Positions 1 through 64,000 of a DNA stretch of 64,000 nucleotides are shown in pieces. The translations under genes and the position numbers were made by a program. The stretch lies in contig NZ_CP134706.1 of the NCBI RefSeq assembly GCF_038246755.1, positions 6,141,501 to 6,205,500 on the forward strand, written 5' to 3'. The notes under the pieces are model-generated. The model saw nothing but the letters and a program-made list of their open reading frames with translations. It had not been told where the DNA came from and searched no databases. This DNA is from Micromonospora sp. FIMYZ51 (GTDB taxonomy: Bacteria > Actinomycetota > Actinomycetes > Mycobacteriales > Micromonosporaceae). Positions within the stretch are counted from its first letter, which is position 1. Every line of letters starts with the position of its first letter.

Positions 1-80
1 CCCATCGGCCCTTACCTGACTGTACCGGAGGTGGTCACCACCGGCCCGGTGAGCAGCGGCCGGCAGCTACGCGACCCGGC

Positions 81-989
81 TCACCCGGGCACCCGCAGCA
101 TCTCGGCAGCGATCTCCGTGAGCGGCAGTTCTTGCAGCTCGGGACGGGTGAACCAACCGGCGCGGGCGGTCGAGCCGCCGGCCAGCTCGGTCACCGCCGG
201 CTCGGTCGGTACGTCGACCGCGACCCGGTAGACGACCCGGATGCCATGCCAGTCAATGGGGTACCCTTCGGGGCCGAGTGCTGCCGGATTGTGGAGATTG
301 TCCACTCCGATCAGCTCGATCACCCGGCCCAGCTGACCCGACTCCTCGACCAGTTCCCGTAGCAACCCGGTGACGGGCTGTTCGCCGTGGTCCGTTCCGC
401 CGCCCGGCAGGTGCCACCGGCCGGCACCCGGATAGCCCTCCGCGATCAGGCACAGCAGCACCCGGTCGGTGGGATCGGTGACCAGACCGTACGCGCCGAA
501 GCGCCGCCGACGCCGGGCTTCGGGTGCGGGGAACGGCTCCCGACGGCGCAGCGCACCCGATGGCAGCGGGACCACCGGAAGGCCGAGGGCCTCGGCGGTG
601 AAGGCCAGCAACGGCAGCCCGGCCGCCTCCGCCAGGCTCACCCAGCGGGCCAGATCGGTGCTGCCCTCCGCCTCGGCCCGCAGCGTGCCGCCGGCAACCG
701 CCAAATCGAAGATCATCCGGTCGGTGTGCAGGGCCACGCCCTGGTCCGGGTACGGCACCACGTCCGCGACCACGGCCCGCAGCCCGGTCACCTCGACCGA
801 GAGCCCGGTCTCCTCGGCGACCTCGCGGACCACCGCCTGCGCGGGATGCTCGGCGTGTTCCAGGCCGCCGCCGGGCAACGACCAGACGCCGGGAAAGTCG
901 GCCGCCCGGGACCCCCGCACCAGCAGCACCCGCGCCCGCTCGGCGTCCCACACCACCCCGTACGCCCCGACTCGCCGCATCTGCTCCAC
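81..989 (-). CDS. Double Nudix-domain hydrolase
   Basis: About 302 aa with two Nudix domains in tandem. Each has an intact Nudix box: around residues 40-65 (GGGLEHAEH then REVAEETG) and around residues 190-215 (GGGTDHGEQ then RELVEESG). Nudix enzymes hydrolyse nucleoside diphosphates linked to another group; the substrate here cannot be read from sequence. The GTG at 989 is chosen because it follows GGGAGGGG and lines up with the start of the paralogue next door; an upstream in-frame GTG at 1004 and a downstream ATG at 980 are alternatives. The gene at 1205-2152 is a clear paralogue in the same orientation, so the pair looks like a local duplication. Fold assignment is strong, function open. 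Confidence 0.85.
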   Translation of the reverse strand: MEQMRRVGAYGVVWDAERARVLLVRGSRAADFPGVWSLPGGGLEHAEHPAQAVVREVAEETGLSVEVTGLRAVVADVVPYPDQGVALHTDRMIFDLAVAGGTLRAEAEGSTDLARWVSLAEAAGLPLLAFTAEALGLPVVPLPSGALRRREPFPAPEARRRRRFGAYGLVTDPTDRVLLCLIAEGYPGAGRWHLPGGGTDHGEQPVTGLLRELVEESGQLGRVIELIGVDNLHNPAALGPEGYPIDWHGIRVVYRVAVDVPTEPAVTELAGGSTARAGWFTRPELQELPLTEIAAEMLRVPG

Positions 990-1040
990 GCTCGCCCCTC
1001 CCACCCGCCGACGGCCGCCGACCTACCGTCGACGGCCGTC

Positions 1041-1095
1041 GATCATGAAGTTATCGCCCCCCGCCCCGGCGTGCCATGACAATAACTTCATGATC
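1041..1095. repeat. Intergenic hairpin, GATCATG family copy 1
   Basis: Perfect 14-bp inverted repeat (GATCATGAAGTTAT at 1041-1054, complement at 1082-1095) around a 27-nt loop. It lies between the 3' end of one Nudix gene and the 5' end of the other. Similar hairpins sharing GATCATG arms occur at 4451-4517 and 8997-9057, and a degenerate one at 18204-18252. It could act as a terminator for the 1205-2152 gene, but there is no T tract. Confidence 0.7.
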
Positions 1096-1204
1096 AACGG
1101 GGAGTCGGGCGCGGAGTGGCGGGTGAGGAAGCGTGCGTGCTGCGGGTCAGGTGAGGCGCGCGGGAAGGGTACGGCCCAGGTGAGGCGGACGAGGAGCGTG
1201 CGGG

Positions 1205-2152
1205 TCAGGTGAGGCGGGCAGCCTGGACGGCTTCGGCGGTCACCTCGGTGAGGCGGTCGGTGGGCAGGGCACCGAGTTCCTCGCGGGCGAACCAGCGGGC
1301 CTCACAGGTGGAGCCGCCGACCTCACCGACGGTCGGCGGAGCCGGCTGGTCCACCACCACCCGGTAGAAGGCGCGTACGCCGTGCCAGTCGATCGGGTAG
1401 CCCTCCGGGCCGAGCGAAGCCGCGTCCCGGTGGCTGACGACTCCGAGCAGCTCGACGAGGCGCCCGGTCTGCCCGGTCTCCTCCACCAGTTCCCGGATCA
1501 GTGCCGCACCCGGCTGCTCGCCGTAGTCGGTGCCGCCACCCGGCAGGTGCCAGCAGCCCGCGCCCGGGTAGCCGTCGGAGACCCGGGTCAGCAGCACCCG
1601 CCCGTCCGGGTCGGTGACCACGGCGTACGCGGCGAAGCGCTGCGCCCGGTGCAGCCCGTCGGGACCGGGGACCGCGTAGAAGGAAGGAAACTCCGGCGGC
1701 TCGTCGGGCACGATGTCCGCCGAGGAGGTGGGCAGCCCGAGGGCCCGTGCGGTGAACGAGCGCAGCGGCAGCTGCCGAGCCTCGTCCAGGGTGAACCAGC
1801 GGGCCAGGTCGGTCGGGCGGTCGACCCGGTCGGTAAGCGAACCACCGCGCACCGAAACCCGGTAGACCAGGCGGTCGGTGTGGATGGTGATGCCCCGCTC
1901 GGGCAGGGCCCGCATGTCCGCCAGCACGTCGTGCAGGTCACCGACGGCCACTGACAGACCGGTCTCGATGGCGGTCTCCCGGACGACTGTGTGCTGCGGA
2001 TCCTCGCCGTGGTCGACCGCCCCGCCGGGCAGGGACCACGTACCGGGTGTGCCGGAGCGCTCCGATGCGCGGACCAGCAACACTCGGTCTACCGAATCAG
2101 TACAGACTGCGTATGCCGCGATCCTGCGCAGCGGCTCCAGCATGGTGGTCAC
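1205..2152 (-). CDS. Double Nudix-domain hydrolase (paralogue)
   Basis: 315 aa, same architecture as the 81-989 protein. The C-terminal Nudix box is intact (GGGTDYGEQ then RELVEETG). The N-terminal box reads GGAVDHGED then RETAIETG, so the first Glu of the EE pair is Ile, which may weaken metal binding in that half. GTG at 2152 has GAGGAG 11 nt upstream; ATG at 2143 is possible. The gene is divergent from the PspC gene at 2296. Substrate unknown. Confidence 0.85.
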   Translation of the reverse strand: MTTMLEPLRRIAAYAVCTDSVDRVLLVRASERSGTPGTWSLPGGAVDHGEDPQHTVVRETAIETGLSVAVGDLHDVLADMRALPERGITIHTDRLVYRVSVRGGSLTDRVDRPTDLARWFTLDEARQLPLRSFTARALGLPTSSADIVPDEPPEFPSFYAVPGPDGLHRAQRFAAYAVVTDPDGRVLLTRVSDGYPGAGCWHLPGGGTDYGEQPGAALIRELVEETGQTGRLVELLGVVSHRDAASLGPEGYPIDWHGVRAFYRVVVDQPAPPTVGEVGGSTCEARWFAREELGALPTDRLTEVTAEAVQAARLT

Positions 2153-2295
2153 GGAGCCAAATTCTCCTCGTGACCGGTTACCGAAGCGGAAAAGAGTCGG
2201 ATTCCTGACTGATCACTCCCCCTGAGGTCGAGTTCAGGGTATGGATCCGGGCTGTCACCGAGGTCGATACGCGTCGTGACGCGGACCGTTGAGGC

Positions 2296-2820
2296 ATGAC
2301 TTCCACCTCGCAGGCCCCGTACAAGCAACTCCGCCGCCCGACCACCGACCGGATGGTGGCCGGGGTGGCCAGCGGCCTCGGCCGCTACTTCGGTGTCGAC
2401 CCCAACCTGGTCCGGGTCGTCTTCGCCGTCGCCACGGTGTTGACCGGAGGGATCGCCGCACTCACGTACCCGATCATGTGGTTCCTGATGCCCGAGGAGC
2501 CGGCCGGCGCGCCCGCCTGGCCGCACCCGGCACCCTACGGACCCGCCGGCACCCCGCCGCACCCGGCACCCTACGGACCCGCCGGCACCCCGCCGCACCC
2601 GGCACCGCACGCGCCGGCCGGTGCTGCGCCGCACCCCGCCTGGCCGTTTCAGGGGCCAGCCGGCACCCCGCCGCAGCCCGGCCACGCACCTCAGGGCGAC
2701 GCCGCAGCACAGGGCGACGCCGCAGCACAGGGCGACGCCGCAGCACAGGGCGACGCCGCAGCACAGCCGGCACCGGTGGCGCGGCCGACGCCTGCGCCGC
2801 CGGCCGGACCGGAGGCGTGA
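2296..2820 (+). CDS. PspC-domain membrane protein with repeat tail
   Basis: 174 aa. Residues 8-70 form a PspC domain (RMVAGVASGLGRYFGVDPNL, then a hydrophobic segment ending in PIMWFLMPEEP). PspC proteins are small envelope proteins linked to stress responses and found as sensor modules in actinomycetes. The rest is a Pro/Ala/Gly tail made of repeats: a 36-nt unit about twice (HPAPYGPAGTPP) and an 18-nt unit four times (QGDAAA). ATG at 2296 follows a weak GAGG. It converges with guaA across only 7 bp, with no obvious terminator between. Confidence 0.85.
   Translation: MTSTSQAPYKQLRRPTTDRMVAGVASGLGRYFGVDPNLVRVVFAVATVLTGGIAALTYPIMWFLMPEEPAGAPAWPHPAPYGPAGTPPHPAPYGPAGTPPHPAPHAPAGAAPHPAWPFQGPAGTPPQPGHAPQGDAAAQGDAAAQGDAAAQGDAAAQPAPVARPTPAPPAGPEA
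2692..2763 (+). repeat. 18-bp tandem repeat, 4 copies, in the PspC tail
   Basis: Four perfect in-frame copies of CAGGGCGACGCCGCAGCA encode QGDAAA repeats. Copy number could vary between strains without breaking the frame. Confidence 0.9.
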
Positions 2821-2827
2821 GCCGGCG

Positions 2828-4384
2828 TCACTCCCACTCGATGGTGCCCGGCGGCTTGCTGGTGACGTCCAGGACCACCCGGTTCACCTCAGCCACCTCG
2901 TTGGTGATCCGGGTGGAGATCCGGGCGATCACGTCGTAGGGCAGCCGGGACCAGTCGGCGGTCATCGCGTCCTCGCTGGAGACCGGGCGCAGCACCACGG
3001 GATGCCCGTAGCTGCGCCCGTCGCCCTGCACGCCGACGCTGCGTACGTCGGCCAGCAGCACCACCGGGAACTGCCACACGTCCCGGTCCAGGCCAGCGGC
3101 GGTCAGCTCCTGGCGGGCGATGTAATCGGCCCGGCGGAGCACGTCGAGGCGCTCCCGGTCGACCGCGCCGATGATCCGGATGGCCAGGCCGGGGCCCGGG
3201 AACGGGTGCCGCCAGACCATCGCCTCGGGCAGGCCGAGCTGGAGTCCGAGCGTACGGACCTCGTCCTTGAAGAGCGTGCGCAGCGGCTCGACCAGGGCGA
3301 ATTTCAGATCCTCGGGCAGCCCGCCGACGTTGTGGTGACTCTTGATGTTTGCGGTGCCGGTGCCGCCGCCGGACTCGACCACGTCCGGGTAGAGGGTGCC
3401 CTGCACCAGGAACTCGACGTCGCCGTGTGCGGCGATCTCCCGGGCGGCGGCCTCGAAGACCCGGATGAACTCCCGGCCAATGATCTTGCGCTTCTGCTCC
3501 GGGTCGGTCACCCCGGCCAGCGCGCCGAGGAAGCGGTCGGCCGCGTCGACCACCTTCAGCTTGATGCCGGTGGCCGCGACGTAGTCCTTCTCCACCTGCT
3601 CGGCCTCGCCCGCGCGCAGCAGGCCGTGGTCGACGAAGACGCAGGTCAGTTGGTCGCCGACGGCCTTGTGCACAAGCGCGGCGGCGACCGCGGAGTCCAC
3701 CCCGCCACTGAGGCCGCAGATGACCTCCTTGTCGCCGACCTGCGCGCGGATCCGGGCCACCTGCTCGTCGATGATGTTCTCGGGCGTCCAGGTCGGCTCG
3801 ATCTCGGCGATCTCGTACAGGAAGCGGGTCAGCATCTCCTGCCCGTACGCGGTGTGTCCCACCTCGGGGTGGAACTGCACGCCGGCCCGGCGGCCGGCCA
3901 GGTCCTCGAAGGCGGCGACCGGCGCACCGGCCGACTCGGCGGTCACCGTGAAGCCGTCCGGCGCCTCGGTCACGCAGTCGCCGTGGCTCATCCAGACCGG
4001 CAGGTCGGCCGGCAGGTCGCGGAGGAGCACGCCCGGTTCGAGCAGGCGGGGCCGCAGCGGGGTGCCGCCGTACTCGCGGTTGCCGGTGCGCGCCACCGTG
4101 CCGCCAAGCGAGCGGGCCATCGCCTGGAACCCGTAGCAGATGCCGAAGACCGGTACGCCCGTGCGGAACAGCCCGTCGTCGACCTGCGGCGCGTTCGGCT
4201 CGTAGACGCTGGCCGGGCCGCCGGACAGGATGATCGCGGCCGGGTTCTTGGCAAGCATCTCGGCCACGGGCATGGTGTGCGGGACGATCTCGGAGTAGAC
4301 CTTCGCCTCGCGTACCCGGCGGGCGATCAGCTGGGCGTACTGGGCACCGAAGTCGACCACGAGGACAGGACGCGGCAGGCTCAT
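2828..4384 (-). CDS. guaA: GMP synthase (glutamine-hydrolysing)
   Basis: 518 aa, usual length. Converts XMP to GMP with ATP and glutamine in the last step of guanine nucleotide synthesis. Class I amidotransferase domain at about 1-195: nucleophile Cys83 in FGICYGFQ and His/Glu in [13 protein letters not shown]-pyrophosphatase P-loop [12 protein letters not shown] near residue 230. C-terminal dimerisation domain with [11 protein letters not shown], ending in PPGTIEWE as usual for GuaA. First gene of the guaA, choD-like, guaB3, guaB block, all on this strand. Confidence 0.98.
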
Positions 4385-4450
4385 GTGCAGAAAGCCTACC
4401 GACAGTCAAGGCCCGCCCTGGCCCGGCCCCACCCACCCGACAACCTCGCC

Positions 4451-4517
4451 GATCATGCACTTTCCGTCGCCGTTATGCCTTTTACGCACCTTATGCCCCG
4501 ACAACAAGTGCATGATC
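4451..4517. repeat. Intergenic hairpin, GATCATG family copy 2
   Basis: 12-bp perfect inverted repeat (GATCATGCACTT at 4451-4462, complement at 4506-4517). It ends 7 nt beyond the stop of the choD-like gene on the minus strand, so it could serve as its terminator. Same arm motif as the hairpins at 1041 and 8997. Confidence 0.65.
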
Positions 4518-4524
4518 GCGGGGG

Positions 4525-6225
4525 TCAGGGGTGGGGGTGGAGGGCGGCGGGGGCGTGGGCGGGGACGGCGGGGGTTTGTGGGGGGACCGCACGCAGGCGG
4601 CGGTAGGGGGTGCCTAGCGGGGGGCGGGGGTCCTCGTGGTTCTTGTTGGGCCACATCGACATGGCGCGTTCGGCTTGGGCGGTGATGGTGAGCGAGGGGT
4701 TGACGCCGAGGTTTGCGGAGATGGCGGCGCCGTCGACCACGTGCAGGCCGGGGTGACCGTAAACCCGGTGGTACGGGTCGATCACGCCGTCGGCGGGAGT
4801 CGCGCCGATCACCGCGCCGCCGAGGATGTGCGCGGTCATCGGGATGTCGAACGGCTCGGTGAGCGCGCCGCCCGGCGTACCGTCGATCTCCTCGGCGAGC
4901 AGCCGGACCGCCCGGTTGCCGGCCGGGAGCCAGGTCGGGTTGGGGGTGCCGTGCCCCGGGCCGGAGACCAGCCGGCGGCCGAACGGGCCGCGCCGCAGCC
5001 GGGTGGTGAGCGAGTTGTCGGCCGACTGCATCACCAGCGCGATCACCGTACGCTGCGACCAGCCGCGTACCGAGAGCATCCGGGCGGCCAGCACCGGCTG
5101 CCGCAACAGCTGCCCGAACCAGCGGCGGACCCGGTGCGGCCCGCCGTCCACCAGCAGCGACTGGAGCAGCCCCATCGCGTTGGAGCCCCGCCCGTAGCGG
5201 ACCGGCTCGATGTGGGTCTGCCCGTCGGGGTGGAACGAACTGGTGATCGCCACCCCTTCGGTGAAGTCCACCCCCCGCGCCCGGGCCTGCCGGTGCGGCA
5301 TGGTGGCACCGAGGATCGCCTCCGAGTTGGTCCGGGTCAGCTCGCCGAGCCGGGGCGAAAGCCCGGGCAGGTCGCCGCCGGCCCGCATCTCGTGCAGCAA
5401 CCGCTGGGTGCCGAGCGCGCCGGCAGCGAAGATCACCTGGTCGGCGTGGATCACCTCTGGTCGCCGCCGGAGCCAGGCACCGGTACGCCGGGTGTGCACC
5501 GCGTACCCGCCGTCGACCGGCCGGACCGCGGTCACCGTGGTCAGCGGATGCACCCGGGCACCGAGCCGCTCGGCCAGCCAGAGGTAGTTTTTCACAAGCG
5601 TGTTCTTCGCGCCGTACCGGCAGCCGGTCATGCAAGCGCCGCAGTGGGTGCAGCCGACCCGGTCCGGACCGGCGCCACCGAAGTACGGGTCGGCCACCCG
5701 CTCGCCCGGACGCCCGATGTGCACGCCGACCGGGGTGGCGTGGAAGGTGTGCCCCACCCCCATCCGCTCGGCCACCCGCCGCATCGCCCGGTCCGCCCCG
5801 GTGACCTTCGGATATGTGGTCACCCCGAGCATCCGCTTCGCCTGGTCGTAGTGCGGTGCCAGTTCGGCTCGCCAGTCGGTGATGTCCCGCCACTGCGGGT
5901 CGGTGTAGAAGGCGTCAAGTGGCTCGTAGAGCGTGTTGGCGTACACCAGGGAACCGCCGCCGACTCCCGCACCGGAGAGCACCAGCACCCCGCCACCGGC
6001 CCGCCGGTCGGCGGCTCGTAACAGGGTGATCCGTTGCAGGCCGAAACAGCCAAGTCGCGGGGCCCACAGGAAGCGGCGCAGTCGCCACGACGTCTGCGGG
6101 AACTCGTCGTCGGCGAACCGCCGACCGGCCTCCAGCACACCTACCGAGTAGCCCTTCTCGGCCGCCCGGAGCGCGGCGACGCTGCCGCCGAAGCCCGATC
6201 CGATGACGAGCACGTCGTACCGCAT
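4525..6225 (-). CDS. choD: GMC-family oxidoreductase, ChoD-type
   Basis: 566 aa. N-terminal FAD site VIGSGFGGSVAALRAAEKG followed by VLEAGRR; GAGVGGGSLVYAN is typical of cholesterol-oxidase-like GMC enzymes. A cysteine-rich segment (CTHCGACMTGC) near residue 195 resembles an Fe-S site; C-terminal GGAVIG and DGAAISANLGVNPSLTI complete the fold. It strongly resembles M. tuberculosis Rv3409c (annotated choD) and sits in the same place between guaA and guaB3. True activity on cholesterol is unproven for this subgroup. ATG at 6225 is chosen because MRYDVLVIGSG is the usual start; the frame stays open upstream without homology. The last 30 residues are a Pro/Ala-rich extension. Confidence 0.88.
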   Translation of the reverse strand: MRYDVLVIGSGFGGSVAALRAAEKGYSVGVLEAGRRFADDEFPQTSWRLRRFLWAPRLGCFGLQRITLLRAADRRAGGGVLVLSGAGVGGGSLVYANTLYEPLDAFYTDPQWRDITDWRAELAPHYDQAKRMLGVTTYPKVTGADRAMRRVAERMGVGHTFHATPVGVHIGRPGERVADPYFGGAGPDRVGCTHCGACMTGCRYGAKNTLVKNYLWLAERLGARVHPLTTVTAVRPVDGGYAVHTRRTGAWLRRRPEVIHADQVIFAAGALGTQRLLHEMRAGGDLPGLSPRLGELTRTNSEAILGATMPHRQARARGVDFTEGVAITSSFHPDGQTHIEPVRYGRGSNAMGLLQSLLVDGGPHRVRRWFGQLLRQPVLAARMLSVRGWSQRTVIALVMQSADNSLTTRLRRGPFGRRLVSGPGHGTPNPTWLPAGNRAVRLLAEEIDGTPGGALTEPFDIPMTAHILGGAVIGATPADGVIDPYHRVYGHPGLHVVDGAAISANLGVNPSLTITAQAERAMSMWPNKNHEDPRPPLGTPYRRLRAVPPQTPAVPAHAPAALHPHP

Positions 6226-6390
6226 ACCGAAATCATTACTCGCGGGTAGCCCTCGCGCCAGGAGCAGTTTTCGCGTGATCATGCATCTGGTCCGCCCACA
6301 CTCCACCGGGTGCCCCACCGGCGTCGCCCGACGCCGCAACCTCGGACCCGCCCCACCGCGTTGGACGGGTATCGGATGAAGGAGACGCCA

Positions 6391-7506
6391 ATGGCGTTCG
6401 GAGCGGACCGACGACGGTTGACCCTGCTGCTGGCGGGGCTGGCCACGGTACTCCTGCTGGCCGGTGGCGCGCTGGTGGTGGCGCGCACGGTGACCGCCGA
6501 CCGGGCGACGCCGGCCGCCGGGCAGGCCGGACCGGACCCGACACCGAGTGAACAGCCCAGCCCCAGCCCGAGCACCCCGCCACCCGGCGCCGACCTCACC
6601 GGCCCGCTCAATCTGCTGCTGGTCGGCGTCGACACCCGGGTCAGCGTGCCCGGTTGGGAGCCGCACGCCGACGCCGTACTGGTCCTGCACGTGCCGGCCG
6701 GGTTGTCCCGGGCGTACCTCTTCTCGCTCCCCCGGGACCTGGTGGTGGACGTCCCGGCCTACCAGGCGGCCGACTACCGGGGTGGACGGACCAAACTCAC
6801 AAACGCGATGAGCTACGGCAGCCGGGTGCCGGGCAGGGCCAAGAAGCCCGATACCGCCCAGGGGTACGAGCTGCTGCGGCGCACCGTGAGCGACTACACC
6901 GGGCTGCGTATCGACGCCGGGGCGGTGCTCACCTTCGGCGGCTTCGACAAGCTTGTGGACAGCCTCGGCGGCGTCGACATCCACGTCGACCAGCGGGTGG
7001 TCTCGCGGCACCGCCGCCCGGACGGCAAGCACCGGGAACCGGGGCCCGGGATCGGCGGCTACGTCGGGCCGCAGATGGTCTACGAGCCCGGTGATCGACA
7101 CCTCAACGGCTGGCAGGCGCTTGACTATGCCCGCCAGCGTTACCTACCCGGCGGCGACTACACCCGACAACGCCACCAGCAGCAACTGATCCGGGCGCTG
7201 GTTCGGAAGATCCTCGACGCGGACCTGGCCCGCCAGCCGGAGCGGGTCGAGCAGGTGACCGACGCGCTCGGCGACATGCTGGTCTACGTCGGCGGACGGC
7301 GGATGGTCGACTTCGCGTACGCCCTCGGTGGGCTCTCCCCGGACGCCCTCACGCTTGTCGTCCTGCCGGGTGCGGCGGTCGGTCGGGGCAACGCCTACCG
7401 GGGCGAGGAACTGACCCGGGTCGGCGTCCGCTTCCTCACCGAACTACGCGCCGGACGCGCCGACGCCTACCTCGCCGAGCATCCGAAGCTGCGGGTGCCG
7501 GACTAG
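6391..7506 (+). CDS. LytR-CpsA-Psr (LCP) family cell-wall glycopolymer ligase
   Basis: 371 aa. Short cytoplasmic start, one membrane segment (about residues 10-32), a Pro/Ser-rich linker, then an extracellular LCP domain. LCP hallmarks: LLVGVDTR, FSLPRDLVVDVP, GRTKLTNAM, and LNGWQALDYARQR with TRQRHQQQLIRAL. LCP enzymes transfer undecaprenyl-linked glycopolymers onto peptidoglycan. ATG at 6391 has AAGGAG 6 nt upstream; the ATG at 6376 lacks a site. It converges with the M1 peptidase gene. Confidence 0.92.
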   Translation: MAFGADRRRLTLLLAGLATVLLLAGGALVVARTVTADRATPAAGQAGPDPTPSEQPSPSPSTPPPGADLTGPLNLLLVGVDTRVSVPGWEPHADAVLVLHVPAGLSRAYLFSLPRDLVVDVPAYQAADYRGGRTKLTNAMSYGSRVPGRAKKPDTAQGYELLRRTVSDYTGLRIDAGAVLTFGGFDKLVDSLGGVDIHVDQRVVSRHRRPDGKHREPGPGIGGYVGPQMVYEPGDRHLNGWQALDYARQRYLPGGDYTRQRHQQQLIRALVRKILDADLARQPERVEQVTDALGDMLVYVGGRRMVDFAYALGGLSPDALTLVVLPGAAVGRGNAYRGEELTRVGVRFLTELRAGRADAYLAEHPKLRVPD

Positions 7507-7517
7507 CCGAGCCAGGC

Positions 7518-7569
7518 CGGCGCTCAGGGCAGGGTCGGCGCTCAGGGCAGGGCGGTGCTCAGGGCAGGG
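7518..7569. repeat. 17-bp tandem repeat, 3 copies, between convergent genes
   Basis: Three near-identical copies of CGGCGCTCAGGGCAGGG (7518-7534, 7536-7552, 7553-7569; the third has one change). The array fills the gap between the LCP and M1 peptidase genes and covers the peptidase stop codon. Confidence 0.8.
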
Positions 7570-8971
7570 CCGGTGGGGTGGTGCCGGTGAGCCAGGCGTC
7601 GAAGAACGGGCCCAGCGCGCGTCCCGACACCCGTTCGGCCAGGGCGACGAAGTCCTCGGTGGTCGCGGTGCCGTTGCGGCGCTCGGTGGTCCAGGTGCGC
7701 AGGATCTCGAAGAAGGCGTCGTCACCGACGGTACGCCGCAGCGCGTGCACGGCAAGCGCCCCGCGTTTGTAGACGGCGCTGCTGAACATCTGTCCCGCGC
7801 CCGGGTCGAGGGTACGCCGGGACCAGTCCGTCGCCGCGTACTGGCGCTCGAAGGTGCGCTGGGCGGTGGCTCCGCCGTCGTGCTCCTCCCACAGCCACTC
7901 GGCGTAGCTGGCGAAGCCCTCGTTGAGCCAGATGTCACGCCAGCCGGCCAACGCCACGCTGTTGCCGAACCACTGGTGCGCCAACTCGTGCACGACCACG
8001 GCGTAGTTCGGTTCGCCCCGGCGGAAGAAGCCCGGCCCGTAGACCGGCCGGGACTGGGTCTCCAGCGCGTACCCGATCCGCTCGTCGGCGACCACCACCC
8101 CGCCGTACGCCTCGAACGGGTACGGCCCGAAGCGGTCGGCCAGGAAGTCGGCGATCTCGCCGGTACGGGCAAGTGACCTCGCCTCCGGGCCGGTGGCGGA
8201 CAACCCGGCGGGCACGGCGGTGACCAGCGGCTTGCCGTCGTGGCTGCCGGTGGCCACCCGGTAGTCGCCGATCACAAGCGTGCTCAGGTAGCTCGCCATC
8301 GGCGACCGCTCCGCCCAGCGCCAGGTGGTCCAGCCGTCGGCGCTGGTCCGCTCGCCGGGCACCCCGTTGCTCAGCGCGGCGAGGCCGTCGGGGACGGTCA
8401 CCTCGATGTCGTAGGTGGCCTTGTCGGAGGGGTGGTCGTTGACCGGGAACCAGGTCGCCGCCGAGTGCGGTTGGCCGAGCGCGATCGCACCGTCCTCGGT
8501 GTGCTGGAAGCCGCCGTCGCCCAGTACGCCGTCGGCGACCGCCTCGGGCACACCCGCGTACGCCACCTCGACGGTGAACCGGCTGCCGGTGGCGAGCCCC
8601 TGGTCGGGAGTGACGACCAGTTCGCCGTCGTCGTGCCGGAACTGCGCCGGGGCACCGTTCACCGCGACCGTGCCGACGTCCAGCCCGGTCAGGTCCAGGT
8701 TGAACCGGGACAGTCCGTGGGTCGCGGTCGCGGTGACCTCGGCCCGGCCGGTGAGCCGGTCGTCGGCCGGGTCGTAGCGCACCGCCAGCCGGTAGTGGTC
8801 GACGTCGTACCCGCCGTTGCCGCTGCCCGGTACGTACGGGTCGGCGAGGTCCGCGCTGCCGGGCCGGAACTCGCCGTCCGACCGCCCGTCCCCGGTGCAA
8901 CTGACAAGTGCGACGGCGGCCACCACCGCGACCGCGCCGGCCCCCCACCGCTGCCCGAACCCCCTGCTCAC
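7559..8971 (-). CDS. M1-family zinc metallopeptidase, lipoprotein
   Basis: 470 aa. An N-terminal signal with lipobox (LVSC, Cys at about 25) predicts an outer-surface lipoprotein. The beta-sandwich N domain is followed by a GAMEN-like strand (YALETQSRP) and the zinc site HELAHQWFGN with the third ligand Glu in NEGFASYAEWLW, all intact. It is shorter than classical aminopeptidase N (about 850 aa), as in many actinobacterial secreted M1 peptidases; it lacks the long C-terminal helical domain. Starts GTG at 8971. Substrate unknown. Confidence 0.92.
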   Translation of the reverse strand: MSRGFGQRWGAGAVAVVAAVALVSCTGDGRSDGEFRPGSADLADPYVPGSGNGGYDVDHYRLAVRYDPADDRLTGRAEVTATATHGLSRFNLDLTGLDVGTVAVNGAPAQFRHDDGELVVTPDQGLATGSRFTVEVAYAGVPEAVADGVLGDGGFQHTEDGAIALGQPHSAATWFPVNDHPSDKATYDIEVTVPDGLAALSNGVPGERTSADGWTTWRWAERSPMASYLSTLVIGDYRVATGSHDGKPLVTAVPAGLSATGPEARSLARTGEIADFLADRFGPYPFEAYGGVVVADERIGYALETQSRPVYGPGFFRRGEPNYAVVVHELAHQWFGNSVALAGWRDIWLNEGFASYAEWLWEEHDGGATAQRTFERQYAATDWSRRTLDPGAGQMFSSAVYKRGALAVHALRRTVGDDAFFEILRTWTTERRNGTATTEDFVALAERVSGRALGPFFDAWLTGTTPPALP

Positions 8972-8996
8972 CGCCCGAGCCTACCGCCACGTAAGC

Positions 8997-9057
8997 GTTG
9001 ATCATGAGGTTAGCGGCAGTGTAGAGATCAACCACTGCCGCCAACCTCATGATCAAC
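8997..9057. repeat. Intergenic hairpin, GATCATG family copy 3
   Basis: 24-nt arms (8997-9020 and 9034-9057, one mismatch) starting GTTGATCATGAGGTT, with a 13-nt loop. It lies between the peptidase start and the guaB3 stop, where it could terminate guaB3 transcription. It is the longest member of the family in this window. Confidence 0.75.
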
Positions 9058-9087
9058 GGGAGAAATGGGGTGGGTGGGGGGAGGGGG

Positions 9088-10206
9088 TCAGCGGTCTAGG
9101 ATGAGGCTGACCTTTTGGAACTCCTTGAGGTCGCGGTAGCCGCACTTGGCCATCGCGCGACGCAGGCCGCCGAAGAGGTTGAGCTGGCCGTCGGGCTCGT
9201 CGGCGGGGCCGAAGAGCAGGCGTTCCATCGAGCCGAGGGGCTCGCCGGCGGTCTCGAAGGCGCCCCGGGGCAGTGACGGGTGGCTGGCGGCCGAGTGCCA
9301 CCAGGCACCGCCGGCCGGCGCCTCCGCGCAGAGCGACAGCGGCTCGCCGAGCATCACCGCGTCCGCGCCACAGCCGAGCGCCTTGGCGATGTCACCGGAG
9401 GTACGGATGTCCCCGTCGGCGATCAGGTGCACATACCGCCCGCCGGTCTCGTCCAGGTAGTCGCGTCGGGCCGCGGCGGCGTCGGCGATCGCGGTGGCCA
9501 TCGGCACCCGGATGCCGAGCACCGACTCGGTGGTGGACCACTCGTCGCCACCGATGCCGATGATCACACCGGCCGCGCCGGTCCGCATCAGGTGCAGCGC
9601 GGTCTTGTAGTCGGTGCAACCGCCGACGATGACCGGGAGGTCGAGGTCGGCGATGAACTCCTTGAGGTTGAGCGGCTCGTCGGTGGTCGAGACGTGCTCG
9701 GCCGAGACGATGGTGCCCTGGATGACCAGGATGTCCACGCCCGCGTCAAGGATCACCGGGGCCAGCGCCAGGGTGTGCTGCGGAGAGACCCGTACCGCCA
9801 CCGTGCCGCCACCCTCGCGCAGCTCGCGCACCCGCTCGGTGATCAGATCCGGCCGGATCGGCTCGGCGTAGACCTCCTGGAGCCGCTTGGTGGCGCGGGC
9901 GTCCTCGTCCAGCGCGGCCAGCTCCTCCAGCACCTTTGTCGGGTTCTCGTAGCGGGTCCACAGCCCTTCGACATTGAGTACGCCGAGCCCGCCGAGCTGC
10001 CCGAGCCGCACCGCCGAGGCCGGGCTCATCGTCGCGTCCGAGGGGTGCCCCACGCAGGGAATGCCGAACTGGTACGCGTCGAGCTGCCAGCCGGTGGAGA
10101 CGTCGTCCACGTCCCGGGTGCGGCGGCTCGGCACGATGGCGATGTCGTCCAGGTGGTAGCCGCGCTGCGCGGTCTTGCCCAGCCCGATCTCGACCACGTC
10201 ACGCAT
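9088..10206 (-). CDS. guaB3: GuaB3 family IMP dehydrogenase-related protein
   Basis: 372 aa TIM-barrel protein of the IMPDH/GMP reductase family. It has no CBS domains, and the loop that carries the catalytic Cys in IMPDH reads GIGGDEWSTTESV here, without Cys, so an ordinary IMPDH reaction is unlikely. Phosphate-site glycines remain ([19 protein letters not shown]). The actinobacterial GuaB3 group sits beside guaB, as here (37 bp apart, same strand, probably one transcript). Exact activity not readable from sequence. Confidence 0.93.
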   Translation of the reverse strand: MRDVVEIGLGKTAQRGYHLDDIAIVPSRRTRDVDDVSTGWQLDAYQFGIPCVGHPSDATMSPASAVRLGQLGGLGVLNVEGLWTRYENPTKVLEELAALDEDARATKRLQEVYAEPIRPDLITERVRELREGGGTVAVRVSPQHTLALAPVILDAGVDILVIQGTIVSAEHVSTTDEPLNLKEFIADLDLPVIVGGCTDYKTALHLMRTGAAGVIIGIGGDEWSTTESVLGIRVPMATAIADAAAARRDYLDETGGRYVHLIADGDIRTSGDIAKALGCGADAVMLGEPLSLCAEAPAGGAWWHSAASHPSLPRGAFETAGEPLGSMERLLFGPADEPDGQLNLFGGLRRAMAKCGYRDLKEFQKVSLILDR

Positions 10207-10243
10207 GGGGCACTCCTGTTGGGTTCGGGGGTGATGGGGGGTG

Positions 10244-11836
<1,593 letters not shown>

Positions 11837-12001
11837 TCAGTGAGTGGCACTGGTGGGCACCGGCGAAGGCCGGGCGAGGTGCGTCGCCCCCATCGTACCC
11901 AGTGCCCTGGTCGGCTCCCGCGTGCGGCGGCCCGCCCGTCGCCGGTGCCCGTTACCTGACGGGGGCAGGCGTCGGCGGATGCTTGGGTCTACGGTGAGGG
12001 G

Positions 12002-12412
12002 GTGCACGACGAGCCCATCGACCCGTTCACCGGCGACCCGACCGACCCGACGGCCGGGCTGGACGAGCCTGGTCGCGACGATCCGCTCGACCCGCTGACC
12101 GACGGCGAACGTCGGGACGTGCTTGAGGATCTCGCCGATCTGGAGATCTACCAAGCGCTGCTCGCGCCGATCGGCGTACGGGGGCTCGTGATCGAGTGTG
12201 AGGACTGTCGGGAGCCGCACTACTTCGACTGGGACCTGCTCCGGGGCAACCTGCGTCATCTGCTGAGTTCCGGGCAGCCCCGGGTACACGAGCCCGCCTA
12301 CGACCCCGATCCCGACCACTACGTCACCTGGGACTACGCCCGGGGCTACGCCGACGGCGTGCACGACACCCTCAGCGAGGGCACCGGGGACGAGCCCGGC
12401 TCGCGGGACTGA
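12002..12412 (+). CDS. DUF5319 family acidic protein
   Basis: 136 aa, strongly acidic, starts GTG. Contains ECEDCREPHYFDWDLLRGNL and YVTWDYARGYADG, recognised as the DUF5319 family (M. tuberculosis Rv3412 type), always near guaB in actinobacteria. A CxxC pair (residues about 64-67) could bind a metal. Function unknown. Divergent from guaB. Confidence 0.85.
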   Translation: MHDEPIDPFTGDPTDPTAGLDEPGRDDPLDPLTDGERRDVLEDLADLEIYQALLAPIGVRGLVIECEDCREPHYFDWDLLRGNLRHLLSSGQPRVHEPAYDPDPDHYVTWDYARGYADGVHDTLSEGTGDEPGSRD

Positions 12413-12416
12413 GCCA

Positions 12417-12554
12417 CGCCCAGGCGGCCGGAGCCCTCCCCCGCCCAGGCGACCCGGCCAGCCGACCCGACCCAGGCGACCCGACCCAGCCGACCCGGCC
12501 CAGCCGACCCGACCAGCCGACCCGGCCCTGGCGACCCGGCCCAGGCGACCGGGC
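12417..12554. repeat. Degenerate tandem repeats between convergent genes
   Basis: The gap between DUF5319 and the BldM-like gene is almost entirely diverged copies of GACCCGGCCCAG/CGACCCGACC-type units of about 10-13 nt. No gene is visible. It probably arose by slippage. Confidence 0.6.
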
Positions 12555-13358
12555 TCAGGCGACCAGGCCGGCGCGGAAGCCGGCGGCCACGGCGTGCGCC
12601 CGGTCCCGGGCACCGAGCTTGCGGAACAACCGCCGGGCATGGGTCTTCACGGTGTCCTCGGAGACGAACAACTCGCGGCCGATCTCGGCGTTGCTCTTCC
12701 CCTCGGCCATTCCGAGCAGCACCTGCAACTCCCGTTCGGTGAGGCCGATCGCGGACCGGTCGGGCCGAGCGCCGGCCGGTCGGTCCGAGCCGGTCCCGGC
12801 CTCGGCGTCCGGCTCGGCCGGATCGTCGCCACGCTGCGCCGGCACCATCGCCGGTCCGCCCGGGGTGTCGCCGGCCGGCCAGGTCGACGCGCCGTCACCG
12901 GTCGGCCGGCCACCCGGCGTCGGCCGGCTCGGGCTGCCCACCGCGGCGGCGTCCCGGGCCGGGTCCGCGATCCGGTGCCGGTTGGCCCGGCCGGGTGCGG
13001 CCAGCAGCAGCAGCGCCTTGGCGACCGCGCTGGTGAGATCGTGATCCGCGCCCTGGATCAGCCCTCGGGCCCCGGCGCTGATGGTGGCCGCCGCCGCCTC
13101 CGATTCCTCGGTGCCGAGCAGCAGCACGGCGGCCTGCGGCGCGCGGGCCAGCACCCGGCGGACGAAGCCGGCGCTGTCCGGCCGGGTGAGCGCGGTGTCG
13201 GCGAGCACCACGTCGGCGGGACGCTCGGCCAGCCGCAGCATCACCTCGGGATCGGAGACGGCCGTCCGCACGGCACCGGACAATCCCAGCCGCGCCGCCG
13301 CGGAGGTCAGGTGCTGCGCCGCGAGCGGCGTCCGAACGCACACGAGAACCGTACGCAC
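12555..13358 (-). CDS. BldM-like orphan response regulator with atypical receiver
   Basis: 267 aa. Residues 1-120 resemble a receiver fold but lack the acidic pair (VLVCVRTP) and the conserved Lys; one Asp remains in VVLADTAL. Residues 120-200 are a Pro/Gly/Asp-rich linker. The C-terminal LuxR-type HTH (LTERELQVLLGMAEG, IGRELFVSEDTVKTHARR, RDRAHAVAAGFRAGLVA) matches the Streptomyces BldM output domain very closely. BldM is an orphan regulator of aerial development and in Streptomyces sits close to guaB and groESL, as here. GTG at 13358 has GAGGAG upstream; longer versions start in non-homologous DNA. Probably phosphorylation-independent; exact orthology unproven. Confidence 0.85.
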   Translation of the reverse strand: MRTVLVCVRTPLAAQHLTSAAARLGLSGAVRTAVSDPEVMLRLAERPADVVLADTALTRPDSAGFVRRVLARAPQAAVLLLGTEESEAAAATISAGARGLIQGADHDLTSAVAKALLLLAAPGRANRHRIADPARDAAAVGSPSRPTPGGRPTGDGASTWPAGDTPGGPAMVPAQRGDDPAEPDAEAGTGSDRPAGARPDRSAIGLTERELQVLLGMAEGKSNAEIGRELFVSEDTVKTHARRLFRKLGARDRAHAVAAGFRAGLVA

Positions 13359-13612
13359 AGTGATCTCCTCTCCGAAGATGAGCAGACCACGAGCAGGCAG
13401 GCTCGGGAGGAGGTTCCGGGCAATCCTCCCTACTTTTCCGACAGTTGGGGCATATGCCGCAGGTTGCCGGGATCTTTGGATCAAAGACGTGTGAGCCGAG
13501 ACCCGCCCGGGTAACGAGGGTCCAGGCCGGGAACGGTGCGCCTGCGCGGCCCGTCACCCGGACAGCCGGCCATAGGAACATCTCGCGGTGCCGCGCGAGA
13601 GGAGGGGTGCTG

Positions 13613-13996
13613 ATGTCGAACGTACGTAGACTGCCCGGACCCATCGTCGACCTCTGGGACTGGCAACGTCTCGGCGCCTGCCGGGGCCGGGACAGCGCCC
13701 AGTTCTTCCACCCCGACGGCGAACGCGGTTCCTCCCGGCTGCGCCGCGAGTCCGGCGCCAAGGCGGTCTGCCGCGCCTGCCCGGTCCGCGCCGAGTGCGC
13801 CGCGCACGCCCTGGCCGTCCGCGAACCGTACGGAGTGTGGGGCGGCTTCAGCGAGTCCGAGCGGCTACGGCTGCTCGCGGTCGGCTGGGAGGACCTCGCC
13901 GACCGCCGGCAGAACCGCGTCGACGTCGCCCGACTGGAGGCCCGGCTGGGCAGCGCCCACCGGTCGACCGTTCCCACCCAGCGCAACGTCGCCTGA
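13613..13996 (+). CDS. WhiB-family Fe-S transcription factor
   Basis: 127 aa. Cysteines of the [4Fe-4S] site: one in RLGACRGRD, then CRACPVRAEC, followed by GVWGGFSESER, the WhiB signature turn, and a basic C-terminus. Wbl proteins bind sigma factor region 4 and control development or redox responses. ATG at 13613 follows GGAGGGG. By position (next to groEL/groES, after guaB and DUF5319) it is the counterpart of M. tuberculosis whiB3, but subfamily is not certain. Divergent from the BldM-like gene, sharing a 254-bp promoter region. Confidence 0.93.
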   Translation: MSNVRRLPGPIVDLWDWQRLGACRGRDSAQFFHPDGERGSSRLRRESGAKAVCRACPVRAECAAHALAVREPYGVWGGFSESERLRLLAVGWEDLADRRQNRVDVARLEARLGSAHRSTVPTQRNVA

Positions 13997-14010
13997 CCAG
14001 ACGGCTCACC

Positions 14011-14042
14011 GACGCCGCGCCCCGACTCCGGGGCGCGGCGTC
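14011..14042 (+). terminator. Stem-loop terminator after whiB
   Basis: Perfect 13-bp stem (GACGCCGCGCCCC at 14011-14023 and its complement at 14030-14042) with a 6-nt loop, starting 14 nt after the whiB stop. No U tract follows, as is common in high-GC actinomycetes. Confidence 0.75.
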
Positions 14043-14069
14043 GTCGTACGCCCACCGACACGCCCGCAC

Positions 14070-14172
14070 CGGGCTCAGGTCAGCATTGCCGGTGCCGCCG
14101 GTGCGCCCGCCGGGCTCAGTGAGCGTTACCGGTGCCGCCGGTGCGCCCGCCGGGCTCAGGTGAGCGTTGCGG
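14070..14172. repeat. 40-bp tandem repeat, 2.5 copies
   Basis: Units at 14070-14110, 14111-14150 and a partial at 14151-14172, each starting CGGGCTCAG and containing CCGGTGCCGCCGGTGCG. They lie between the whiB terminator and the 3' end of the molybdoenzyme gene. Confidence 0.8.
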
Positions 14173-14200
14173 GGCGCTTCCCGTGCACCCCGGGCCAGGT

Positions 14201-15790
14201 TCAGGTGACGGTCACGGTGACGGCGTGCCAGCCGGTGGCGCCGTCGGGGGCGACATCCTGCCGCTGCCCGGTCTGCGTCTGACCGGTGCCGTCGGTCGCC
14301 CGCACCTGGAGGGTGTGCTCGCCGGGGCTGGCCATCCACCGCCACGACCACTGCACCCAGGTGTCCACCGAGACGGTCGGGGCCAGCTCCGCCGCCTGCC
14401 AGGGGCCGCCGTCGACGCGTACCTCCACCCGGCTGATGCCACGCTGCTGCGCCCAGGCGACCCCAGCCACCATGACCGGGCCGGCGACCGGCCGGTTGCG
14501 CGGGCGCGGCGTGTCGATCCGGGACTGCGTCTTCACCGGCCCCTGAGCGGACCAGCCCCGGGGCACCCAGTACGCGTCGAAGTCGGCGAAACTCGTCAAC
14601 TCCAGCTCGGTGACCCACTTGCAGGCCGACACGTACCCGTACAGGCCGGGCACCACCATCCGGACCGGAAAGCCGTGCGCCACCGGCAACGGCTCGCCGT
14701 TCATCCCCACCGCGAGCAGGGCGTCCCGCCCGTCACGCAACACCGCCGTGGGCGTACCGCAGGTCCAACCGTCCACCGAGCGCCCGACCACCTGGTCGGC
14801 CCCGTCCTGCGGCTCCGCCTCGGCCAACAGCTCCCGGATCGGTACGCCGAGCCAGCGCGCGTTGCCGATCAGGTCACCGCCCACCTCGTTGGACACGCAG
14901 GCCAGGGTGACGTACCGCTCGACCATCGGCCGGGCCAGCAGGTCGGCGTAGCTCAACGTGATCGGGTTGCGGACCCGGCCGTGGATCCGCAGCCGCCAGG
15001 TGTCCGGATCGACCTGTGGCACCACCAGCGCGGTGTCGATGCGATAGAACGACTTGTTCGAGGTGACGTAGCTGGCCAGGCCCAGCGTGCCCAGGTCGGC
15101 CCCGGGCGGCACCGGGCGCGCGGCGGAGACCGGCACGGGCAGCGTGATCGCGTCCCGGACGGCGGAGACACTGCGGCGCCCGGCCAGCCACCGCCCGGCG
15201 AGACCGCCGACGGCGGCCACCCCGAGCACCGCGCCGACCCCGCCGAGGAACCGCCGCCGTGATCCGGCGTCCACCGCCCGTGGGCCGCCCGCTCCCGGAT
15301 CCGGTGAGCCGGGCAGCTGCTCCGCCGGGCCGGGTGGCGACCAGGGCCACGGGTCGAGTTCGAGCGGACCGGCGACGAACGCCCAGAGCGTCAGGCCGCC
15401 GACCGCCGCACCGATCAGCGACGGCAGCGCGTCGGCCGCGTCGGCACCGGCCCGGGTCAGCGCCGCCGCCGCGCCGAGGGTGGCGAAGGCCGCGACGCCG
15501 GCCAGGCCGACCAGCAGCCGGCGGGCGGCGAGTATCCCCAGCAGGGCGGCAAAGCCGCCGAGCAACAGCGCCGTGCCGACCAACAGAGCGATCTTGTCGG
15601 ACGTGCCGAAGACCGCGATGCCGAACCGCTTGACCGGTTCGGGAACGGTGTCCACGACCAGCCCGCCGACCGCGACGAGTGGCGATGACCGGGGCCCGGT
15701 CAACGCCGCCACCAGCTCGGCGGTGCCGATGGTCGCGGCGGCGGCGGTGAGACCGGCCAGGGCGGCGTACCGGGGTGTCGTACTGCTCAC
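14201..15790 (-). CDS. Membrane-anchored sulfite-oxidase-family molybdoenzyme
   Basis: 529 aa. About four hydrophobic segments in residues 1-140, then an RRRFLGGVGAVLGVAAVGG segment resembling an internal twin-arginine signal, then a sulfite-oxidase-type molybdopterin domain. The Mo-ligating Cys is in TLACVSNEVGGDLIGNARWLGVP; GYVSACKWVTELEL and the C-terminal immunoglobulin-like dimerisation domain follow. The enzyme would face the outside; the substrate is not readable. It sits between whiB and groEL, where M. tuberculosis has no such gene, so it looks like an accessory insertion. GTG start. Confidence 0.9.
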   Translation of the reverse strand: MSSTTPRYAALAGLTAAAATIGTAELVAALTGPRSSPLVAVGGLVVDTVPEPVKRFGIAVFGTSDKIALLVGTALLLGGFAALLGILAARRLLVGLAGVAAFATLGAAAALTRAGADAADALPSLIGAAVGGLTLWAFVAGPLELDPWPWSPPGPAEQLPGSPDPGAGGPRAVDAGSRRRFLGGVGAVLGVAAVGGLAGRWLAGRRSVSAVRDAITLPVPVSAARPVPPGADLGTLGLASYVTSNKSFYRIDTALVVPQVDPDTWRLRIHGRVRNPITLSYADLLARPMVERYVTLACVSNEVGGDLIGNARWLGVPIRELLAEAEPQDGADQVVGRSVDGWTCGTPTAVLRDGRDALLAVGMNGEPLPVAHGFPVRMVVPGLYGYVSACKWVTELELTSFADFDAYWVPRGWSAQGPVKTQSRIDTPRPRNRPVAGPVMVAGVAWAQQRGISRVEVRVDGGPWQAAELAPTVSVDTWVQWSWRWMASPGEHTLQVRATDGTGQTQTGQRQDVAPDGATGWHAVTVTVT

Positions 15791-15905
15791 CGACTCAGTG
15801 TTTCCGACCCGGCCCCCGCTGCGGTAGCCACCACCGCCGGGCCAGCACGCGCATGGGGCGCACCGTCATCGACGGTGCGCCCCACGTTCCGGCGTACGGC
15901 AGGGG

Positions 15906-17940
<2,035 letters not shown>

Positions 17941-18075
17941 ACCCTCCTGGGGTACTGGTTTCGTTGCCGGTCGGCATGCCGACCGGCGTCAATCTGCCAC
18001 ATGCCACCGGGCGGGGCCGTCGTCGCGGGTGCCGGTCCGCCTGGCGTTCAACCCCCGGACACCAGGGCCCGGGCG

Positions 18076-18102
18076 TTGGCACCCTCAGGGTGAGAGTGCT
18101 AA
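18076..18102 (-). promoter_or_regulatory. CIRCE operator, promoter-proximal copy
   Basis: TTGGCACCC, 9 nt, GAGTGCTAA on the plus strand: two mismatches to TTAGCACTC-N9-GAGTGCTAA. It covers the predicted transcription start of groES, so HrcA bound here would block initiation. Confidence 0.8.
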
Positions 18103-18106
18103 TCGC

Positions 18107-18135
18107 AGGTTATTCCTCGGCTAGCACTCCGTCAA
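18107..18135 (-). promoter_or_regulatory. Predicted groESL promoter
   Basis: Reading toward groES: TTGACG (18130-18135), 17 nt, TAACCT (18107-18112), a vegetative-type promoter at ideal spacing. The -35 lies inside the distal CIRCE and the start point would fall in the proximal CIRCE. Confidence 0.7.
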
Positions 18136-18147
18136 GGAGAGTGCCAA
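18121..18147 (-). promoter_or_regulatory. CIRCE operator, distal copy
   Basis: CTAGCACTC, 9 nt, GAGTGCCAA: two mismatches to the CIRCE consensus bound by the HrcA heat-shock repressor. It lies 45 bp (centre to centre) from the second copy and overlaps the -35 element. Confidence 0.82.
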
Positions 18148-18203
18148 CGCCGTCCACCTCGTGTCGCCGTCCGAGCACCACCCGCACGCCTCCCAGGGCG
18201 AGC

Positions 18204-18252
18204 GTTGATCAATAAGTTTGCGCGGGCTCCGGACGCGAACTTCTAGGTCAAC
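18204..18252. repeat. Intergenic hairpin, degenerate GTTGATCA family copy 4
   Basis: Imperfect inverted repeat: GTTGATCAATAAGTTTGCGCG on the left, and on the right arm CGCGAAC then GTCAAC. It lies between the groES promoter and the methyltransferase start, upstream of both divergent genes, so here it cannot be a simple terminator. Confidence 0.5.
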
Positions 18253-18297
18253 AGGGTGCGTGGAGGATGGGCGTGGGGTGGGCGGAAGAATGGGGAT

Positions 18298-19542
18298 GTG
18301 GATCTGGAGCAGCTCGCGGCGTTGCGTACCGCCGAGGGGGTGGCGGCGCTCGACTCGGCGGCTCGGGTCGCCGGCGGTGATCCGCTGGCGGCAGCGGGGG
18401 CGCTGCGCTCGGCCGGGGTGCCGGCCGGGTTGGCGGCGGCGGCGCTGACCCAGGCGGAGCTGCGCCGCCGGGCGGTCGCCAAGTTCGGGCCGGCGGCGGA
18501 GCAGATGTTCTTCACCCGACCCGGCCTGGAGCAGGCCACCCGGCAGGTTGTCGCGCGTCGGCGCGCCCGCCGGTTGCGCGCCGCCGGGGTGACCACCCTG
18601 GCCGACCTGGGTTGCGGGCTGGGTGCCGACGCACTCGCCGCCGCCCGCGAAGGCATCCGGGTGTACGGCGTGGAGGCCGACCCGGTCACCGCCGCGTTGG
18701 CCGAGGCGAACGCGCGAGCGGCGGGACTGGCCGAACGGTTCACCGTGGAGTGCGCCGACGCCACCGCGTTCGACGTCTCCCGGGTCGAGGCGGTCTTCTG
18801 CGATCCGGCCCGCCGCCGGGCCGGCACCGGCCGCCGGATCTTCGACCCGAACGCGTACTCACCGCCGTGGGACTTCGTCACCGGGCTGGCCGACCGGGTG
18901 CCGTACACGGTGGTGAAGGTGGCCCCCGGCCTCGACCACGCCCTGATCCCGACCGGCGCCGAGGCGGAGTGGGTGAGCGTCGACGGCGACCTCGTCGAGG
19001 CGACCCTCTGGTGCGGCCCGCTCGCCGAAACCCCCCGCCGCGCGACTTTGTTGAAGGAAGGGCCCCCTGTTAACGCCTCCGGTAGTAAAGGGGCCCCCTC
19101 TTATCACTCCGCCAGCGAGCCCGCCGTCTACCAGCTCACCGGCACGGGAGCGGCCGAGGCGCCGGTCGGGCCGGTACGCGGCTTCGTGTACGACCCGGAT
19201 CCAGCGGTGGTCCGCGCGCACCTGGTCGCCGAACTGGCCACCGAGCTGGACGCCACGCTTGCCGATCCGGCCATCGCCTACCTCTACGCCGATCGGGCCA
19301 CACCGACGCCGTACGCCCGTTGCCTGGCGGTGACCGACGTGCTGCCCTTCTCGCTCAAGCGGCTGCGTGCGCTGCTCCGGGAGCGCCGGGTCGGCCGCGT
19401 GGAGATCCGCAAGCGCGGCTCCGCACTGGAACCCGAGCGGCTCCGGCGCGATCTGCGGCTGACCGGCGATCAACCGGCCAGCCTGGTGCTGACCCGGGTC
19501 GCCGGGGCGCCGACGGTGCTGATCTGCCAGCCAACCGGCTGA
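18298..19542 (+). CDS. Class I SAM methyltransferase with THUMP-like C-terminus
   Basis: 414 aa. SAM-binding motif LADLGCGLGADALAAA near residue 105, EADPVTAALAEANA, and FCDPARRRAG as motif IV. The C-terminal domain (DVLPFSLKRLRALLRERRVG, EIRKRGSALEPERLRRDLRL) matches the THUMP-like domain of an actinobacterial methyltransferase family; an RNA substrate is plausible but unknown. GTG at 18298 gives MDLEQLAALRTAEG, a typical start. Residues about 253-270 are encoded by a 53-bp palindromic element also found at 44327 and 50821; they read KEGPPVNASGSKGAPSY and look like an insertion. Confidence 0.85.
   Translation: MDLEQLAALRTAEGVAALDSAARVAGGDPLAAAGALRSAGVPAGLAAAALTQAELRRRAVAKFGPAAEQMFFTRPGLEQATRQVVARRRARRLRAAGVTTLADLGCGLGADALAAAREGIRVYGVEADPVTAALAEANARAAGLAERFTVECADATAFDVSRVEAVFCDPARRRAGTGRRIFDPNAYSPPWDFVTGLADRVPYTVVKVAPGLDHALIPTGAEAEWVSVDGDLVEATLWCGPLAETPRRATLLKEGPPVNASGSKGAPSYHSASEPAVYQLTGTGAAEAPVGPVRGFVYDPDPAVVRAHLVAELATELDATLADPAIAYLYADRATPTPYARCLAVTDVLPFSLKRLRALLRERRVGRVEIRKRGSALEPERLRRDLRLTGDQPASLVLTRVAGAPTVLICQPTG
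19054..19106 (+). repeat. 53-bp palindromic element, copy A, inside the methyltransferase gene
   Basis: Starts AAGGAAGGGCCCC, has TTAACGCCTC in the middle and a second GGGGCCCC block before CTTATCA. It aligns without gaps over 53 bp to copies at 44327-44379 (minus) and 50821-50873. It is read through in frame, in the same sense as the gene. Confidence 0.88.
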
Positions 19543-19649
19543 CCGGCCGCCGAAACGCCGGGCGAGGGCCTGCGGGCCGCCCCCGAGGCCGAGTCAGGAC
19601 GCCGAAAAGCCGCTGGCCGGTGGCCGGGGCCGAGGGCTAGGTTGACCAC

Positions 19650-20129
19650 GTGGCGGGACGGGGTACGCCGGCGATGGTGCTGCTGGCGAAGCGGGGAATC
19701 ACCCATCGCACCCACCCGTACGATGTGCCGGCGGACGTACCGAACTACGGCGCGCTGGTCGCCGCCGCGCTCGGCGTCGCTCCGGAGCGGGTCTTCAAGA
19801 CGCTGGTGACCGAGGTGGACGGCGCACTCACCGTGGCGGTGGTGCCGGTCACCGGCGAGCTGGACCTGAAGGCCCTCGCGGCAGCGGTGGGCGGCAAGCG
19901 GGCGACGCTGGCCGAGCGGGTGGCGGCCGAACGGGCCACCGGCTACGTACGCGGCGGGATCAGCCCGCTCGGGCAACGCAAACGGCTGCCCACAGTGCTC
20001 GACGCCGCCGCCCTCGCGCACCCCACGGTGTACGTGTCGGCGGGTCGACGCGGGCTCCAGGTCGAACTGGACCCCGCCGACCTGATCGCGCTCACTGACG
20101 CCCGCACGGCCCGACTCACCGGCAACTGA
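19650..20129 (+). CDS. ybaK: YbaK-type Cys-tRNA(Pro)/aminoacyl-tRNA deacylase
   Basis: 159 aa, GTG start. YbaK fold: RVFKTLVTEVDG, VVPVTGELDLKALAAAVGGK (with the conserved Lys), YVRGGISPLGQRKRLPTVLD and GRRGLQVELDPADL. These free-standing editing enzymes remove Cys wrongly loaded on tRNA-Pro. Usual length is about 155-160 aa. Stands alone after the methyltransferase gene. Confidence 0.93.
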   Translation: MAGRGTPAMVLLAKRGITHRTHPYDVPADVPNYGALVAAALGVAPERVFKTLVTEVDGALTVAVVPVTGELDLKALAAAVGGKRATLAERVAAERATGYVRGGISPLGQRKRLPTVLDAAALAHPTVYVSAGRRGLQVELDPADLIALTDARTARLTGN

Positions 20130-20142
20130 CCCCCGACCGACC

Positions 20143-20229
20143 ACTCGACCGGCCGCTGGACCGACGCGACTCGACCGGCCGCTAGATCGACGACTCGACC
20201 GGCGCGACTCGACCGGTGGCTCGACTGAC
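20143..20229. repeat. Degenerate ACTCGACCGGC repeats
   Basis: Four scattered copies of ACTCGACCGG-type units, plus a diverged fifth, after the ybaK stop. The 274-bp gap to xylF holds these and the xyl promoter region. Confidence 0.5.
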
Positions 20230-20273
20230 CCCTGCTCCGGGCCGCCTACCGGTGGCCGGTGTCAGCGACGTTG

Positions 20274-20303
20274 CCGAATTGTTACCGCCCCCAACAAACT
20301 CGG
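20274..20303. promoter_or_regulatory. Imperfect inverted repeat upstream of the xyl operon, possible ROK operator
   Basis: CCGAATTGTT at the left and AACAAACTCGG at the right, around a C-rich spacer, about 100 bp before xylF. The position fits a repressor site for the ROK regulator at 23706, but the symmetry is imperfect and no consensus can be checked here. Confidence 0.3.
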
Positions 20304-20403
20304 AGCCGCCACGCTCTTGTGCTGTCGCTGTGACGCGGAATACGTTGCCGGGCACAACAAAACACACGATTACACATCCCCCACCCTTGAAAGGACCCTG
20401 CAC

Positions 20404-21498
20404 ATGCGCAAGGGCTTCCTCGCCGTCGGCACCGTGGGCCTGCTCGCCCTCGGCAGCCTGACGGCCTGCGGCGACGACTCCAACAACGAAGCGGGCGGCT
20501 CCGGCAAGACCCCCAAGATCGGCGTGATCCTGCCGGACAGCAAGTCCTCGGTCCGCTGGGAGAGCGCGGACCGCAAGTTCCTCAAGGAGGCGTTCGACGC
20601 GGCCGGCGTCGAGTCGGACATCCAGAACGCGCAGGGCGACAAGAACGCCTTCCAGACCATCGCCGACCAGATGATCACCGGCGGCGTCACCGTGCTGATG
20701 ATCGTCAACCTGGACTCCGGCACCGGTAAGGCCGTCCTCGACAAGGCCAAGTCACAGGGCGTGGCCACCATCGACTACGACCGCCTCACCCTCGGCGGCT
20801 CGGCGGAGTACTACGTCAGCTTCGACAACGTCGCGGTCGGCAAGCTCCAGGGCGAGGGCCTGGTCAAGTGCCTCACCGACGCGAAGGTGCAGAAGCCGGC
20901 GATCGCGTACCTGAACGGCTCGCCGACCGACAACAACGCGACCCTGTTCAAGGAGGGCTACGACTCGGTCCTCAAGCCGAAGTTCGACGCCGGCGAGTAC
21001 ACCCAGGCCGCCGACGACTCGGTGCCGGACTGGGACAACGCGCAGGCCGCGACCATCTTCGAGCAGCAGCTCACCAAGGCCGGCGGCAAGATCGACGGGG
21101 TACTGTCGGCAAACGACGGCCTCGGCAACGCCGCCATCTCGGTGCTGAAGAAGAACAACCTCAACGGCAAGGTCCCGGTGACCGGTCAGGACGCCGACCC
21201 GCAGGCGCTACAGAACATCCTCGCCGGTGACCAGTGCATGACCGTCTACAAGGCGGTCAAGAAGGAGGCAGACGCCGCCGCCGAACTGGCCATCGCACTG
21301 GCCAAGGGCGAGCGCAAGGAGACCGGTCAGACGGTGAAGGACCCGGAGACCGGCCGCGACGTGCCGTCCGTCCTGCTCACCCCGGCCGCGATCTACAAGG
21401 ACAACGTCAAGGACGTCATCGCCGACGGCTACGTGACCAAGGAAGAGATCTGCACCGGAGAATTCGCCAAGCTCTGCACCGACGCGGGCATCAGCTGA
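20404..21498 (+). CDS. xylF: Xylose-type sugar ABC transporter, substrate-binding lipoprotein
   Basis: 364 aa. Lipoprotein signal MRKGFLAVGTVGLLALGS followed by LTACGDD (lipobox Cys about 20), then a periplasmic-binding-protein-1 fold: KIGVILPDSKSSVRWESAD and ATIDYDRL, typical of XylF/ChvE pentose binders. ATG at 20404 follows GAAAGGA; longer starts run into non-coding sequence. First gene of a three-gene importer operon (binding protein, ATPase, permease), followed by a ROK regulator. Confidence 0.9.
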   Translation: MRKGFLAVGTVGLLALGSLTACGDDSNNEAGGSGKTPKIGVILPDSKSSVRWESADRKFLKEAFDAAGVESDIQNAQGDKNAFQTIADQMITGGVTVLMIVNLDSGTGKAVLDKAKSQGVATIDYDRLTLGGSAEYYVSFDNVAVGKLQGEGLVKCLTDAKVQKPAIAYLNGSPTDNNATLFKEGYDSVLKPKFDAGEYTQAADDSVPDWDNAQAATIFEQQLTKAGGKIDGVLSANDGLGNAAISVLKKNNLNGKVPVTGQDADPQALQNILAGDQCMTVYKAVKKEADAAAELAIALAKGERKETGQTVKDPETGRDVPSVLLTPAAIYKDNVKDVIADGYVTKEEICTGEFAKLCTDAGIS

Positions 21499-21601
21499 CC
21501 GTACCCGCCCCGGCGACGCCGCCCGGCACGGCAACTCCGTGCCGGGCGGCGCGACGCCGCCGGACGGGCCCCGATCTCCCTCCGTGAATAAGGAGACCCC
21601 C

Positions 21602-22420
21602 GTGTCCGCGACTCCACTGCTGGAACTGCGCGGGATCGACAAGAGCTTCGGTCCCGTCCAGGTCCTGCATGATGTTGCCCTCTCCGCCTACCCGGGCGAG
21701 GTGACCGCGCTCGTCGGCGACAACGGCGCCGGCAAGTCGACCCTGGTCAAGTGCATCAGCGGCATCCACCCCACCGATGCCGGCGAGTTCCTCTTCGACG
21801 GCCGACCGGTCAGCATCAACAGCCCGCGCGACGCCGCGTCGCTCGGCATCGAGGTCGTCTACCAGGACCTCGCGCTCTGCGACAACCTCGACATCGTGCA
21901 GAACATGTTCCTCGGCCGCGAGAAGCGCAGCGGCATCGTGCTCGACGAGCCGACGATGGAACAAATGGCCGCGGAGACCCTGGCCGGGCTCTCCGTACGC
22001 ACCGTCAAGTCGCTGCGCCAGCACGTCTCCAGCCTCTCCGGAGGCCAGCGCCAGACGGTGGCCATCGCCAAGGCGGTGCTCTGGAACAGCAGGCTGGTGA
22101 TCCTGGACGAGCCGACCGCCGCGCTCGGCGTCGCGCAGACCGCCCAGGTGCTCGAACTGGTCCGCCGGCTGGCCGACAACGGTCTGGCCGTCGTCCTCAT
22201 CTCGCACAACATGAACGACGTCTTCGCCGTCTCCGACCGCATCGCCGCGCTCTACCTCGGTCAGATGGTCGCCCAGGTGAAGACCACCGACATCACTCAC
22301 GCCCAGGTGGTCGAGCTGATCACCGCCGGTCGCTCCGGCGCGCTTGGACTGGCCGCCGACACGGGCGCCAACGGTAACGGCGCGGCGCCGGCCGACAGCA
22401 CCACGGGAGGCGTCTCATGA
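21602..22420 (+). CDS. xylG: Sugar ABC transporter ATPase, single-domain XylG
   Basis: 272 aa with one ABC domain: Walker A GDNGAGKSTLVK, Q-loop VVYQDLAL, signature SLSGGQRQTVAIAKA, Walker B LVILDEPTAALGV, H-loop ISHNMNDV. Classical XylG/RbsA ATPases of about 500 aa carry two ABC domains, so this is the half-size form that would act as a homodimer. GTG at 21602 follows AAGGAGA. Overlaps the permease start by 4 bp (ATGA). Confidence 0.92.
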   Translation: MSATPLLELRGIDKSFGPVQVLHDVALSAYPGEVTALVGDNGAGKSTLVKCISGIHPTDAGEFLFDGRPVSINSPRDAASLGIEVVYQDLALCDNLDIVQNMFLGREKRSGIVLDEPTMEQMAAETLAGLSVRTVKSLRQHVSSLSGGQRQTVAIAKAVLWNSRLVILDEPTAALGVAQTAQVLELVRRLADNGLAVVLISHNMNDVFAVSDRIAALYLGQMVAQVKTTDITHAQVVELITAGRSGALGLAADTGANGNGAAPADSTTGGVS

Positions 22421-23676
22421 GCACCACCGCCGTCAAGCAGGAGGGGCCGGCCGCCGTCGGATCGACACCCACCATCGGCAGCCACGTCCGTGGCTACTTG
22501 CGCCGGGTACGCGGCGGCGACATCGGCGCGCTGCCGGCGGTGGCCGGGCTGGTCGTCCTCTGCACGATCTTCTCGATCATGCGGCCGTCGTTCCTCACCG
22601 CGGGCAACTTCGCCAACCTGTTCACCCAGGGTGCGGCGGTCACGCTTATCGCGATGGGCCTGGTGTTCGTGCTGCTGCTGGGTGAGATCGACCTGTCGGC
22701 CGGCTTCGCCAGCGGCGTCTGCGCGGCGGTGCTGGCCAACGTGGTCACCGTCCTCGGACACCCCTGGTACGTCGCGGTGCTCGCCGCCGTGCTCACCGGA
22801 CTGGTGATCGGCACCTCGCTCGGCTTCCTGGTCGCCAAGGTCGGCATCCCCTCGTTCGTGGTCACCCTCGCCGGCTTCCTCGCCTTCCAGGGCGTGGTGC
22901 TGCTGCTGATGGAGGAGGGCCGGAACATCTCCGTCCGCGACCCGGTGCTGGTGGCGATCGCCAACCGCAACCTGCCGCCGGTGCTGGGCTGGACCCTGGC
23001 CGCGCTCGCGGTCGCCGGTTTCGCCGCGGTGCAACTGCTGCGCTACCGCAAGCGCACGGCGCGAGGTCTGCTCAACGACCCGCTGTCCATGGTGCTGGCC
23101 CGCATCGGCGTACTCACGGTCGTCCTCGGCGTCGCCGTCTACGTGCTCAACCTGGAACGCAGCCGCAACGTGCTGATCAGCTCGCTCAAGGGCGTGCCGA
23201 TCGTGGTGCCGATCATCGCCGTGCTGCTGGTGTTCTGGACCTTCGTGCTTCAGCGGACCAGCTACGGCCGGCACATCTACGCGGTCGGCGGCAACAAGGA
23301 GGCGGCCCGCCGGGCCGGCATCAACGTGGACCGGATCCGCATCTCGGTCTTCATGATCTGCTCCACCATGGCCGCGATCGGTGGCATCGTCGCCGCCAGC
23401 CGGGCCAACTCCGTCGACCCGAACACCGGGGGCAGCAACGTGCTGCTCTACGCCGTGGGCGCGGCGGTGATCGGTGGCACCAGCCTCTTCGGCGGCAAGG
23501 GTCGAGTCCTGGACGCGGTCCTCGGCGGCGCCGTCGTCGCCGTGATCGACAATGGGATGGGCCTGATGGGCTACAGCTCTGGCGTCAAGTACGTGGTCAC
23601 CGGTGTGGTACTGCTCCTCGCGGCAAGCGTCGACGCGCTGTCTCGACGACGAGCCGCCGCCACCGGCAACCGCTGA
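22417..23676 (+). CDS. xylH: Sugar ABC transporter permease, XylH type
   Basis: 419 aa, about ten membrane segments. Conserved permease core LGEIDLSAGFASGVCAAVLAN, YAVGGNKEAARRAGINVDR and GAAVIGGTSLFGGKGR, which are hallmarks of the ribose/xylose/galactoside permease family. Translationally coupled to the ATPase gene (ATGA overlap). Two copies probably form the membrane channel with XylG. Confidence 0.93.
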   Translation: MSTTAVKQEGPAAVGSTPTIGSHVRGYLRRVRGGDIGALPAVAGLVVLCTIFSIMRPSFLTAGNFANLFTQGAAVTLIAMGLVFVLLLGEIDLSAGFASGVCAAVLANVVTVLGHPWYVAVLAAVLTGLVIGTSLGFLVAKVGIPSFVVTLAGFLAFQGVVLLLMEEGRNISVRDPVLVAIANRNLPPVLGWTLAALAVAGFAAVQLLRYRKRTARGLLNDPLSMVLARIGVLTVVLGVAVYVLNLERSRNVLISSLKGVPIVVPIIAVLLVFWTFVLQRTSYGRHIYAVGGNKEAARRAGINVDRIRISVFMICSTMAAIGGIVAASRANSVDPNTGGSNVLLYAVGAAVIGGTSLFGGKGRVLDAVLGGAVVAVIDNGMGLMGYSSGVKYVVTGVVLLLAASVDALSRRRAAATGNR

Positions 23677-23705
23677 TCCGCACCACCGAAGGTAGTAAAG
23701 CTTCC

Positions 23706-24887
23706 ATGCGCGCAGGCCCCAGCCAGGACGAGATCCGCCGGCAGAATCTCGGCGCGCTGCTGCGTTACGTGCACCTGCACGGCGCCACCACGCGCGCCGA
23801 GTTGACCACCACGCTGGGGCTGAACCGGAGCACCATCGGCGCGCTCACCGCCGACCTCGCCGCGGCCGGCCTGGTGACCGAGGGGGCGCCGAGGGAGACC
23901 GGCCGGGCCGGACGACCATCGCTTGTCGTCCGGCCCGAGTCGGCCCGGGTTTTCGCGTACGCGTGCAGCATCGAGGTGGACCGGCTGCGGGCCGCGCGGG
24001 TCGGTCTCGGCGGTGCTGTGCTGGACCGGCGGGAGCTGGACCGGCCGCGCGGCCTGACCGCGACGGAGGCCGCCCCGCTGCTGGCCGGGGCGGTCAAGGA
24101 GATGCGGCACGGGCTGCCGGACGGTGCCGTCTGCGTCGGCGCCGGGGTGGCGGTCTGCGGGATGGTACGCCGGGACGACGGGCTGGTCCGGCTCGGCCCG
24201 ACCACCGGCTGGGTGGACGAGCCGATCGGCGCGGCGCTCGGCTCCGAACTCGGCGTCGACGTGCCGGTCACGGTCGGCAACGTGGCCGACGTGGCGGCCT
24301 TCGCCGAGCACGCCCGGGGCGCGGCGGCCGGCTGCGACAACGTGATCTACCTCTACGGCGACGTCGGCGTGGGAGCCGGAATCATCGCCGGTGGTCGGCG
24401 GCTGACCGGCCACGGCGGCTACAGCGGCGAGGTCGGACACATGGTGGTGGCCCGGGACGGCGCCCGCTGCGAATGCGGCAACCGGGGCTGCTGGGAAACC
24501 GAGATCGGCGAGCACGGGCTGCTCCGGGCCGCCGGCCGGTCCGACGCGCGCGGCCGGGACGCGATGCTTGCGGTCTTCGACGCCGCCGACCGGGGCGACG
24601 CCCGGGCCCAGGCCGCGGTCCGCCAGGCCGGTGACTGGCTCGGCTTCGGCGTGGCCAACCTGATCAACATCTTCAACCCGGAGATGGTCATCTTCGGCGG
24701 TACGATGCGTGACCTCTACCTGGCCGCCGCCGCCCAGGTACGCAGCCGGCTGAACTCCAACGGGCTGCCCGCCTGCCTGGAGCACGTCCGGCTGCGTACG
24801 CCGAAGCTCGGCGAGGACGCCCCGTTGATCGGTGCCGCCGAACTCGCCTTCGAGCGGCTGCTGGCCGACCCTCTCGACATCGGCTGA
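23706..24887 (+). CDS. ROK-family transcriptional regulator (XylR-like)
   Basis: 393 aa. N-terminal winged helix (QNLGALLRYVHLHGATTRAE, GLNRSTIGALTADLAAAGLV) and a ROK sugar-kinase-like domain with the zinc motif CECGNRGCWETE and nucleotide/sugar loops. Such regulators respond to a sugar and repress adjacent transport genes. It starts 29 bp after xylH in the same direction, so it probably controls the xylFGH operon. Function inferred from fold and position. Confidence 0.9.
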   Translation: MRAGPSQDEIRRQNLGALLRYVHLHGATTRAELTTTLGLNRSTIGALTADLAAAGLVTEGAPRETGRAGRPSLVVRPESARVFAYACSIEVDRLRAARVGLGGAVLDRRELDRPRGLTATEAAPLLAGAVKEMRHGLPDGAVCVGAGVAVCGMVRRDDGLVRLGPTTGWVDEPIGAALGSELGVDVPVTVGNVADVAAFAEHARGAAAGCDNVIYLYGDVGVGAGIIAGGRRLTGHGGYSGEVGHMVVARDGARCECGNRGCWETEIGEHGLLRAAGRSDARGRDAMLAVFDAADRGDARAQAAVRQAGDWLGFGVANLINIFNPEMVIFGGTMRDLYLAAAAQVRSRLNSNGLPACLEHVRLRTPKLGEDAPLIGAAELAFERLLADPLDIG

Positions 24888-25030
24888 CCTGGGCCGGCAG
24901 CGGACGAAAGCCGATTCCGGAAACGGTGAACTGATCAGCCAGACAATCCGTACCAGTGTGCGGACGGGCGGCCGACGGGGCGGGCCCGTCCCGTAGATGA
25001 TCGGTTCTCGTCCGAGGAGGCGCCGCAGAC

Positions 25031-25768
25031 ATGGCACCGCTGGATTCCGCTCGTCACCGGCAGGGCAACCGGTCCCGTCGTTTGGCGGTGCTGCTCACGA
25101 CCTTCGTCGCAGCCCTTGTCGCACTGCCCGGGGTGGCTCTGGCCGCGCCCGCCGGTCAGCAACTCGCCGCCGCCGACCAGGCCCTGCTCGACGGGGTGCG
25201 ACTGGCCGGGCTCTGGGAGATGCCGGCCGGGCAGATGGCCGCCGAGAAGGGCCAGTCGCGAGTGGTCCGGGAGGTCGGTGCCGAGATCGCCCGGCAGCAC
25301 GAGGAGTTGGACCGACTCACCGTGGAGGCCGCCAACAAGCTCGGCGCGACCATCCCGACCGTGCCGTCCGCGCAGCAGCAGCAGTGGCTGACGGAGATGA
25401 AGAACGCCACCGGCGCCCGCTTCGACCAGATCTTCGTCACCCGGCTCCGGGTCGCCCACGGCGCGATCCTGCCGGTCGTCACCGCGGTCCGGGGCGCCAC
25501 CCGCAACGACGTCATCCGCGACCTGGCCAACGCCACAAACAAGTTCGTGAGCGACCACATGCTGCTGCTGGAGAGCACCGGCCTGGTCCGCTATGCCGAA
25601 CTGCCGCCCGCCGTGCTGCCCGCGCCGGGCGAGGACGGACTGATCGCCGCCGCGCAGGCCAACAGCGCCCCGCAGGTGGGCATCAGCAACACCGTGATCT
25701 GGGCGATCTTCCTCGGCGCGCTGGGCGTCGGCGGATTCCTCACGTACCGCCTGTTCCGCCGTACCTGA
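25031..25768 (+). CDS. DUF4142 secreted, C-terminally anchored protein
   Basis: 245 aa. Signal peptide to about residue 37 (ending VALAAPAG). Helical DUF4142 domain at about 40-190 (LLDGVRLAGLWEMPAGQMAAE, VVREVGAEIARQHEELDRL). A C-terminal membrane segment (VIWAIFLGALGVGGFLTYRLF) is followed by Arg-Arg. DUF4142 is a ferritin-like helical fold of unclear function. It ends 15 bp before the copper protein gene and may be co-transcribed with it. Confidence 0.88.
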   Translation: MAPLDSARHRQGNRSRRLAVLLTTFVAALVALPGVALAAPAGQQLAAADQALLDGVRLAGLWEMPAGQMAAEKGQSRVVREVGAEIARQHEELDRLTVEAANKLGATIPTVPSAQQQQWLTEMKNATGARFDQIFVTRLRVAHGAILPVVTAVRGATRNDVIRDLANATNKFVSDHMLLLESTGLVRYAELPPAVLPAPGEDGLIAAAQANSAPQVGISNTVIWAIFLGALGVGGFLTYRLFRRT

Positions 25769-25783
25769 GCCAGCTACCGACCG

Positions 25784-27427
25784 ATGGCCGTGCGTACCCG
25801 GGCAGTTGCCCTGATCGGGCTGATCCTGGCCACGCTCTGCGCCGCCCTGGGCCCCACCAGCCCAGCGGCGGCGCACGCCGTTGTGGTGAGTACCACCCCA
25901 CAGCGCGACGAGGTGCTCGGTTACGCACCCCGGGAGGTGCTGGTTACCTTCAGCGAGCCGATCGCCGCCGTGCCCGGTCGGGTGCAGGTGCTCGCCCCGG
26001 ACGGCAAGCGGATCAACGTCGGTGACCCGGAGGTCCGGGACGCGACCATGCGGATCGCGTTGCGGGCCTCCGACCGGCCACTCGGTACCTATCTGGTCAG
26101 CTACCGGGTCATCTCGGCGGACAGCCATCCGATCGCCGGCAGCTTCACCTTCGCTGCCGGCGCGCCGTCGGCCACCCCGCCGCTGCCGGCCGACACCGGA
26201 GCCGAGTCGCCGGCCGGGGTGCTGGTGCCGGTGGCGAAGTACCTCGGTTACCTGGGCCTGCTGCTGGCGGTCGGCCCACCGTTGCTCACCGCGACCATGT
26301 GGCCCCGGCGGCGGTCCCGACGTGGCGCCACGGTCATGGCCCTGATCGGCCTCACGCTGGTTGCCGCCGCCACGGTGGGTACCTGGATCGGGCAGGCCGC
26401 GCAGGTGGTCGGCGCGCCGGTGGGGCAACTCTCCCCGGCCGACCTGCGCGCGGTCGCCGACACCGACATCGGCCTGGTGCTGGCCGTACGCCTGGCGTTG
26501 GTCGCGCTCGCCGCGGCGCTGCTGCCGGCGGTGACCCGGGGCACCGCCGGGCGTGGCCGGACCGCCGCGCTGGTGGCGGTGGGCGTCGCCGGACTGCTCA
26601 CCTGGCCGCTCGGCGGGCATCCGGTGGCCTCGCCGGTGCCGCCGGTGAGCATCGTGCTGACCACTGTGCACATCGCCGGGGTCACCATCTGGTTGGGTGG
26701 GCTGCTCGTCCTCACCGTCTTCCTGCTCCGGGGCACCCACGAGCGGGTCCTCGCCCGGATCCTGCCGGCCTGGTCGAGGTGGGCCACGCTGGCCGTGGCC
26801 TGGCTCGTCACCGCCGGCATGGTCCAGGCCGCGATCGAACTGGGCCGACCGTCGGCGCTGCTGGGCAGCACGTACGGACGACTGCTCCTGGCCAAGGCCG
26901 CGCTGCTGGCCGGAGTCCTGGTCGTGGCGGCCTGGCAGCGGCGGTTGGTCCGGCGGCAGGTCGCCGGCCACCGGCCCCGCTGGGTGGCCCGGGCGGCCGG
27001 TGTCGAACTCGCCGCGACCGCGGTGGTGCTGGCGCTGACCGCCGTACTGGTGCAGACCCCGCCCGGACGTACGGCCGGCACGGCGGCCGACGGGGTGACC
27101 CGGGAGGGCGTCGCCCAGTCGCTCACCACCGACCTGTTCACTCTCCAGTTCGACATCTACCCGGCGGTCGCCGGCACCGCCAACAGCCTGCACGCCTACG
27201 TCTACACGCCGCAGGCGAAGGAGTTGCCGGTGGCCGAGTGGACGGTCACCGCCGCCCTGCCCGAGGCCGGCATCGAACCGATCACCGTCGACGTCATCGC
27301 GCTGGAACCGCACCACGGCAGCGCCGAGATCCACTTTCCGGTGGCCGGCGACTGGCAACTGCGGATCAGTGCCCGGACCAGCGAAATCGACCGGTCCACC
27401 GCCACCACCACGGTGATCATCCGCTGA
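25784..27427 (+). CDS. CopC-CopD fusion, copper resistance/uptake membrane protein
   Basis: 547 aa. Signal peptide, then CopC at about residues 25-125: mature N-terminus AHAVVVSTTP with a copper-ligand His, and ADSHPIAGSFTF with the Asp and His ligands. Next a multi-spanning CopD domain of about eight membrane helices (residues 140-420). The C-terminal domain (DLFTLQFDIYPAVAGTANSL) resembles YtkA-like modules. CopC binds Cu(II) outside the membrane and CopD is thought to move it across. This fused layout (YcnJ-like) is common in Gram-positives. Confidence 0.9.
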   Translation: MAVRTRAVALIGLILATLCAALGPTSPAAAHAVVVSTTPQRDEVLGYAPREVLVTFSEPIAAVPGRVQVLAPDGKRINVGDPEVRDATMRIALRASDRPLGTYLVSYRVISADSHPIAGSFTFAAGAPSATPPLPADTGAESPAGVLVPVAKYLGYLGLLLAVGPPLLTATMWPRRRSRRGATVMALIGLTLVAAATVGTWIGQAAQVVGAPVGQLSPADLRAVADTDIGLVLAVRLALVALAAALLPAVTRGTAGRGRTAALVAVGVAGLLTWPLGGHPVASPVPPVSIVLTTVHIAGVTIWLGGLLVLTVFLLRGTHERVLARILPAWSRWATLAVAWLVTAGMVQAAIELGRPSALLGSTYGRLLLAKAALLAGVLVVAAWQRRLVRRQVAGHRPRWVARAAGVELAATAVVLALTAVLVQTPPGRTAGTAADGVTREGVAQSLTTDLFTLQFDIYPAVAGTANSLHAYVYTPQAKELPVAEWTVTAALPEAGIEPITVDVIALEPHHGSAEIHFPVAGDWQLRISARTSEIDRSTATTTVIIR

Positions 27428-27489
27428 CCGGCGGCCGGGTGCACGCCGCCAGGACTCCGCCGTCGGCAGGACTCCGCCGTCGCCAGACG

Positions 27490-27549
27490 CAGCGGTCGGC
27501 GGGACTCAGCGGTCGGCGGGACTCAGCGGTCGGCGGGACTCAGCGGTCG
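27490..27549. repeat. 17-bp tandem repeat, 3.5 copies
   Basis: Perfect copies of CAGCGGTCGGCGGGACT at 27490-27506, 27507-27523 and 27524-27540, with a partial copy to 27549. The array lies in the convergent gap and overlaps the stop codon of the small protein gene. Confidence 0.9.
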
Positions 27550-27794
27550 ACCTGGGTGAAGTCCCACGAGTGCGCGGGCCGGGCCAACAGCATCACCGGC
27601 GGGTCGGGCAGCGGCCGAGGGCTGCTGCGCCACTTGGAGATCACCACGACCCGGTGGTCGGTGGAGGAGAAGACCTCGCTCGACAGGTGCAGCGGGTCGT
27701 GCTCGAACTCGGGCAGGGCGGTGTCGCAGACCCAGGTGATCAGGTCGGCGAGCGCGTACGGTTCCGCCCGCGCCTCCCACATCCGTACGATCAC
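27540..27794 (-). CDS. Small hypothetical protein downstream of tsaD
   Basis: 84 aa from GTG 27794 (GGAGGACGGCGAC before it). Sequence starts MIVRMWEARAEPYALADLIT and contains STDHRVVVISKW, with the look of a small alpha/beta protein; I do not recognise a named family. It lies 14 bp after tsaD on the same strand, so it is probably the last gene of that operon. Its 3' end runs into a tandem repeat. Confidence 0.7.
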   Translation of the reverse strand: MIVRMWEARAEPYALADLITWVCDTALPEFEHDPLHLSSEVFSSTDHRVVVISKWRSSPRPLPDPPVMLLARPAHSWDFTQVDR

Positions 27795-27808
27795 GTCGCC
27801 GTCCTCCC

Positions 27809-28855
27809 TCAGACGCTGACCGTGGTCAGCGGCATCGCCGAATCCGCAGGCAGGTCGAGCCGGCTCGGCGCGACGCCCGAGGCGACCAGGTGCGAGCCGA
27901 GCGCCGCCACCATCGCGCCGTTGTCGGTGCACAACCCGGGTCGGGGTACGCGCACCCGGATGCCGTGCCGGGCGGCCCGCTGCTCGGCCAGCGCCCGCAG
28001 CCGCGAGTTGGCCGCCACTCCCCCGCCGATCACCAGGGTCTCGACGCCGCTGCTGCGGCAGGCATCCAGCGCCTTGCCGACCAGCACGTCGCAGACCGCC
28101 TCCTGGAAGGAGGCCGCGACGTCGGCGACCGGAACCGGCTCACCGGCCCGCTGCCGCGCCTCCACCCAGCGGGCCACCGCCGTTTTCAACCCAGAGAACG
28201 AGAAGTCGTAACGGTGCGTGACGAGATCCTTGGTCGCGGTCAGCCCGCGCGGGAAGGCGATGGCCGCCGGGTCGCCGGCCCGGGCCTCCCGGTCGATGTG
28301 AGGACCACCGGGAAAGGGCAGGCCGAGCAGCCGGGCGATCTTGTCGAATGCCTCGCCGGCCGCGTCATCGATGGTGGCACCGAGCGGCGTCACGCCTCGG
28401 GCCAGATCGTCGACGAGCAGCAGGGACGAGTGCCCGCCGGAAACCAGCAGCGCAATCGCCGGCTCCGGCAGTGGACCATGTTCCAGGGTGTCCACGGCGA
28501 CGTGCGCGGCCAGGTGGTTCACTCCGTAGACCGGCTTCTCGGCGGCGACCGCGTACCCCTTGGCTGCCGCCACGCCGACCAGCAGCGCCCCCGCCAGGCC
28601 CGGACCGGCGGTGACCGCTATCGCGTCGATGTCGGCGAGCGTCACCCCCGCCTCGGTCAGCGCCCGTTCCATGGTCGGCACGATGGCCTCCAGATGTGCC
28701 CGGCTGGCCACCTCGGGCACCACCCCGCCGAACCGGGCGTGCTGCTCCACGCTTGAGGCGAGCGCGTCGGCGAGCAGAGTGTGTCCGCGTACGACGCCGA
28801 CACCTGTCTCGTCGCACGAGGTCTCGATGCCGAGGATCAGTGGTTCGTCAGCCAT
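27809..28855 (-). CDS. tsaD: tRNA N6-threonylcarbamoyladenosine transferase TsaD
   Basis: 348 aa, usual length. Transfers the threonylcarbamoyl group to A37 of ANN-decoding tRNAs together with TsaB and TsaE. ASKHA fold with [14 protein letters not shown], metal ligands in [10 protein letters not shown] (HxxxH), [12 protein letters not shown] and [12 protein letters not shown]. Starts 7 bp after rimI in the operon tsaB-rimI-tsaD. Confidence 0.97.
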
Positions 28856-28862
28856 GAAATGC

Positions 28863-29315
28863 TCAGTCCTGGATGCGCTGCATCACCAGCGCGTCGGTGT
28901 TGCTCGGTTGGTAGTAGCCACGGCGTACGCCGATCGGTTCGAATCCGTAGCTCGCGTAGAGCCGCTGGGCCGGTGCGTTGTCCGCCGCGACCTCCAGCAG
29001 CACGCTGCGTACGCCGAGCCCGGCGGCCTCGGCGAGCAGCGCCTCCAGCAGCAGCCGCCCGACTCCCCGTCGCTGCGCCTCCCGCCGCACCGCGATGTTC
29101 TGCACCCACGCCTCGTCCGGCGGCGCGACGGCGAGCCCGGCGTAGCCGAGCACCGCGCCGCCGTCATCGGTCGCGACCCGGTAGAAGTGCCCGTGGGCCA
29201 GCTCGTTCCAGAACATCGCGGCGGACCACTGCTCGGCGCCGAAGAGGTCCGCTTCGATCGGCAGCACCTCGTCAATGTGCCACCAGCGGAACCTACCGAG
29301 CCGCACGTCGCTCAT
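28863..29315 (-). CDS. rimI: Ribosomal protein alanine N-acetyltransferase RimI
   Basis: 150 aa GNAT fold: acetyl-CoA motif [24 protein letters not shown] and [23 protein letters not shown]. Acetylates the N-terminus of S18 in E. coli and perhaps other proteins in actinobacteria. Lies between tsaB and tsaD as in M. tuberculosis. Its ATG (29315) is at the edge of an 80-bp tandem repeat that separates it from tsaB. Confidence 0.93.
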
Positions 29316-29470
29316 GCCGGCCCTCCGCTACGCTCCAGGCCGCCACGAGGCACCACCGCACTGAGCCAATGGTTCGCTCGCTGCCGCACGCTCATGCCGG
29401 CCCTCCGCTACGCTCCAGGCCGCCACGAGGCACCACCGCACTGAGCCAATGGTTCGCTCGCTCGCGCTCG
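29311..29470. repeat. 80-bp tandem duplication between tsaB and rimI
   Basis: Two copies (29311-29390, 29391-29470) identical except in the last 10 nt; both start CTCATGCCGGCCCTCCGC. A third CTCATG at 29471 contains the tsaB stop, and the CTCATG of copy one contains the rimI start. Confidence 0.92.
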
Positions 29471-29471
29471 C

Positions 29472-30149
29472 TCATGGCAGGACCGGCTTGCGGGCGGTCG
29501 CCGCCACGGCGTCCGGGCGGCGCAGATAGAGCGGGGTCAACGGATCGCCGGGCGCGCCGGCCCGGATCCGCTCGGCCGCCCGGGTGGCGAGTGCGTTCGC
29601 GTCCGGGTATCGCGGCTCGGCTCGCAGCGGCAGCCCCAGGACGTCGGCGTAGCGGTGGGCGCCGTCACCGACCGCAGCGGTGACGGCCAGTGACCGGGCC
29701 CGTTCGGCGGCCACCGCGGGCGCGCTGACCTCCGGCCCGACCAGGCGCTGCCCGGCACCGTCGTAGACCGCCCAGTAGATCTCCCGGCGTCGGGCGTCGC
29801 TCGCCGCCAGCACCGGCTCGCCAGCCGCCGCCGGGTGGCCGATCGCGTCGAGCGAGCAGACACCGTACGCGGGCACGCCGAGCACCTGGGACATCGTGGC
29901 GGCGGTGACCAGTCCCACCCGCAGTCCGGTGAACGGGCCGGGCCCGAGCCCGGCGACTATCGCGCCCAGGTCGGCCGGCCGGGCACCGACGTCGGCGAGG
30001 ACCGCGTCCACCTGTGGTGCGAGCAGCTCACCGTGTGCCCGCGCGTCGACCGTGCACCGCTGCGCCCGGGTCGTCACGCCACTCGCGGTGACCTCGACGA
30101 GCGCCGCCGTCACCGCCGGGGTCGAGCTGTCCACCACCAGTACGAGCAC
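29472..30149 (-). CDS. tsaB: t6A biosynthesis protein TsaB
   Basis: 225 aa. Starts MLVLVVDSSTPAVTAALVEV, the usual TsaB opening, from GTG 30149; ATG at 30170 would add seven residues. Contains GLGPGPFTGLRVGLVTAATM, the conserved TsaB core, and DARRREIYWAVY. Scaffold partner of TsaD, lacking its metal-binding His pair. First gene of tsaB-rimI-tsaD; tsaE lies 2.5 kb upstream, beyond ung and a xylanase gene. Confidence 0.95.
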   Translation of the reverse strand: MLVLVVDSSTPAVTAALVEVTASGVTTRAQRCTVDARAHGELLAPQVDAVLADVGARPADLGAIVAGLGPGPFTGLRVGLVTAATMSQVLGVPAYGVCSLDAIGHPAAAGEPVLAASDARRREIYWAVYDGAGQRLVGPEVSAPAVAAERARSLAVTAAVGDGAHRYADVLGLPLRAEPRYPDANALATRAAERIRAGAPGDPLTPLYLRRPDAVAATARKPVLP

Positions 30150-30298
30150 AATGAACCAGCCTAGCGGCATAGCTAACCGCCCCGTGACGCCCGCCCGCCA
30201 CCGGGTCATGGCGCTCGCGCGCACCGCGGCGGTTGCCCAGGGCGCGCCGGTGCCGGCCGACGGGGAGGAGGCACGGGGCCAGGTTCTCAAGGAGGCAC

Positions 30299-30327
30299 GG
30301 GGCCAGGTCCCATCAGCGCCTGGCCCC
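30299..30327 (-). terminator. Stem-loop terminator after the xylanase gene
   Basis: 9-bp perfect stem GGGGCCAGG (30299-30307) with its complement at 30319-30327 and an 11-nt loop, 12 nt beyond the xylanase stop. Part of a duplicated GAGGCACGGGGCCAGGT segment (second copy just upstream in plus coordinates). Confidence 0.65.
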
Positions 30328-30338
30328 GAAGCGACGGG

Positions 30339-31837
<1,499 letters not shown>

Positions 31838-32539
31838 TCAGTTGGCCGTGCGCTCCCAGTCGATGGTGAGTAAGCCGGCGTCGGCGAGGGCCTTGTTGGC
31901 CGCGCTGAACGGCCGGCTGCCGAGGAAGCCGCGCGGATTCATCGGGCTCGGGTGGCCCGCCTCCAACACCACGTGCTGCGGGTTGGTGACCAGCGCCGCC
32001 TTCTTGCGGGCGTAGCCGCCCCAGAGCAGGAAGACCACCCGCGTCTCCAAGGCGTCGAGCGCCCGGATGGTGGCGTCGGTGAACTCCTCCCAGCCCCGGT
32101 TGGCGTGCGAGCCGGGGCTGCCCTGCCGCACGGTCAGCACCGAGTTGAGCAGCAGCACGCCCTGTGCCGCCCAGCCGTCGAGATTGCCGCTGCGCGGCTT
32201 CGGCACGCCCAGGTCCTCACCCAACTCCTTGAAGACGTTGCGCAGCGAGGGCGGCACCGACACCCCCTCGCGCACGCTGAAGCTGAGCCCGTGCGCCTGG
32301 CCGGCGCGGTGGTAGGGGTCCTGGCCCAGGATCAGCACCCGGCAGGCGGCTGGCGGGCAGAGCCGGTAGGCCGAGAAGAGGTCCTCGACCGGTGGGAAGA
32401 CCGGGCCGGTGGCGTACTCCCGGGCGACGAACTCACCAAGCGCGGCGGTGCGGGCCGGATCGAGGTGCGGGGCGAGCGCCGCCCGCCACTCCTGCGGCAA
32501 CAGCGCCGGCAGGTCCAGGGGGGCAACATCGTCGGGCAT
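31838..32539 (-). CDS. ung: Uracil-DNA glycosylase, family 1
   Basis: 233 aa from ATG 32539 (GGAAGG 6 nt upstream); a GTG at 32575 would add 12 residues. Family 1 motifs: catalytic water-activating Asp in LILGQDPYHRAGQAHG, LLLNSVLTV, and the Leu loop HPSPMNPRGFLGSRPFSAAN. Removes uracil from DNA in base-excision repair. Lies 60 bp downstream of tsaE on the same strand. Confidence 0.97.
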   Translation of the reverse strand: MPDDVAPLDLPALLPQEWRAALAPHLDPARTAALGEFVAREYATGPVFPPVEDLFSAYRLCPPAACRVLILGQDPYHRAGQAHGLSFSVREGVSVPPSLRNVFKELGEDLGVPKPRSGNLDGWAAQGVLLLNSVLTVRQGSPGSHANRGWEEFTDATIRALDALETRVVFLLWGGYARKKAALVTNPQHVVLEAGHPSPMNPRGFLGSRPFSAANKALADAGLLTIDWERTAN

Positions 32540-32599
32540 CGGTGGCCTTCCCACGTACGGGTCGTCTGCGGGCACTCTAGGCAGCGGGTACGACAGCCC

Positions 32600-33079
32600 T
32601 CAGCCCAGGGCCGTCAGGCGCTCCGCCCAGTCGCCGCCGACCGGCTCCAGCTCCGCCACCCGGGTGTCGTCGTCGCGCCGGTCGAGCCGGATCCGCAGGT
32701 GCGCCTCGGCCAACTGCTCGACCAACCCTTCGCCCCACTCGACCACCGTCACCGAATCGTCGACCGAGGCATCCAGGTCGAGGTCGTCGATCTCGGCCCG
32801 GGGGTCGCTCGCGGCACCGAGCCGGTACGCGTCGGCGTGCACCAGCGCCACGCCACGCCCGGCCACCGGGTCGGGCCGGTGCACCCGGGCGATCACGAAG
32901 GTCGGCGAGGTGATGTCGCCGAGCACCCCCAGCCCGGCACCCACCCCCTGGGTGAGCGCGGTCTTGCCGGCGCCCAGCGGGCCGGTGAGCAGCACCAGGT
33001 CGCCGGGGCCCAGCAGGTCGGCCAGCCGCCGACCGAAGGCGTGCGTGTCGGCGACGGTCGGCAGCTCGACCCGGATCAC
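32600..33079 (-). CDS. tsaE: t6A biosynthesis ATPase TsaE
   Basis: 159 aa. P-loop GPLGAGKTALTQGVGAGLG near residue 38, LVHADAYRLG and VVEWGEGL, the standard TsaE features. ATPase that recycles the TsaBD complex. GTG start at 33079 overlaps the stop of the hydrolase gene by 4 bp (GTGA), so the two are coupled. Confidence 0.95.
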   Translation of the reverse strand: MIRVELPTVADTHAFGRRLADLLGPGDLVLLTGPLGAGKTALTQGVGAGLGVLGDITSPTFVIARVHRPDPVAGRGVALVHADAYRLGAASDPRAEIDDLDLDASVDDSVTVVEWGEGLVEQLAEAHLRIRLDRRDDDTRVAELEPVGGDWAERLTALG

Positions 33080-34182
33080 GGCAGCTCCCCCGCGCAGCTG
33101 TCGAGGAAACGGATCAGGGCGGCGTTCACCTCGTCGGCGTGCTCCAGCATCACCACGTGCCCGCTGTCGTGGATCTTGACGAACTCGGCGTGCGGCAACC
33201 GCCGGACGATCTCCTCGGAGTGGGTCATCGGTGTGATCATGTCGCGGTCCCCGACGATCACCAGCACCGGCGTCCCCTCCAGCGCGGCCAGCGCCGGAAA
33301 CCGGGAGTGCGTGGCCAGGGTACGCAGATAGCGGGTCACCGTGTCGGCGGAGGTCCGCGAGTTCATCGCCTCCACGTAGGAGACAAGCGCCGGGCTCGGC
33401 CGGCGGGTGCCGAAGCCGTACCTGCGGGTGAGCAGCCAGGCCACGTTCGTGGTCGAGCGACGGGCCCGGTCGATCACGGGACCGCCGTACCGGGTGACGC
33501 TGCCGGCCACGTTCAGCACCGGGCCACCCACCCGGCCCAGCAGGGCCGAGGCGACTAGCTTCGTCTCCGCCATCAGCCCGCCCGAGGTGGCCATCAGCAC
33601 GGTGCCCACCACCCGGTCGCCGAACATCTCCGGATACAACTCGGCCAACGCCATGATGGTCATGCCGCCCATCGAGTGGCCGATGAGCACCAGCGGCCCC
33701 TCCGGCGCCACCTCGTCAATCACCCGACGCAGCGTGTGCCCGAGCGCCACCAGGTCGTACTCGCCGCTCTCCAGCCGCCCCGAGCGACCGTGCCCGGGCT
33801 GGTCGTACGCGACGATCCGGTGCTCGCCCCGCTCGGCGAGCAGCTTGCGCTGAAAGTGGAAGGTGCCCATGTCCAGGCAGAAGCCGTGCACCAGCAGCAC
33901 CGTCGGGTTACCCGCGACCGACCGGGTCGGCTCGACCACCTCGACGTGGATGTCGGTGCCGTCGGGCATCTCCAGTTCGTACGCCGCGTCGTACCGCTGC
34001 GCACCGAAGACCTCGTCGGCGTACGGGTCGGTGGGGTCGGCCTTCAGCCGGCGGACCAGGGCACGTTCGGTGGCGACCCCGGCGGCGGTGACCGCGGCGG
34101 CCACCCCGAGGGCGGCACCCACCAGACCGGCCGCCTTCCCGGCGGCGGTGCGCGGCCGGGGGATCAGCTGTCGATTACTCAC
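33076..34182 (-). CDS. Alpha/beta hydrolase between alr and tsaE
   Basis: 368 aa. Hydrophobic N-terminal segment (about residues 12-40, anchor or signal), then an alpha/beta-hydrolase fold: VLLVHGFCLDMGTFHFQ, nucleophile elbow GHSMGG, acid in VIVGDRDMITP, His in HDSGHVVMLEH. Substrate unknown. Overlaps alr by 8 bp upstream and tsaE by 4 bp downstream, so the cluster alr-hydrolase-tsaE is translationally coupled. This order is also common in streptomycetes. Confidence 0.93.
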   Translation of the reverse strand: MSNRQLIPRPRTAAGKAAGLVGAALGVAAAVTAAGVATERALVRRLKADPTDPYADEVFGAQRYDAAYELEMPDGTDIHVEVVEPTRSVAGNPTVLLVHGFCLDMGTFHFQRKLLAERGEHRIVAYDQPGHGRSGRLESGEYDLVALGHTLRRVIDEVAPEGPLVLIGHSMGGMTIMALAELYPEMFGDRVVGTVLMATSGGLMAETKLVASALLGRVGGPVLNVAGSVTRYGGPVIDRARRSTTNVAWLLTRRYGFGTRRPSPALVSYVEAMNSRTSADTVTRYLRTLATHSRFPALAALEGTPVLVIVGDRDMITPMTHSEEIVRRLPHAEFVKIHDSGHVVMLEHADEVNAALIRFLDSCAGELP

Positions 34183-35287
34183 CGTCGTAGATCCGCGGTA
34201 CCCGGGTGCTGCCGAACCGGGTGACGATCTCGTAGTTGATCGTGTCGACCGCCTCGGCCCAGTCGTCGGCGGTCGGTGCCCCGTCGGAGCCGTCGCCGAA
34301 GAGGGTGACCACGTCGCCCGCGGCCACCGGATCGTCGCCGCAGTCGAGGACGAACTGGTCCATGCAGACCCGCCCGGAGATGATCCGGCGACGCCCGCCG
34401 AGCAGCACCGGCCCGGCGTTCGAGGCGTGTCGCGGCACCCCGTCGGCGTAGCCGAGCGGCACCACGGCCAGGTTCGCCTCGCCCTCGGTGGTGTACGTGT
34501 GGCCGTACGAGACGCCGGAGCCGGCCGGCACCCGCTTGGTCAACATCACCCGGGCGCGGGCGGTCATCGCCGGACGCAGCCCGTAGGTCTCCCCGGCCAC
34601 CGGCGACAGGCCGTAGACGGCCAGCCCCGGCCGGACCAGGTCGAAGTGGGTGTCGGGCCGGGTCAGCGTGGCGGCCGAGTTGGCCAGGTGCCGGTAGCGC
34701 GGGCGCAGCCCGGCCCGCTCGACCATCGCCAGGCCCTCGTGGAAGACGGCCAACTGCCGGTCGGTGGTCGGGTGGCCGGGCATGTCCGCGTACACGAAAT
34801 GGCTCCACACCCCGACCACCTCGACCAGCCCGTCGGCCTGCGCCTTGGCGGCGGCGTCGAGCAGCGCCGGCCAGTCGGCGACCGTCGCGCCGCCCCGGGC
34901 CAGCCCGGTGTCGATCTTCAGGTGCAGCCGCGCCGGGCGTTCCGCCCGCCGGCTCGCCTCGACCATCTCGTCGAGCTGCGTCAGGCTCGCCACACCCAGG
35001 TCCACGTCGGCCGCGACGCCGGTGTGCAGCGGCAGCCCCGGCGCGAGCAGCCAGGCCAGCACCGGCGCGTCGATGCCGGCCGCGCGCAGGGTCAGCGCCT
35101 CATCCAGGGTGCAGACGCCCAGCCAGGCCGCACCGGCGTCGAGCGCGGCGCGGGCCGCCGGGATCATCCCGTGCCCGTAGCCGTCGCCCTTGACCACCGC
35201 CATCACCTCGGCACTGGTGCCGGCACAGATCCCGCTGACGTTCTCCCGGATCGCGTCAAGATCCACGCGTACCTCGGCCTGCCACAT
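34175..35287 (-). CDS. alr: Alanine racemase
   Basis: 370 aa. PLP Lys in AVVKGDGYGHGMIPAARAAL (residue about 34), catalytic Tyr in SGVSYGHTYTTEGEANLAVV, RVCMDQFVLD. Makes D-Ala for peptidoglycan. ATG 35287 gives MWQAEVRVDLDAIRENV, the usual opening. Follows nnr across a 69-bp gap. Confidence 0.97.
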   Translation of the reverse strand: MWQAEVRVDLDAIRENVSGICAGTSAEVMAVVKGDGYGHGMIPAARAALDAGAAWLGVCTLDEALTLRAAGIDAPVLAWLLAPGLPLHTGVAADVDLGVASLTQLDEMVEASRRAERPARLHLKIDTGLARGGATVADWPALLDAAAKAQADGLVEVVGVWSHFVYADMPGHPTTDRQLAVFHEGLAMVERAGLRPRYRHLANSAATLTRPDTHFDLVRPGLAVYGLSPVAGETYGLRPAMTARARVMLTKRVPAGSGVSYGHTYTTEGEANLAVVPLGYADGVPRHASNAGPVLLGGRRRIISGRVCMDQFVLDCGDDPVAAGDVVTLFGDGSDGAPTADDWAEAVDTINYEIVTRFGSTRVPRIYDGE

Positions 35288-35356
35288 GCCCCCACCCTAC
35301 TTTCCGCACTGATCACCCCAGGCCAACCCCGGCCAGGCCAGGTGCGGCGCGGGCGG

Positions 35357-36825
35357 TCAGGGCAGCCGGGCCAGCACCGGACGCAACGCGGCGGCCACGT
35401 CCGGGGCGGTGACCGGGCCACCCCGGGCCGCTTCCCGGCCGGCCAGCCCGTGCAGGTACGCGGCAGCGGCGGCGGCCCGCTCCGCCGGCAGCCCGGCGGC
35501 GAGCAACGAACCGAGCAGTCCGGCCAGTACGTCGCCGGTGCCCCCGGTCGCCAACGCCGGAGTGCCGGTCGGGTTCACGTACGCCCGGCCGTCCGGCGTG
35601 CCGATCACCGTGCGGTCCCCCTTGAGCAGCACCACGGCGTTCATCCAGGCGGCCAGTCGCAGCGTGGCGGCGACCCGGTCGTCGCCGGGCTGCTCGCCAC
35701 AGAGCCGGGTGAACTCCCGGTCGTGCGGGGTGACCACGATGGGTGCGTCGCGCCGCCGCAACTGGTCGGCGAGCGAGCCGTCCACGAGCAGGGTCAGCGC
35801 GTCGGCATCCAGCACCACCGGCACCGGCGCGGCGAGCACGGCCCGCAACTCCGCGGCGGCCTGCTCGTCGGTGCCCAGCCCCGAGCCGCAGACCCAGGCC
35901 TGCACCCGGCCCGCGTCGACCACCCGGCCGGCCGCGATCACCGACGGATGTTGGCGCAGCACCTCGTCGCGGGCACCCCCGGCGTAGCGGACCAGGCCGG
36001 TCGGCCCGGCCAGCGCACCGCCGACGGAGAGCACCGCGGCACCCGGGTACATCGCCGAACCGGTGGCCAACCCGACCACGCCCCGGGTGTACTTCTCCGC
36101 CGCCGGACCGAGCCGTGGCCACCAGTCGACCACGTCCGACCACTCCACCACCCGCAGCGCCGGGCTGCCCCGCAGCCAGGGCGTCAACCCGATGTCCACA
36201 AGTTCCACCTGCCCGGCCAACGCGGCAGCCGGTCCGACCGCCAGCGCCGGCTTCAATGCGCCGAAGGCAACCGTCACGTCGGCCCGTACGGCGTTGGGCC
36301 GACCGGAGGCGGTCAGCGGCACCGCGCCGGTGTCCACCGCCACCCCGCTGGGCACGTCCACCGCGACCACCGTGGCCCGGGCACCGTCGCGCCCTCGGTG
36401 CCGCATCAGGCTCGCCGCCAGTTGTTCGGCGGTCTCCCGCAGCCCACCGTGGCCGCCGATGCCCACGATCCCGTCGAGCACCAGGTCGACCGTTGCCGGC
36501 GGGCGGTCCACCACCCGAGCACCGGCGGCCCGCAACGCGGCCAGCCCCTCGGCGTGGGCGCGGTCCGGGCGCAGCAGCAACGCCGACACGGCCGCCCCCG
36601 GCGGGCCAGGCGGGCACCGGCGTACAGCGCGTCGCCGCCGTTGTCACCGGAGCCCACGAGCAGCAGCACCGGCGCGGCGTACACCCCGCCCCGGTCGGCC
36701 AGCAGCAGCGCGCAGCGACGGGCCAAGCCGGCGGCGGCACGCTGCATCAGGGTGCCGGGCGGCAGCGTGGCCATCAGTGCCTGCTCCGCCGTCCGGATGT
36801 CCGCCACCCGCCAGACCGGCCTCAT
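35357..36825 (-). pseudogene. nnr: Bifunctional NAD(P)HX epimerase/dehydratase, frameshifted
   Basis: N-terminal YjeF-type epimerase starts at ATG 36825 (MRPVWRVADIRTAEQALMAT, VGSGDNGGDALYAGARLARRG). The frame is then lost, and homology resumes one frame over with VSALLLRPDRAHAEG and DGIVGIGGHGG. The C-terminal ADP-dependent dehydratase domain is complete (VTPHDREFTRLCG, ATGGTGDVLAGLLGSLLA). The break lies at a run of five C (36595-36599 on the plus strand); one more base would give a normal protein of about 488 aa. The enzyme repairs hydrated NAD(P)H. A sequencing error is as likely as a real mutation. Lies between acpS and alr as expected. Confidence 0.85.
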
Positions 36826-36863
36826 GCCCCACCTCGTTCCCCGCGCCCCGGCGCGTCCGACGC

Positions 36864-37232
36864 TCAGCTCTCCGCCACCACCATGGCGGAGGCGATCCCA
36901 CCGTCGTGCGACAGCGAGAGATGCCACCGACTGATGCCGCGTTCGGTGGCCGCCGCAGCGACCGTGCCCGAGACCGTCAGCCAGGGCCGCCCGTGCGTGT
37001 CCGGCACGACCTCGCAGTCGTGCCAGCGCAGCCCGGCCGGCGCGCCGAGGGCCTTGGCCACCGCCTCCTTCGCGGCGAAGCGGGCCGCCATCGACTCGGG
37101 CGACCGGGGCGCACCGGCGGCGGTGTGCCGCTCGGCCGCGGTGAACAGCCGGTCGACAAGTGCCGGCGTGCGATCCAGCGCCCGGGCGAACCGGTCGACA
37201 AGCACCACGTCGATACCGACAGCGACGATCAC
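36864..37232 (-). CDS. acpS: Holo-[acyl-carrier-protein] synthase
   Basis: 122 aa. [19 protein letters not shown] opening with the Mg-binding Asp, and [19 protein letters not shown] with the conserved Glu/Lys. Transfers 4'-phosphopantetheine from CoA to acyl carrier protein. GTG at 37232 is preferred because MIV opens most AcpS proteins; GTG 37241 is an alternative. Start of the leftward acpS-nnr-alr-hydrolase-tsaE cluster. Confidence 0.95.
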
Positions 37233-37406
37233 GCGGCCCACCCTACCGGCGCGCGGGCCGCAAGATAGCCGTCAGCCGAGCTCCGGGCAACGCCTGTGGA
37301 CAGAGCGGAGGTACGCCCACCGCCGGTTGTCCACAGGGCACGCCCGCCCCGCCTGCTGCGGCCTAGCGTCGTCGGCGCAGGTGTCAGGGGTACGGGGAGA
37401 GGGCCG

Positions 37407-37706
37407 ATGACCGAGCAGGAGTTGACCGTGCAGCCGGAGCTGCTGCACCGCATCGGGCGGTCGCTCGGTGACACCGGCAACCGGCTGGCGCACGGGCTGG
37501 TGGCCGGCGTGCCGGGGCTGACGGCACCGGCACCGCAGTGGTCGGCAGCCGCCGCGTTGGCCGCCTTGGAAGAGGCGGTGCAGGGCTGGTCCGCCCGGCT
37601 CGGCGGCCGGATCGCGGACACCGGTGCCGCGCTGCGCGCCGCTGCCGGGGCGTACGAATCGGTGGACGCGCGGGCCGCCGCCCGGTTGTCGGACCTGTTC
37701 CGATGA
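37407..37706 (+). CDS. EspC/WXG100-like small helical protein
   Basis: 99 aa, almost all helix. The layout resembles type VII secretion-linked small proteins (EspC family PF10824 or WXG100): VQPELLHRIGRSLGDTGNRL, a central W (PQWSAAAALAALEEAVQGW), then ALRAAAGAYESVDARAAARL. ATG at 37407 follows GGGGAGAGGG. Its stop overlaps the next start (ATGA), so it is coupled to a DUF1023 hydrolase gene. No secretion machinery is nearby. Family call tentative. Confidence 0.75.
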   Translation: MTEQELTVQPELLHRIGRSLGDTGNRLAHGLVAGVPGLTAPAPQWSAAAALAALEEAVQGWSARLGGRIADTGAALRAAAGAYESVDARAAARLSDLFR

Positions 37707-39301
37707 CCGGTCCGGCACCGGTCGGCTACGCGCAGCTCAGCTCGGTCGACCTGGCGGCCTGGCGCGCCACCGGTACGGCCTGGGCCAGCCTGGCCGGGCC
37801 GGCCGGGCGGCGGGCCGACGAGCTGGTCGAGAGCGCGACGGCACTGCGTTCGGGCTGGTCGGGCCGGGCCGCCGGATCCGCCGGGTCCCGCCTTACCGGC
37901 CTGCGCGCCGAGCTGGTCACGCTCGTGCCGGCCGTGATCGAGGTCGACCAGGTCCTCGCCGAGTTCGCCGCGCGGCTGGCCGCCGCCCGGGCCCGGCTGG
38001 CTGCGGCGGTGGCGCTTGCCGACACCGCCGGGGTGCTGATCGACCGGTGGGGGCGGGCCCGCCCCGATCCGAGCCGGGTGCCGGCCGAACGGGCGGGCCC
38101 CACGGTCATCCCGGTGGCCGCCGCCGTGCACGACGCGCTCGCGCTGGCCACCGCCGCCGATCGGGAGGCCGCCCAGCGCCTCGGGCAACTTGCGGCGGAC
38201 GCCAGCACCGGCTGGGTCGCCATGCCCGCGCCGGACCGGCCCGCCCCGGGTGCCGCTCCCGCACTTGTCAACCGCTGGTGGGCGGGGCTCACTCCGGCCC
38301 AGCGGCGCTGGCTGGTGGGGCACGAACCGGAGCTGGTCGCCGGTCTGGACGGGGTCCCGGCCGCCGCTCGCGACCAGGCCAACCGGCTGCTGCTCGGGGC
38401 CCGGCGGGAGGAGTTGCTGGCGCAGTGGGACCGGTTGCTGGCCCGGGTGCCACGCGGGCCGGCCGAGCTGGCCGGGCTGCGCCGCGTCGATGCCGCCCTG
38501 GCCGGCCTGGATGCGCTCGCCGGCCGGCTGGACTCGGCCCAGCCACCCCGGGCCTACCTGCTCGGGCTGGACACCGGCGGCGAAGGGCGCGCGGTGGTGG
38601 CGCTCGGCAACCCGGACCGGGCCACCGGCGTCCTGACCTACGTGCCGGGGATGACGGCCGGGCTCGACGACGCCACCGACGAGCTGGGTCGCGCGGCCCG
38701 GGTGCTGTCCCGTTGTGCCGAGCTGGCGCCGGGCGAGCAGACCTCGGCGGTGCTCTGGCTGGACTACGACGCTCCGGATTTCCTGCACGAGGCGGCTCGG
38801 GACGGGCAGGCCCGCGCGGCCGGCGACGCGCTGCACCGGTTCCAGGAGGGGCTGCGGGCCAGCCACGACGATCCGCCGGCCCGGCAGACCGTGCTCGGGC
38901 ACAGCTACGGCTCGCTGGTGGTGGGCACCGCCGCCCGCGACCACGGGCTGGCCGCGGACGCGCTGGTCTTCGTCGGCTCACCCGGGGTCGGGGTGGCACA
39001 CGCCGCCGAGCTGAACGTGCCACCCGGGCAGGTGTGGGCCAGCACCGCACCCGACGACGTGATCCGGCTGACCCGCCCGCCCGGCGACCTGGCCCGGCAG
39101 GCGGTGCTCGGTGCCTCCCCGGTCAACACGATCGCCGACCTGCTGGCCGGGCCGGGCGACGAGCGCTGGTTCGGCCGTGACCCGGCCGAGTCGACATTCG
39201 GCGGCCGGACCTTCCCCAGCGGCCGGTACGGCCACACCGGCTACTGGCATCCGGAAAATCCGGCGCTCGACGGCATGGCGCGGGTGGTGCTGGGCCAGTG
39301 A
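37703..39301 (+). CDS. DUF1023 alpha/beta hydrolase with WXG-like N-terminus
   Basis: 532 aa. N-terminal half is helical and Ala-rich, resembling a WXG100-like hairpin (LAAWRATGTAWASLAGPAG, about residues 10-130). The C-terminal half (about 290-532) is the DUF1023 hydrolase: LLGLDTGGEGRAVVALGNP, nucleophile QTVLGHSYGSLVVG, VFVGSPGVG, terminal His in GHTGYWHPENP. This family is exported or surface-linked in mycobacteria and relatives. Coupled by ATGA overlap to the EspC-like gene; the two may act as partners. Substrate unknown. Confidence 0.85.
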   Translation: MTGPAPVGYAQLSSVDLAAWRATGTAWASLAGPAGRRADELVESATALRSGWSGRAAGSAGSRLTGLRAELVTLVPAVIEVDQVLAEFAARLAAARARLAAAVALADTAGVLIDRWGRARPDPSRVPAERAGPTVIPVAAAVHDALALATAADREAAQRLGQLAADASTGWVAMPAPDRPAPGAAPALVNRWWAGLTPAQRRWLVGHEPELVAGLDGVPAAARDQANRLLLGARREELLAQWDRLLARVPRGPAELAGLRRVDAALAGLDALAGRLDSAQPPRAYLLGLDTGGEGRAVVALGNPDRATGVLTYVPGMTAGLDDATDELGRAARVLSRCAELAPGEQTSAVLWLDYDAPDFLHEAARDGQARAAGDALHRFQEGLRASHDDPPARQTVLGHSYGSLVVGTAARDHGLAADALVFVGSPGVGVAHAAELNVPPGQVWASTAPDDVIRLTRPPGDLARQAVLGASPVNTIADLLAGPGDERWFGRDPAESTFGGRTFPSGRYGHTGYWHPENPALDGMARVVLGQ

Positions 39302-39318
39302 CCCGTGGCCTCCGCGCC

Positions 39319-39349
39319 GGCCGGGGCGATCGGTACGACCGCCCCGGCC
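39319..39349. terminator. Bidirectional stem-loop terminator
   Basis: 10-bp perfect stem GGCCGGGGCG (39319-39328) with its complement at 39340-39349, between the convergent hydrolase and glmS stops (39301 and 39355). It can serve both. Confidence 0.75.
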
Positions 39350-39354
39350 GATCA

Positions 39355-41268
39355 CTACTCGACCGTGACCGACTTGGCGAGGTTGCGTGGCTGGTCGACG
39401 TCGTGTCCCCGGGCGGCGGCGATCTCGGCCGCGAACACCTGCAACGGCACGGTGGTCAGCAACGGGGCGAGCAGCGTCGGGGTACGCGGCACGTAGATCA
39501 GGTGGTCGGCGTACCGGACGACGGACTGGTCGCCCTCCTCGGCGATCACGATGGTCCGGGCGCCCCGGGCACGTACCTCCTGGATGTTGGAAACGATCTT
39601 GTCGTGCAACAGACCGCGGCCGACCGGGGAGGGCACCACGCAGATCACCGGGGTGCCCTGGTCGATAAGCGCGATCGAACCGTGCTTCAGCTCGCCCGCG
39701 GCGAAGCCCTCGGCGTGCATGTACGCCAGTTCCTTGAGCTTCAGCGCACCCTCCAACGCCACCGGGTAGCCGACGTGCCGGCCGATGAACAGCACCGTCG
39801 GCTCGGCGGCCAGCTCGCGGGCCAGCTCCCGGACCGGCTCGATCCGCCCGAGCAGCTCCCGCAGCTTCGCCGGCACCTGGTGCAGCTGCTCCACCACGGC
39901 GGCCACCTCGTCGGCGAACTTGATGCCCCGCACCTGGGCCAGGTGCAGGCCGATCAGGTAGCAGGCGACCAGCTGGGTGAGGAACGCCTTGGTGGAGGCG
40001 ACCGCGATCTCCGGTCCGCCATGGGTGTAGAGCACCGCGTCGGACTCGCGCGGGATGGTGGAGCCGTTGGTGTTGCAGATGGCCAGCACCCGGGCCTTCT
40101 GCTCCTTGGCGTGCCGCAGCGCCATCAGGGTGTCCATGGTCTCGCCGGACTGCGAGATCACCACGATCAGCGTGGACCGGTCCAGCACCGGGTCGCGGTA
40201 GCGGAACTCGCTGGCCAGCTCCACCTCACAGGGAATCCGGGTCCAGTGCTCGATGGCGTACTTGGCGACCAGGCCGGAGTGGTACGCGGTGCCGCAGGCG
40301 ACGACGAAGATCTTGTCGACATCGCGCAGGTCCTGGTCGCTGAGGCGGACCTCGTCAAGCATGATCTCGCCGCTGTCGGTGAGCCGGCCGAGCAGCGTGT
40401 CGGCCACGGCCTGCGGCTGCTCCGCGATCTCCTTGAGCATGAACCAGTCGTAGCCACCCTTCTCGGCGGCCGAGGAGTCCCAATCGATGTGGAAATCCTT
40501 GCCACTGGCGGGCTGGCCATCGAAGTCGGTGATCTCGATGGTGTCGGCGGTGATCAGGACGACCTGGTCCTGGCCCAGCTCGACCGCCTCGCGGGTGTGC
40601 TCGATGAACGCGGCGACGTCACTGGCGAGGTAGTTCTCGCCGTTGCCCCGGCCGACCACCAGCGGCGAGTTGCGTCGCGCGCCGACCACCGCGCCGGGCA
40701 CCGCAGCATCTACCGCGAGCAGCGTGAACGCGCCCTCCAACCGCTGGCAGACCACCCGCATGGCGGCGGCGAGCAGCTGCGGTCCGTCCGGCTGACCGGC
40801 CGCCCGCAGCTCGGCCAGCGCCTTGGCGATCAGGTGCGCGGCGCACTCGGTGTCGGTGTCGCTGGCGAAGTGGACACCCTCGTCCTCCAGCTCGGTGCGG
40901 AGCTTGGCGAAGTTCTCGATGATGCCGTTGTGGATCACCGCTACCCGGCCGTCGGGCGACAGGTGCGGGTGGGCGTTGCGGTCGGTGGGGCCGCCGTGGG
41001 TGGCCCACCGGGTGTGGCCGATGCCGGTGGTACCGTCGCCGATGCCGATCGGGCTGGCAGCGCACCCGGTCGGATCCTCTGCGGCACGCTCGGAGAGCAG
41101 CTTCTCCAGGTTGGCCAGCTTGCCGGCCTTCTTCTCGCTGAGCAACTCCCCGTCGCAGACGACAGCGACACCCGCCGAGTCGTACCCGCGATATTCCAGC
41201 CGGCGCAGCCCGTCCAGCACGATGCCGAGTGCCGGTCGACCACCGGCGTAGCCCACGATTCCACACAT
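39355..41268 (-). CDS. glmS: Glutamine:fructose-6-phosphate aminotransferase
   Basis: 637 aa. Nucleophile Cys at the mature N-terminus (MCGIVGYAG), amidotransferase domain to about 240 (GHTRWATHGGPTDRNAHPH). Two SIS domains follow (VACGTAYHSGLVAKY, SQSGETMDTLMALRHAK, GRHVGYPVALEGALKLKELAY), and the sequence ends DVDQPRNLAKSVTVE. Makes glucosamine-6-phosphate for the cell wall; glmM at 44378 is the next step. No glmS ribozyme-like structure was noticed. Confidence 0.97.
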   Translation of the reverse strand: MCGIVGYAGGRPALGIVLDGLRRLEYRGYDSAGVAVVCDGELLSEKKAGKLANLEKLLSERAAEDPTGCAASPIGIGDGTTGIGHTRWATHGGPTDRNAHPHLSPDGRVAVIHNGIIENFAKLRTELEDEGVHFASDTDTECAAHLIAKALAELRAAGQPDGPQLLAAAMRVVCQRLEGAFTLLAVDAAVPGAVVGARRNSPLVVGRGNGENYLASDVAAFIEHTREAVELGQDQVVLITADTIEITDFDGQPASGKDFHIDWDSSAAEKGGYDWFMLKEIAEQPQAVADTLLGRLTDSGEIMLDEVRLSDQDLRDVDKIFVVACGTAYHSGLVAKYAIEHWTRIPCEVELASEFRYRDPVLDRSTLIVVISQSGETMDTLMALRHAKEQKARVLAICNTNGSTIPRESDAVLYTHGGPEIAVASTKAFLTQLVACYLIGLHLAQVRGIKFADEVAAVVEQLHQVPAKLRELLGRIEPVRELARELAAEPTVLFIGRHVGYPVALEGALKLKELAYMHAEGFAAGELKHGSIALIDQGTPVICVVPSPVGRGLLHDKIVSNIQEVRARGARTIVIAEEGDQSVVRYADHLIYVPRTPTLLAPLLTTVPLQVFAAEIAAARGHDVDQPRNLAKSVTVE

Positions 41269-41425
41269 GGGTGGCAGCCTAACCAGTTTCGCTCAAGATA
41301 TCTGCGCGAAAGGCGGGTAAATAATCACTCAATCTGAGCGATCGGGCGTCTCGCGGTGATGCAGGCCACAAAGCGCCCAGGTCGGGTCGGGCACGACGGC
41401 GACCCGCACCCGTACCCTGGCGGGC

Positions 41426-42619
41426 GTGACGAGCATCGAGGTCGACCCGCTGGTGAGCCGGATGCGTCCGTTCGGCACGACGATCTTCGCCGAGATGTCC
41501 GCCCTCGCCGTCCGCACCGGTGCGGTGAACCTCGGGCAGGGCTTCCCGGACACCGACGGCCCGCCGGAGATGCTCGCCGCCGCGGCCGAGGCGCTACGCA
41601 CCGGCCGCAACCAGTACCCACCCGGCCCCGGCATCCCCGAGCTGCGCGCGGCCGTGGCCGCCCACCAGCGCCGGTTCTGGGGCCTGGAGTACGACCCGGA
41701 CGGCGAGGTGGTGATCACCGCCGGTGCCACCGAGGCGATCGCCGCAGCGATCCTCGCCCTCTGCGAACCAGGCGACGAGGTGGTCTGCTTCGAGCCGTAC
41801 TACGACTCGTACGCCGCCTCGATCGCGCTGGCCAGGGCGGTACGCCGACCGGTCACGCTGCGCCCCGCCCCGGACGGGCGGTACGCCTTCGATCCGGCGG
41901 CGCTGCGCGCCGCGTTCGGCCCGCGTACCCGGCTGGTGCTGCTGAACTCACCGCACAACCCGACGGGGAAGGTGTTCACCCCGGCCGAGCTGACGCTGAT
42001 CGCCGAGCTGTGCCAGGAACACGGCGCGTACGCGGTCACCGACGAGGTGTACGAGCACCTGGTCTTCGCCGACGCCGCCGCCGGACACGTGCCGCTGGCG
42101 ACGCTGCCCGGCATGCGCGAGCGCACCCTGCGCATCTCCTCGGCCGGCAAGACCTTCTCCTGCACCGGCTGGAAGGTGGGCTGGGCGAGCGGCCCGGCGG
42201 CGCTGGTCTCGGCCCTGCTCCGGGTGAAGCAGTTCCTCACCTTCGTCAACGCCGCACCCCTGCAACCCGCAGTCGCGGTGGCGTTGGCCCTGCCCGACGC
42301 CTACTTCACCGAGTTCGAAGCAGGTCAGCGGGCCCGCCGGGACCAACTCGTCGGCGGGCTCACCGACGCCGGATTCGACGTGCTCAGGCCGGAGGGGACG
42401 TACTTCGTCACCGCCGACATCACCGCTCTCGGCGGCTCCGAAGGCGTCGAGTTCTGCCGTACGCTGCCCGAACGGTGCGGCGTGGTGGCCGTACCCACCC
42501 AGGTTTTCTACGACGACCCCGAGGCCGGCCGGCGGCTGGTCCGGTTCGCCTTCTGCAAACGCCCGGAGGTGCTCACCGAGGCGGTCTCCCGGCTGCGGGG
42601 AGCGACCTGGGACGGCTGA
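41426..42619 (+). CDS. Class I/II PLP aminotransferase (DapC/kynurenine-type)
   Basis: 397 aa, GTG start. Fold type I aminotransferase: NLGQGFPDTDGPPEMLAAA, NQYPPGPGIPELRAAVAAH, VVITAGATEAIAAAI, LLNSPHNPTGKV, PLP Lys in SSAGKTFSCTGWKVGW, and RFAFCK at the C-terminus. Closest in style to actinobacterial N-succinyldiaminopimelate aminotransferase (DapC) and kynurenine/methionine aminotransferases; the exact substrate cannot be chosen. Divergent from glmS. Confidence 0.9.
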   Translation: MTSIEVDPLVSRMRPFGTTIFAEMSALAVRTGAVNLGQGFPDTDGPPEMLAAAAEALRTGRNQYPPGPGIPELRAAVAAHQRRFWGLEYDPDGEVVITAGATEAIAAAILALCEPGDEVVCFEPYYDSYAASIALARAVRRPVTLRPAPDGRYAFDPAALRAAFGPRTRLVLLNSPHNPTGKVFTPAELTLIAELCQEHGAYAVTDEVYEHLVFADAAAGHVPLATLPGMRERTLRISSAGKTFSCTGWKVGWASGPAALVSALLRVKQFLTFVNAAPLQPAVAVALALPDAYFTEFEAGQRARRDQLVGGLTDAGFDVLRPEGTYFVTADITALGGSEGVEFCRTLPERCGVVAVPTQVFYDDPEAGRRLVRFAFCKRPEVLTEAVSRLRGATWDG

Positions 42620-42930
42620 CCCGCCGTACGCCCACCGCCGACCTGCCCGCCACGACCGACCCCCCGCCGTACGCCCACCGCCGACCTGCCCGCCGGCCGA
42701 CCTCGTCTCCGATCTAGCCGCCTGCCGGCCTGCTTGATCGCCGCCCCGACCCGATCTTCGATCTACCTGCCCGCCGGCTACCTGATCTTCGATCCGCCTG
42801 ACCGCCGCCCGACCCGATCTTCGGCCTACTTGAGGTCAGCTCACTGTCCCCCAGGCTCCTACGGCCCGCCGCAGGGCATGGCGTTCGCCGGTTCCGCGAC
42901 TGTCCGCTGGCCGGGCGCGGGTCGGCGACG
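42620..42930. other. 311-bp gap with degenerate GATCTTCGATC repeats
   Basis: No gene seen. Contains two CGTACGCCCACCGCCGACCTGCCCGCC-like units (about 42625-42700) and then three diverged units of about 32 bp carrying CGATCTTCGATC or CCGATCTTCGG cores (about 42710-42835). The short TTCG-looped palindromes could end transcription of the two convergent genes. Confidence 0.5.
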
Positions 42931-43551
42931 TCAGCCGGCGACGGGTGCCGGACCAGCAGCAGCCGACGGTGCAAGCCGGGTCGACGGGTCGGTCTTCGGC
43001 ACCTCGGCAACGAGGGCCGCGAGCGCCCCGCCCCCCTCGGCCAGCAGCACCGACTCGGCGTCGTCGACGAAGGCGAGGTCCGCCTCGACGTGCCGGCTCG
43101 CGGCGGCGAGCAGCAGCGCCACCACGGGATCCGCCGCGTCGCGCCGCAGACCGTCCAGGTTGCGCAGCTCGCGCACGAGGTGGCCACGCTGATTGCCCAG
43201 CACGGTGCGCACCGTCTCCGGCGAACCGGACCGGGCGGCGGCGGTGACCTTCAGGAAGAAGTCGTCGCGGAAGCCGCCGCTGCGCGGGCTCGGCTCGGCG
43301 AGCCAGCGTGCCAGCTCGGCCCGGCCTTCGGCGGTGATCTCGTAGACCACCCGGTCCGGCTTGACCGGTTGGGCGTGCCGCTCGGCGACCACCAGCCGGT
43401 CCCGGGACAAGCGATCCAGGATCTGGTAAAGGTGCCCGATGTTGAGCGGCCCCCACTGCGGGCCGACCGCCGCCTCGAACGAACCCTTCAACTCGTAGCC
43501 GTAGCTCGGACCACGGGCCAACAGGGCCAGGACCGCATGCTGGACCGCCAT
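42931..43551 (-). CDS. PadR-family transcriptional regulator
   Basis: 206 aa. N-terminal winged helix MAVQHAVLALLARGPSYGYE, NIGHLYQILDRLSRDRLV, KPDRVVYEITAEG, then a helical dimerisation domain (PadR C-terminal type) and an Ala-rich tail. PadR proteins are repressors, often of efflux pumps; no pump gene is adjacent. Strong ribosome site GGAGGGGAGAAGGCG before ATG 43551. An inverted repeat 22 bp upstream may be its own operator. Confidence 0.92.
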   Translation of the reverse strand: MAVQHAVLALLARGPSYGYELKGSFEAAVGPQWGPLNIGHLYQILDRLSRDRLVVAERHAQPVKPDRVVYEITAEGRAELARWLAEPSPRSGGFRDDFFLKVTAAARSGSPETVRTVLGNQRGHLVRELRNLDGLRRDAADPVVALLLAAASRHVEADLAFVDDAESVLLAEGGGALAALVAEVPKTDPSTRLAPSAAAGPAPVAG

Positions 43552-43572
43552 CGCCTTCTCCCCTCCCCCTCT

Positions 43573-43589
43573 TGCATTGGAGCAATGTA
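43573..43589. promoter_or_regulatory. Candidate PadR operator
   Basis: TGCATTG, GAG, CAATGTA: 7-bp arms with one mismatch, 22 bp before the padR start. Size and ATG..CAT character fit PadR boxes, suggesting autoregulation. Confidence 0.45.
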
Positions 43590-43715
43590 TCGGGAACTAC
43601 AGGAGAGAGCACGCGGCAAGACAGGCCCAGCCGCGCGTCGTGTTGACCATCCTGTGCGGACGGTGGGGCGCATCGTGGTCGCCCCCGTCACCGCATCGAC
43701 ACCGACTAAGATCGG

Positions 43716-43803
43716 GCCGAAGCCGAAGCCGAAGCCGAAGCCGAAGCCGAAGCCGAAGCCGAAGCCGAAGCCGAAGCCGAAGCCGAAGCCGAAGCCGAAG
43801 CCG
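43716..43803. repeat. Hexanucleotide GCCGAA array, about 14.5 copies
   Basis: Fourteen perfect copies of GCCGAA (43716-43799) plus a partial. A classical slippage-prone microsatellite in a non-coding region. Confidence 0.95.
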
Positions 43804-44183
43804 CCGCGCGGGGCACGCAGCAGCCGTCCCGGAGTGGCCATGGACCCGAGCACCAGCACCAGTTGCGGCACCAGCACCAGCAGCATTCGCGTCAGCGGCC
43901 TAGTCCGGCAGTTCCACGCCGACAGCGAGCGGCTGACCGGTGCCCTAACTGGCACGCTTGCCAACGGCCTGCTGGTGATGGCCCTCGCCACGGCGACCGC
44001 CAGCCGATTGTCACGTCCCTGGCTACGCCGCTGCGCCGCCAACTCCCGGTCGTGCTGCTATCGACGGCGCTGCTACCGGCGGTGCTGCTACCGGCGGTGC
44101 CGCTGCTGCTCCGCCGGCTACCGGGTGGCGCGGCTACCGGCCGGGGAAGACCGGCGATCACGGACAGGCCGACCAGCCGCCCA

Positions 44184-44260
44184 CCGCCAGCCGCCAGCCG
44201 CCAGCCGCCAGCCGCCAGCCGCCAGCCGCCAGCCGCCAGCCGCCAGCCGCCAGCCGCCAG
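44184..44260. repeat. Heptanucleotide CCGCCAG array, 11 copies
   Basis: Eleven perfect copies of CCGCCAG. No spacers, so not CRISPR. A second microsatellite in the same gap. Confidence 0.95.
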
Positions 44261-44326
44261 TGTCAACGAGACCGCCCTATCAACGGACCGCAGTGTAAGC
44301 GGGACCGCCGTGTCAACGGGCTGCGA

Positions 44327-44379
44327 TGTTAAAAGGGGGCCCTTCCTATACCTGAGGCGTTAAAAAGGGGCCCTTCCTT
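44327..44379 (-). repeat. 53-bp palindromic element, copy B, at the end of glmM
   Basis: On the minus strand it reads AAGGAAGGGCCCC, then TTAACGCCTC, then AGGGCCCCC and TTAACA. Its first two bases are the last two of the glmM TAA stop. With two GGGCCC palindromic blocks and flanking T-rich runs it could also act as the glmM terminator. Confidence 0.88.
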
Positions 44380-45733
44380 ACACCGCAGGGCTGGCGGTGC
44401 GGACCTGGTCGGCGATGCGTTCGGCGATTTGCTGCGCGGTCGCCTGGGTGGCGGCCTCGACCATCACCCGGACCAGGGGTTCGGTGCCGGAGGGGCGGAG
44501 CAGCACCCGGCCGCTCTCGCCCAACTCGGCCTCGGCCCGCTCGACCTCGGCGCGGACGGCGGGTGCGGTGGCGCCGACCGTGCGGTCGCCGACCGGTACG
44601 TTGATCAGCACCTGCGGCAGCTTGGTCACCACGGCGGCGAGATCCGCCAGGGTGCGGCCGGTGGCCGCCATCCGGGCCATCAGGTGCAGCCCGGTCAGCA
44701 CCCCGTCGCCGGTGGTGGCGTACGCCGGCATCACGATGTGCCCGCTCTGCTCGCCGCCCAACGCCAGCCCGGAGGCGCGCAACTCCTCCAGCACGTACCG
44801 GTCGCCGACCTTGGTCTCGACCAGCCGGATGCCTTCGGCGGACATGGCCAGGCGCAGGCCGAGGTTGCTCATCACGGTGGCCACCAGGGTGTCGCCGGTA
44901 AGCGTGCCGGCCTCCCGCATGGCCAGGGCCAGGATCGCCATCAGCTGGTCGCCGTCGACCTCCTCGCCGTCGGCGGTCACCGCGACGCAGCGGTCGGCGT
45001 CGCCGTCGTGCGCGATGCCCAGGTCCGCGCCGTGTTCCACCACGGCCTGGCAGAGGGCGGCGATGTGGTTCGAGCCGCACTCGTCGTTGATGTTGAGGCC
45101 GTCCGGCTCGGCATTGATCGCGATCACCTCGGCACCGGCCTCCCGGTACGCCGCCGGAGCCACCTCGGCGGCGGCGCCGTTGGCGCAGTCGACCACCACC
45201 TTGATCCCGTCCAGCCGGTGCGGCAGCGTCCCGACGAGGTGCTGTATGTAGTGGTTGGCGCCGTCGAGCAGGTCGTGTACCCGGCCCACCCCCGCGCCGA
45301 CCGGTCGCTCCCAGGCGGTCGTGGCGTTGGCCTCGATGGCCGCCTCGATCCGCATTTCGATCTCATCGGGCAGCTTGTGCCCACCTGCGGCGAAGAGCTT
45401 GATCCCGTTGTCGGGCATCGGGTTGTGCGAGGCTGACAGCATCACCCCGAGGTCCGCCTTGGCCTCGGCGGTGAGGAACGCCACCGCCGGGGTGGGCAGC
45501 ACCTCGACTCGGATGACCGTCGCGCCGGCGCTGGTCAGCCCGGCCACCACGGCCGCCTCCAGCATCTCGCCGCTGGCCCGGGTGTCCCGGCCGACCACGG
45601 CCAGCGGGGCGTGGCTGCGGTCCGACTCGGCGAGGGTGTGCGCTGCCGCGACGGCCACCGCGAGCGCCAACTCCGGAGTGAGATCGGCGTTTGCCCGCCC
45701 GCGTACGCCGTCCGTGCCGAACAACCGGCCCAT
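44378..45733 (-). CDS. glmM: Phosphoglucosamine mutase
   Basis: 451 aa. [24 protein letters not shown] opening, phosphoserine loop [14 protein letters not shown] (near residue 105), metal loop HDGDADRC, sugar loop GGEQSGHIV, and [15 protein letters not shown]. Converts GlcN-6-P (from GlmS) to GlcN-1-P for UDP-GlcNAc. ATG 45733 has GGAGG 8 nt upstream. Downstream of rpsI, with a terminator between. Its stop lies at the edge of a 53-bp element. Confidence 0.97.
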
Positions 45734-45772
45734 ACCCGCCAACCTCCGATGAACTGCCGATGGGGAGAGAGA

Positions 45773-45823
45773 AACGGCCGGTCCACCTCTGCCCCTGGTC
45801 GAGGGGGAGGCGGACCGGCCGTT
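45773..45823 (-). terminator. Stem-loop terminator after rpsI
   Basis: Long hairpin: AACGGCCGGTCC at 45773-45784 pairs with 45812-45823, with further pairing of CCTCTGCCCC to GGGGGAGG inside. Begins 28 nt after the rpsI stop. Confidence 0.85.
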
Positions 45824-45851
45824 CGTCAGAAGTACAAGATGCGGCTGGAGA

Positions 45852-46316
45852 TCAGCGCTTGGAGTACTGGGGAGCCTTACGGGCCTTCTTGAGACCGTAC
45901 TTCTTGCTCTCCTTGACCCGGGCGTCACGGGTGAGGAAGCCGGCCTTCTTCAGCGCCGGACGGTCGTCCGGCTCGCTGACGATCAGCGCCCGGGCGATGG
46001 CCAGCCGCAGCGCACCGGCCTGGCCGGTGGTGCCGCCGCCACGCAGGTTGGCGATGACGTCGAACGACTCGGCCTTCTCGGCGGTGACCAGCGGGTCCTT
46101 GATCAGCTGCTGGTGCACCTTGCTCGGGAAGTAGGCTTCCAGGTCCCGGCCGTTGCAGGTGATCTTGCCGGAGCCCGGCACGATGCGGACCCGGACGATG
46201 GCTTCCTTGCGCCGACCCACGGTCTGGATCGGGCGGTCACCACGAGGCGCGCGGGCGACGGGCGCCGGCGCCTCGGTGGCCTCGGGGGCGACCTCGGTGG
46301 CGGTGATGTCGGTCAT
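45852..46316 (-). CDS. rpsI: 30S ribosomal protein S9
   Basis: 154 aa. Acidic Ala/Pro/Glu N-terminal extension typical of actinobacteria, then [40 protein letters not shown] and the C-terminal tail [17 protein letters not shown] that reaches the P site. ATG 46316 with GAAGGAA upstream. Follows rplM by 20 bp. Confidence 0.98.
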
Positions 46317-46336
46317 GCTGATTCCTTCGCCCGCGC

Positions 46337-46780
46337 TCACTGCGCGATCTGCTTGATCTCGAACGGCACCGGCTGCTGCGCGCCGTGCGGGTGCTCGGCA
46401 CCGGCGTAGACCTTCAGCTTCTTGATGAGCTTACGGCCGAGCTTGTTGTGCGGGAGCATCCCCTTGACCGCCAGCTCGATGGCCCGCTCGGGGCGCTTGG
46501 ACAGCAGCTCCTCGTAGCCGACCTGCTTCAGGCCACCCGGGTAACCGGAGTGCCGATAGGCGATCTTCTGCTGGCGCTTGTTGCCGGTCAGCGCAACCTT
46601 GCCCGCGTTCACGATGACGACGAAGTCGCCCGTGTCGACGTGCGGCGCGAAAGTCGGCTTGTGCTTGCCCCGCAGCAGCGTGGCGGCGTGGGTGGCCAGG
46701 CGGCCCAGCACGACATCAGAGGCGTCGATGACGTGCCACTGACGCTCGATCTCACCCGGCTTCGGGCTGTACGTACGCAC
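46337..46780 (-). CDS. rplM: 50S ribosomal protein L13
   Basis: 147 aa, standard length, from GTG 46780 ([20 protein letters not shown]). [51 protein letters not shown]. Forms the rplM-rpsI operon. Confidence 0.98.
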
Positions 46781-46919
46781 AGGTCTACCTTGTCTCGTCG
46801 TCGGTCTGGGGTCGCGCGCCGAGGTGACCGGAAATTCCCGGCCTGACCAGCGCGCACGAACGACCAAGCGTACCTCAGGCGGCACGCCCACAGATGTCGT
46901 ACAACAGCAGGCAACGATA

Positions 46920-46971
46920 CCCGCAGCCCCACCGGCCGGTCAAAACGGGGTCCGACCGGTGCGGCTGCGGG
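46920..46971 (-). terminator. Stem-loop terminator after narK
   Basis: Arms of about 20 nt (46920-46941 and 46953-46971; CCCGCAGCC pairs with GGCTGCGGG, with a few mismatches inside), 16 nt beyond the narK stop. Confidence 0.7.
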
Positions 46972-46987
46972 GATCGGATGACCCCGG

Positions 46988-48355
46988 TCACACCCCGGCT
47001 CGTGCCATCCGGGTGCCGGCACGGAGATACGCCGCCCAGGTGACCACGATCAGGAGCAGGAAGAACCCGACGTAGAAGCGCAGCGCCGGCTCGATACCGC
47101 CGTAGCTGGACTTCGCCCAGGCGTAGCAGATCGGGACGAGGAAGCCGCCGAAGGCACCGACCGAGGAAATGACCCCCAGCGCGCCTGCGGCCTGCCGGCG
47201 CATCGCCAGCATCACCTCCGGCGAGCCGCCGAGGTCCTCCCCCTTGACCTGGAAGATCCGGCTGATCATCCGGTAGGTGGAACCGTTGCCGACCCCGGTG
47301 GCCACGAAGAGCAGCAGGAAGGCCACGAAGAACAGGCCCATGCTGCGTTGCTCGACGGACCAGAGCGCGGCCAGGGCGCCGACCGCCATCAGCATGAAGC
47401 TGGCCACCGTGATCCGGGCACCGCCGACCCGGTCGGCGAGCCGGCCGCCGAACGGCCGGCAGATCGAGCCCACCCCGGCACCGAGGAACGCCCAGGCCAG
47501 CGCGACGTCCGGCCGGCCGAAGACCGAGGTGAGCAGGGTCGGGAAGGCGGCCGAGTAGCCGATGAACGAGCCGAAGGTGCCGATGTAGAGCAGGGACATG
47601 ATCCAGGTGTCCCGGTGCCGCAACGACGACCAGACCGGGCCCACGTCGGCCTTCGCCTCGGCCAGGTTGTCCATGAACAGGTACGCGCAGACCGCCGCGA
47701 TCACCGCGAGCGGGATGTACATCAGGCCCGCCCGGGCCAGCGCGAGCCCACCACCGAGCACGATCACCTGCGGTACCAGGAACTGCACCACGGCCACGCC
47801 GATGTTGCCGCCGGCCGCGTTCAGACCGAGCGCCCAGCCCTTTTCCCGCTCCGGATAGAAGAAGGAGATGTTCGCCATGCTGGAGGCGAAGTTGCCGCCA
47901 CCGAAGCCGGCCGTGGCGGCGATCAGCACCAGCGGCAGGAAGCCGATCTCCGGATGTTCGACCGCCCAGGCCAGGCCCGCGCAGGGCACGATCAGCAGCA
48001 GCGCGGAGATGACCGTCCAGTTCCGGCCGCCGAAGATCGGCACGGCGAAGGTGTACGGCAACCGCAGCAGCGCGCCGACCCCGCTCGGTACGGCGGTCAG
48101 CCAGAGCGCCTGGCTGGTGGTCAACTGCCAGCCGGCGTCACCGAGCCGGACGACGACGATGCTCCACAGCAGCCACACCGAGAAGCCGATGTGCTCCGCG
48201 AAGATCGACCAGATGAGGTTGCGCCGGGCGACCCGGCTGCCCACTGTCCGCCAGAAGCCGGGATCCTCCGGTGCCCAGTGCCCGATCCAACGGCCGCGCC
48301 GCTGGTCCAGGTCGATCTCTTCGATTGCCGCTGGTCGCGCGCTCGTGGTGGTCAT
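46988..48355 (-). CDS. narK: Nitrate/nitrite MFS transporter
   Basis: 455 aa, about 12 membrane helices. NarK signatures: FGGGNFASSMANISFFYPEREKG (nitrate signature 1) and GFLVPICYAWAKSS with GNGSTYRMISRIF in the second half. N-terminal RWIGHWAPEDPGFWRTVG is typical of actinobacterial NarK/NasA-type importers. Moves nitrate in and/or nitrite out. It lies near nasA-nirBD but points the other way, so it is a separate transcript. Confidence 0.95.
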   Translation of the reverse strand: MTTTSARPAAIEEIDLDQRRGRWIGHWAPEDPGFWRTVGSRVARRNLIWSIFAEHIGFSVWLLWSIVVVRLGDAGWQLTTSQALWLTAVPSGVGALLRLPYTFAVPIFGGRNWTVISALLLIVPCAGLAWAVEHPEIGFLPLVLIAATAGFGGGNFASSMANISFFYPEREKGWALGLNAAGGNIGVAVVQFLVPQVIVLGGGLALARAGLMYIPLAVIAAVCAYLFMDNLAEAKADVGPVWSSLRHRDTWIMSLLYIGTFGSFIGYSAAFPTLLTSVFGRPDVALAWAFLGAGVGSICRPFGGRLADRVGGARITVASFMLMAVGALAALWSVEQRSMGLFFVAFLLLFVATGVGNGSTYRMISRIFQVKGEDLGGSPEVMLAMRRQAAGALGVISSVGAFGGFLVPICYAWAKSSYGGIEPALRFYVGFFLLLIVVTWAAYLRAGTRMARAGV

Positions 48356-48460
48356 GCCGGAAAGTTAGGAAGCGACAGTTACCGCGGCGTTCGCCGTTCG
48401 GGTCGAGGCGGCAACGGGGATCGCACCACCGACAGCCGGCGGCGGTGAGAAACCGGCGAC

Positions 48461-48754
48461 TCAGAGCTGCTGGAGGATGCGCAACGCCCGGTCCACCCGC
48501 CGCATGGTCTCGGCGTCGGCCACGTCCACGCACTCGGTGAACCACTTCTTCATCGGTGACGAGATGCGGTCGGGCATCACCACCCAGCCGCCCATCGGCA
48601 CCGCCAGGGGCGAGTCGCGCAGCAACGCCGCCTCGACCACCTCGGCGACGATCACGATGGGCACCGCGGTCGAGTTGTAGACATCGGAACTGATCACCAG
48701 CCCGAGCCGCTCCCGGGCCCCCTCGATGCGCCAGACCTCGCTCCTACGCAGCAC
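48461..48754 (-). CDS. MazF/PemK-like toxin
   Basis: 97 aa. VLRRSEVWRIEGARERLGLVISSDVYN and VPIVIVAEVV are the beta-barrel core of the MazF/PemK endoribonuclease family. GTG at 48754 overlaps the antitoxin 3' end by 11 bp, the usual antitoxin-first arrangement. Probably an mRNA interferase held inactive by the partner at 48744-49001. Catalytic residues cannot be assigned with certainty. Confidence 0.82.
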   Translation of the reverse strand: MLRRSEVWRIEGARERLGLVISSDVYNSTAVPIVIVAEVVEAALLRDSPLAVPMGGWVVMPDRISSPMKKWFTECVDVADAETMRRVDRALRILQQL

Positions 48755-49001
48755 GCGGGCGACCGCCGAAGAGCACGTCGTCGACCATGCCCACCTCCCG
48801 GGCATCGGCCAGCGCCGCTGCCTCCAGGTCCAGTCCGGCCCGGCTCACCGCGGCGGCGTGCGCGGCGAAGACCTCGCGCAGCGCCTTCTCCCGGGCCGCC
48901 TGGTCCATCCAGGCGGAAAGCGAGAGCCCTTCGCGCTTGGCGAAGCGCCGGGCCTCCGCGATCGTCTCGTCGGAGAACGACAGGGTCACCTTGGCCGTCA
49001 T
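48744..49001 (-). CDS. Ribbon-helix-helix antitoxin (MazE-like)
   Basis: 85 aa. N-terminal RHH: KVTLSFSDETIAEARRFAKR and EGLSLSAWMDQAAREKA, then a toxin-binding helical tail. Pairs with the MazF-like toxin, overlapping its start. The short inverted repeat 23 bp upstream is a likely autoregulation operator. Confidence 0.82.
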   Translation of the reverse strand: MTAKVTLSFSDETIAEARRFAKREGLSLSAWMDQAAREKALREVFAAHAAAVSRAGLDLEAAALADAREVGMVDDVLFGGRPRAA

Positions 49002-49023
49002 GCCGGCCAGATTACCCTCGGGT

Positions 49024-49038
49024 ATGACAGTTAGTCAT
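49024..49038 (-). promoter_or_regulatory. Antitoxin operator candidate
   Basis: ATGAC, AGTTA, GTCAT: perfect 5-5-5 inverted repeat upstream of the antitoxin start. A wider GGGTAT/ATACCC pair brackets it. Confidence 0.5.
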
Positions 49039-49257
49039 CCTCCGAATACCCCGACTCGTCACACCGGCTCGGAGCGTGGGCCGCCGAAGACGGCGCGCCG
49101 CGTCGTAGTTGCCCGCCACCGCGTCGAAAACCCGAGTCACCATCCATACCGGTCCGGCTATCCGCCACCCTCGACCTCGTCCCATAACTCAGGAAACTTG
49201 TTCCACATTGTAGACCGTTCGAACCGGCGCGTCGCCCCCGTGCGGTGTGAGCGGCTC

Positions 49258-49295
49258 TTGACAGGGCCGAAACAAACGGGACGCGGACCGGAAAC
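49258..49295 (+). promoter_or_regulatory. GlnR-like binding site upstream of nasA
   Basis: TTGAC-6nt-GAAAC-6nt-GACGC-6nt-GAAAC. This has the exact GTnAC-n6-GAAAC-n6-GTnAC-n6-GAAAC spacing, with both GAAAC boxes perfect and the second GTnAC box poor. GlnR is the nitrogen regulator of actinomycete nitrate/nitrite genes. The site ends only 24 nt before the nasA ATG. Confidence 0.55.
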
Positions 49296-49319
49296 CGCCC
49301 AACGGCACGCTTTGCCGAC

Positions 49320-51497
49320 ATGACAGACGGTGCACGAGCGGCGACGCTATCGGGGCCCACGCCCCGGGAGGTGGCGACGCACTGCCCGTACTGCGCCCTC
49401 CAGTGCGGGATGACCCTGCGCGAGGAGCACGGCCAGGTGACCGTGCTGCCCCGGGAGTTCCCCACCAACCGGGGCGGCCTCTGCCAGAAGGGCTGGACCT
49501 CGGCCGAGCTGCTCCACCACCCCGACCGGCTGACCACCCCGCTGCTCCGCGACCCGGCCAGCGGTGAGCTGCGCCCGGCGACCTGGGACGCCGCGCTGGA
49601 GCGGATCACCACCGGACTGCGCGACGTGCAGCGGCGGCACGGCCGCGATGCGGTCGCCGTCTTCGGCGGGGGCGGGCTCACCAACGAGAAGGCGTACGCG
49701 CTGGGCCGGTTCGCCCGGGTGACGCTCGGCACCCGGCACATCGACTACAACGGACGGTTCTGCATGTCCTCGGCCGCTGCGGCGGGCATGCGCGCCTTCG
49801 GTGTCGACCGTGGGCTGCCGTTTCCCCTGGCCGACCTCGGTCGGGCGGACACCCTGCTGCTGGTCGGCGCGAATCCGGCGGAGACCATGCCGCCGCTGAT
49901 GCGCTGGCTGACCGAGCAGCGGCAGCGGGGCGGCAAACTGATCGTGGTCGACCCTCGGGTCACCGCCACCGCACGGCAGGCCGACCTGCACCTGCAACCC
50001 CTGCCCGGCACCGATCTGGCGGTGGCCAACGCGCTGCTGCACATCGCCCTGACCGCCGGCTACCTCGACGAGTCCTACATCGAGACCCGCACCCACGGCT
50101 TCACCGCCGTCCGCCGGACCGTGGCGAGTTGGTGGCCGGCCCGCGCCGAGGCGCTCTCCGGCGTACCCGTGGCCGACCTGGAGGAGACCGCCCGCGCCCT
50201 CGGCACCGCCGAGCGGGTCATCATCCTCACCGCCCGGGGCGCAGAACAGCACGCCAAGGGCGTCGACACGGTCACCGGCTTCGTCAACCTGGCGCTCGCG
50301 CTCGGCCTACCCGGCCGGCCCGGCTCCGGGTACGGCTGCCTGACCGGGCAGGGCAACGGGCAGGGCGGGCGGGAGCACGGGCAGAAGGCCGACCAGCTCC
50401 CCGGTTACCGGAAGATCGACGACCCCGAGGCGCGGGCACACGTCGCGCGGGTGTGGGGGGTGCCCGCCGACGAGCTGCCCGGACCGGGCGTGCCGGCGTA
50501 CCAGTTGCTGGACTCGCTGGGCACGGCGGAGGGGCCACGGGCGTTGCTGGTCTTCGGCTCCAACCCGGTGGTCTCCGCACCTCGCGCCGCCCGGATCGAG
50601 GGCCGGCTGCGCGACCTGGACCTGCTCGTCGTCGCCGACTTCCTGCTCTCCGAGACGGCCGCGCTGGCCGACGTGGTGCTGCCCACCGCCCAGTGGGCCG
50701 AGGAGGAGGGCACGATGACCAACCTGGAGGGACGGGTGCTGCGCCGCCGCGCACTGCGCCGCCCCCCACCCGACGTCCGCACCGACCTGGAAATCCTCGC
50801 CACCCTCGCCACCCGCCTGCAAGGAAGGGCCCCTTCTTATCGCCTGGTGCATAGCAAGGGCCCCCTATTAACAGCCAGCAGCGACCAGGCGGCCGACGCC
50901 GCCGATCCGCGTACGGTGTTCGAGGAGCTGCGGCGGGCCTCAGCCGGCGGGCTCGCCGACTACGCCGGGATCAGCTGGGAGCGGATCGACGCCGCCGACG
51001 GGGTCTTCTGGCCGTGCCCGCGCGAGGACGAGGCCGACTCCCCCCGACTCTTCGCCGACCGCTTCGCCACCCCCGACGGGCTGGCCCGGTTCCACCCGGT
51101 GGAGCACCGGCCGGCCGCCGAGGAGGTCTGCGCCGAGTATCCGCTGCACTTCACCACCGGCCGGGTGCTCGCCCAGTACCAGTCCGGCAACCAGACCCGC
51201 CGGGTGGCCGCGTTGCGACGGGCGGCACCGGAAGCCTCCGTGGAACTGCATCCCGACCTCGCCGCCCGGCTGGGCGTGACCGACGGTGAACCGGTCCGGG
51301 TGGTCTCCCGGCGCGGCGAGTTCCGGGCGCCGGCCCGGCTCAGCTCGGCCATCCGGCCGGACACGGTCTTCGCGCCCTTCCACTGGGGCGGGGCGGCACG
51401 GGCCAACTCGGTCACCAACGACGCCGTCGACCCGATCTCCGGGATGCCCGAGTTCAAGATCTGCGCGGTCCGGGTGGAGAGAGCGGCAACGCCATGA
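49320..51497 (+). CDS. nasA: Assimilatory nitrate reductase, molybdopterin catalytic subunit
   Basis: 725 aa. [4Fe-4S] site Cys22, Cys25, Cys29 (HCPYCALQCGM) and Cys55 (GGLCQKG). bis-MGD domain: DYNGRFCMSSAAAAGMRAFG (Cys as likely Mo ligand), LLVGANPAETMPP, VVDPRVTATA, LTGQGNGQGGREHGQKADQLPGY; C-terminal molydopterin-binding barrel (FTTGRVLAQYQSGNQTRR). Reduces nitrate to nitrite. Residues about 501-518 come from a 53-bp repeat (QGRAPSYRLVHSKGPLLT) inserted between TRL and the next domain. ATG at 49320 has no ribosome site. Stop overlaps the next start (ATGA). Confidence 0.93.
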   Translation: MTDGARAATLSGPTPREVATHCPYCALQCGMTLREEHGQVTVLPREFPTNRGGLCQKGWTSAELLHHPDRLTTPLLRDPASGELRPATWDAALERITTGLRDVQRRHGRDAVAVFGGGGLTNEKAYALGRFARVTLGTRHIDYNGRFCMSSAAAAGMRAFGVDRGLPFPLADLGRADTLLLVGANPAETMPPLMRWLTEQRQRGGKLIVVDPRVTATARQADLHLQPLPGTDLAVANALLHIALTAGYLDESYIETRTHGFTAVRRTVASWWPARAEALSGVPVADLEETARALGTAERVIILTARGAEQHAKGVDTVTGFVNLALALGLPGRPGSGYGCLTGQGNGQGGREHGQKADQLPGYRKIDDPEARAHVARVWGVPADELPGPGVPAYQLLDSLGTAEGPRALLVFGSNPVVSAPRAARIEGRLRDLDLLVVADFLLSETAALADVVLPTAQWAEEEGTMTNLEGRVLRRRALRRPPPDVRTDLEILATLATRLQGRAPSYRLVHSKGPLLTASSDQAADAADPRTVFEELRRASAGGLADYAGISWERIDAADGVFWPCPREDEADSPRLFADRFATPDGLARFHPVEHRPAAEEVCAEYPLHFTTGRVLAQYQSGNQTRRVAALRRAAPEASVELHPDLAARLGVTDGEPVRVVSRRGEFRAPARLSSAIRPDTVFAPFHWGGAARANSVTNDAVDPISGMPEFKICAVRVERAATP
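50821..50873 (+). repeat. 53-bp palindromic element, copy C, inside nasA
   Basis: AAGGAAGGGCCCC then TTATCGCCTG then AAGGGCCCCC and TTAACA. Ungapped match to copies A and B. Read in a different frame from copy A and still stop-free. Confidence 0.88.
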
Positions 51498-52939
51498 TCA
51501 AGCGCGGCGAACGGATCGTGGTGGTCGGCAACGGGATGGCCGGGTCCCGGCTGGCCGGGGAGCTGTACGCCCGGGGCGACGATCTGAAGGTCACCGTGCT
51601 CGGCGCGGAACCACACCGGGCGTACAACCGGATCATGCTCTCCACCCTGCTCGCCGGGAAGATCAGCGAACCCGACGTGGAGCTGGCGGAGATCGCCGGG
51701 CGCGGTGTCGACCTGCGGTGCGGGGTCACGGTCCGCGCGATCGACCGCGACAGCCAGCAGGTACGCACCGACGACGGCGACACCATCCCGTACGCCCACC
51801 TGGTGCTCGCCACCGGCAGCCGGCCGGTGGTGCCGCCGCTGCCCGGCCTGGACGCGCGTCCGCTGCCGGACCGGGTGGTCGCGTTCCGCACGCTCGACGA
51901 CTGCCGGCGGATCGGCGCGCTTGCCGACGGTGCCCGCCGCGCCCTGGTGCTCGGCGGCGGGCTGCTCGGGCTGGAGGCGGCCCGTGGGCTGGCCGCCCGG
52001 GGCCTCGACGTCGGCGTGGTACACCGGGTGCCGTACCTGATGGAGCGCCAGCTCGACCCGACCGCCGGCGCCATCCTCGCCGACACGCTCGCCGACCTCG
52101 GCGTGACCGCCCACCTGGCCGTCACGCCGGTCGCGCTCGCGGCGGACCCCGCCGAGGTACGCCTGACGCTCGCCGACGGTACCCTGCTCGCCGCCGACCT
52201 GCTGGTGCTCGCCTGCGGGGTACGTCCCGACACGGCCCTGGCCGAGGCGGCCGGGCTGGCGGTGGGGCGGGGGGTGCTTGTCGACGACCGGCTGCGGACC
52301 AACGATCCACGGATCTCCGCGATCGGCGACTGCGCCCAGCACGAGAGCGGCCCGACGGGGCTTGTCGCACCGGCCTGGGCGCAGGCCCGGGTGGTCGCCC
52401 AACTGCTCACCGGCGAGGATCCGCAGGCCCGTTACCGGCCCCGACCGGTGGTGACCCGGCTCAAGGCGGCCGGCATCGACCTCGCCTCGATGGGCGACCC
52501 GGCAAGCGGTCCGGGCGAGGAGCTGACCTTCGCCGACCCGGCCCGGGGCACGTACGCCCGGCTGCGCATCCACGACGGCCGGCTGGCCGGGGCGATCCTG
52601 CTCGGCGACAACCCCTCGGTGGGCACGGTGATCCAGCTCTTCGACCGGGGGCAGCCGGTGCCGGCCGACCGGCGCGCGTTGCTGCTCGGCCGGGCCGTCG
52701 GCGGCGATGTTCCGACTCCGGCCGCGTCACCGGCGCTGATGCCGGACGCGGCCACCGTGTGCCAGTGCAACACGGTCAGCAAGGGCGCGCTGGTGAGCTG
52801 CTGGCGCGGTGGCGCACGCAGCCTCGACGCGATCGTCGCGGGAACTCGGGCCGGCACCGGCTGCGGCGGTTGCCGCGACGCGGTCGCCGGCATCGTCGAC
52901 TGGCTGTCCCGGGCGGATCCGGTGGAGGTGGCGCGATGA
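51494..52939 (+). CDS. NasC-like FAD/NADH diaphorase subunit with BFD [2Fe-2S] domain
   Basis: 481 aa. FAD site RIVVVGNGMAGSRLAGEL, AYNRIMLSTLLAGK, NAD(P)H site ALVLGGGLLGLEAARGL, and IGDCAQHESGPTGLVAPAW. The C-terminal BFD-type [2Fe-2S] domain has CQCNTVSKG and GTGCGGC (four Cys). It looks like the N-terminal part of NirB as a stand-alone protein, so it probably passes electrons from NADH to NasA. Coupled to nasA by ATGA overlap and to nirB by end overlap. Confidence 0.88.
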   Translation: MIKRGERIVVVGNGMAGSRLAGELYARGDDLKVTVLGAEPHRAYNRIMLSTLLAGKISEPDVELAEIAGRGVDLRCGVTVRAIDRDSQQVRTDDGDTIPYAHLVLATGSRPVVPPLPGLDARPLPDRVVAFRTLDDCRRIGALADGARRALVLGGGLLGLEAARGLAARGLDVGVVHRVPYLMERQLDPTAGAILADTLADLGVTAHLAVTPVALAADPAEVRLTLADGTLLAADLLVLACGVRPDTALAEAAGLAVGRGVLVDDRLRTNDPRISAIGDCAQHESGPTGLVAPAWAQARVVAQLLTGEDPQARYRPRPVVTRLKAAGIDLASMGDPASGPGEELTFADPARGTYARLRIHDGRLAGAILLGDNPSVGTVIQLFDRGQPVPADRRALLLGRAVGGDVPTPAASPALMPDAATVCQCNTVSKGALVSCWRGGARSLDAIVAGTRAGTGCGGCRDAVAGIVDWLSRADPVEVAR

Positions 52940-52962
52940 GCAGCACCGAAGGAGGTGGCGCG

Positions 52963-55485
52963 ATGAACGGCGGCAAGGTTGTCGTCATCGGTAACGGCAT
53001 GGTCGGGCAGCGGTTCGTGGACGCGCTGCGCGACCGCGACCCGCAGGGACGGTGGCGGGTCACCGTGCTCGCCGAGGAGAACCGCCCGGCGTACGACCGG
53101 GTGCGGCTCTCGGCGTACTTCGACGGGGTGGCGGCCGACGAGCTGAGCCTGCACACCCCGCACGACGGGGTCGAGTTACGCCTCGGCGAGCCGGCCACCG
53201 GCGTGGACCGGGTACGCCAGGTGGTGACCACGGCCGCCGGTGAGCACCCGTACGACGTGCTGGTGCTGGCCACCGGCTCGTACCCCTTCGTGCCGCCGGT
53301 GGCCGGGGCGGACCTGCCCGGCGTCTTCGTCTACCGCACCCTGGACGACCTCACCGCGATCCGCGAGCACGCCCGCGGCCGGCGGACCGGCGCGGTGATC
53401 GGCGGCGGCCTGCTCGGTCTGGAGGCGGCGAACGCGCTGCGCCTACTCGGGTTGACCACCAGCGTGGTGGAGTTCGCGCCCCGGCTGATGCCGGTGCAGG
53501 TGGACACGGCCGGCGGCGCGATGCTTCGCCGTTACGTCGAGGAGTTGGGGGTGGCCTGTCACCTCGGCGTGGCCACCACCGCGCTGCGGTCCGGCCCGGA
53601 CGGCGACGTCGCCGGGCTGGAGCTGGCCGACGGCACCGTGCTCGACGCCGACCTGGTGGTGGTGGCCGCCGGCATCCGCCCCCGCGACGAGTTGGCCCGC
53701 TCGGCCGGGCTCGGACTCGGTCCGCGCGGCGGGGTGCTGGTGGACGCCGCCTGCCGGACCGCCGACGAGCGGATCTACGCGGTGGGCGAGTGCGCGGCGG
53801 TCGACGGCACCTGTTACGGGCTGGTCGCCCCGGGCTACGCGATGGCCGAGGTGGTGGCCGATCGGCTGGTCGGCGGGGCGGCCACCTTCCCCGGCGCGGA
53901 CACCGCCACCAAGCTGAAGCTGCTCGGTGTCGATGTCGCGTCCTTCGGTGACGCGCACGGCACCACGCCGGGCTGCCTCGACGTGACCTGGACCGATCCG
54001 GCCACCCGGGTCTACGCCAAGCTGGTCCTCTCCGACGACGCGACGACGCTGCTCGGCGGGGTGCTGGTCGGTGACGCGGAGGCGTACCCGACGCTGCGCG
54101 CGAGCGTGGGCGGGCCGCTGCCGGCGGCGCCGCTGACGTTGCTCGCCCCCGCCGGTTCGGCCGGTGCGACGGCCGGTGCGCTGCCCCCGTCCGCGCAGGT
54201 CTGCTCCTGCAACGCGGTCACCCGGGCGGACATCGACTCGGCCATCGCCGCCGGCTGCGCGGACGTGCCGGCGCTGAAGGCGTGCACCCGCGCCGGCACC
54301 AGTTGCGGCTCCTGCGTACCGATGCTCAAGCAGTTGCTCGACGCGGCCGGCGTCGTCCAGTCCCGAGCGTTGTGCGAGCACTTCGACGTGGGCCGGCAGG
54401 AGTTGTTCGACATCGTCCGGGTACGCGGCATCCGGACCTTCTCCCGGCTGATCGCCGAACACGGCCGGGGTCGGGGCTGCGACATCTGCAAGCCGGTCGT
54501 CGCCTCGATCCTCGCCTCGCTGGGCAACGGGCACATCCTCGACGGTGAGCAGGCGTCGTTGCAGGACACCAACGACCACTTCCTGGCGAACCTGCAACGC
54601 GACGGCAGCTACTCGGTGGTGCCCCGGATCCCCGGCGGGGAGATCACCCCCGAGAAGCTGATCGTCATCGGCGAGGTGGCCCGGGACTTCAACCTCTACA
54701 CGAAGATCACCGGCGGGCAGCGGATCGACCTGTTCGGCGCCCGGGTCGACCAACTGCCGCAGATCTGGCGCCGGTTGGTCGACGCCGGCTTCGAGTCCGG
54801 GCACGCGTACGGCAAGGCACTGCGTACGGTGAAGTCCTGTGTCGGCGACACCTGGTGCCGGTACGGGGTGCAGGACTCGGTCGGGCTCGCCATCGCGCTG
54901 GAGCTGCGCTACCGGGGACTCCGCGCGCCACACAAGATCAAGTCGGCGGTCTCCGGGTGCGCCCGGGAATGCGCCGAGGCCCGGAGCAAGGACTTCGGCA
55001 TCATCGCCACCGAGACCGGCTGGAACCTCTACGTCGGCGGCAACGGTGGCTTCCGGCCCCGGCACGCCGACCTGTTCGCCACCGACCTGTCCACGGCGGC
55101 GCTGATCCAGCTGATCGACAGGTTCCTGATGTACTACATCCGCACCGCCGACCGGCTACAGCGCACCGCCGCCTGGATCGAGGCGATGGAGGGCGGTCTC
55201 GACCACCTTCGGGCGGTGATCGTGGACGATTCGCTCGGCCTCTGCGCGGAGTTGGACGCCGCGATGGCCCGGCACGTCACGTCCTACTCGGACGAGTGGC
55301 GGGACGTGCTTGAGGATCCGGAGCGGCTGCGCCGGTTCACCTCGTTCGTCAACGCTCCGGAGGTGCCCGACCCGTCGATCGCCTTCGTCACCGAACGCGG
55401 CCAACCCGTACCGATCGGTGGCCGACCACCATCCGACGGCGGCCGGCAACCGGTCGCGCTCGGCCTGCCGGAGGTACGGCGATGA
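52963..55485 (+). CDS. nirB: Nitrite reductase (NADH) large subunit
   Basis: 840 aa. FAD/NAD diaphorase (VVVIGNGMVGQRFVDAL, AVIGGGLLGLEAANAL), BFD [2Fe-2S] near 413-450 (CSCNAVTRAD, TSCGSCVP), ferredoxin-like half domains, siroheme/[4Fe-4S] Cys near 625-669 (SCVGDTWCRYG, GCARECAEA). Reduces nitrite to ammonium. ATG 52963 is preferred (AAGGAGG 7 nt upstream, MNGGKVVVIG); ATG 52936 is in frame and preceded by a duplicate of the same ribosome-site/start sequence. E. coli NirB is 847 aa. Confidence 0.95.
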   Translation: MNGGKVVVIGNGMVGQRFVDALRDRDPQGRWRVTVLAEENRPAYDRVRLSAYFDGVAADELSLHTPHDGVELRLGEPATGVDRVRQVVTTAAGEHPYDVLVLATGSYPFVPPVAGADLPGVFVYRTLDDLTAIREHARGRRTGAVIGGGLLGLEAANALRLLGLTTSVVEFAPRLMPVQVDTAGGAMLRRYVEELGVACHLGVATTALRSGPDGDVAGLELADGTVLDADLVVVAAGIRPRDELARSAGLGLGPRGGVLVDAACRTADERIYAVGECAAVDGTCYGLVAPGYAMAEVVADRLVGGAATFPGADTATKLKLLGVDVASFGDAHGTTPGCLDVTWTDPATRVYAKLVLSDDATTLLGGVLVGDAEAYPTLRASVGGPLPAAPLTLLAPAGSAGATAGALPPSAQVCSCNAVTRADIDSAIAAGCADVPALKACTRAGTSCGSCVPMLKQLLDAAGVVQSRALCEHFDVGRQELFDIVRVRGIRTFSRLIAEHGRGRGCDICKPVVASILASLGNGHILDGEQASLQDTNDHFLANLQRDGSYSVVPRIPGGEITPEKLIVIGEVARDFNLYTKITGGQRIDLFGARVDQLPQIWRRLVDAGFESGHAYGKALRTVKSCVGDTWCRYGVQDSVGLAIALELRYRGLRAPHKIKSAVSGCARECAEARSKDFGIIATETGWNLYVGGNGGFRPRHADLFATDLSTAALIQLIDRFLMYYIRTADRLQRTAAWIEAMEGGLDHLRAVIVDDSLGLCAELDAAMARHVTSYSDEWRDVLEDPERLRRFTSFVNAPEVPDPSIAFVTERGQPVPIGGRPPSDGGRQPVALGLPEVRR

Positions 55486-55829
55486 GTGCCCCGACCATGC
55501 TGCGCTGGACCGTGGTCTGCCCGCTCGACCGGCTGGATCCGGACCGGGGAGTCGCCGCCCTGGTCGACGGGGTGCAGGTGGCGCTCTTCCGGACCACAGA
55601 GGGGCTGTACGCAGTCGACAACCGCGACCCGGTGACCGGCGCGTACGTGTTGTCCCGGGGAATCGTGGGCAGCCGGGGCGGGGTGCCCACGGTGGCGTCG
55701 CCGCTGCACAAGCAGGTGTACGACCTGCGCACCGGAAACTGTCTCGACCTGCCCGGGGTCTCGGTGGCCCGGCACGAGGTCCGTTGCCGGGACGGCATGG
55801 TCGAGGTGCGGCTGCGACAGGAGGGGTGA
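55482..55829 (+). CDS. nirD: Nitrite reductase (NADH) small subunit
   Basis: 115 aa Rieske-like fold: LRWTVVCPLDRLDPDRGVAAL, FRTTEGLYAVDNRDPVTGAYVLSRGI, SPLHKQVYDLRTGNCLD. As in other NirD, the Rieske Cys/His ligands are absent (no CxH pairs). ATG overlaps the nirB stop; nnaR follows at once. Confidence 0.95.
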   Translation: MSAPTMLRWTVVCPLDRLDPDRGVAALVDGVQVALFRTTEGLYAVDNRDPVTGAYVLSRGIVGSRGGVPTVASPLHKQVYDLRTGNCLDLPGVSVARHEVRCRDGMVEVRLRQEG

Positions 55830-56918
55830 ATGCGCGAGGAACTGGCCGGCTTCACCATCGGGGTGACCGCCGACCGACGGCGGGACGAACTCGCCGCACT
55901 GCTGCAACGGCGCGGCGCCCGGGTGGTGCTCGCTCCCGCGCTGCGGATCGTGCCGCTCGCGGACGACACCGAACTACGCGAGGCCACCCGCGCCTGCCTG
56001 GACCGGCCGCCGGACATCCTGATGGCCAACACCGGCATCGGCATGCGCGGTTGGCTGGAGGCGGCCGAGGGGTGGGGGCTGGCCGAGCCGCTGCGCTCGG
56101 TGCTCGGCGGCGCGTACGTGGTGGCCCGGGGACCCAAGGCGCGCGGCGCGATCCGCGCGGCCGGCCTGTACGACCAGTGGTCCCCCGCCTCGGAAAGCTG
56201 CGACGAGGTGGTCGACCACCTGCGCGAGCGGGGCGTGGCCGGGCAGGTGATCGCCATGCAGCTGCACGGTGAACGGCAGCCGGAGTGCACCCGGGCGTTG
56301 GAGGAGGCCGGCGCCACCGTGATCGAGGTCCCGGTCTACCGCTGGGCCCCACCGACCGATCCGGCACCGCTGCACCGGCTGGTCGACCTGGTGGCCGGCC
56401 GGCTGGTGGACGCGGTCACCTTCACCTCGGCACCGGCGGCGGAGGCGCTGGTACGCGCCGCCGGTGACCGTACCGAGGCGGTGCTTGAGGCGTTTCGCGG
56501 CGACGTGCTGGCCAGCTGCGTCGGGCCGGTGACCGCGGAGCCTCTGGTCCGGCGGGGGGTGCCGGTCAGTGCGCCGAGTCGGGCCCGGCTCGGCGCACTG
56601 GTCCGGACGATCGTCGACGAGCTACCCCGGCGGACGGTCACCATCAAGGCGGCCGGCCACCTGCTCACCCTGCGCGGGCATGCCGCCGTGGTCGACGGGG
56701 AACTACGCCCACTCGCCCCGGCACCGATGGCGGTGCTGCGGGCGCTGGCCGCCGCGCCGGGGCGGGTGCTCTCCCGTACCGCCCTGCTGCGTACGCTGCC
56801 GCGCGGCGCCGACGAGCACGCGGTGGAGATGGCGGTGGCCCGGCTGCGGGCCGGTCTGCGTGCCCCGAGGGTCGTGCAGACCGTGGTCAAGCGCGGCTAT
56901 CGGCTCCGGGTCGACTAG
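55830..56918 (+). CDS. nnaR: NnaR-type HemD-like/winged-helix regulator
   Basis: 362 aa. Residues 1-250 are a uroporphyrinogen-III synthase (HemD) fold: FTIGVTADRRRDELAALLQR, ILMANTGIGMRGWLEA, ARGPKARGAIRAAG. Residues 265-362 are an OmpR-type DNA-binding domain (LAPAPMAVLRALAAAPGRVLS, HAVEMAVARLRAGL, VQTVVKRGYRLR). Streptomyces NnaR has this design and activates nitrite reduction with GlnR. It begins at the base after the nirD stop. Whether it keeps synthase activity (siroheme supply for NirB) is unknown. Confidence 0.88.
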   Translation: MREELAGFTIGVTADRRRDELAALLQRRGARVVLAPALRIVPLADDTELREATRACLDRPPDILMANTGIGMRGWLEAAEGWGLAEPLRSVLGGAYVVARGPKARGAIRAAGLYDQWSPASESCDEVVDHLRERGVAGQVIAMQLHGERQPECTRALEEAGATVIEVPVYRWAPPTDPAPLHRLVDLVAGRLVDAVTFTSAPAAEALVRAAGDRTEAVLEAFRGDVLASCVGPVTAEPLVRRGVPVSAPSRARLGALVRTIVDELPRRTVTIKAAGHLLTLRGHAAVVDGELRPLAPAPMAVLRALAAAPGRVLSRTALLRTLPRGADEHAVEMAVARLRAGLRAPRVVQTVVKRGYRLRVD

Positions 56919-57916
56919 CTGCGGGCCTCGGGTCGAGCGGACGTCGGCTGCCGGTCGGCGGCGGCGGCCCGGGTCCCCTGCGTTCCCCCGCCGAGGACCA
57001 GGTCGACCAGCGCGTCCAGGAAGTCCGAGGCGTGGCCGGCCTCGTCCCGGGCGATCTCGGCGAAGAGCGCGGCGGCCTCGCTCTCCCCCACCGACGCGGC
57101 CTGCCGGCTGAACGTCGGATCAATGGTGGTGGCCTCGTGCTGCTCACCGGCGATCGTGGTACGCAGGTTCGCCTCGTTCCCGCCGACCAGGCCGTACAGG
57201 TTGGCTGCCTCGGCGAAGTGCTCGCCGAGTTCCTGGCTTGCGGTGTTCTCGAAGAGGCGGGCCAGCCGTAGCCGGCCGGTGGCCCGGGCGTGCTCGGCGT
57301 ACGCGGTGTACCGGGCGTAGGCGAACGCCTCGCCGCGCAGCGTCGCCAGCAGGTTCTCCTGGGTTTCACCGGAGCAGGCGGGCTCGGTGGCCTCGATCGG
57401 CACCGGCGGGACCGGTACCCCGACCGGCACCCGGACTCCGCTGCCGGGATGGGTGATCGCGAAGAGCGCGATCCGGAACCGTTCGGCGTGCACTCCCTCG
57501 TCCCCGGCGAGTTCGTCCCAGAGCGCCGCGGCCGGCAGGCAGCCGTCCCGGCGCGCCTGCTCGGCGTAGCGCGGGTAGGTGACGGTGTGCTCCTCCGACT
57601 CACCGGCGATCGACTCACGGAGGTTTGCGGTGTTGCTCCGGACGAAGTCGATCAGCTCGGCCTGCTCCGCGAAGTGTTCGTCCAGCTCGGTTTCTGCCGT
57701 GCTGCGGAACAGTTCCGCGATCTCCGCCTGCCCGGTCCGTGCCGCCTCCTGCGCGTACGCCAGGTAGGCGGCGTGCGCGAACGCCTCCCCCTCCATCGCG
57801 GTGAGCGTGTCGGCGCGGGTGGTCGGATCGGAGACCGCAGCTCGCGCGGGTGTGCCGACCAGCCCGACGCCGAGCGCCGTCCCCACGAGCACTGCGATGA
57901 CTCTGGCCTTCTGCAT
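56915..57916 (-). CDS. Secreted double ferritin-like (rubrerythrin-type) protein
   Basis: 333 aa. Signal peptide to about residue 27 (VGTPARAAV), then two tandem ferritin-like four-helix units (about 30-165 and 185-315). Unit 1 has EGEAFAHAAYLAYA, ELDEHFAEQAEL, GESEEHTVTYPRYA, DEGVHAERF. Unit 2 has RGEAFAYARYTAYA, ELGEHFAEAANL, GEQHEATTI, DEAGHASDF. Each keeps the Glu/ExxH metal-ligand pattern, so it may hold a di-iron centre outside the membrane. No rubredoxin Cys4 site. ATG 57916 follows GGAGGGGGA. It converges on nnaR, and the two stop codons overlap in one CTAG. Confidence 0.85.
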   Translation of the reverse strand: MQKARVIAVLVGTALGVGLVGTPARAAVSDPTTRADTLTAMEGEAFAHAAYLAYAQEAARTGQAEIAELFRSTAETELDEHFAEQAELIDFVRSNTANLRESIAGESEEHTVTYPRYAEQARRDGCLPAAALWDELAGDEGVHAERFRIALFAITHPGSGVRVPVGVPVPPVPIEATEPACSGETQENLLATLRGEAFAYARYTAYAEHARATGRLRLARLFENTASQELGEHFAEAANLYGLVGGNEANLRTTIAGEQHEATTIDPTFSRQAASVGESEAAALFAEIARDEAGHASDFLDALVDLVLGGGTQGTRAAAADRQPTSARPEARS

Positions 57917-58009
57917 GGACTCCCCCTCCAATCAGCGCGCAAAGTGCGCATTCCTTCACGCGGCGTGATATTCGGGAGAATCCTATGTCTTCGCAGGTCA
58001 GAGCGGTTT

Positions 58010-58026
58010 CCGCGACTTCGTCGCGG
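58010..58026 (-). terminator. Weak stem-loop after the conservon
   Basis: 7-bp stem CCGCGAC with its complement around a TTC loop, about 45 nt beyond the GTPase stop. Could end the leftward conservon transcript. Confidence 0.4.
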
Positions 58027-58070
58027 AGGCGCGGCGCGGGGACGACGCCGCCAAAAACGACAAACCGCCG

Positions 58071-58694
58071 TCAGCCAACAGGTGTGGGGTGCCCCCGGTC
58101 GTGCTCGGCCTGCAACCGCCGCATGGCGTGCTCGACGACGGTCATCAGCACTTGCTTGACCGAGTCACGCCGTCGGGCGTCACACAACACCAGCGGCACG
58201 TCCGGTGAGATCGCCAGTGCCTCGCGGACCTCGTCCAGCTCGTACTGTGGCGCGCCGTCGAACCGGTTGAGCGCAACCACGTACGGCAGGTTGCGGTTCT
58301 CGAAGTAGTCCAGCGGGGCGAACGCGTCGGCGATCCGGCGGGTGTCCACCAGGACCGCGGCCCCCACCGCACCCCTGATGATCTCGTCCCACATGAACCA
58401 GAAGCGGGTCTGCCCCGGTGTACCGAAGAGGTACAGGATCAGATCCTGCGCCATGGTGATCCGGCCGAAGTCCATGGCGACCGTGGTGGTCTCCTTGCCC
58501 GGCACCTTCGACGGGTCGTCGATGCCGACGCCCGCCGCGGTCATCACCGCCTCGGTGGTCAGCGGCGTGATCTCGGAGATCGCGCCGACAAGCGTCGTCT
58601 TGCCGACACCGAAGCCACCCGCGACGACGATCTTCGCGGAGATGATTCCCCGGCTCTGGCGGGCCCCGGCGGGGTCATAGCTCGCGAAGTCCAC
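58071..58694 (-). CDS. Conservon small GTPase (CvnD-type)
   Basis: 207 aa, GTG start. G1 P-loop VVAGGFGVGKTTLVGAI, G3-like LFGTPGQTRFWFMWDE, G4-like VALNRFDG. This MglA-like GTPase group ends actinobacterial conservons and likely switches with nucleotide state at the membrane under the kinase. Overlaps the DUF742 gene by 20 bp. Confidence 0.93.
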   Translation of the reverse strand: MDFASYDPAGARQSRGIISAKIVVAGGFGVGKTTLVGAISEITPLTTEAVMTAAGVGIDDPSKVPGKETTTVAMDFGRITMAQDLILYLFGTPGQTRFWFMWDEIIRGAVGAAVLVDTRRIADAFAPLDYFENRNLPYVVALNRFDGAPQYELDEVREALAISPDVPLVLCDARRRDSVKQVLMTVVEHAMRRLQAEHDRGHPTPVG

Positions 58695-59037
58695 TCAGCA
58701 CCCTTCCCAGCATTTCCATCCGCTCCTCGTAACCTGTGGCGGGAGCGGCCGTCTGTAGCGTCAACAGGCCCTCGGCCACCATGTCGGCGACCAGCACCCG
58801 GGCGACACCCAGCGGCAACCGGGTGTACGCGGCGATCTCCGCCAGCGACTCGGGGCGGCCCTCGCAGACCATCGCGATGCGATGCTTGTCATGCCCGGCA
58901 AACCGCGATTCGGCGATCTGGGTCGGACTGGCCACCAGCACCGCTTCCAGGGCGATGTCCTGGCGTGGCTCGGTCCGGCCCCGGGTGACCGCGTACGGCC
59001 GCACCAGCGCACCGCGGGGGTCACGCCGCTGCTCCAT
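58675..59037 (-). CDS. DUF742 protein (CvnC-type)
   Basis: 120 aa. RPYAVTRGRTEP, AEIAAYTRLPLGVARVLVADMVAEGLL and the ending MLGRVLSGLREL define DUF742, a winged-helix-like conservon component. ATG 59037 follows GGAGGTGATCGCGC. Third gene of the kinase, roadblock, DUF742, GTPase set. Confidence 0.93.
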   Translation of the reverse strand: MEQRRDPRGALVRPYAVTRGRTEPRQDIALEAVLVASPTQIAESRFAGHDKHRIAMVCEGRPESLAEIAAYTRLPLGVARVLVADMVAEGLLTLQTAAPATGYEERMEMLGRVLSGLREL

Positions 59038-59079
59038 GCGCGATCACCTCCTCTCCCGTCCGCCGTCGTACCGCACCGG

Positions 59080-59487
59080 TCAGGACCGCACCGCGTCCCG
59101 GGGCAGCGGCACCAGCGCGGCACCGACCCGCTCCACCAGCAGGGCCATCTCGTAGCCCACCTGGCCGACGTCGCAGCTGCGCGCCGCGAGCACCGCCATC
59201 GACGAGCCGTCGCTGATGGACATCAGGAACAGGTAGCCGCTGTCCATCTCGATGACCGTCTGCAACACCCCGCCGGCGCTGAACATCCGCGCGGCGCCCT
59301 CGGTGAGGCTGACCACGCCGGACGTGATCGCGGCAAGCTGGTCTGCCCGGTCCGCCGGCAGGTCGCGGGAGGAGGCGAGCAGCAGCCCGTCCGCAGACAC
59401 CGCCACCACGTGGGCGATTCCCGCCACGCTGTCGGCGAAGTTGGTGAGCAGCCAACCCATGTCCTGCATGGCCGCTGGCCTGTTCAT
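59080..59487 (-). CDS. Roadblock/LC7 protein (CvnB-type)
   Basis: 135 aa. DMGWLLTNFADSVAGIAHVV, VSADGLLLASSRDL, VIEMDSGYLFLMSISDGSSM: a roadblock/LC7 domain. These act as GTPase-activating or scaffold partners of the CvnD GTPase. Its ATG overlaps the stop of the kinase gene. Confidence 0.94.
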   Translation of the reverse strand: MNRPAAMQDMGWLLTNFADSVAGIAHVVAVSADGLLLASSRDLPADRADQLAAITSGVVSLTEGAARMFSAGGVLQTVIEMDSGYLFLMSISDGSSMAVLAARSCDVGQVGYEMALLVERVGAALVPLPRDAVRS

Positions 59488-62400
59488 CGGCTCGTCTCCT
59501 TGGTCGAGGTGCTGTTCTGACTCGCGCCGGCCGTCCGGCCGCGCTGAACGCCGCGGTGGTACGCCGACAGCAGACCGCGTACTTCGTCCGGCGTACGGCG
59601 ACTGTGCTCACGCCCGCCACGCGGTTCGATCCCGCCGGGCACGAGTTGTGCCTGCGGCACCCGCTTGGGCAGACCCGACCGGGTGGTCCCGGCGGGAGTG
59701 GGCTCGGCCGCCCGGCTGGCCCGCGACCAACCCTCGTCGGCCGCCGTCTGCCAGGCCTCGTCCGCCGGTCCTTCGGGGTGCGCCACCGGCGGGGGCGACG
59801 GCGGCACCGACGATCCCGCGCCGGGCAGCGGGCCGTTCGCCGGAGCGGCTGGCGACGGGCTCGCCGGGGCCGGCGGCGACATCGGTGACGACGACGGCGA
59901 CGGCGGAGTGCTGGTCCCGGCGGAGGCACCAGGCGTACGGGTGGGCAGCGGGGTCCGCCCCCGGGTCGGCTCGACGGTGGGCGCCGAGCTGGCGGCAACC
60001 GGCTGCGCCGGTGGGTCGTCGAACTGGGGCCGGCTGAAGATGGCGGTCGCGTCGTTGCCGTGGGCCCGGAACCAGACCGCCTCCATCTCCCGGAAGATCG
60101 GCGCCTCGGCCTGCGGCTCCGGCGGGGCGGTGATCGGTCCGGTCGCGACCGGGACGGTGGCGGCCAGGCTGGCGCCCAGCCCGCCGAAGCCCGAGCTGTC
60201 GTAACCGGTGCCGCCGGAGTGGGGTGTGGTGTCCCCGGTGGAGCCGGCCGGTGCGCTGGCCCCGGCACCGGCGACCGGGCCGACCGGCAGCACGGGCGCG
60301 GCCGGTTCGGGGTGCTGCCGCGCCGGGGCAGCGGGTCGAGGGTCGGCTGGGCGACGGTCGGCGCACCGGCACTGAATCCGTTGGCGAAGGCCGGGGCCTG
60401 GGTGTTGGGCGCGGCGGGGTTCGCTGCCGGCTCGGTGGCCGGCCAGGGCGCGGCCGACGGCGTACCGGCCCGCCACCTGTCGCTGAGCGTGGCGGTGTTG
60501 GTACGCCCGGCCCCGCCGAACGGTTCGCTGCCGTTCAGCGGTGCCATCGGGGTCTGCTCGACCGCGAGCGGCTGACGCGGTCGGGTGATCGCCTGGTCGC
60601 GTCCCCGCAGGTTCGGCAGTACCACCGTGGCGGCGGGGAGCGTGACCTGCGCCACGGTGCCGCCCTCGACGTTGCGCCGCAGGTCGACCCGGATGCCGTA
60701 CCGGGCCGCGAGTCGGCTGACCACGGCGAGACCCATCAGCCGGAACGCCGACACGTCCACGCTGGAGGGTTCGGCCAACCGCCGGTTGAGCGAGTCCAGT
60801 TGCTCGTCGGTGAGGCCGAGACCCCGGTCCTCGATCTGGATCAGGACGTAGTCCCGGATCCGCCGGCCGTCGGCGACGACAGTGGTGTTCGGTGGGGAGA
60901 ACCGGGTGGCGTTGTCCAGCAACTCGGCCACCAGCCGGACGACGTCGTTTACCGCGTGTGCGGCCACCGAGACGTCCGTGTCGACAGTGCCGAACTCGAT
61001 CCGGTTGTAGAGCTCCACCTCGGACTGCGCGGCGCGCAGCACGTCCACAAGCAGCGCGTCGTCCCGACGTGGCACGGTCGAGTCCGCGCCCGCAAGCACG
61101 AGCAGGTTCTCGTCGTTGCGGCGCATCCGGGTGGCCAGGTGGTCGAGCTCGAAGAGCTGAGCGAGCCGCTTCGGGTCCTCCTCGCCACGCTCGATCGCGT
61201 CCAGCTCGCCGATCATGCGGTCGACCAGGTTCTGACTACGCCGGGCCAGGTTCAGGAACATCGCCGAGACGCTGCTCCGCAGGGCCGCCTGCTCGGCCGC
61301 CACCCGGACCGCCTCGCGGTGTACGACGTTGAACGCCGAGGCGACCTGACCCACCTCGTCGCGGTTGTCGAGCTTGATCGGATCCCGCACCTCGCGGACG
61401 ATCTCCTTGACACTGCCGTCGTTGACGTTGCCCATCTCCTGGAGCCGGCGCACCGCCTCGGGCAGGTCGTGGTTGGCCACCGAGAGCGCGCCCTCACGCA
61501 GCCGGCGCAGCGAGTGGTTGAGCGAGCGGGCCAGCACCACCGCCAGGGTGACCGCGATGATCAGGGTGAGCAGCACCAGCGCCGTTTCGACGATGGCCTG
61601 CCGGACCACATCCGAGCGGGCCTGTTCGGCCTGGCTGAGCAGGCGGTCCTGCAACTCGATCTCGGCCCAGCGCATCAGCTCGTTCACCGCGCCGATCGCC
61701 GCGGTGGCCTCCTGGGCGGAGATCGACGAGCGCTGGTTCACCGAGCGACTGATGTCGCTGGCGATCCGGTCGGCGAGCACCACGGCGTCGCCGGAGACGG
61801 TGCGCTCGACCAGCGCACGCTGGTCGGGGTCGGCAGCCAGCGAGAAGGCCAGCAGCGCCTCCTGCTGGCTGGTGAGCGTGGCGACGAAGACGGAGAACTG
61901 CTCGTTGTCCAGTCGGCCAGCGCTGAGCGCGGTGAACGCGACCGACTCCTCCTCGGCGACGGCCGCCTTGGCCCGGGCGAACGCGGCTACCGCTCGGCGA
62001 CTGTCCGCCAGGCGCTCCTCACCGGGCAGCTGAGCCAGCCCGTCGCCGTAGGCGACCAGATCGGCCAGGACCACGCCGTAGCGCAGGGCCGCCTCGGCCA
62101 CCTCCATCTGCTGTCGGCCGAGCACCTCCTGCCGGGTGCCGTCGAGGGTGTCCAGGTGCGCGTCGATGGCCGCCAACCGGCCGCGTACCGCAGCCGGCGG
62201 CTCATCGATCTTGGCGCGCTCGGCCCGGTACGCGTCGATCCGGTCCTGCGTCCGCCGAACCCGGAGGTTGTACGCGTCGGCCTGTTCCTGCTGCGGCTTG
62301 TCGAGGTAGGCGGCAGCCGCCATCCGCTCGGCATGCAGGTCGTTCGTCAGCGCGGAGACGTTCATGGAGAGCGCGGTGAGCGATCGGGCCTCGGTCGCGT

Positions 62401-62584
62401 CCACGGCGCCCGCACCGACCGAGACCAGGCGGACCGTGGCCAGCGCGATGACCGCGGCGACCGGAACCACCAGGATCAGTGCCAGCTTGGACCGAATCCG
62501 CACGTCCCGCAGTCGGGGCAGCCGACGGCGTCCGTTCTGCGCGGGGTCACCGCTGGCGGGCAGGGTCGTCGGTCCGGTGCTCAC
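59484..62584 (-). CDS. NIT-domain conservon sensor kinase (CvnA-type), frameshifted tail
   Basis: GTG 62584 (GGAGG upstream). TM1 at about 30-60 (KLALILVVPVAAVIALATVR), extracellular helical NIT domain (PF08376-like, nitrate/nitrite sensing) to about 310, TM2 (ALVLLTLIIAVTLAVVLA), HAMP, a helical dimer region, then HATPase (AELLDNATRFSPPNTTVV, IEDRGLGLTDEQL, GLAVVSRLAARYGI). After about residue 750 the frame is lost near 60323-60340. The conserved tail (RAHGNDATAIFSRPQFDD, SGLPKRVPQAQLVPGG, RTPDEVRGLLSAYHRGVQRG) continues in another frame to 59484, overlapping the roadblock start. One missing base explains it; without repair the original frame runs on to 59021, through the roadblock gene. Total about 1,030 aa if repaired. 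Confidence 0.88.
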
Positions 62585-63032
62585 GACATCGCCTCCGTCG
62601 GTTTCTCCACGCCTGAACCGTCGACCCGTACGGGCCAGAACGGCCGGCGCCATGCGCGGCCCGGCCGCGATTTCATCAGACGAGATCGTGTTTGGGAAGC
62701 CGCAGTGTGACAGGAAACGGTCGGAGGGCGTGCATCGAGTGATCGGAACAACTAATACCTACATTTCGGCGGTGCCCTTGATCAGGGCAGGTACCTCCAG
62801 AGTGGTCATCCGTGTCGCGAGCGTGAGCGTCGGAAAACATCTTGTTACCCCAACATGTGGGATAGGCGTCCCGAAACACCGCCGATCGCCTCGCTTGACC
62901 ACAGCGCCTGGCATTGGCAAGGTTTTGCAGGCTTCGCGCACACCGTACGGCAGGCGCACCCCGGATCTCCACTGAGGATGGTCGCGCCGCCGGTGACCGG
63001 GCCACCGCCCGTGCCGCACCAGGAGGAAACCG
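62585..63032. other. 448-bp divergent regulatory region
   Basis: No gene seen. Separates the leftward conservon from the rightward binding-protein gene. The part from 62690 to 62890 is clearly richer in A/T than its neighbours and probably carries both promoters. AGGAGG at 63021 serves the TTG start at 63033. Confidence 0.55.
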
Positions 63033-64000
63033 TTGACCCCGTTCCGCTCCGCGACCGCCACCGTGCTCGCGTCGGCCATGCTGGCCACCACCCTCACCGG
63101 CTGCCAGTTCGGCGGGCAGGAGCAGGACACCTCACCCATCGTCATCGCCGCTGACCTGGAACTGTCCGGTGCGGCGGTCGGCGCCGGCACGGCGTACCGG
63201 CAGGCGATGGAGTTGAAGATCGAGCAGCTGAACGCCTCTGGCGCGCTGAACGGCCGGTCGATCAAACTCGTGTGGAAGGACAACCGGTCCGACGCCAGCG
63301 AGTCGCTGCGCAACATCGCCGAATTCAGCAACGACCCGCAGGTGAGCGCCATCATTATGGGCGGCTGCAACGAGTGCGCGATCGGCGCGGTCCGCACCGT
63401 CAACGAGAAGCAGATTCCCACAATCGCGCTCGCCGCGGCCGACGCGGTGGCCAACCCGGTGGCGGACCGCCGCTACGTGTTCAAGCTGGCGCCCAACCCC
63501 GCCGACAACGCCGGGGCGCTCACCATCGAGCTGAGCCGACGCAGCATCGACACGGTCGGGTTGCTGCGCACCGACGACCCGTACGGGCGGGAGGGCACCG
63601 AGGCGCTGCGCCGCGAGCTCGACAAGGCGGGCATCGAGGTGCTGGCCGAGGCGACGGTCCGGGGCACCGACACCGAGGTGGACCGGCAGGTCAGCCAGCT
63701 GACCTCGACAAACCCCGAGGCGCTGGTCATCTGGACCCCGCCGGAGCAGGCCATGCTGGCCGCCACCGCGGCCCGACGGACCGACTTCGACGGCGGCCTC
63801 TACCTGGACGCACTGGCGGCGGGGGACCTCTTCCTCGGCCCCTCGGCCCGGGCCGCCGAACGATCGACCCTGATCTTCACCCAGACGATGGTGATCGACG
63901 ACGTCATCGCCACCACGCCCGCGAAGGCCGCCCGTCGGCAGTGGTTCCAGGACTACACCGCCCGCTTCGGCGGCTACCACGGTTCGTCGTCCTTCGCCGC
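63033..64000 (+). CDS. Branched-chain-amino-acid-type ABC substrate-binding lipoprotein (partial)
   Basis: At least 322 aa; it runs off the right edge with no stop. TTG at 63033, 7 nt after AGGAGGA, gives a lipoprotein signal (SAMLATTLTGCQFGG, lipobox LTGC). The mature part is a type 1 periplasmic binding fold: SPIVIAADLELSGAAVGAGT, IMGGCNECAIGAVRTVNEKQ, VGLLRTDDPYGREG, EALVIWTPPEQAMLAA. The Leu/Ile/Val-binding superfamily also takes urea, amides and other solutes, so the ligand is open. Transport partners would lie beyond the window. Confidence 0.85.
   Translation, partial: MTPFRSATATVLASAMLATTLTGCQFGGQEQDTSPIVIAADLELSGAAVGAGTAYRQAMELKIEQLNASGALNGRSIKLVWKDNRSDASESLRNIAEFSNDPQVSAIIMGGCNECAIGAVRTVNEKQIPTIALAAADAVANPVADRRYVFKLAPNPADNAGALTIELSRRSIDTVGLLRTDDPYGREGTEALRRELDKAGIEVLAEATVRGTDTEVDRQVSQLTSTNPEALVIWTPPEQAMLAATAARRTDFDGGLYLDALAAGDLFLGPSARAAERSTLIFTQTMVIDDVIATTPAKAARRQWFQDYTARFGGYHGSSSFA

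Follow-up and report, generated by a model that had tools for sequence, protein, structure and literature searches.

The three copies of a palindromic repeat found in the window (the whole stretch of DNA analysed here, 64 kb of the genome of Micromonospora sp. FIMYZ51) belong to a larger, genome-wide family of Micromonospora repeats. We consider it probable that these repeats are REP/REPIN-like, non-autonomous hairpin doublets with a niche at gene ends, whose hairpin is recognised by a trans-acting factor other than a RAYT. A preliminary description of this DNA had reported the three copies, and all of them are present at the sites it gave: allowing up to 3 mismatches, the unit pattern has 6 matches in the window, two units in each of the three copies, against a mean of 0.26 and a maximum of 2 in shuffled windows (n=100).

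The copies had been described as 53 bp long. They are real, but their extent is refined to about 56 bp, from TG at the left end to CA at the right end. Similarly, the two palindromic blocks reported around a spacer stand, but the spacer belongs to a 31-bp direct repeat: in this genome, the element consists of two imperfect palindromic units of about 25 bp, in direct orientation and 31 bp apart. The units contain the palindrome GGGCCC and are preceded by GTGN (unit 1) and by GTAG or GTAT (unit 2; position 31 is G at 0.77 and T at 0.23 in 142 strict copies). The ends form imperfect inverted repeats, the right one being T-rich. The right edge is sharp (A at 0.97 at the final base) and the left edge is gradual (T 0.68, G 0.91, after a weaker GG). 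Most of the inner positions were prescribed by the strict full-length pattern itself, and the 100% conservation found there was therefore not measured. As described earlier, the three copies run in the direction of their host genes, the two genic ones are translated in different frames, and the third ends glmM, with a stop codon that lies in the element's own TGTAAGG (Table 1).

Table 1. Copies of the element and their host genes, in positions of the window.
Feature	Positions	Strand	Remarks
Element copy 1	19051..19106	+	Within the putative methyltransferase gene, frame 0, peptide KEGPPVNASGSKGAPSY; in-frame insertion relative to orthologues
Element copy 2	44327..44382	-	3' end of glmM; element TAA is the glmM stop codon
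Element copy 3	50818..50873	+	Within nasA, frame 2, peptide GRAPSYRLVHSKGPLLT; in-frame insertion relative to orthologues
Putative methyltransferase gene, host of copy 1	18256..19542	+	ORF; matched in 60/61 genus genomes
glmM (putative name)	44378..45733	-	ORF; stop is the element TAA; 30 loci compared, own included
nasA (putative name), host of copy 3	49320..51497	+	ORF; matched in 61/61 genomes; 30 loci aligned

Neither a lack of further copies nor a universal conservation of the two peptides, the outcomes named beforehand as fatal to the idea of an element, was found, because the genome-wide search revealed many further copies and because relatives lack the segment in both the methyltransferase and NasA. 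The genome (G000, 7.05 Mb) has 325 exact half-sites and none for the reversed pattern, and a single sequence family occupies up to nearly 200 sites per Micromonospora genome. The family is essentially confined to this genus, where the C-form pattern has no match in 49 of 81 genomes; two of the genomes counted as having zero copies, G031 and G032, each contain a single half-site. In a glmM tree of 30 genomes (14 carriers, defined by at least 8 copies, and 16 others), the carrier state needs 7 changes, against a mean of 10.3 after shuffling, and 4 of them are forced by well-supported branches, which rejects a single carrier clade. Other forms also exist. Inverted pairs of units, some making very strong hairpins, occur in G021 and G006, a solo unit was met once in 600 kb of G000, and G084 has a solo 29-bp perfect palindrome with ends GGTGT...ACACC. 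Viral contigs, searched with the exact pattern, and plasmids gave no match. Rfam had no match at the gathering score in the window; a match at the glmM copy was far below that score (E 0.57). We found no published description of such a family in Micromonospora in the titles and abstract openings of top-ranked non-subscription papers, and a word search of the available text of two Micromonospora genome papers (PMC5765111, PMC6026663) showed that every mention of palindromic repeats there concerns CRISPR.

Relative to some orthologues, the copies in the methyltransferase gene and in nasA are insertions that keep the reading frame. The 30 loci compared for each gene scored highest against a query containing the insert, so insert-bearing orthologues are favoured in these sets. 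The final TAA of the element is absent from 16/16 methyltransferase copies scoring above 30, and the middle TAA and TAG are absent from 7/7 clear nasA copies among those with DNA listed. This absence of stops is a local adaptation. Insertions directly after a TGA were seen at one gene end of G078 and G003, with a matched empty site in G007, at another gene end of these two genomes with an empty-site counterpart in G021, and in glmM of G082, again with a matching empty site. The empty sites, inspected by eye, show no target duplication. Very recent insertions were not observed either. These presences and absences between species suggest that the element has moved. The earlier idea of a small mobile or gene-converting repeat is partly supported: the repeat is small, dispersed and insertion-like, with in-frame insertions and the joint changes of G084 described below, but conversion is not favoured.

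Most non-genic copies are at gene ends, where they carry or supply stop codons. Using gene calls from a home-made codon-usage finder, a 600-kb part of the own genome has 33 copies, of which 31 are intergenic and 2 are within genes. The family as a whole is thus not ORF-compatible, and selection for sense-strand openness, proposed as a property of the repeat, is not supported as a property of the family. Nineteen of the 31 intergenic copies are located at the stop codon of the upstream gene and are in sense with it, compared with 5.6% of random placements, a null that does not model frames running into the element's own stop. Convergent gaps are enriched for copies, divergent gaps hold 3 of the 31, and 7 of the 33 copies are antisense to both neighbours. 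RNA genes as hidden upstream partners of antisense copies were considered, and a TPP riboswitch and two tRNAs in 120 kb of G000 were not found to explain the placement. In a larger, biased sample of copies with a sense gene upstream, the stop lies within -23..+7 in 126/132, before the element in 60 of these. The element itself supplies the stop in 66/132, which is expected because any frame entering the element would end there. A separate tabulation of stop offsets counted stops only from 14 bases before the element onward. The set of 228 elements (157 from strict-pattern loci, 19 own-genome pattern loci, 15 from one methyltransferase site and 37 from plain stretches) has 24 in-gene calls: 15 at the methyltransferase site, 2 in nasA, 4 in ORFs ending at the element's last stop, and 3 uncertain ones near a gene start. 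By eye, some orthologous gene ends in other species bear different hairpins instead.

Despite the direct orientation of its units, the whole doublet of the own genome can be folded as one hairpin. Its loop has two registers that covary: position 26 is G with T or C at 27 in 75/83 copies, and non-G with G at 27 in 141/145. Covariation was found at the stem pairs 9-40 (p<0.0005, largely dependent on G084 copies), 5-44 (p 0.002) and 15-34 (p 0.04). Most stem pairs show none, 3-46 included, and many invariant positions do not covary. Within a unit, dyad pairs have no excess beyond 5-13 (p 0.049). Fold z-scores are modest (mean -1.9, 37% below -2 in 60 copies).

G084, whose sister is G003, has a dialect of its own: its dispersed copies, with orthologous ones among them, differ jointly at four positions, picked after inspection of that genome. 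All four belong to imperfectly paired sites of the whole-element hairpin, whose stability rose (RNA, from -25.1 to -32.1 kcal/mol over 17 orthologous pairs), and both units are altered alike. The copies have also lost GGGCCC and TTAA. Restriction avoidance was rejected as the cause: outside the copies, GGGCCC occurs at 0.73 of expectation, against 0.64-0.93 in six other genomes, and TTAA is not avoided (1.66). The concerted change is concentrated at particular hairpin positions and the others retain an orthologue-specific signal, for which reason gene conversion is not favoured by these comparisons; short-tract conversion is possible.

RAYT transposases are the usual explanation for REP-type repeats. 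Here, RAYT (NF047646) is above the cut-off in 0/81 genus genomes, 14 of which have weak sub-cut-off matches, and Y1_Tnp (PF01797) has no match in the own genome, which leads us to reject a RAYT or Y1 transposase as the spreader; among 61 genomes, Y1_Tnp matches occur in 3/23 carriers and 14/38 non-carriers. Nor was a neighbour-encoded transposase recognised by eye in the largest 25 of 249 clusters of neighbouring proteins. In the explanation we favour, a non-RAYT factor would recognise the element as a hairpin, in single-stranded DNA or RNA, and would spread its copies, maintain them, or both. Gene ends would be the niche that tolerates a stop-bearing hairpin, and there the element probably works as a 3' mRNA hairpin, either a terminator or a decay barrier. 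More tentatively, the RAYT-independent machinery may still be living and keep a genome-wide register of doublets recognised as hairpins, and in G084 its preference may have shifted to a fully paired hairpin, with many dispersed copies, orthologous ones within and behind genes among them, following by change in place.

The strongest rival, which we regard as unlikely, is that the copies are immobile intrinsic terminators of individual genes, selected for termination. Intrinsic terminators have a hairpin and then T-rich DNA behind stop codons, as the element does, and its sense orientation at stops, its enrichment in convergent gaps, the other hairpins seen by eye at some orthologous gene ends, the very strong inverted pairs of G021 and G006 and the pairing gained in G084 all fit such a role. 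However, the element is one dispersed homologous family at nearly 200 sites that has no C-form match in 49/81 genomes, it includes antisense and divergent-gap copies, and it lies in frame within two genes, where termination would do harm. Somewhat less likely still, the units may be paired sites, 31 bp or about three helical turns apart, for a chromosome-organising or regulatory DNA-binding protein that co-evolved with the G084 dialect. The many invariant positions without covariation and the like changes of both G084 units are consistent with this, but the four dialect positions all fall in whole-element pairs and improve pairing, intra-unit dyad pairs lack excess beyond 5-13, and ordinary operators are not expected to insert at stops or within genes. 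We give the same low probability to a MITE of 56-60 bp with GGTGT...ACACC ends, mobilised in trans by a DDE or other transposase: the TG...CA edges and the solo palindrome of G084 recall one, but empty sites lack a target duplication by eye, no full-length parent was met in unsystematic inspection, and viral contigs (exact pattern) and plasmids had no match. Finally, conserved protein segments or chance similarity, with no element at all, have nothing in their favour beyond the translation of two copies and are refuted by the half-site counts, the orthologues without the segment and the noncoding copies.

A high-copy REP-like family in a RAYT-less actinobacterial genus points to an unrecognised mobilising system or to maintenance by host selection; a living RAYT-independent hairpin machinery, if true, would be a new way to spread and maintain bacterial repeats. 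The dialect makes this choice testable: sister species differ in the state of many orthologous copies, and a parallel difference is expected in the acting factor. At many gene ends, the repeats may shape transcript ends, and they can mislead the annotation of C-termini and the alignment of proteins such as NasA.

The likeness to Rickettsia palindromic elements suggested earlier is apt for the methyltransferase and nasA sites, since those elements, according to PMC10969869, also insert in frame into unrelated genes and add a peptide. They differ in being about 150 bp long and largely in genes, against 2/33 here, and the family as a whole is nearer REP/REPIN. REPINs, as presented in PMC3116915, share the doublet as the common entity, folded as one hairpin, and solo units are rare in G000; they differ by inverted units and a RAYT, whereas the own-genome doublet is direct and inverted pairs were found in G021 and G006. 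REP sequences of the GTAG and CGTC families are short palindromic units, single or paired and in high copy, according to the main text of PMC3733652, which classes RPE-4 and RPE-6, two short elements of Rickettsia, as CGTC REPs and in which a word search finds 0 mentions of Actinobacteria, Micromonospora, Salinispora or Streptomyces. Their tags are 5' GTAG, GTGG or CGTC; in Micromonospora a GGGCCC palindrome follows GTGN (unit 1) or GTAG/GTAT (unit 2), the units are paired mainly directly and no RAYT above the cut-off accompanies them in the 81 genomes. In the same text, REPs lie mostly in unidirectional or convergent gaps, many at most 20 bp from the 3' ends of ORFs, with stop-supplying termini and some copies in genes. 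The Micromonospora element resembles them in its unit of about 25 bp (REPs, 20-40 bp), its high copy number, its extragenic placement at the 3' ends of ORFs, the stops that its ends provide and its occasional genic copies. REP/REPIN repeats are the closest known kind for the whole family.

The three copies of the element in the window, in the methyltransferase gene, at the 3' end of glmM and in nasA, were confirmed: the window has 6 matches to the palindromic unit, against a mean of 0.26 and a maximum of 2 in 100 shuffles. The preliminary description had reported these three copies, and we found many more beyond the window. This genome (G000) consists of a single contig of 7,046,848 bases, in which the window is C1:6141501-6205500. 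It has 325 exact matches to the unit AAGGGCCCCYTNTTA (162 on one strand, 163 on the other), none to the reversed pattern used as a control over the whole genome, and 198 to a longer pattern of the first unit. Within the genus, AAGGRRGGGCCCCYTNNTAACGCCT was found in 32 of 81 genomes, this one included. Across the family, 12 of 150 genomes match, 10 of the 16 in the genus and 2 of the 134 elsewhere (2 and 1 copies). In a pattern scan of GTDB, every one of the matches listed (80 of at least 120 stretches) came from a species of Micromonospora or from Micromonosporaceae bacterium KJ-029. There was no match in viral contigs by exact pattern scan, nor in plasmids by distant search.

The consensus of 142 strict copies, TGNAAGGAAGGGCCCCYTNTTAACGCCTSSKGTAKAGGAAGGGCCCCYTNTTAACA, in which the strict pattern preset most inner positions and left the edges free, is a palindromic unit doubled in direct orientation with a 31-bp period. 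It is preceded in these copies by a weaker GG (62% each) and followed by C-rich bases. The whole element folds into one imperfect hairpin (-23.7 kcal/mol for the consensus as RNA), with modest fold z-scores (mean -1.9 over 60 copies). The loop has two covarying registers in 228 copies: G at position 26 goes with T or C at 27 in 75 of 83 copies, and another base at 26 with G at 27 in 141 of 145. Among 276 distinct copies, compared with shuffles that ignore relatedness, the stem pairs 9-40 (p<0.0005, a signal that leans on the genome G084), 5-44 (p 0.002) and 15-34 (p 0.04) covary in excess, 13-36 falls just short (0.08) and 3-46 shows no excess; within units, 5-13 alone lies above shuffles (p 0.049), and 34-46 and 31-49 lie below. 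In six short stretches of two other Micromonospora genomes, G021 and G006 (L391-L396), the units occur as inverted pairs or triples that form very long near-perfect hairpins. Solo units are rare: 600 kb of G000 contain a single one, 580 kb of G084 have one such site (see the table of features), and five other stretches examined have none.

The 33 copies in 600 kb of G000 comprise 11 between convergent genes, 17 between tandem genes (10 sense, 7 antisense), 3 between divergent genes and 2 in genes. The stop of the sense gene lies within -25 to +10 of the copy start in 19 of the 31 intergenic copies (5.6% when 4000 positions were drawn at random from intergenic DNA), and a further 6 have the stop of an antisense gene at the opposite end (5.4% of random). 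These two classes number 16 and 3 of 29 copies in G084, and 9 and 1 of 12 in G003, its sister in the glmM tree (SH-aLRT 98). In a larger but biased sample, 132 copies have a sense gene upstream; the stop of that gene falls within -23 to +7 in 126 of them and further away in the other 6, and among the 126 it precedes the element in 60 and is supplied by it in 66. Since any frame entering the element terminates there, the element-supplied stops are partly mechanical, which the 60 preceding ones are not. Selection for sense-strand openness had been suggested; given that most copies sit at gene ends and stops, openness does not hold as a trait of the family, and the in-gene sites in the methyltransferase gene and nasA are adaptations.

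A mobile or gene-converting repeat had also been proposed, and orthologues with and without the segment do occur: many methyltransferase orthologues carry it in frame and others lack it, and the nasA peptide is, in our reading, clear in 9 of 30 orthologues and absent, for example, from G007, G031, G065 and G068. We compared 30 methyltransferase loci, including that of G000. A copy with a score above 30 occurs at this locus in 14 of the 17 genomes that have 20 or more copies and in 2 of the 3 that have 6-10. None of the 10 genomes without copies has one, although G080 among them has a decayed copy (score 25.3); the correlation with genome copy number is 0.60 (Spearman, p 0.0005, uncorrected for relatedness). 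A copy lies 3' of glmM in 4 of 30 genomes (G000, G001, G003 and G082). It immediately follows the native TGA in G082; the glmM stop of G000 and G001 is the TAA of the element, and these two look as if four bases, including the native stop, had been lost. Clean empty/full pairs right after TGA were found at two gene ends (G078 and G003 against G007 at one, against G021 at the other); in most remaining pairs, divergence is too great to locate the element ends. No target duplication was seen at the gene ends compared.

Coordinates of further repeat features in the window and in G084
Feature	Location	Description
Other palindromic repeat type	window 4451-4517	67 bp, GATCATGCACTT...AAGTGCATGATC; occupies the site where G021 and G019 have the present element; similar hairpins in G078 and G082 at the matching site
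Simple tandem repeats	window about 43.7-44.3 kb	between two genes near glmM; KPKPKP run, GGCTGGC run
Solo unit of G084	C1 about 4023733	29-bp perfect palindrome GGTGTTAGGAAGGGTCCCTTCCTAACACC; resembles a doublet minus the inner 31 bp

The copies of G084 differ together at four positions. GGGTCCC has 89 matches in this genome, against 38 for GGGCCCC, and at most 15 in the other 80 (in G001, against 168 GGGCCCC). Over all 56 positions, the difference between G084 and G000 is largest at 9, 16, 40 and 47 (0.94, 0.91, 0.87 and 0.74), followed by 0.44 at 13 and 0.42 at 46.

Base counts at the four positions in the stretches analysed
Copies	9	16	40	47
G084 (31)	T21 A2 G1 C7	C29 T2	A16 T11 C4	C30 T1
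G003 (14)	C14	T14	C10 G4	T13 C1
All stretches other than those of G084 (77)	C75 G2	T75 C2	C61 G12 T3 A1	T73 C4

At 17 orthologous sites of G000 and G084, agreement at these positions is just 24, 12, 6 and 6%. At 20 other variable positions it reaches 0.691, against 0.626 in shuffled pairs (p 0.0002), and 0.697 against 0.641 (p 0.005) without the two in-gene sites. Orthologues of G003 and G084 gave p 0.016 (n=9) and, without in-gene sites, p 0.033 (n=7), and those of G000 and G003 p 0.005 (n=9) and a non-significant p 0.19 (n=7). Low agreement at the four positions, together with the orthologue signal elsewhere, therefore makes it seem that the G084 copies changed in place and in step.

The four positions belong to three imperfect hairpin pairs, 2-47 and 16-33 (G.T) and 9-40 (C.C), and other imperfect pairs also exist. 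Out of 20 pairs, G084 has 16.9 Watson-Crick pairs and 0.35 wobbles, against 14.1 and 2.24 in G000, 13.3 and 2.14 in G003, and 15.0 and 1.83 in G021. Across the 17 orthologous pairs, RNA folding energy goes from -25.1 in G000 to -32.1 in G084 (Wilcoxon p 0.0004), and from -23.1 to -33.5 on the reverse strand; 9-40 is T-A in 12 and T.T in 7 of the 31 G084 copies. Restriction avoidance, tested as a cause of the change, fails. The simplest reading is a hairpin-level constraint on dispersed copies, which might be exerted by an enzyme that mobilises them, by a factor that binds RNA or single-stranded DNA, or by selection on transcript ends. A RAYT, the transposase known to spread REP/REPIN repeats, is not the acting factor, judging by two results: PF01797 (Y1_Tnp) has no match in a profile search of G000 and matches 3 of 23 carriers of the element against 14 of 38 non-carriers (61 genomes), and none of 81 Micromonospora genomes has a match to the RAYT model above the cut-off.

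We consider it fairly probable that the Micromonospora family is REP/REPIN-like, made of hairpin-forming doublets without a RAYT, a confidence slightly reduced in view of the stop positions, half of which the element itself provides. REPINs are described in excerpts of PMC3116915 as REP doublets that fold into hairpins and are linked to RAYTs. The Micromonospora repeats behave like REP/REPIN repeats, but the association with a RAYT, which is a defining feature, was tested and not found, and we therefore name the family REP-like. Compared with this element, Rickettsia palindromic elements (RPEs) are longer and mostly intragenic (excerpts of PMC10969869); RPE-4 and RPE-6 are classed among CGTC REPs in parts of PMC3733652. 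According to the same parts, REP families sit at the 3' ends of ORFs, have termini that supply stops and include some intragenic copies, and these features are common to the Micromonospora element.
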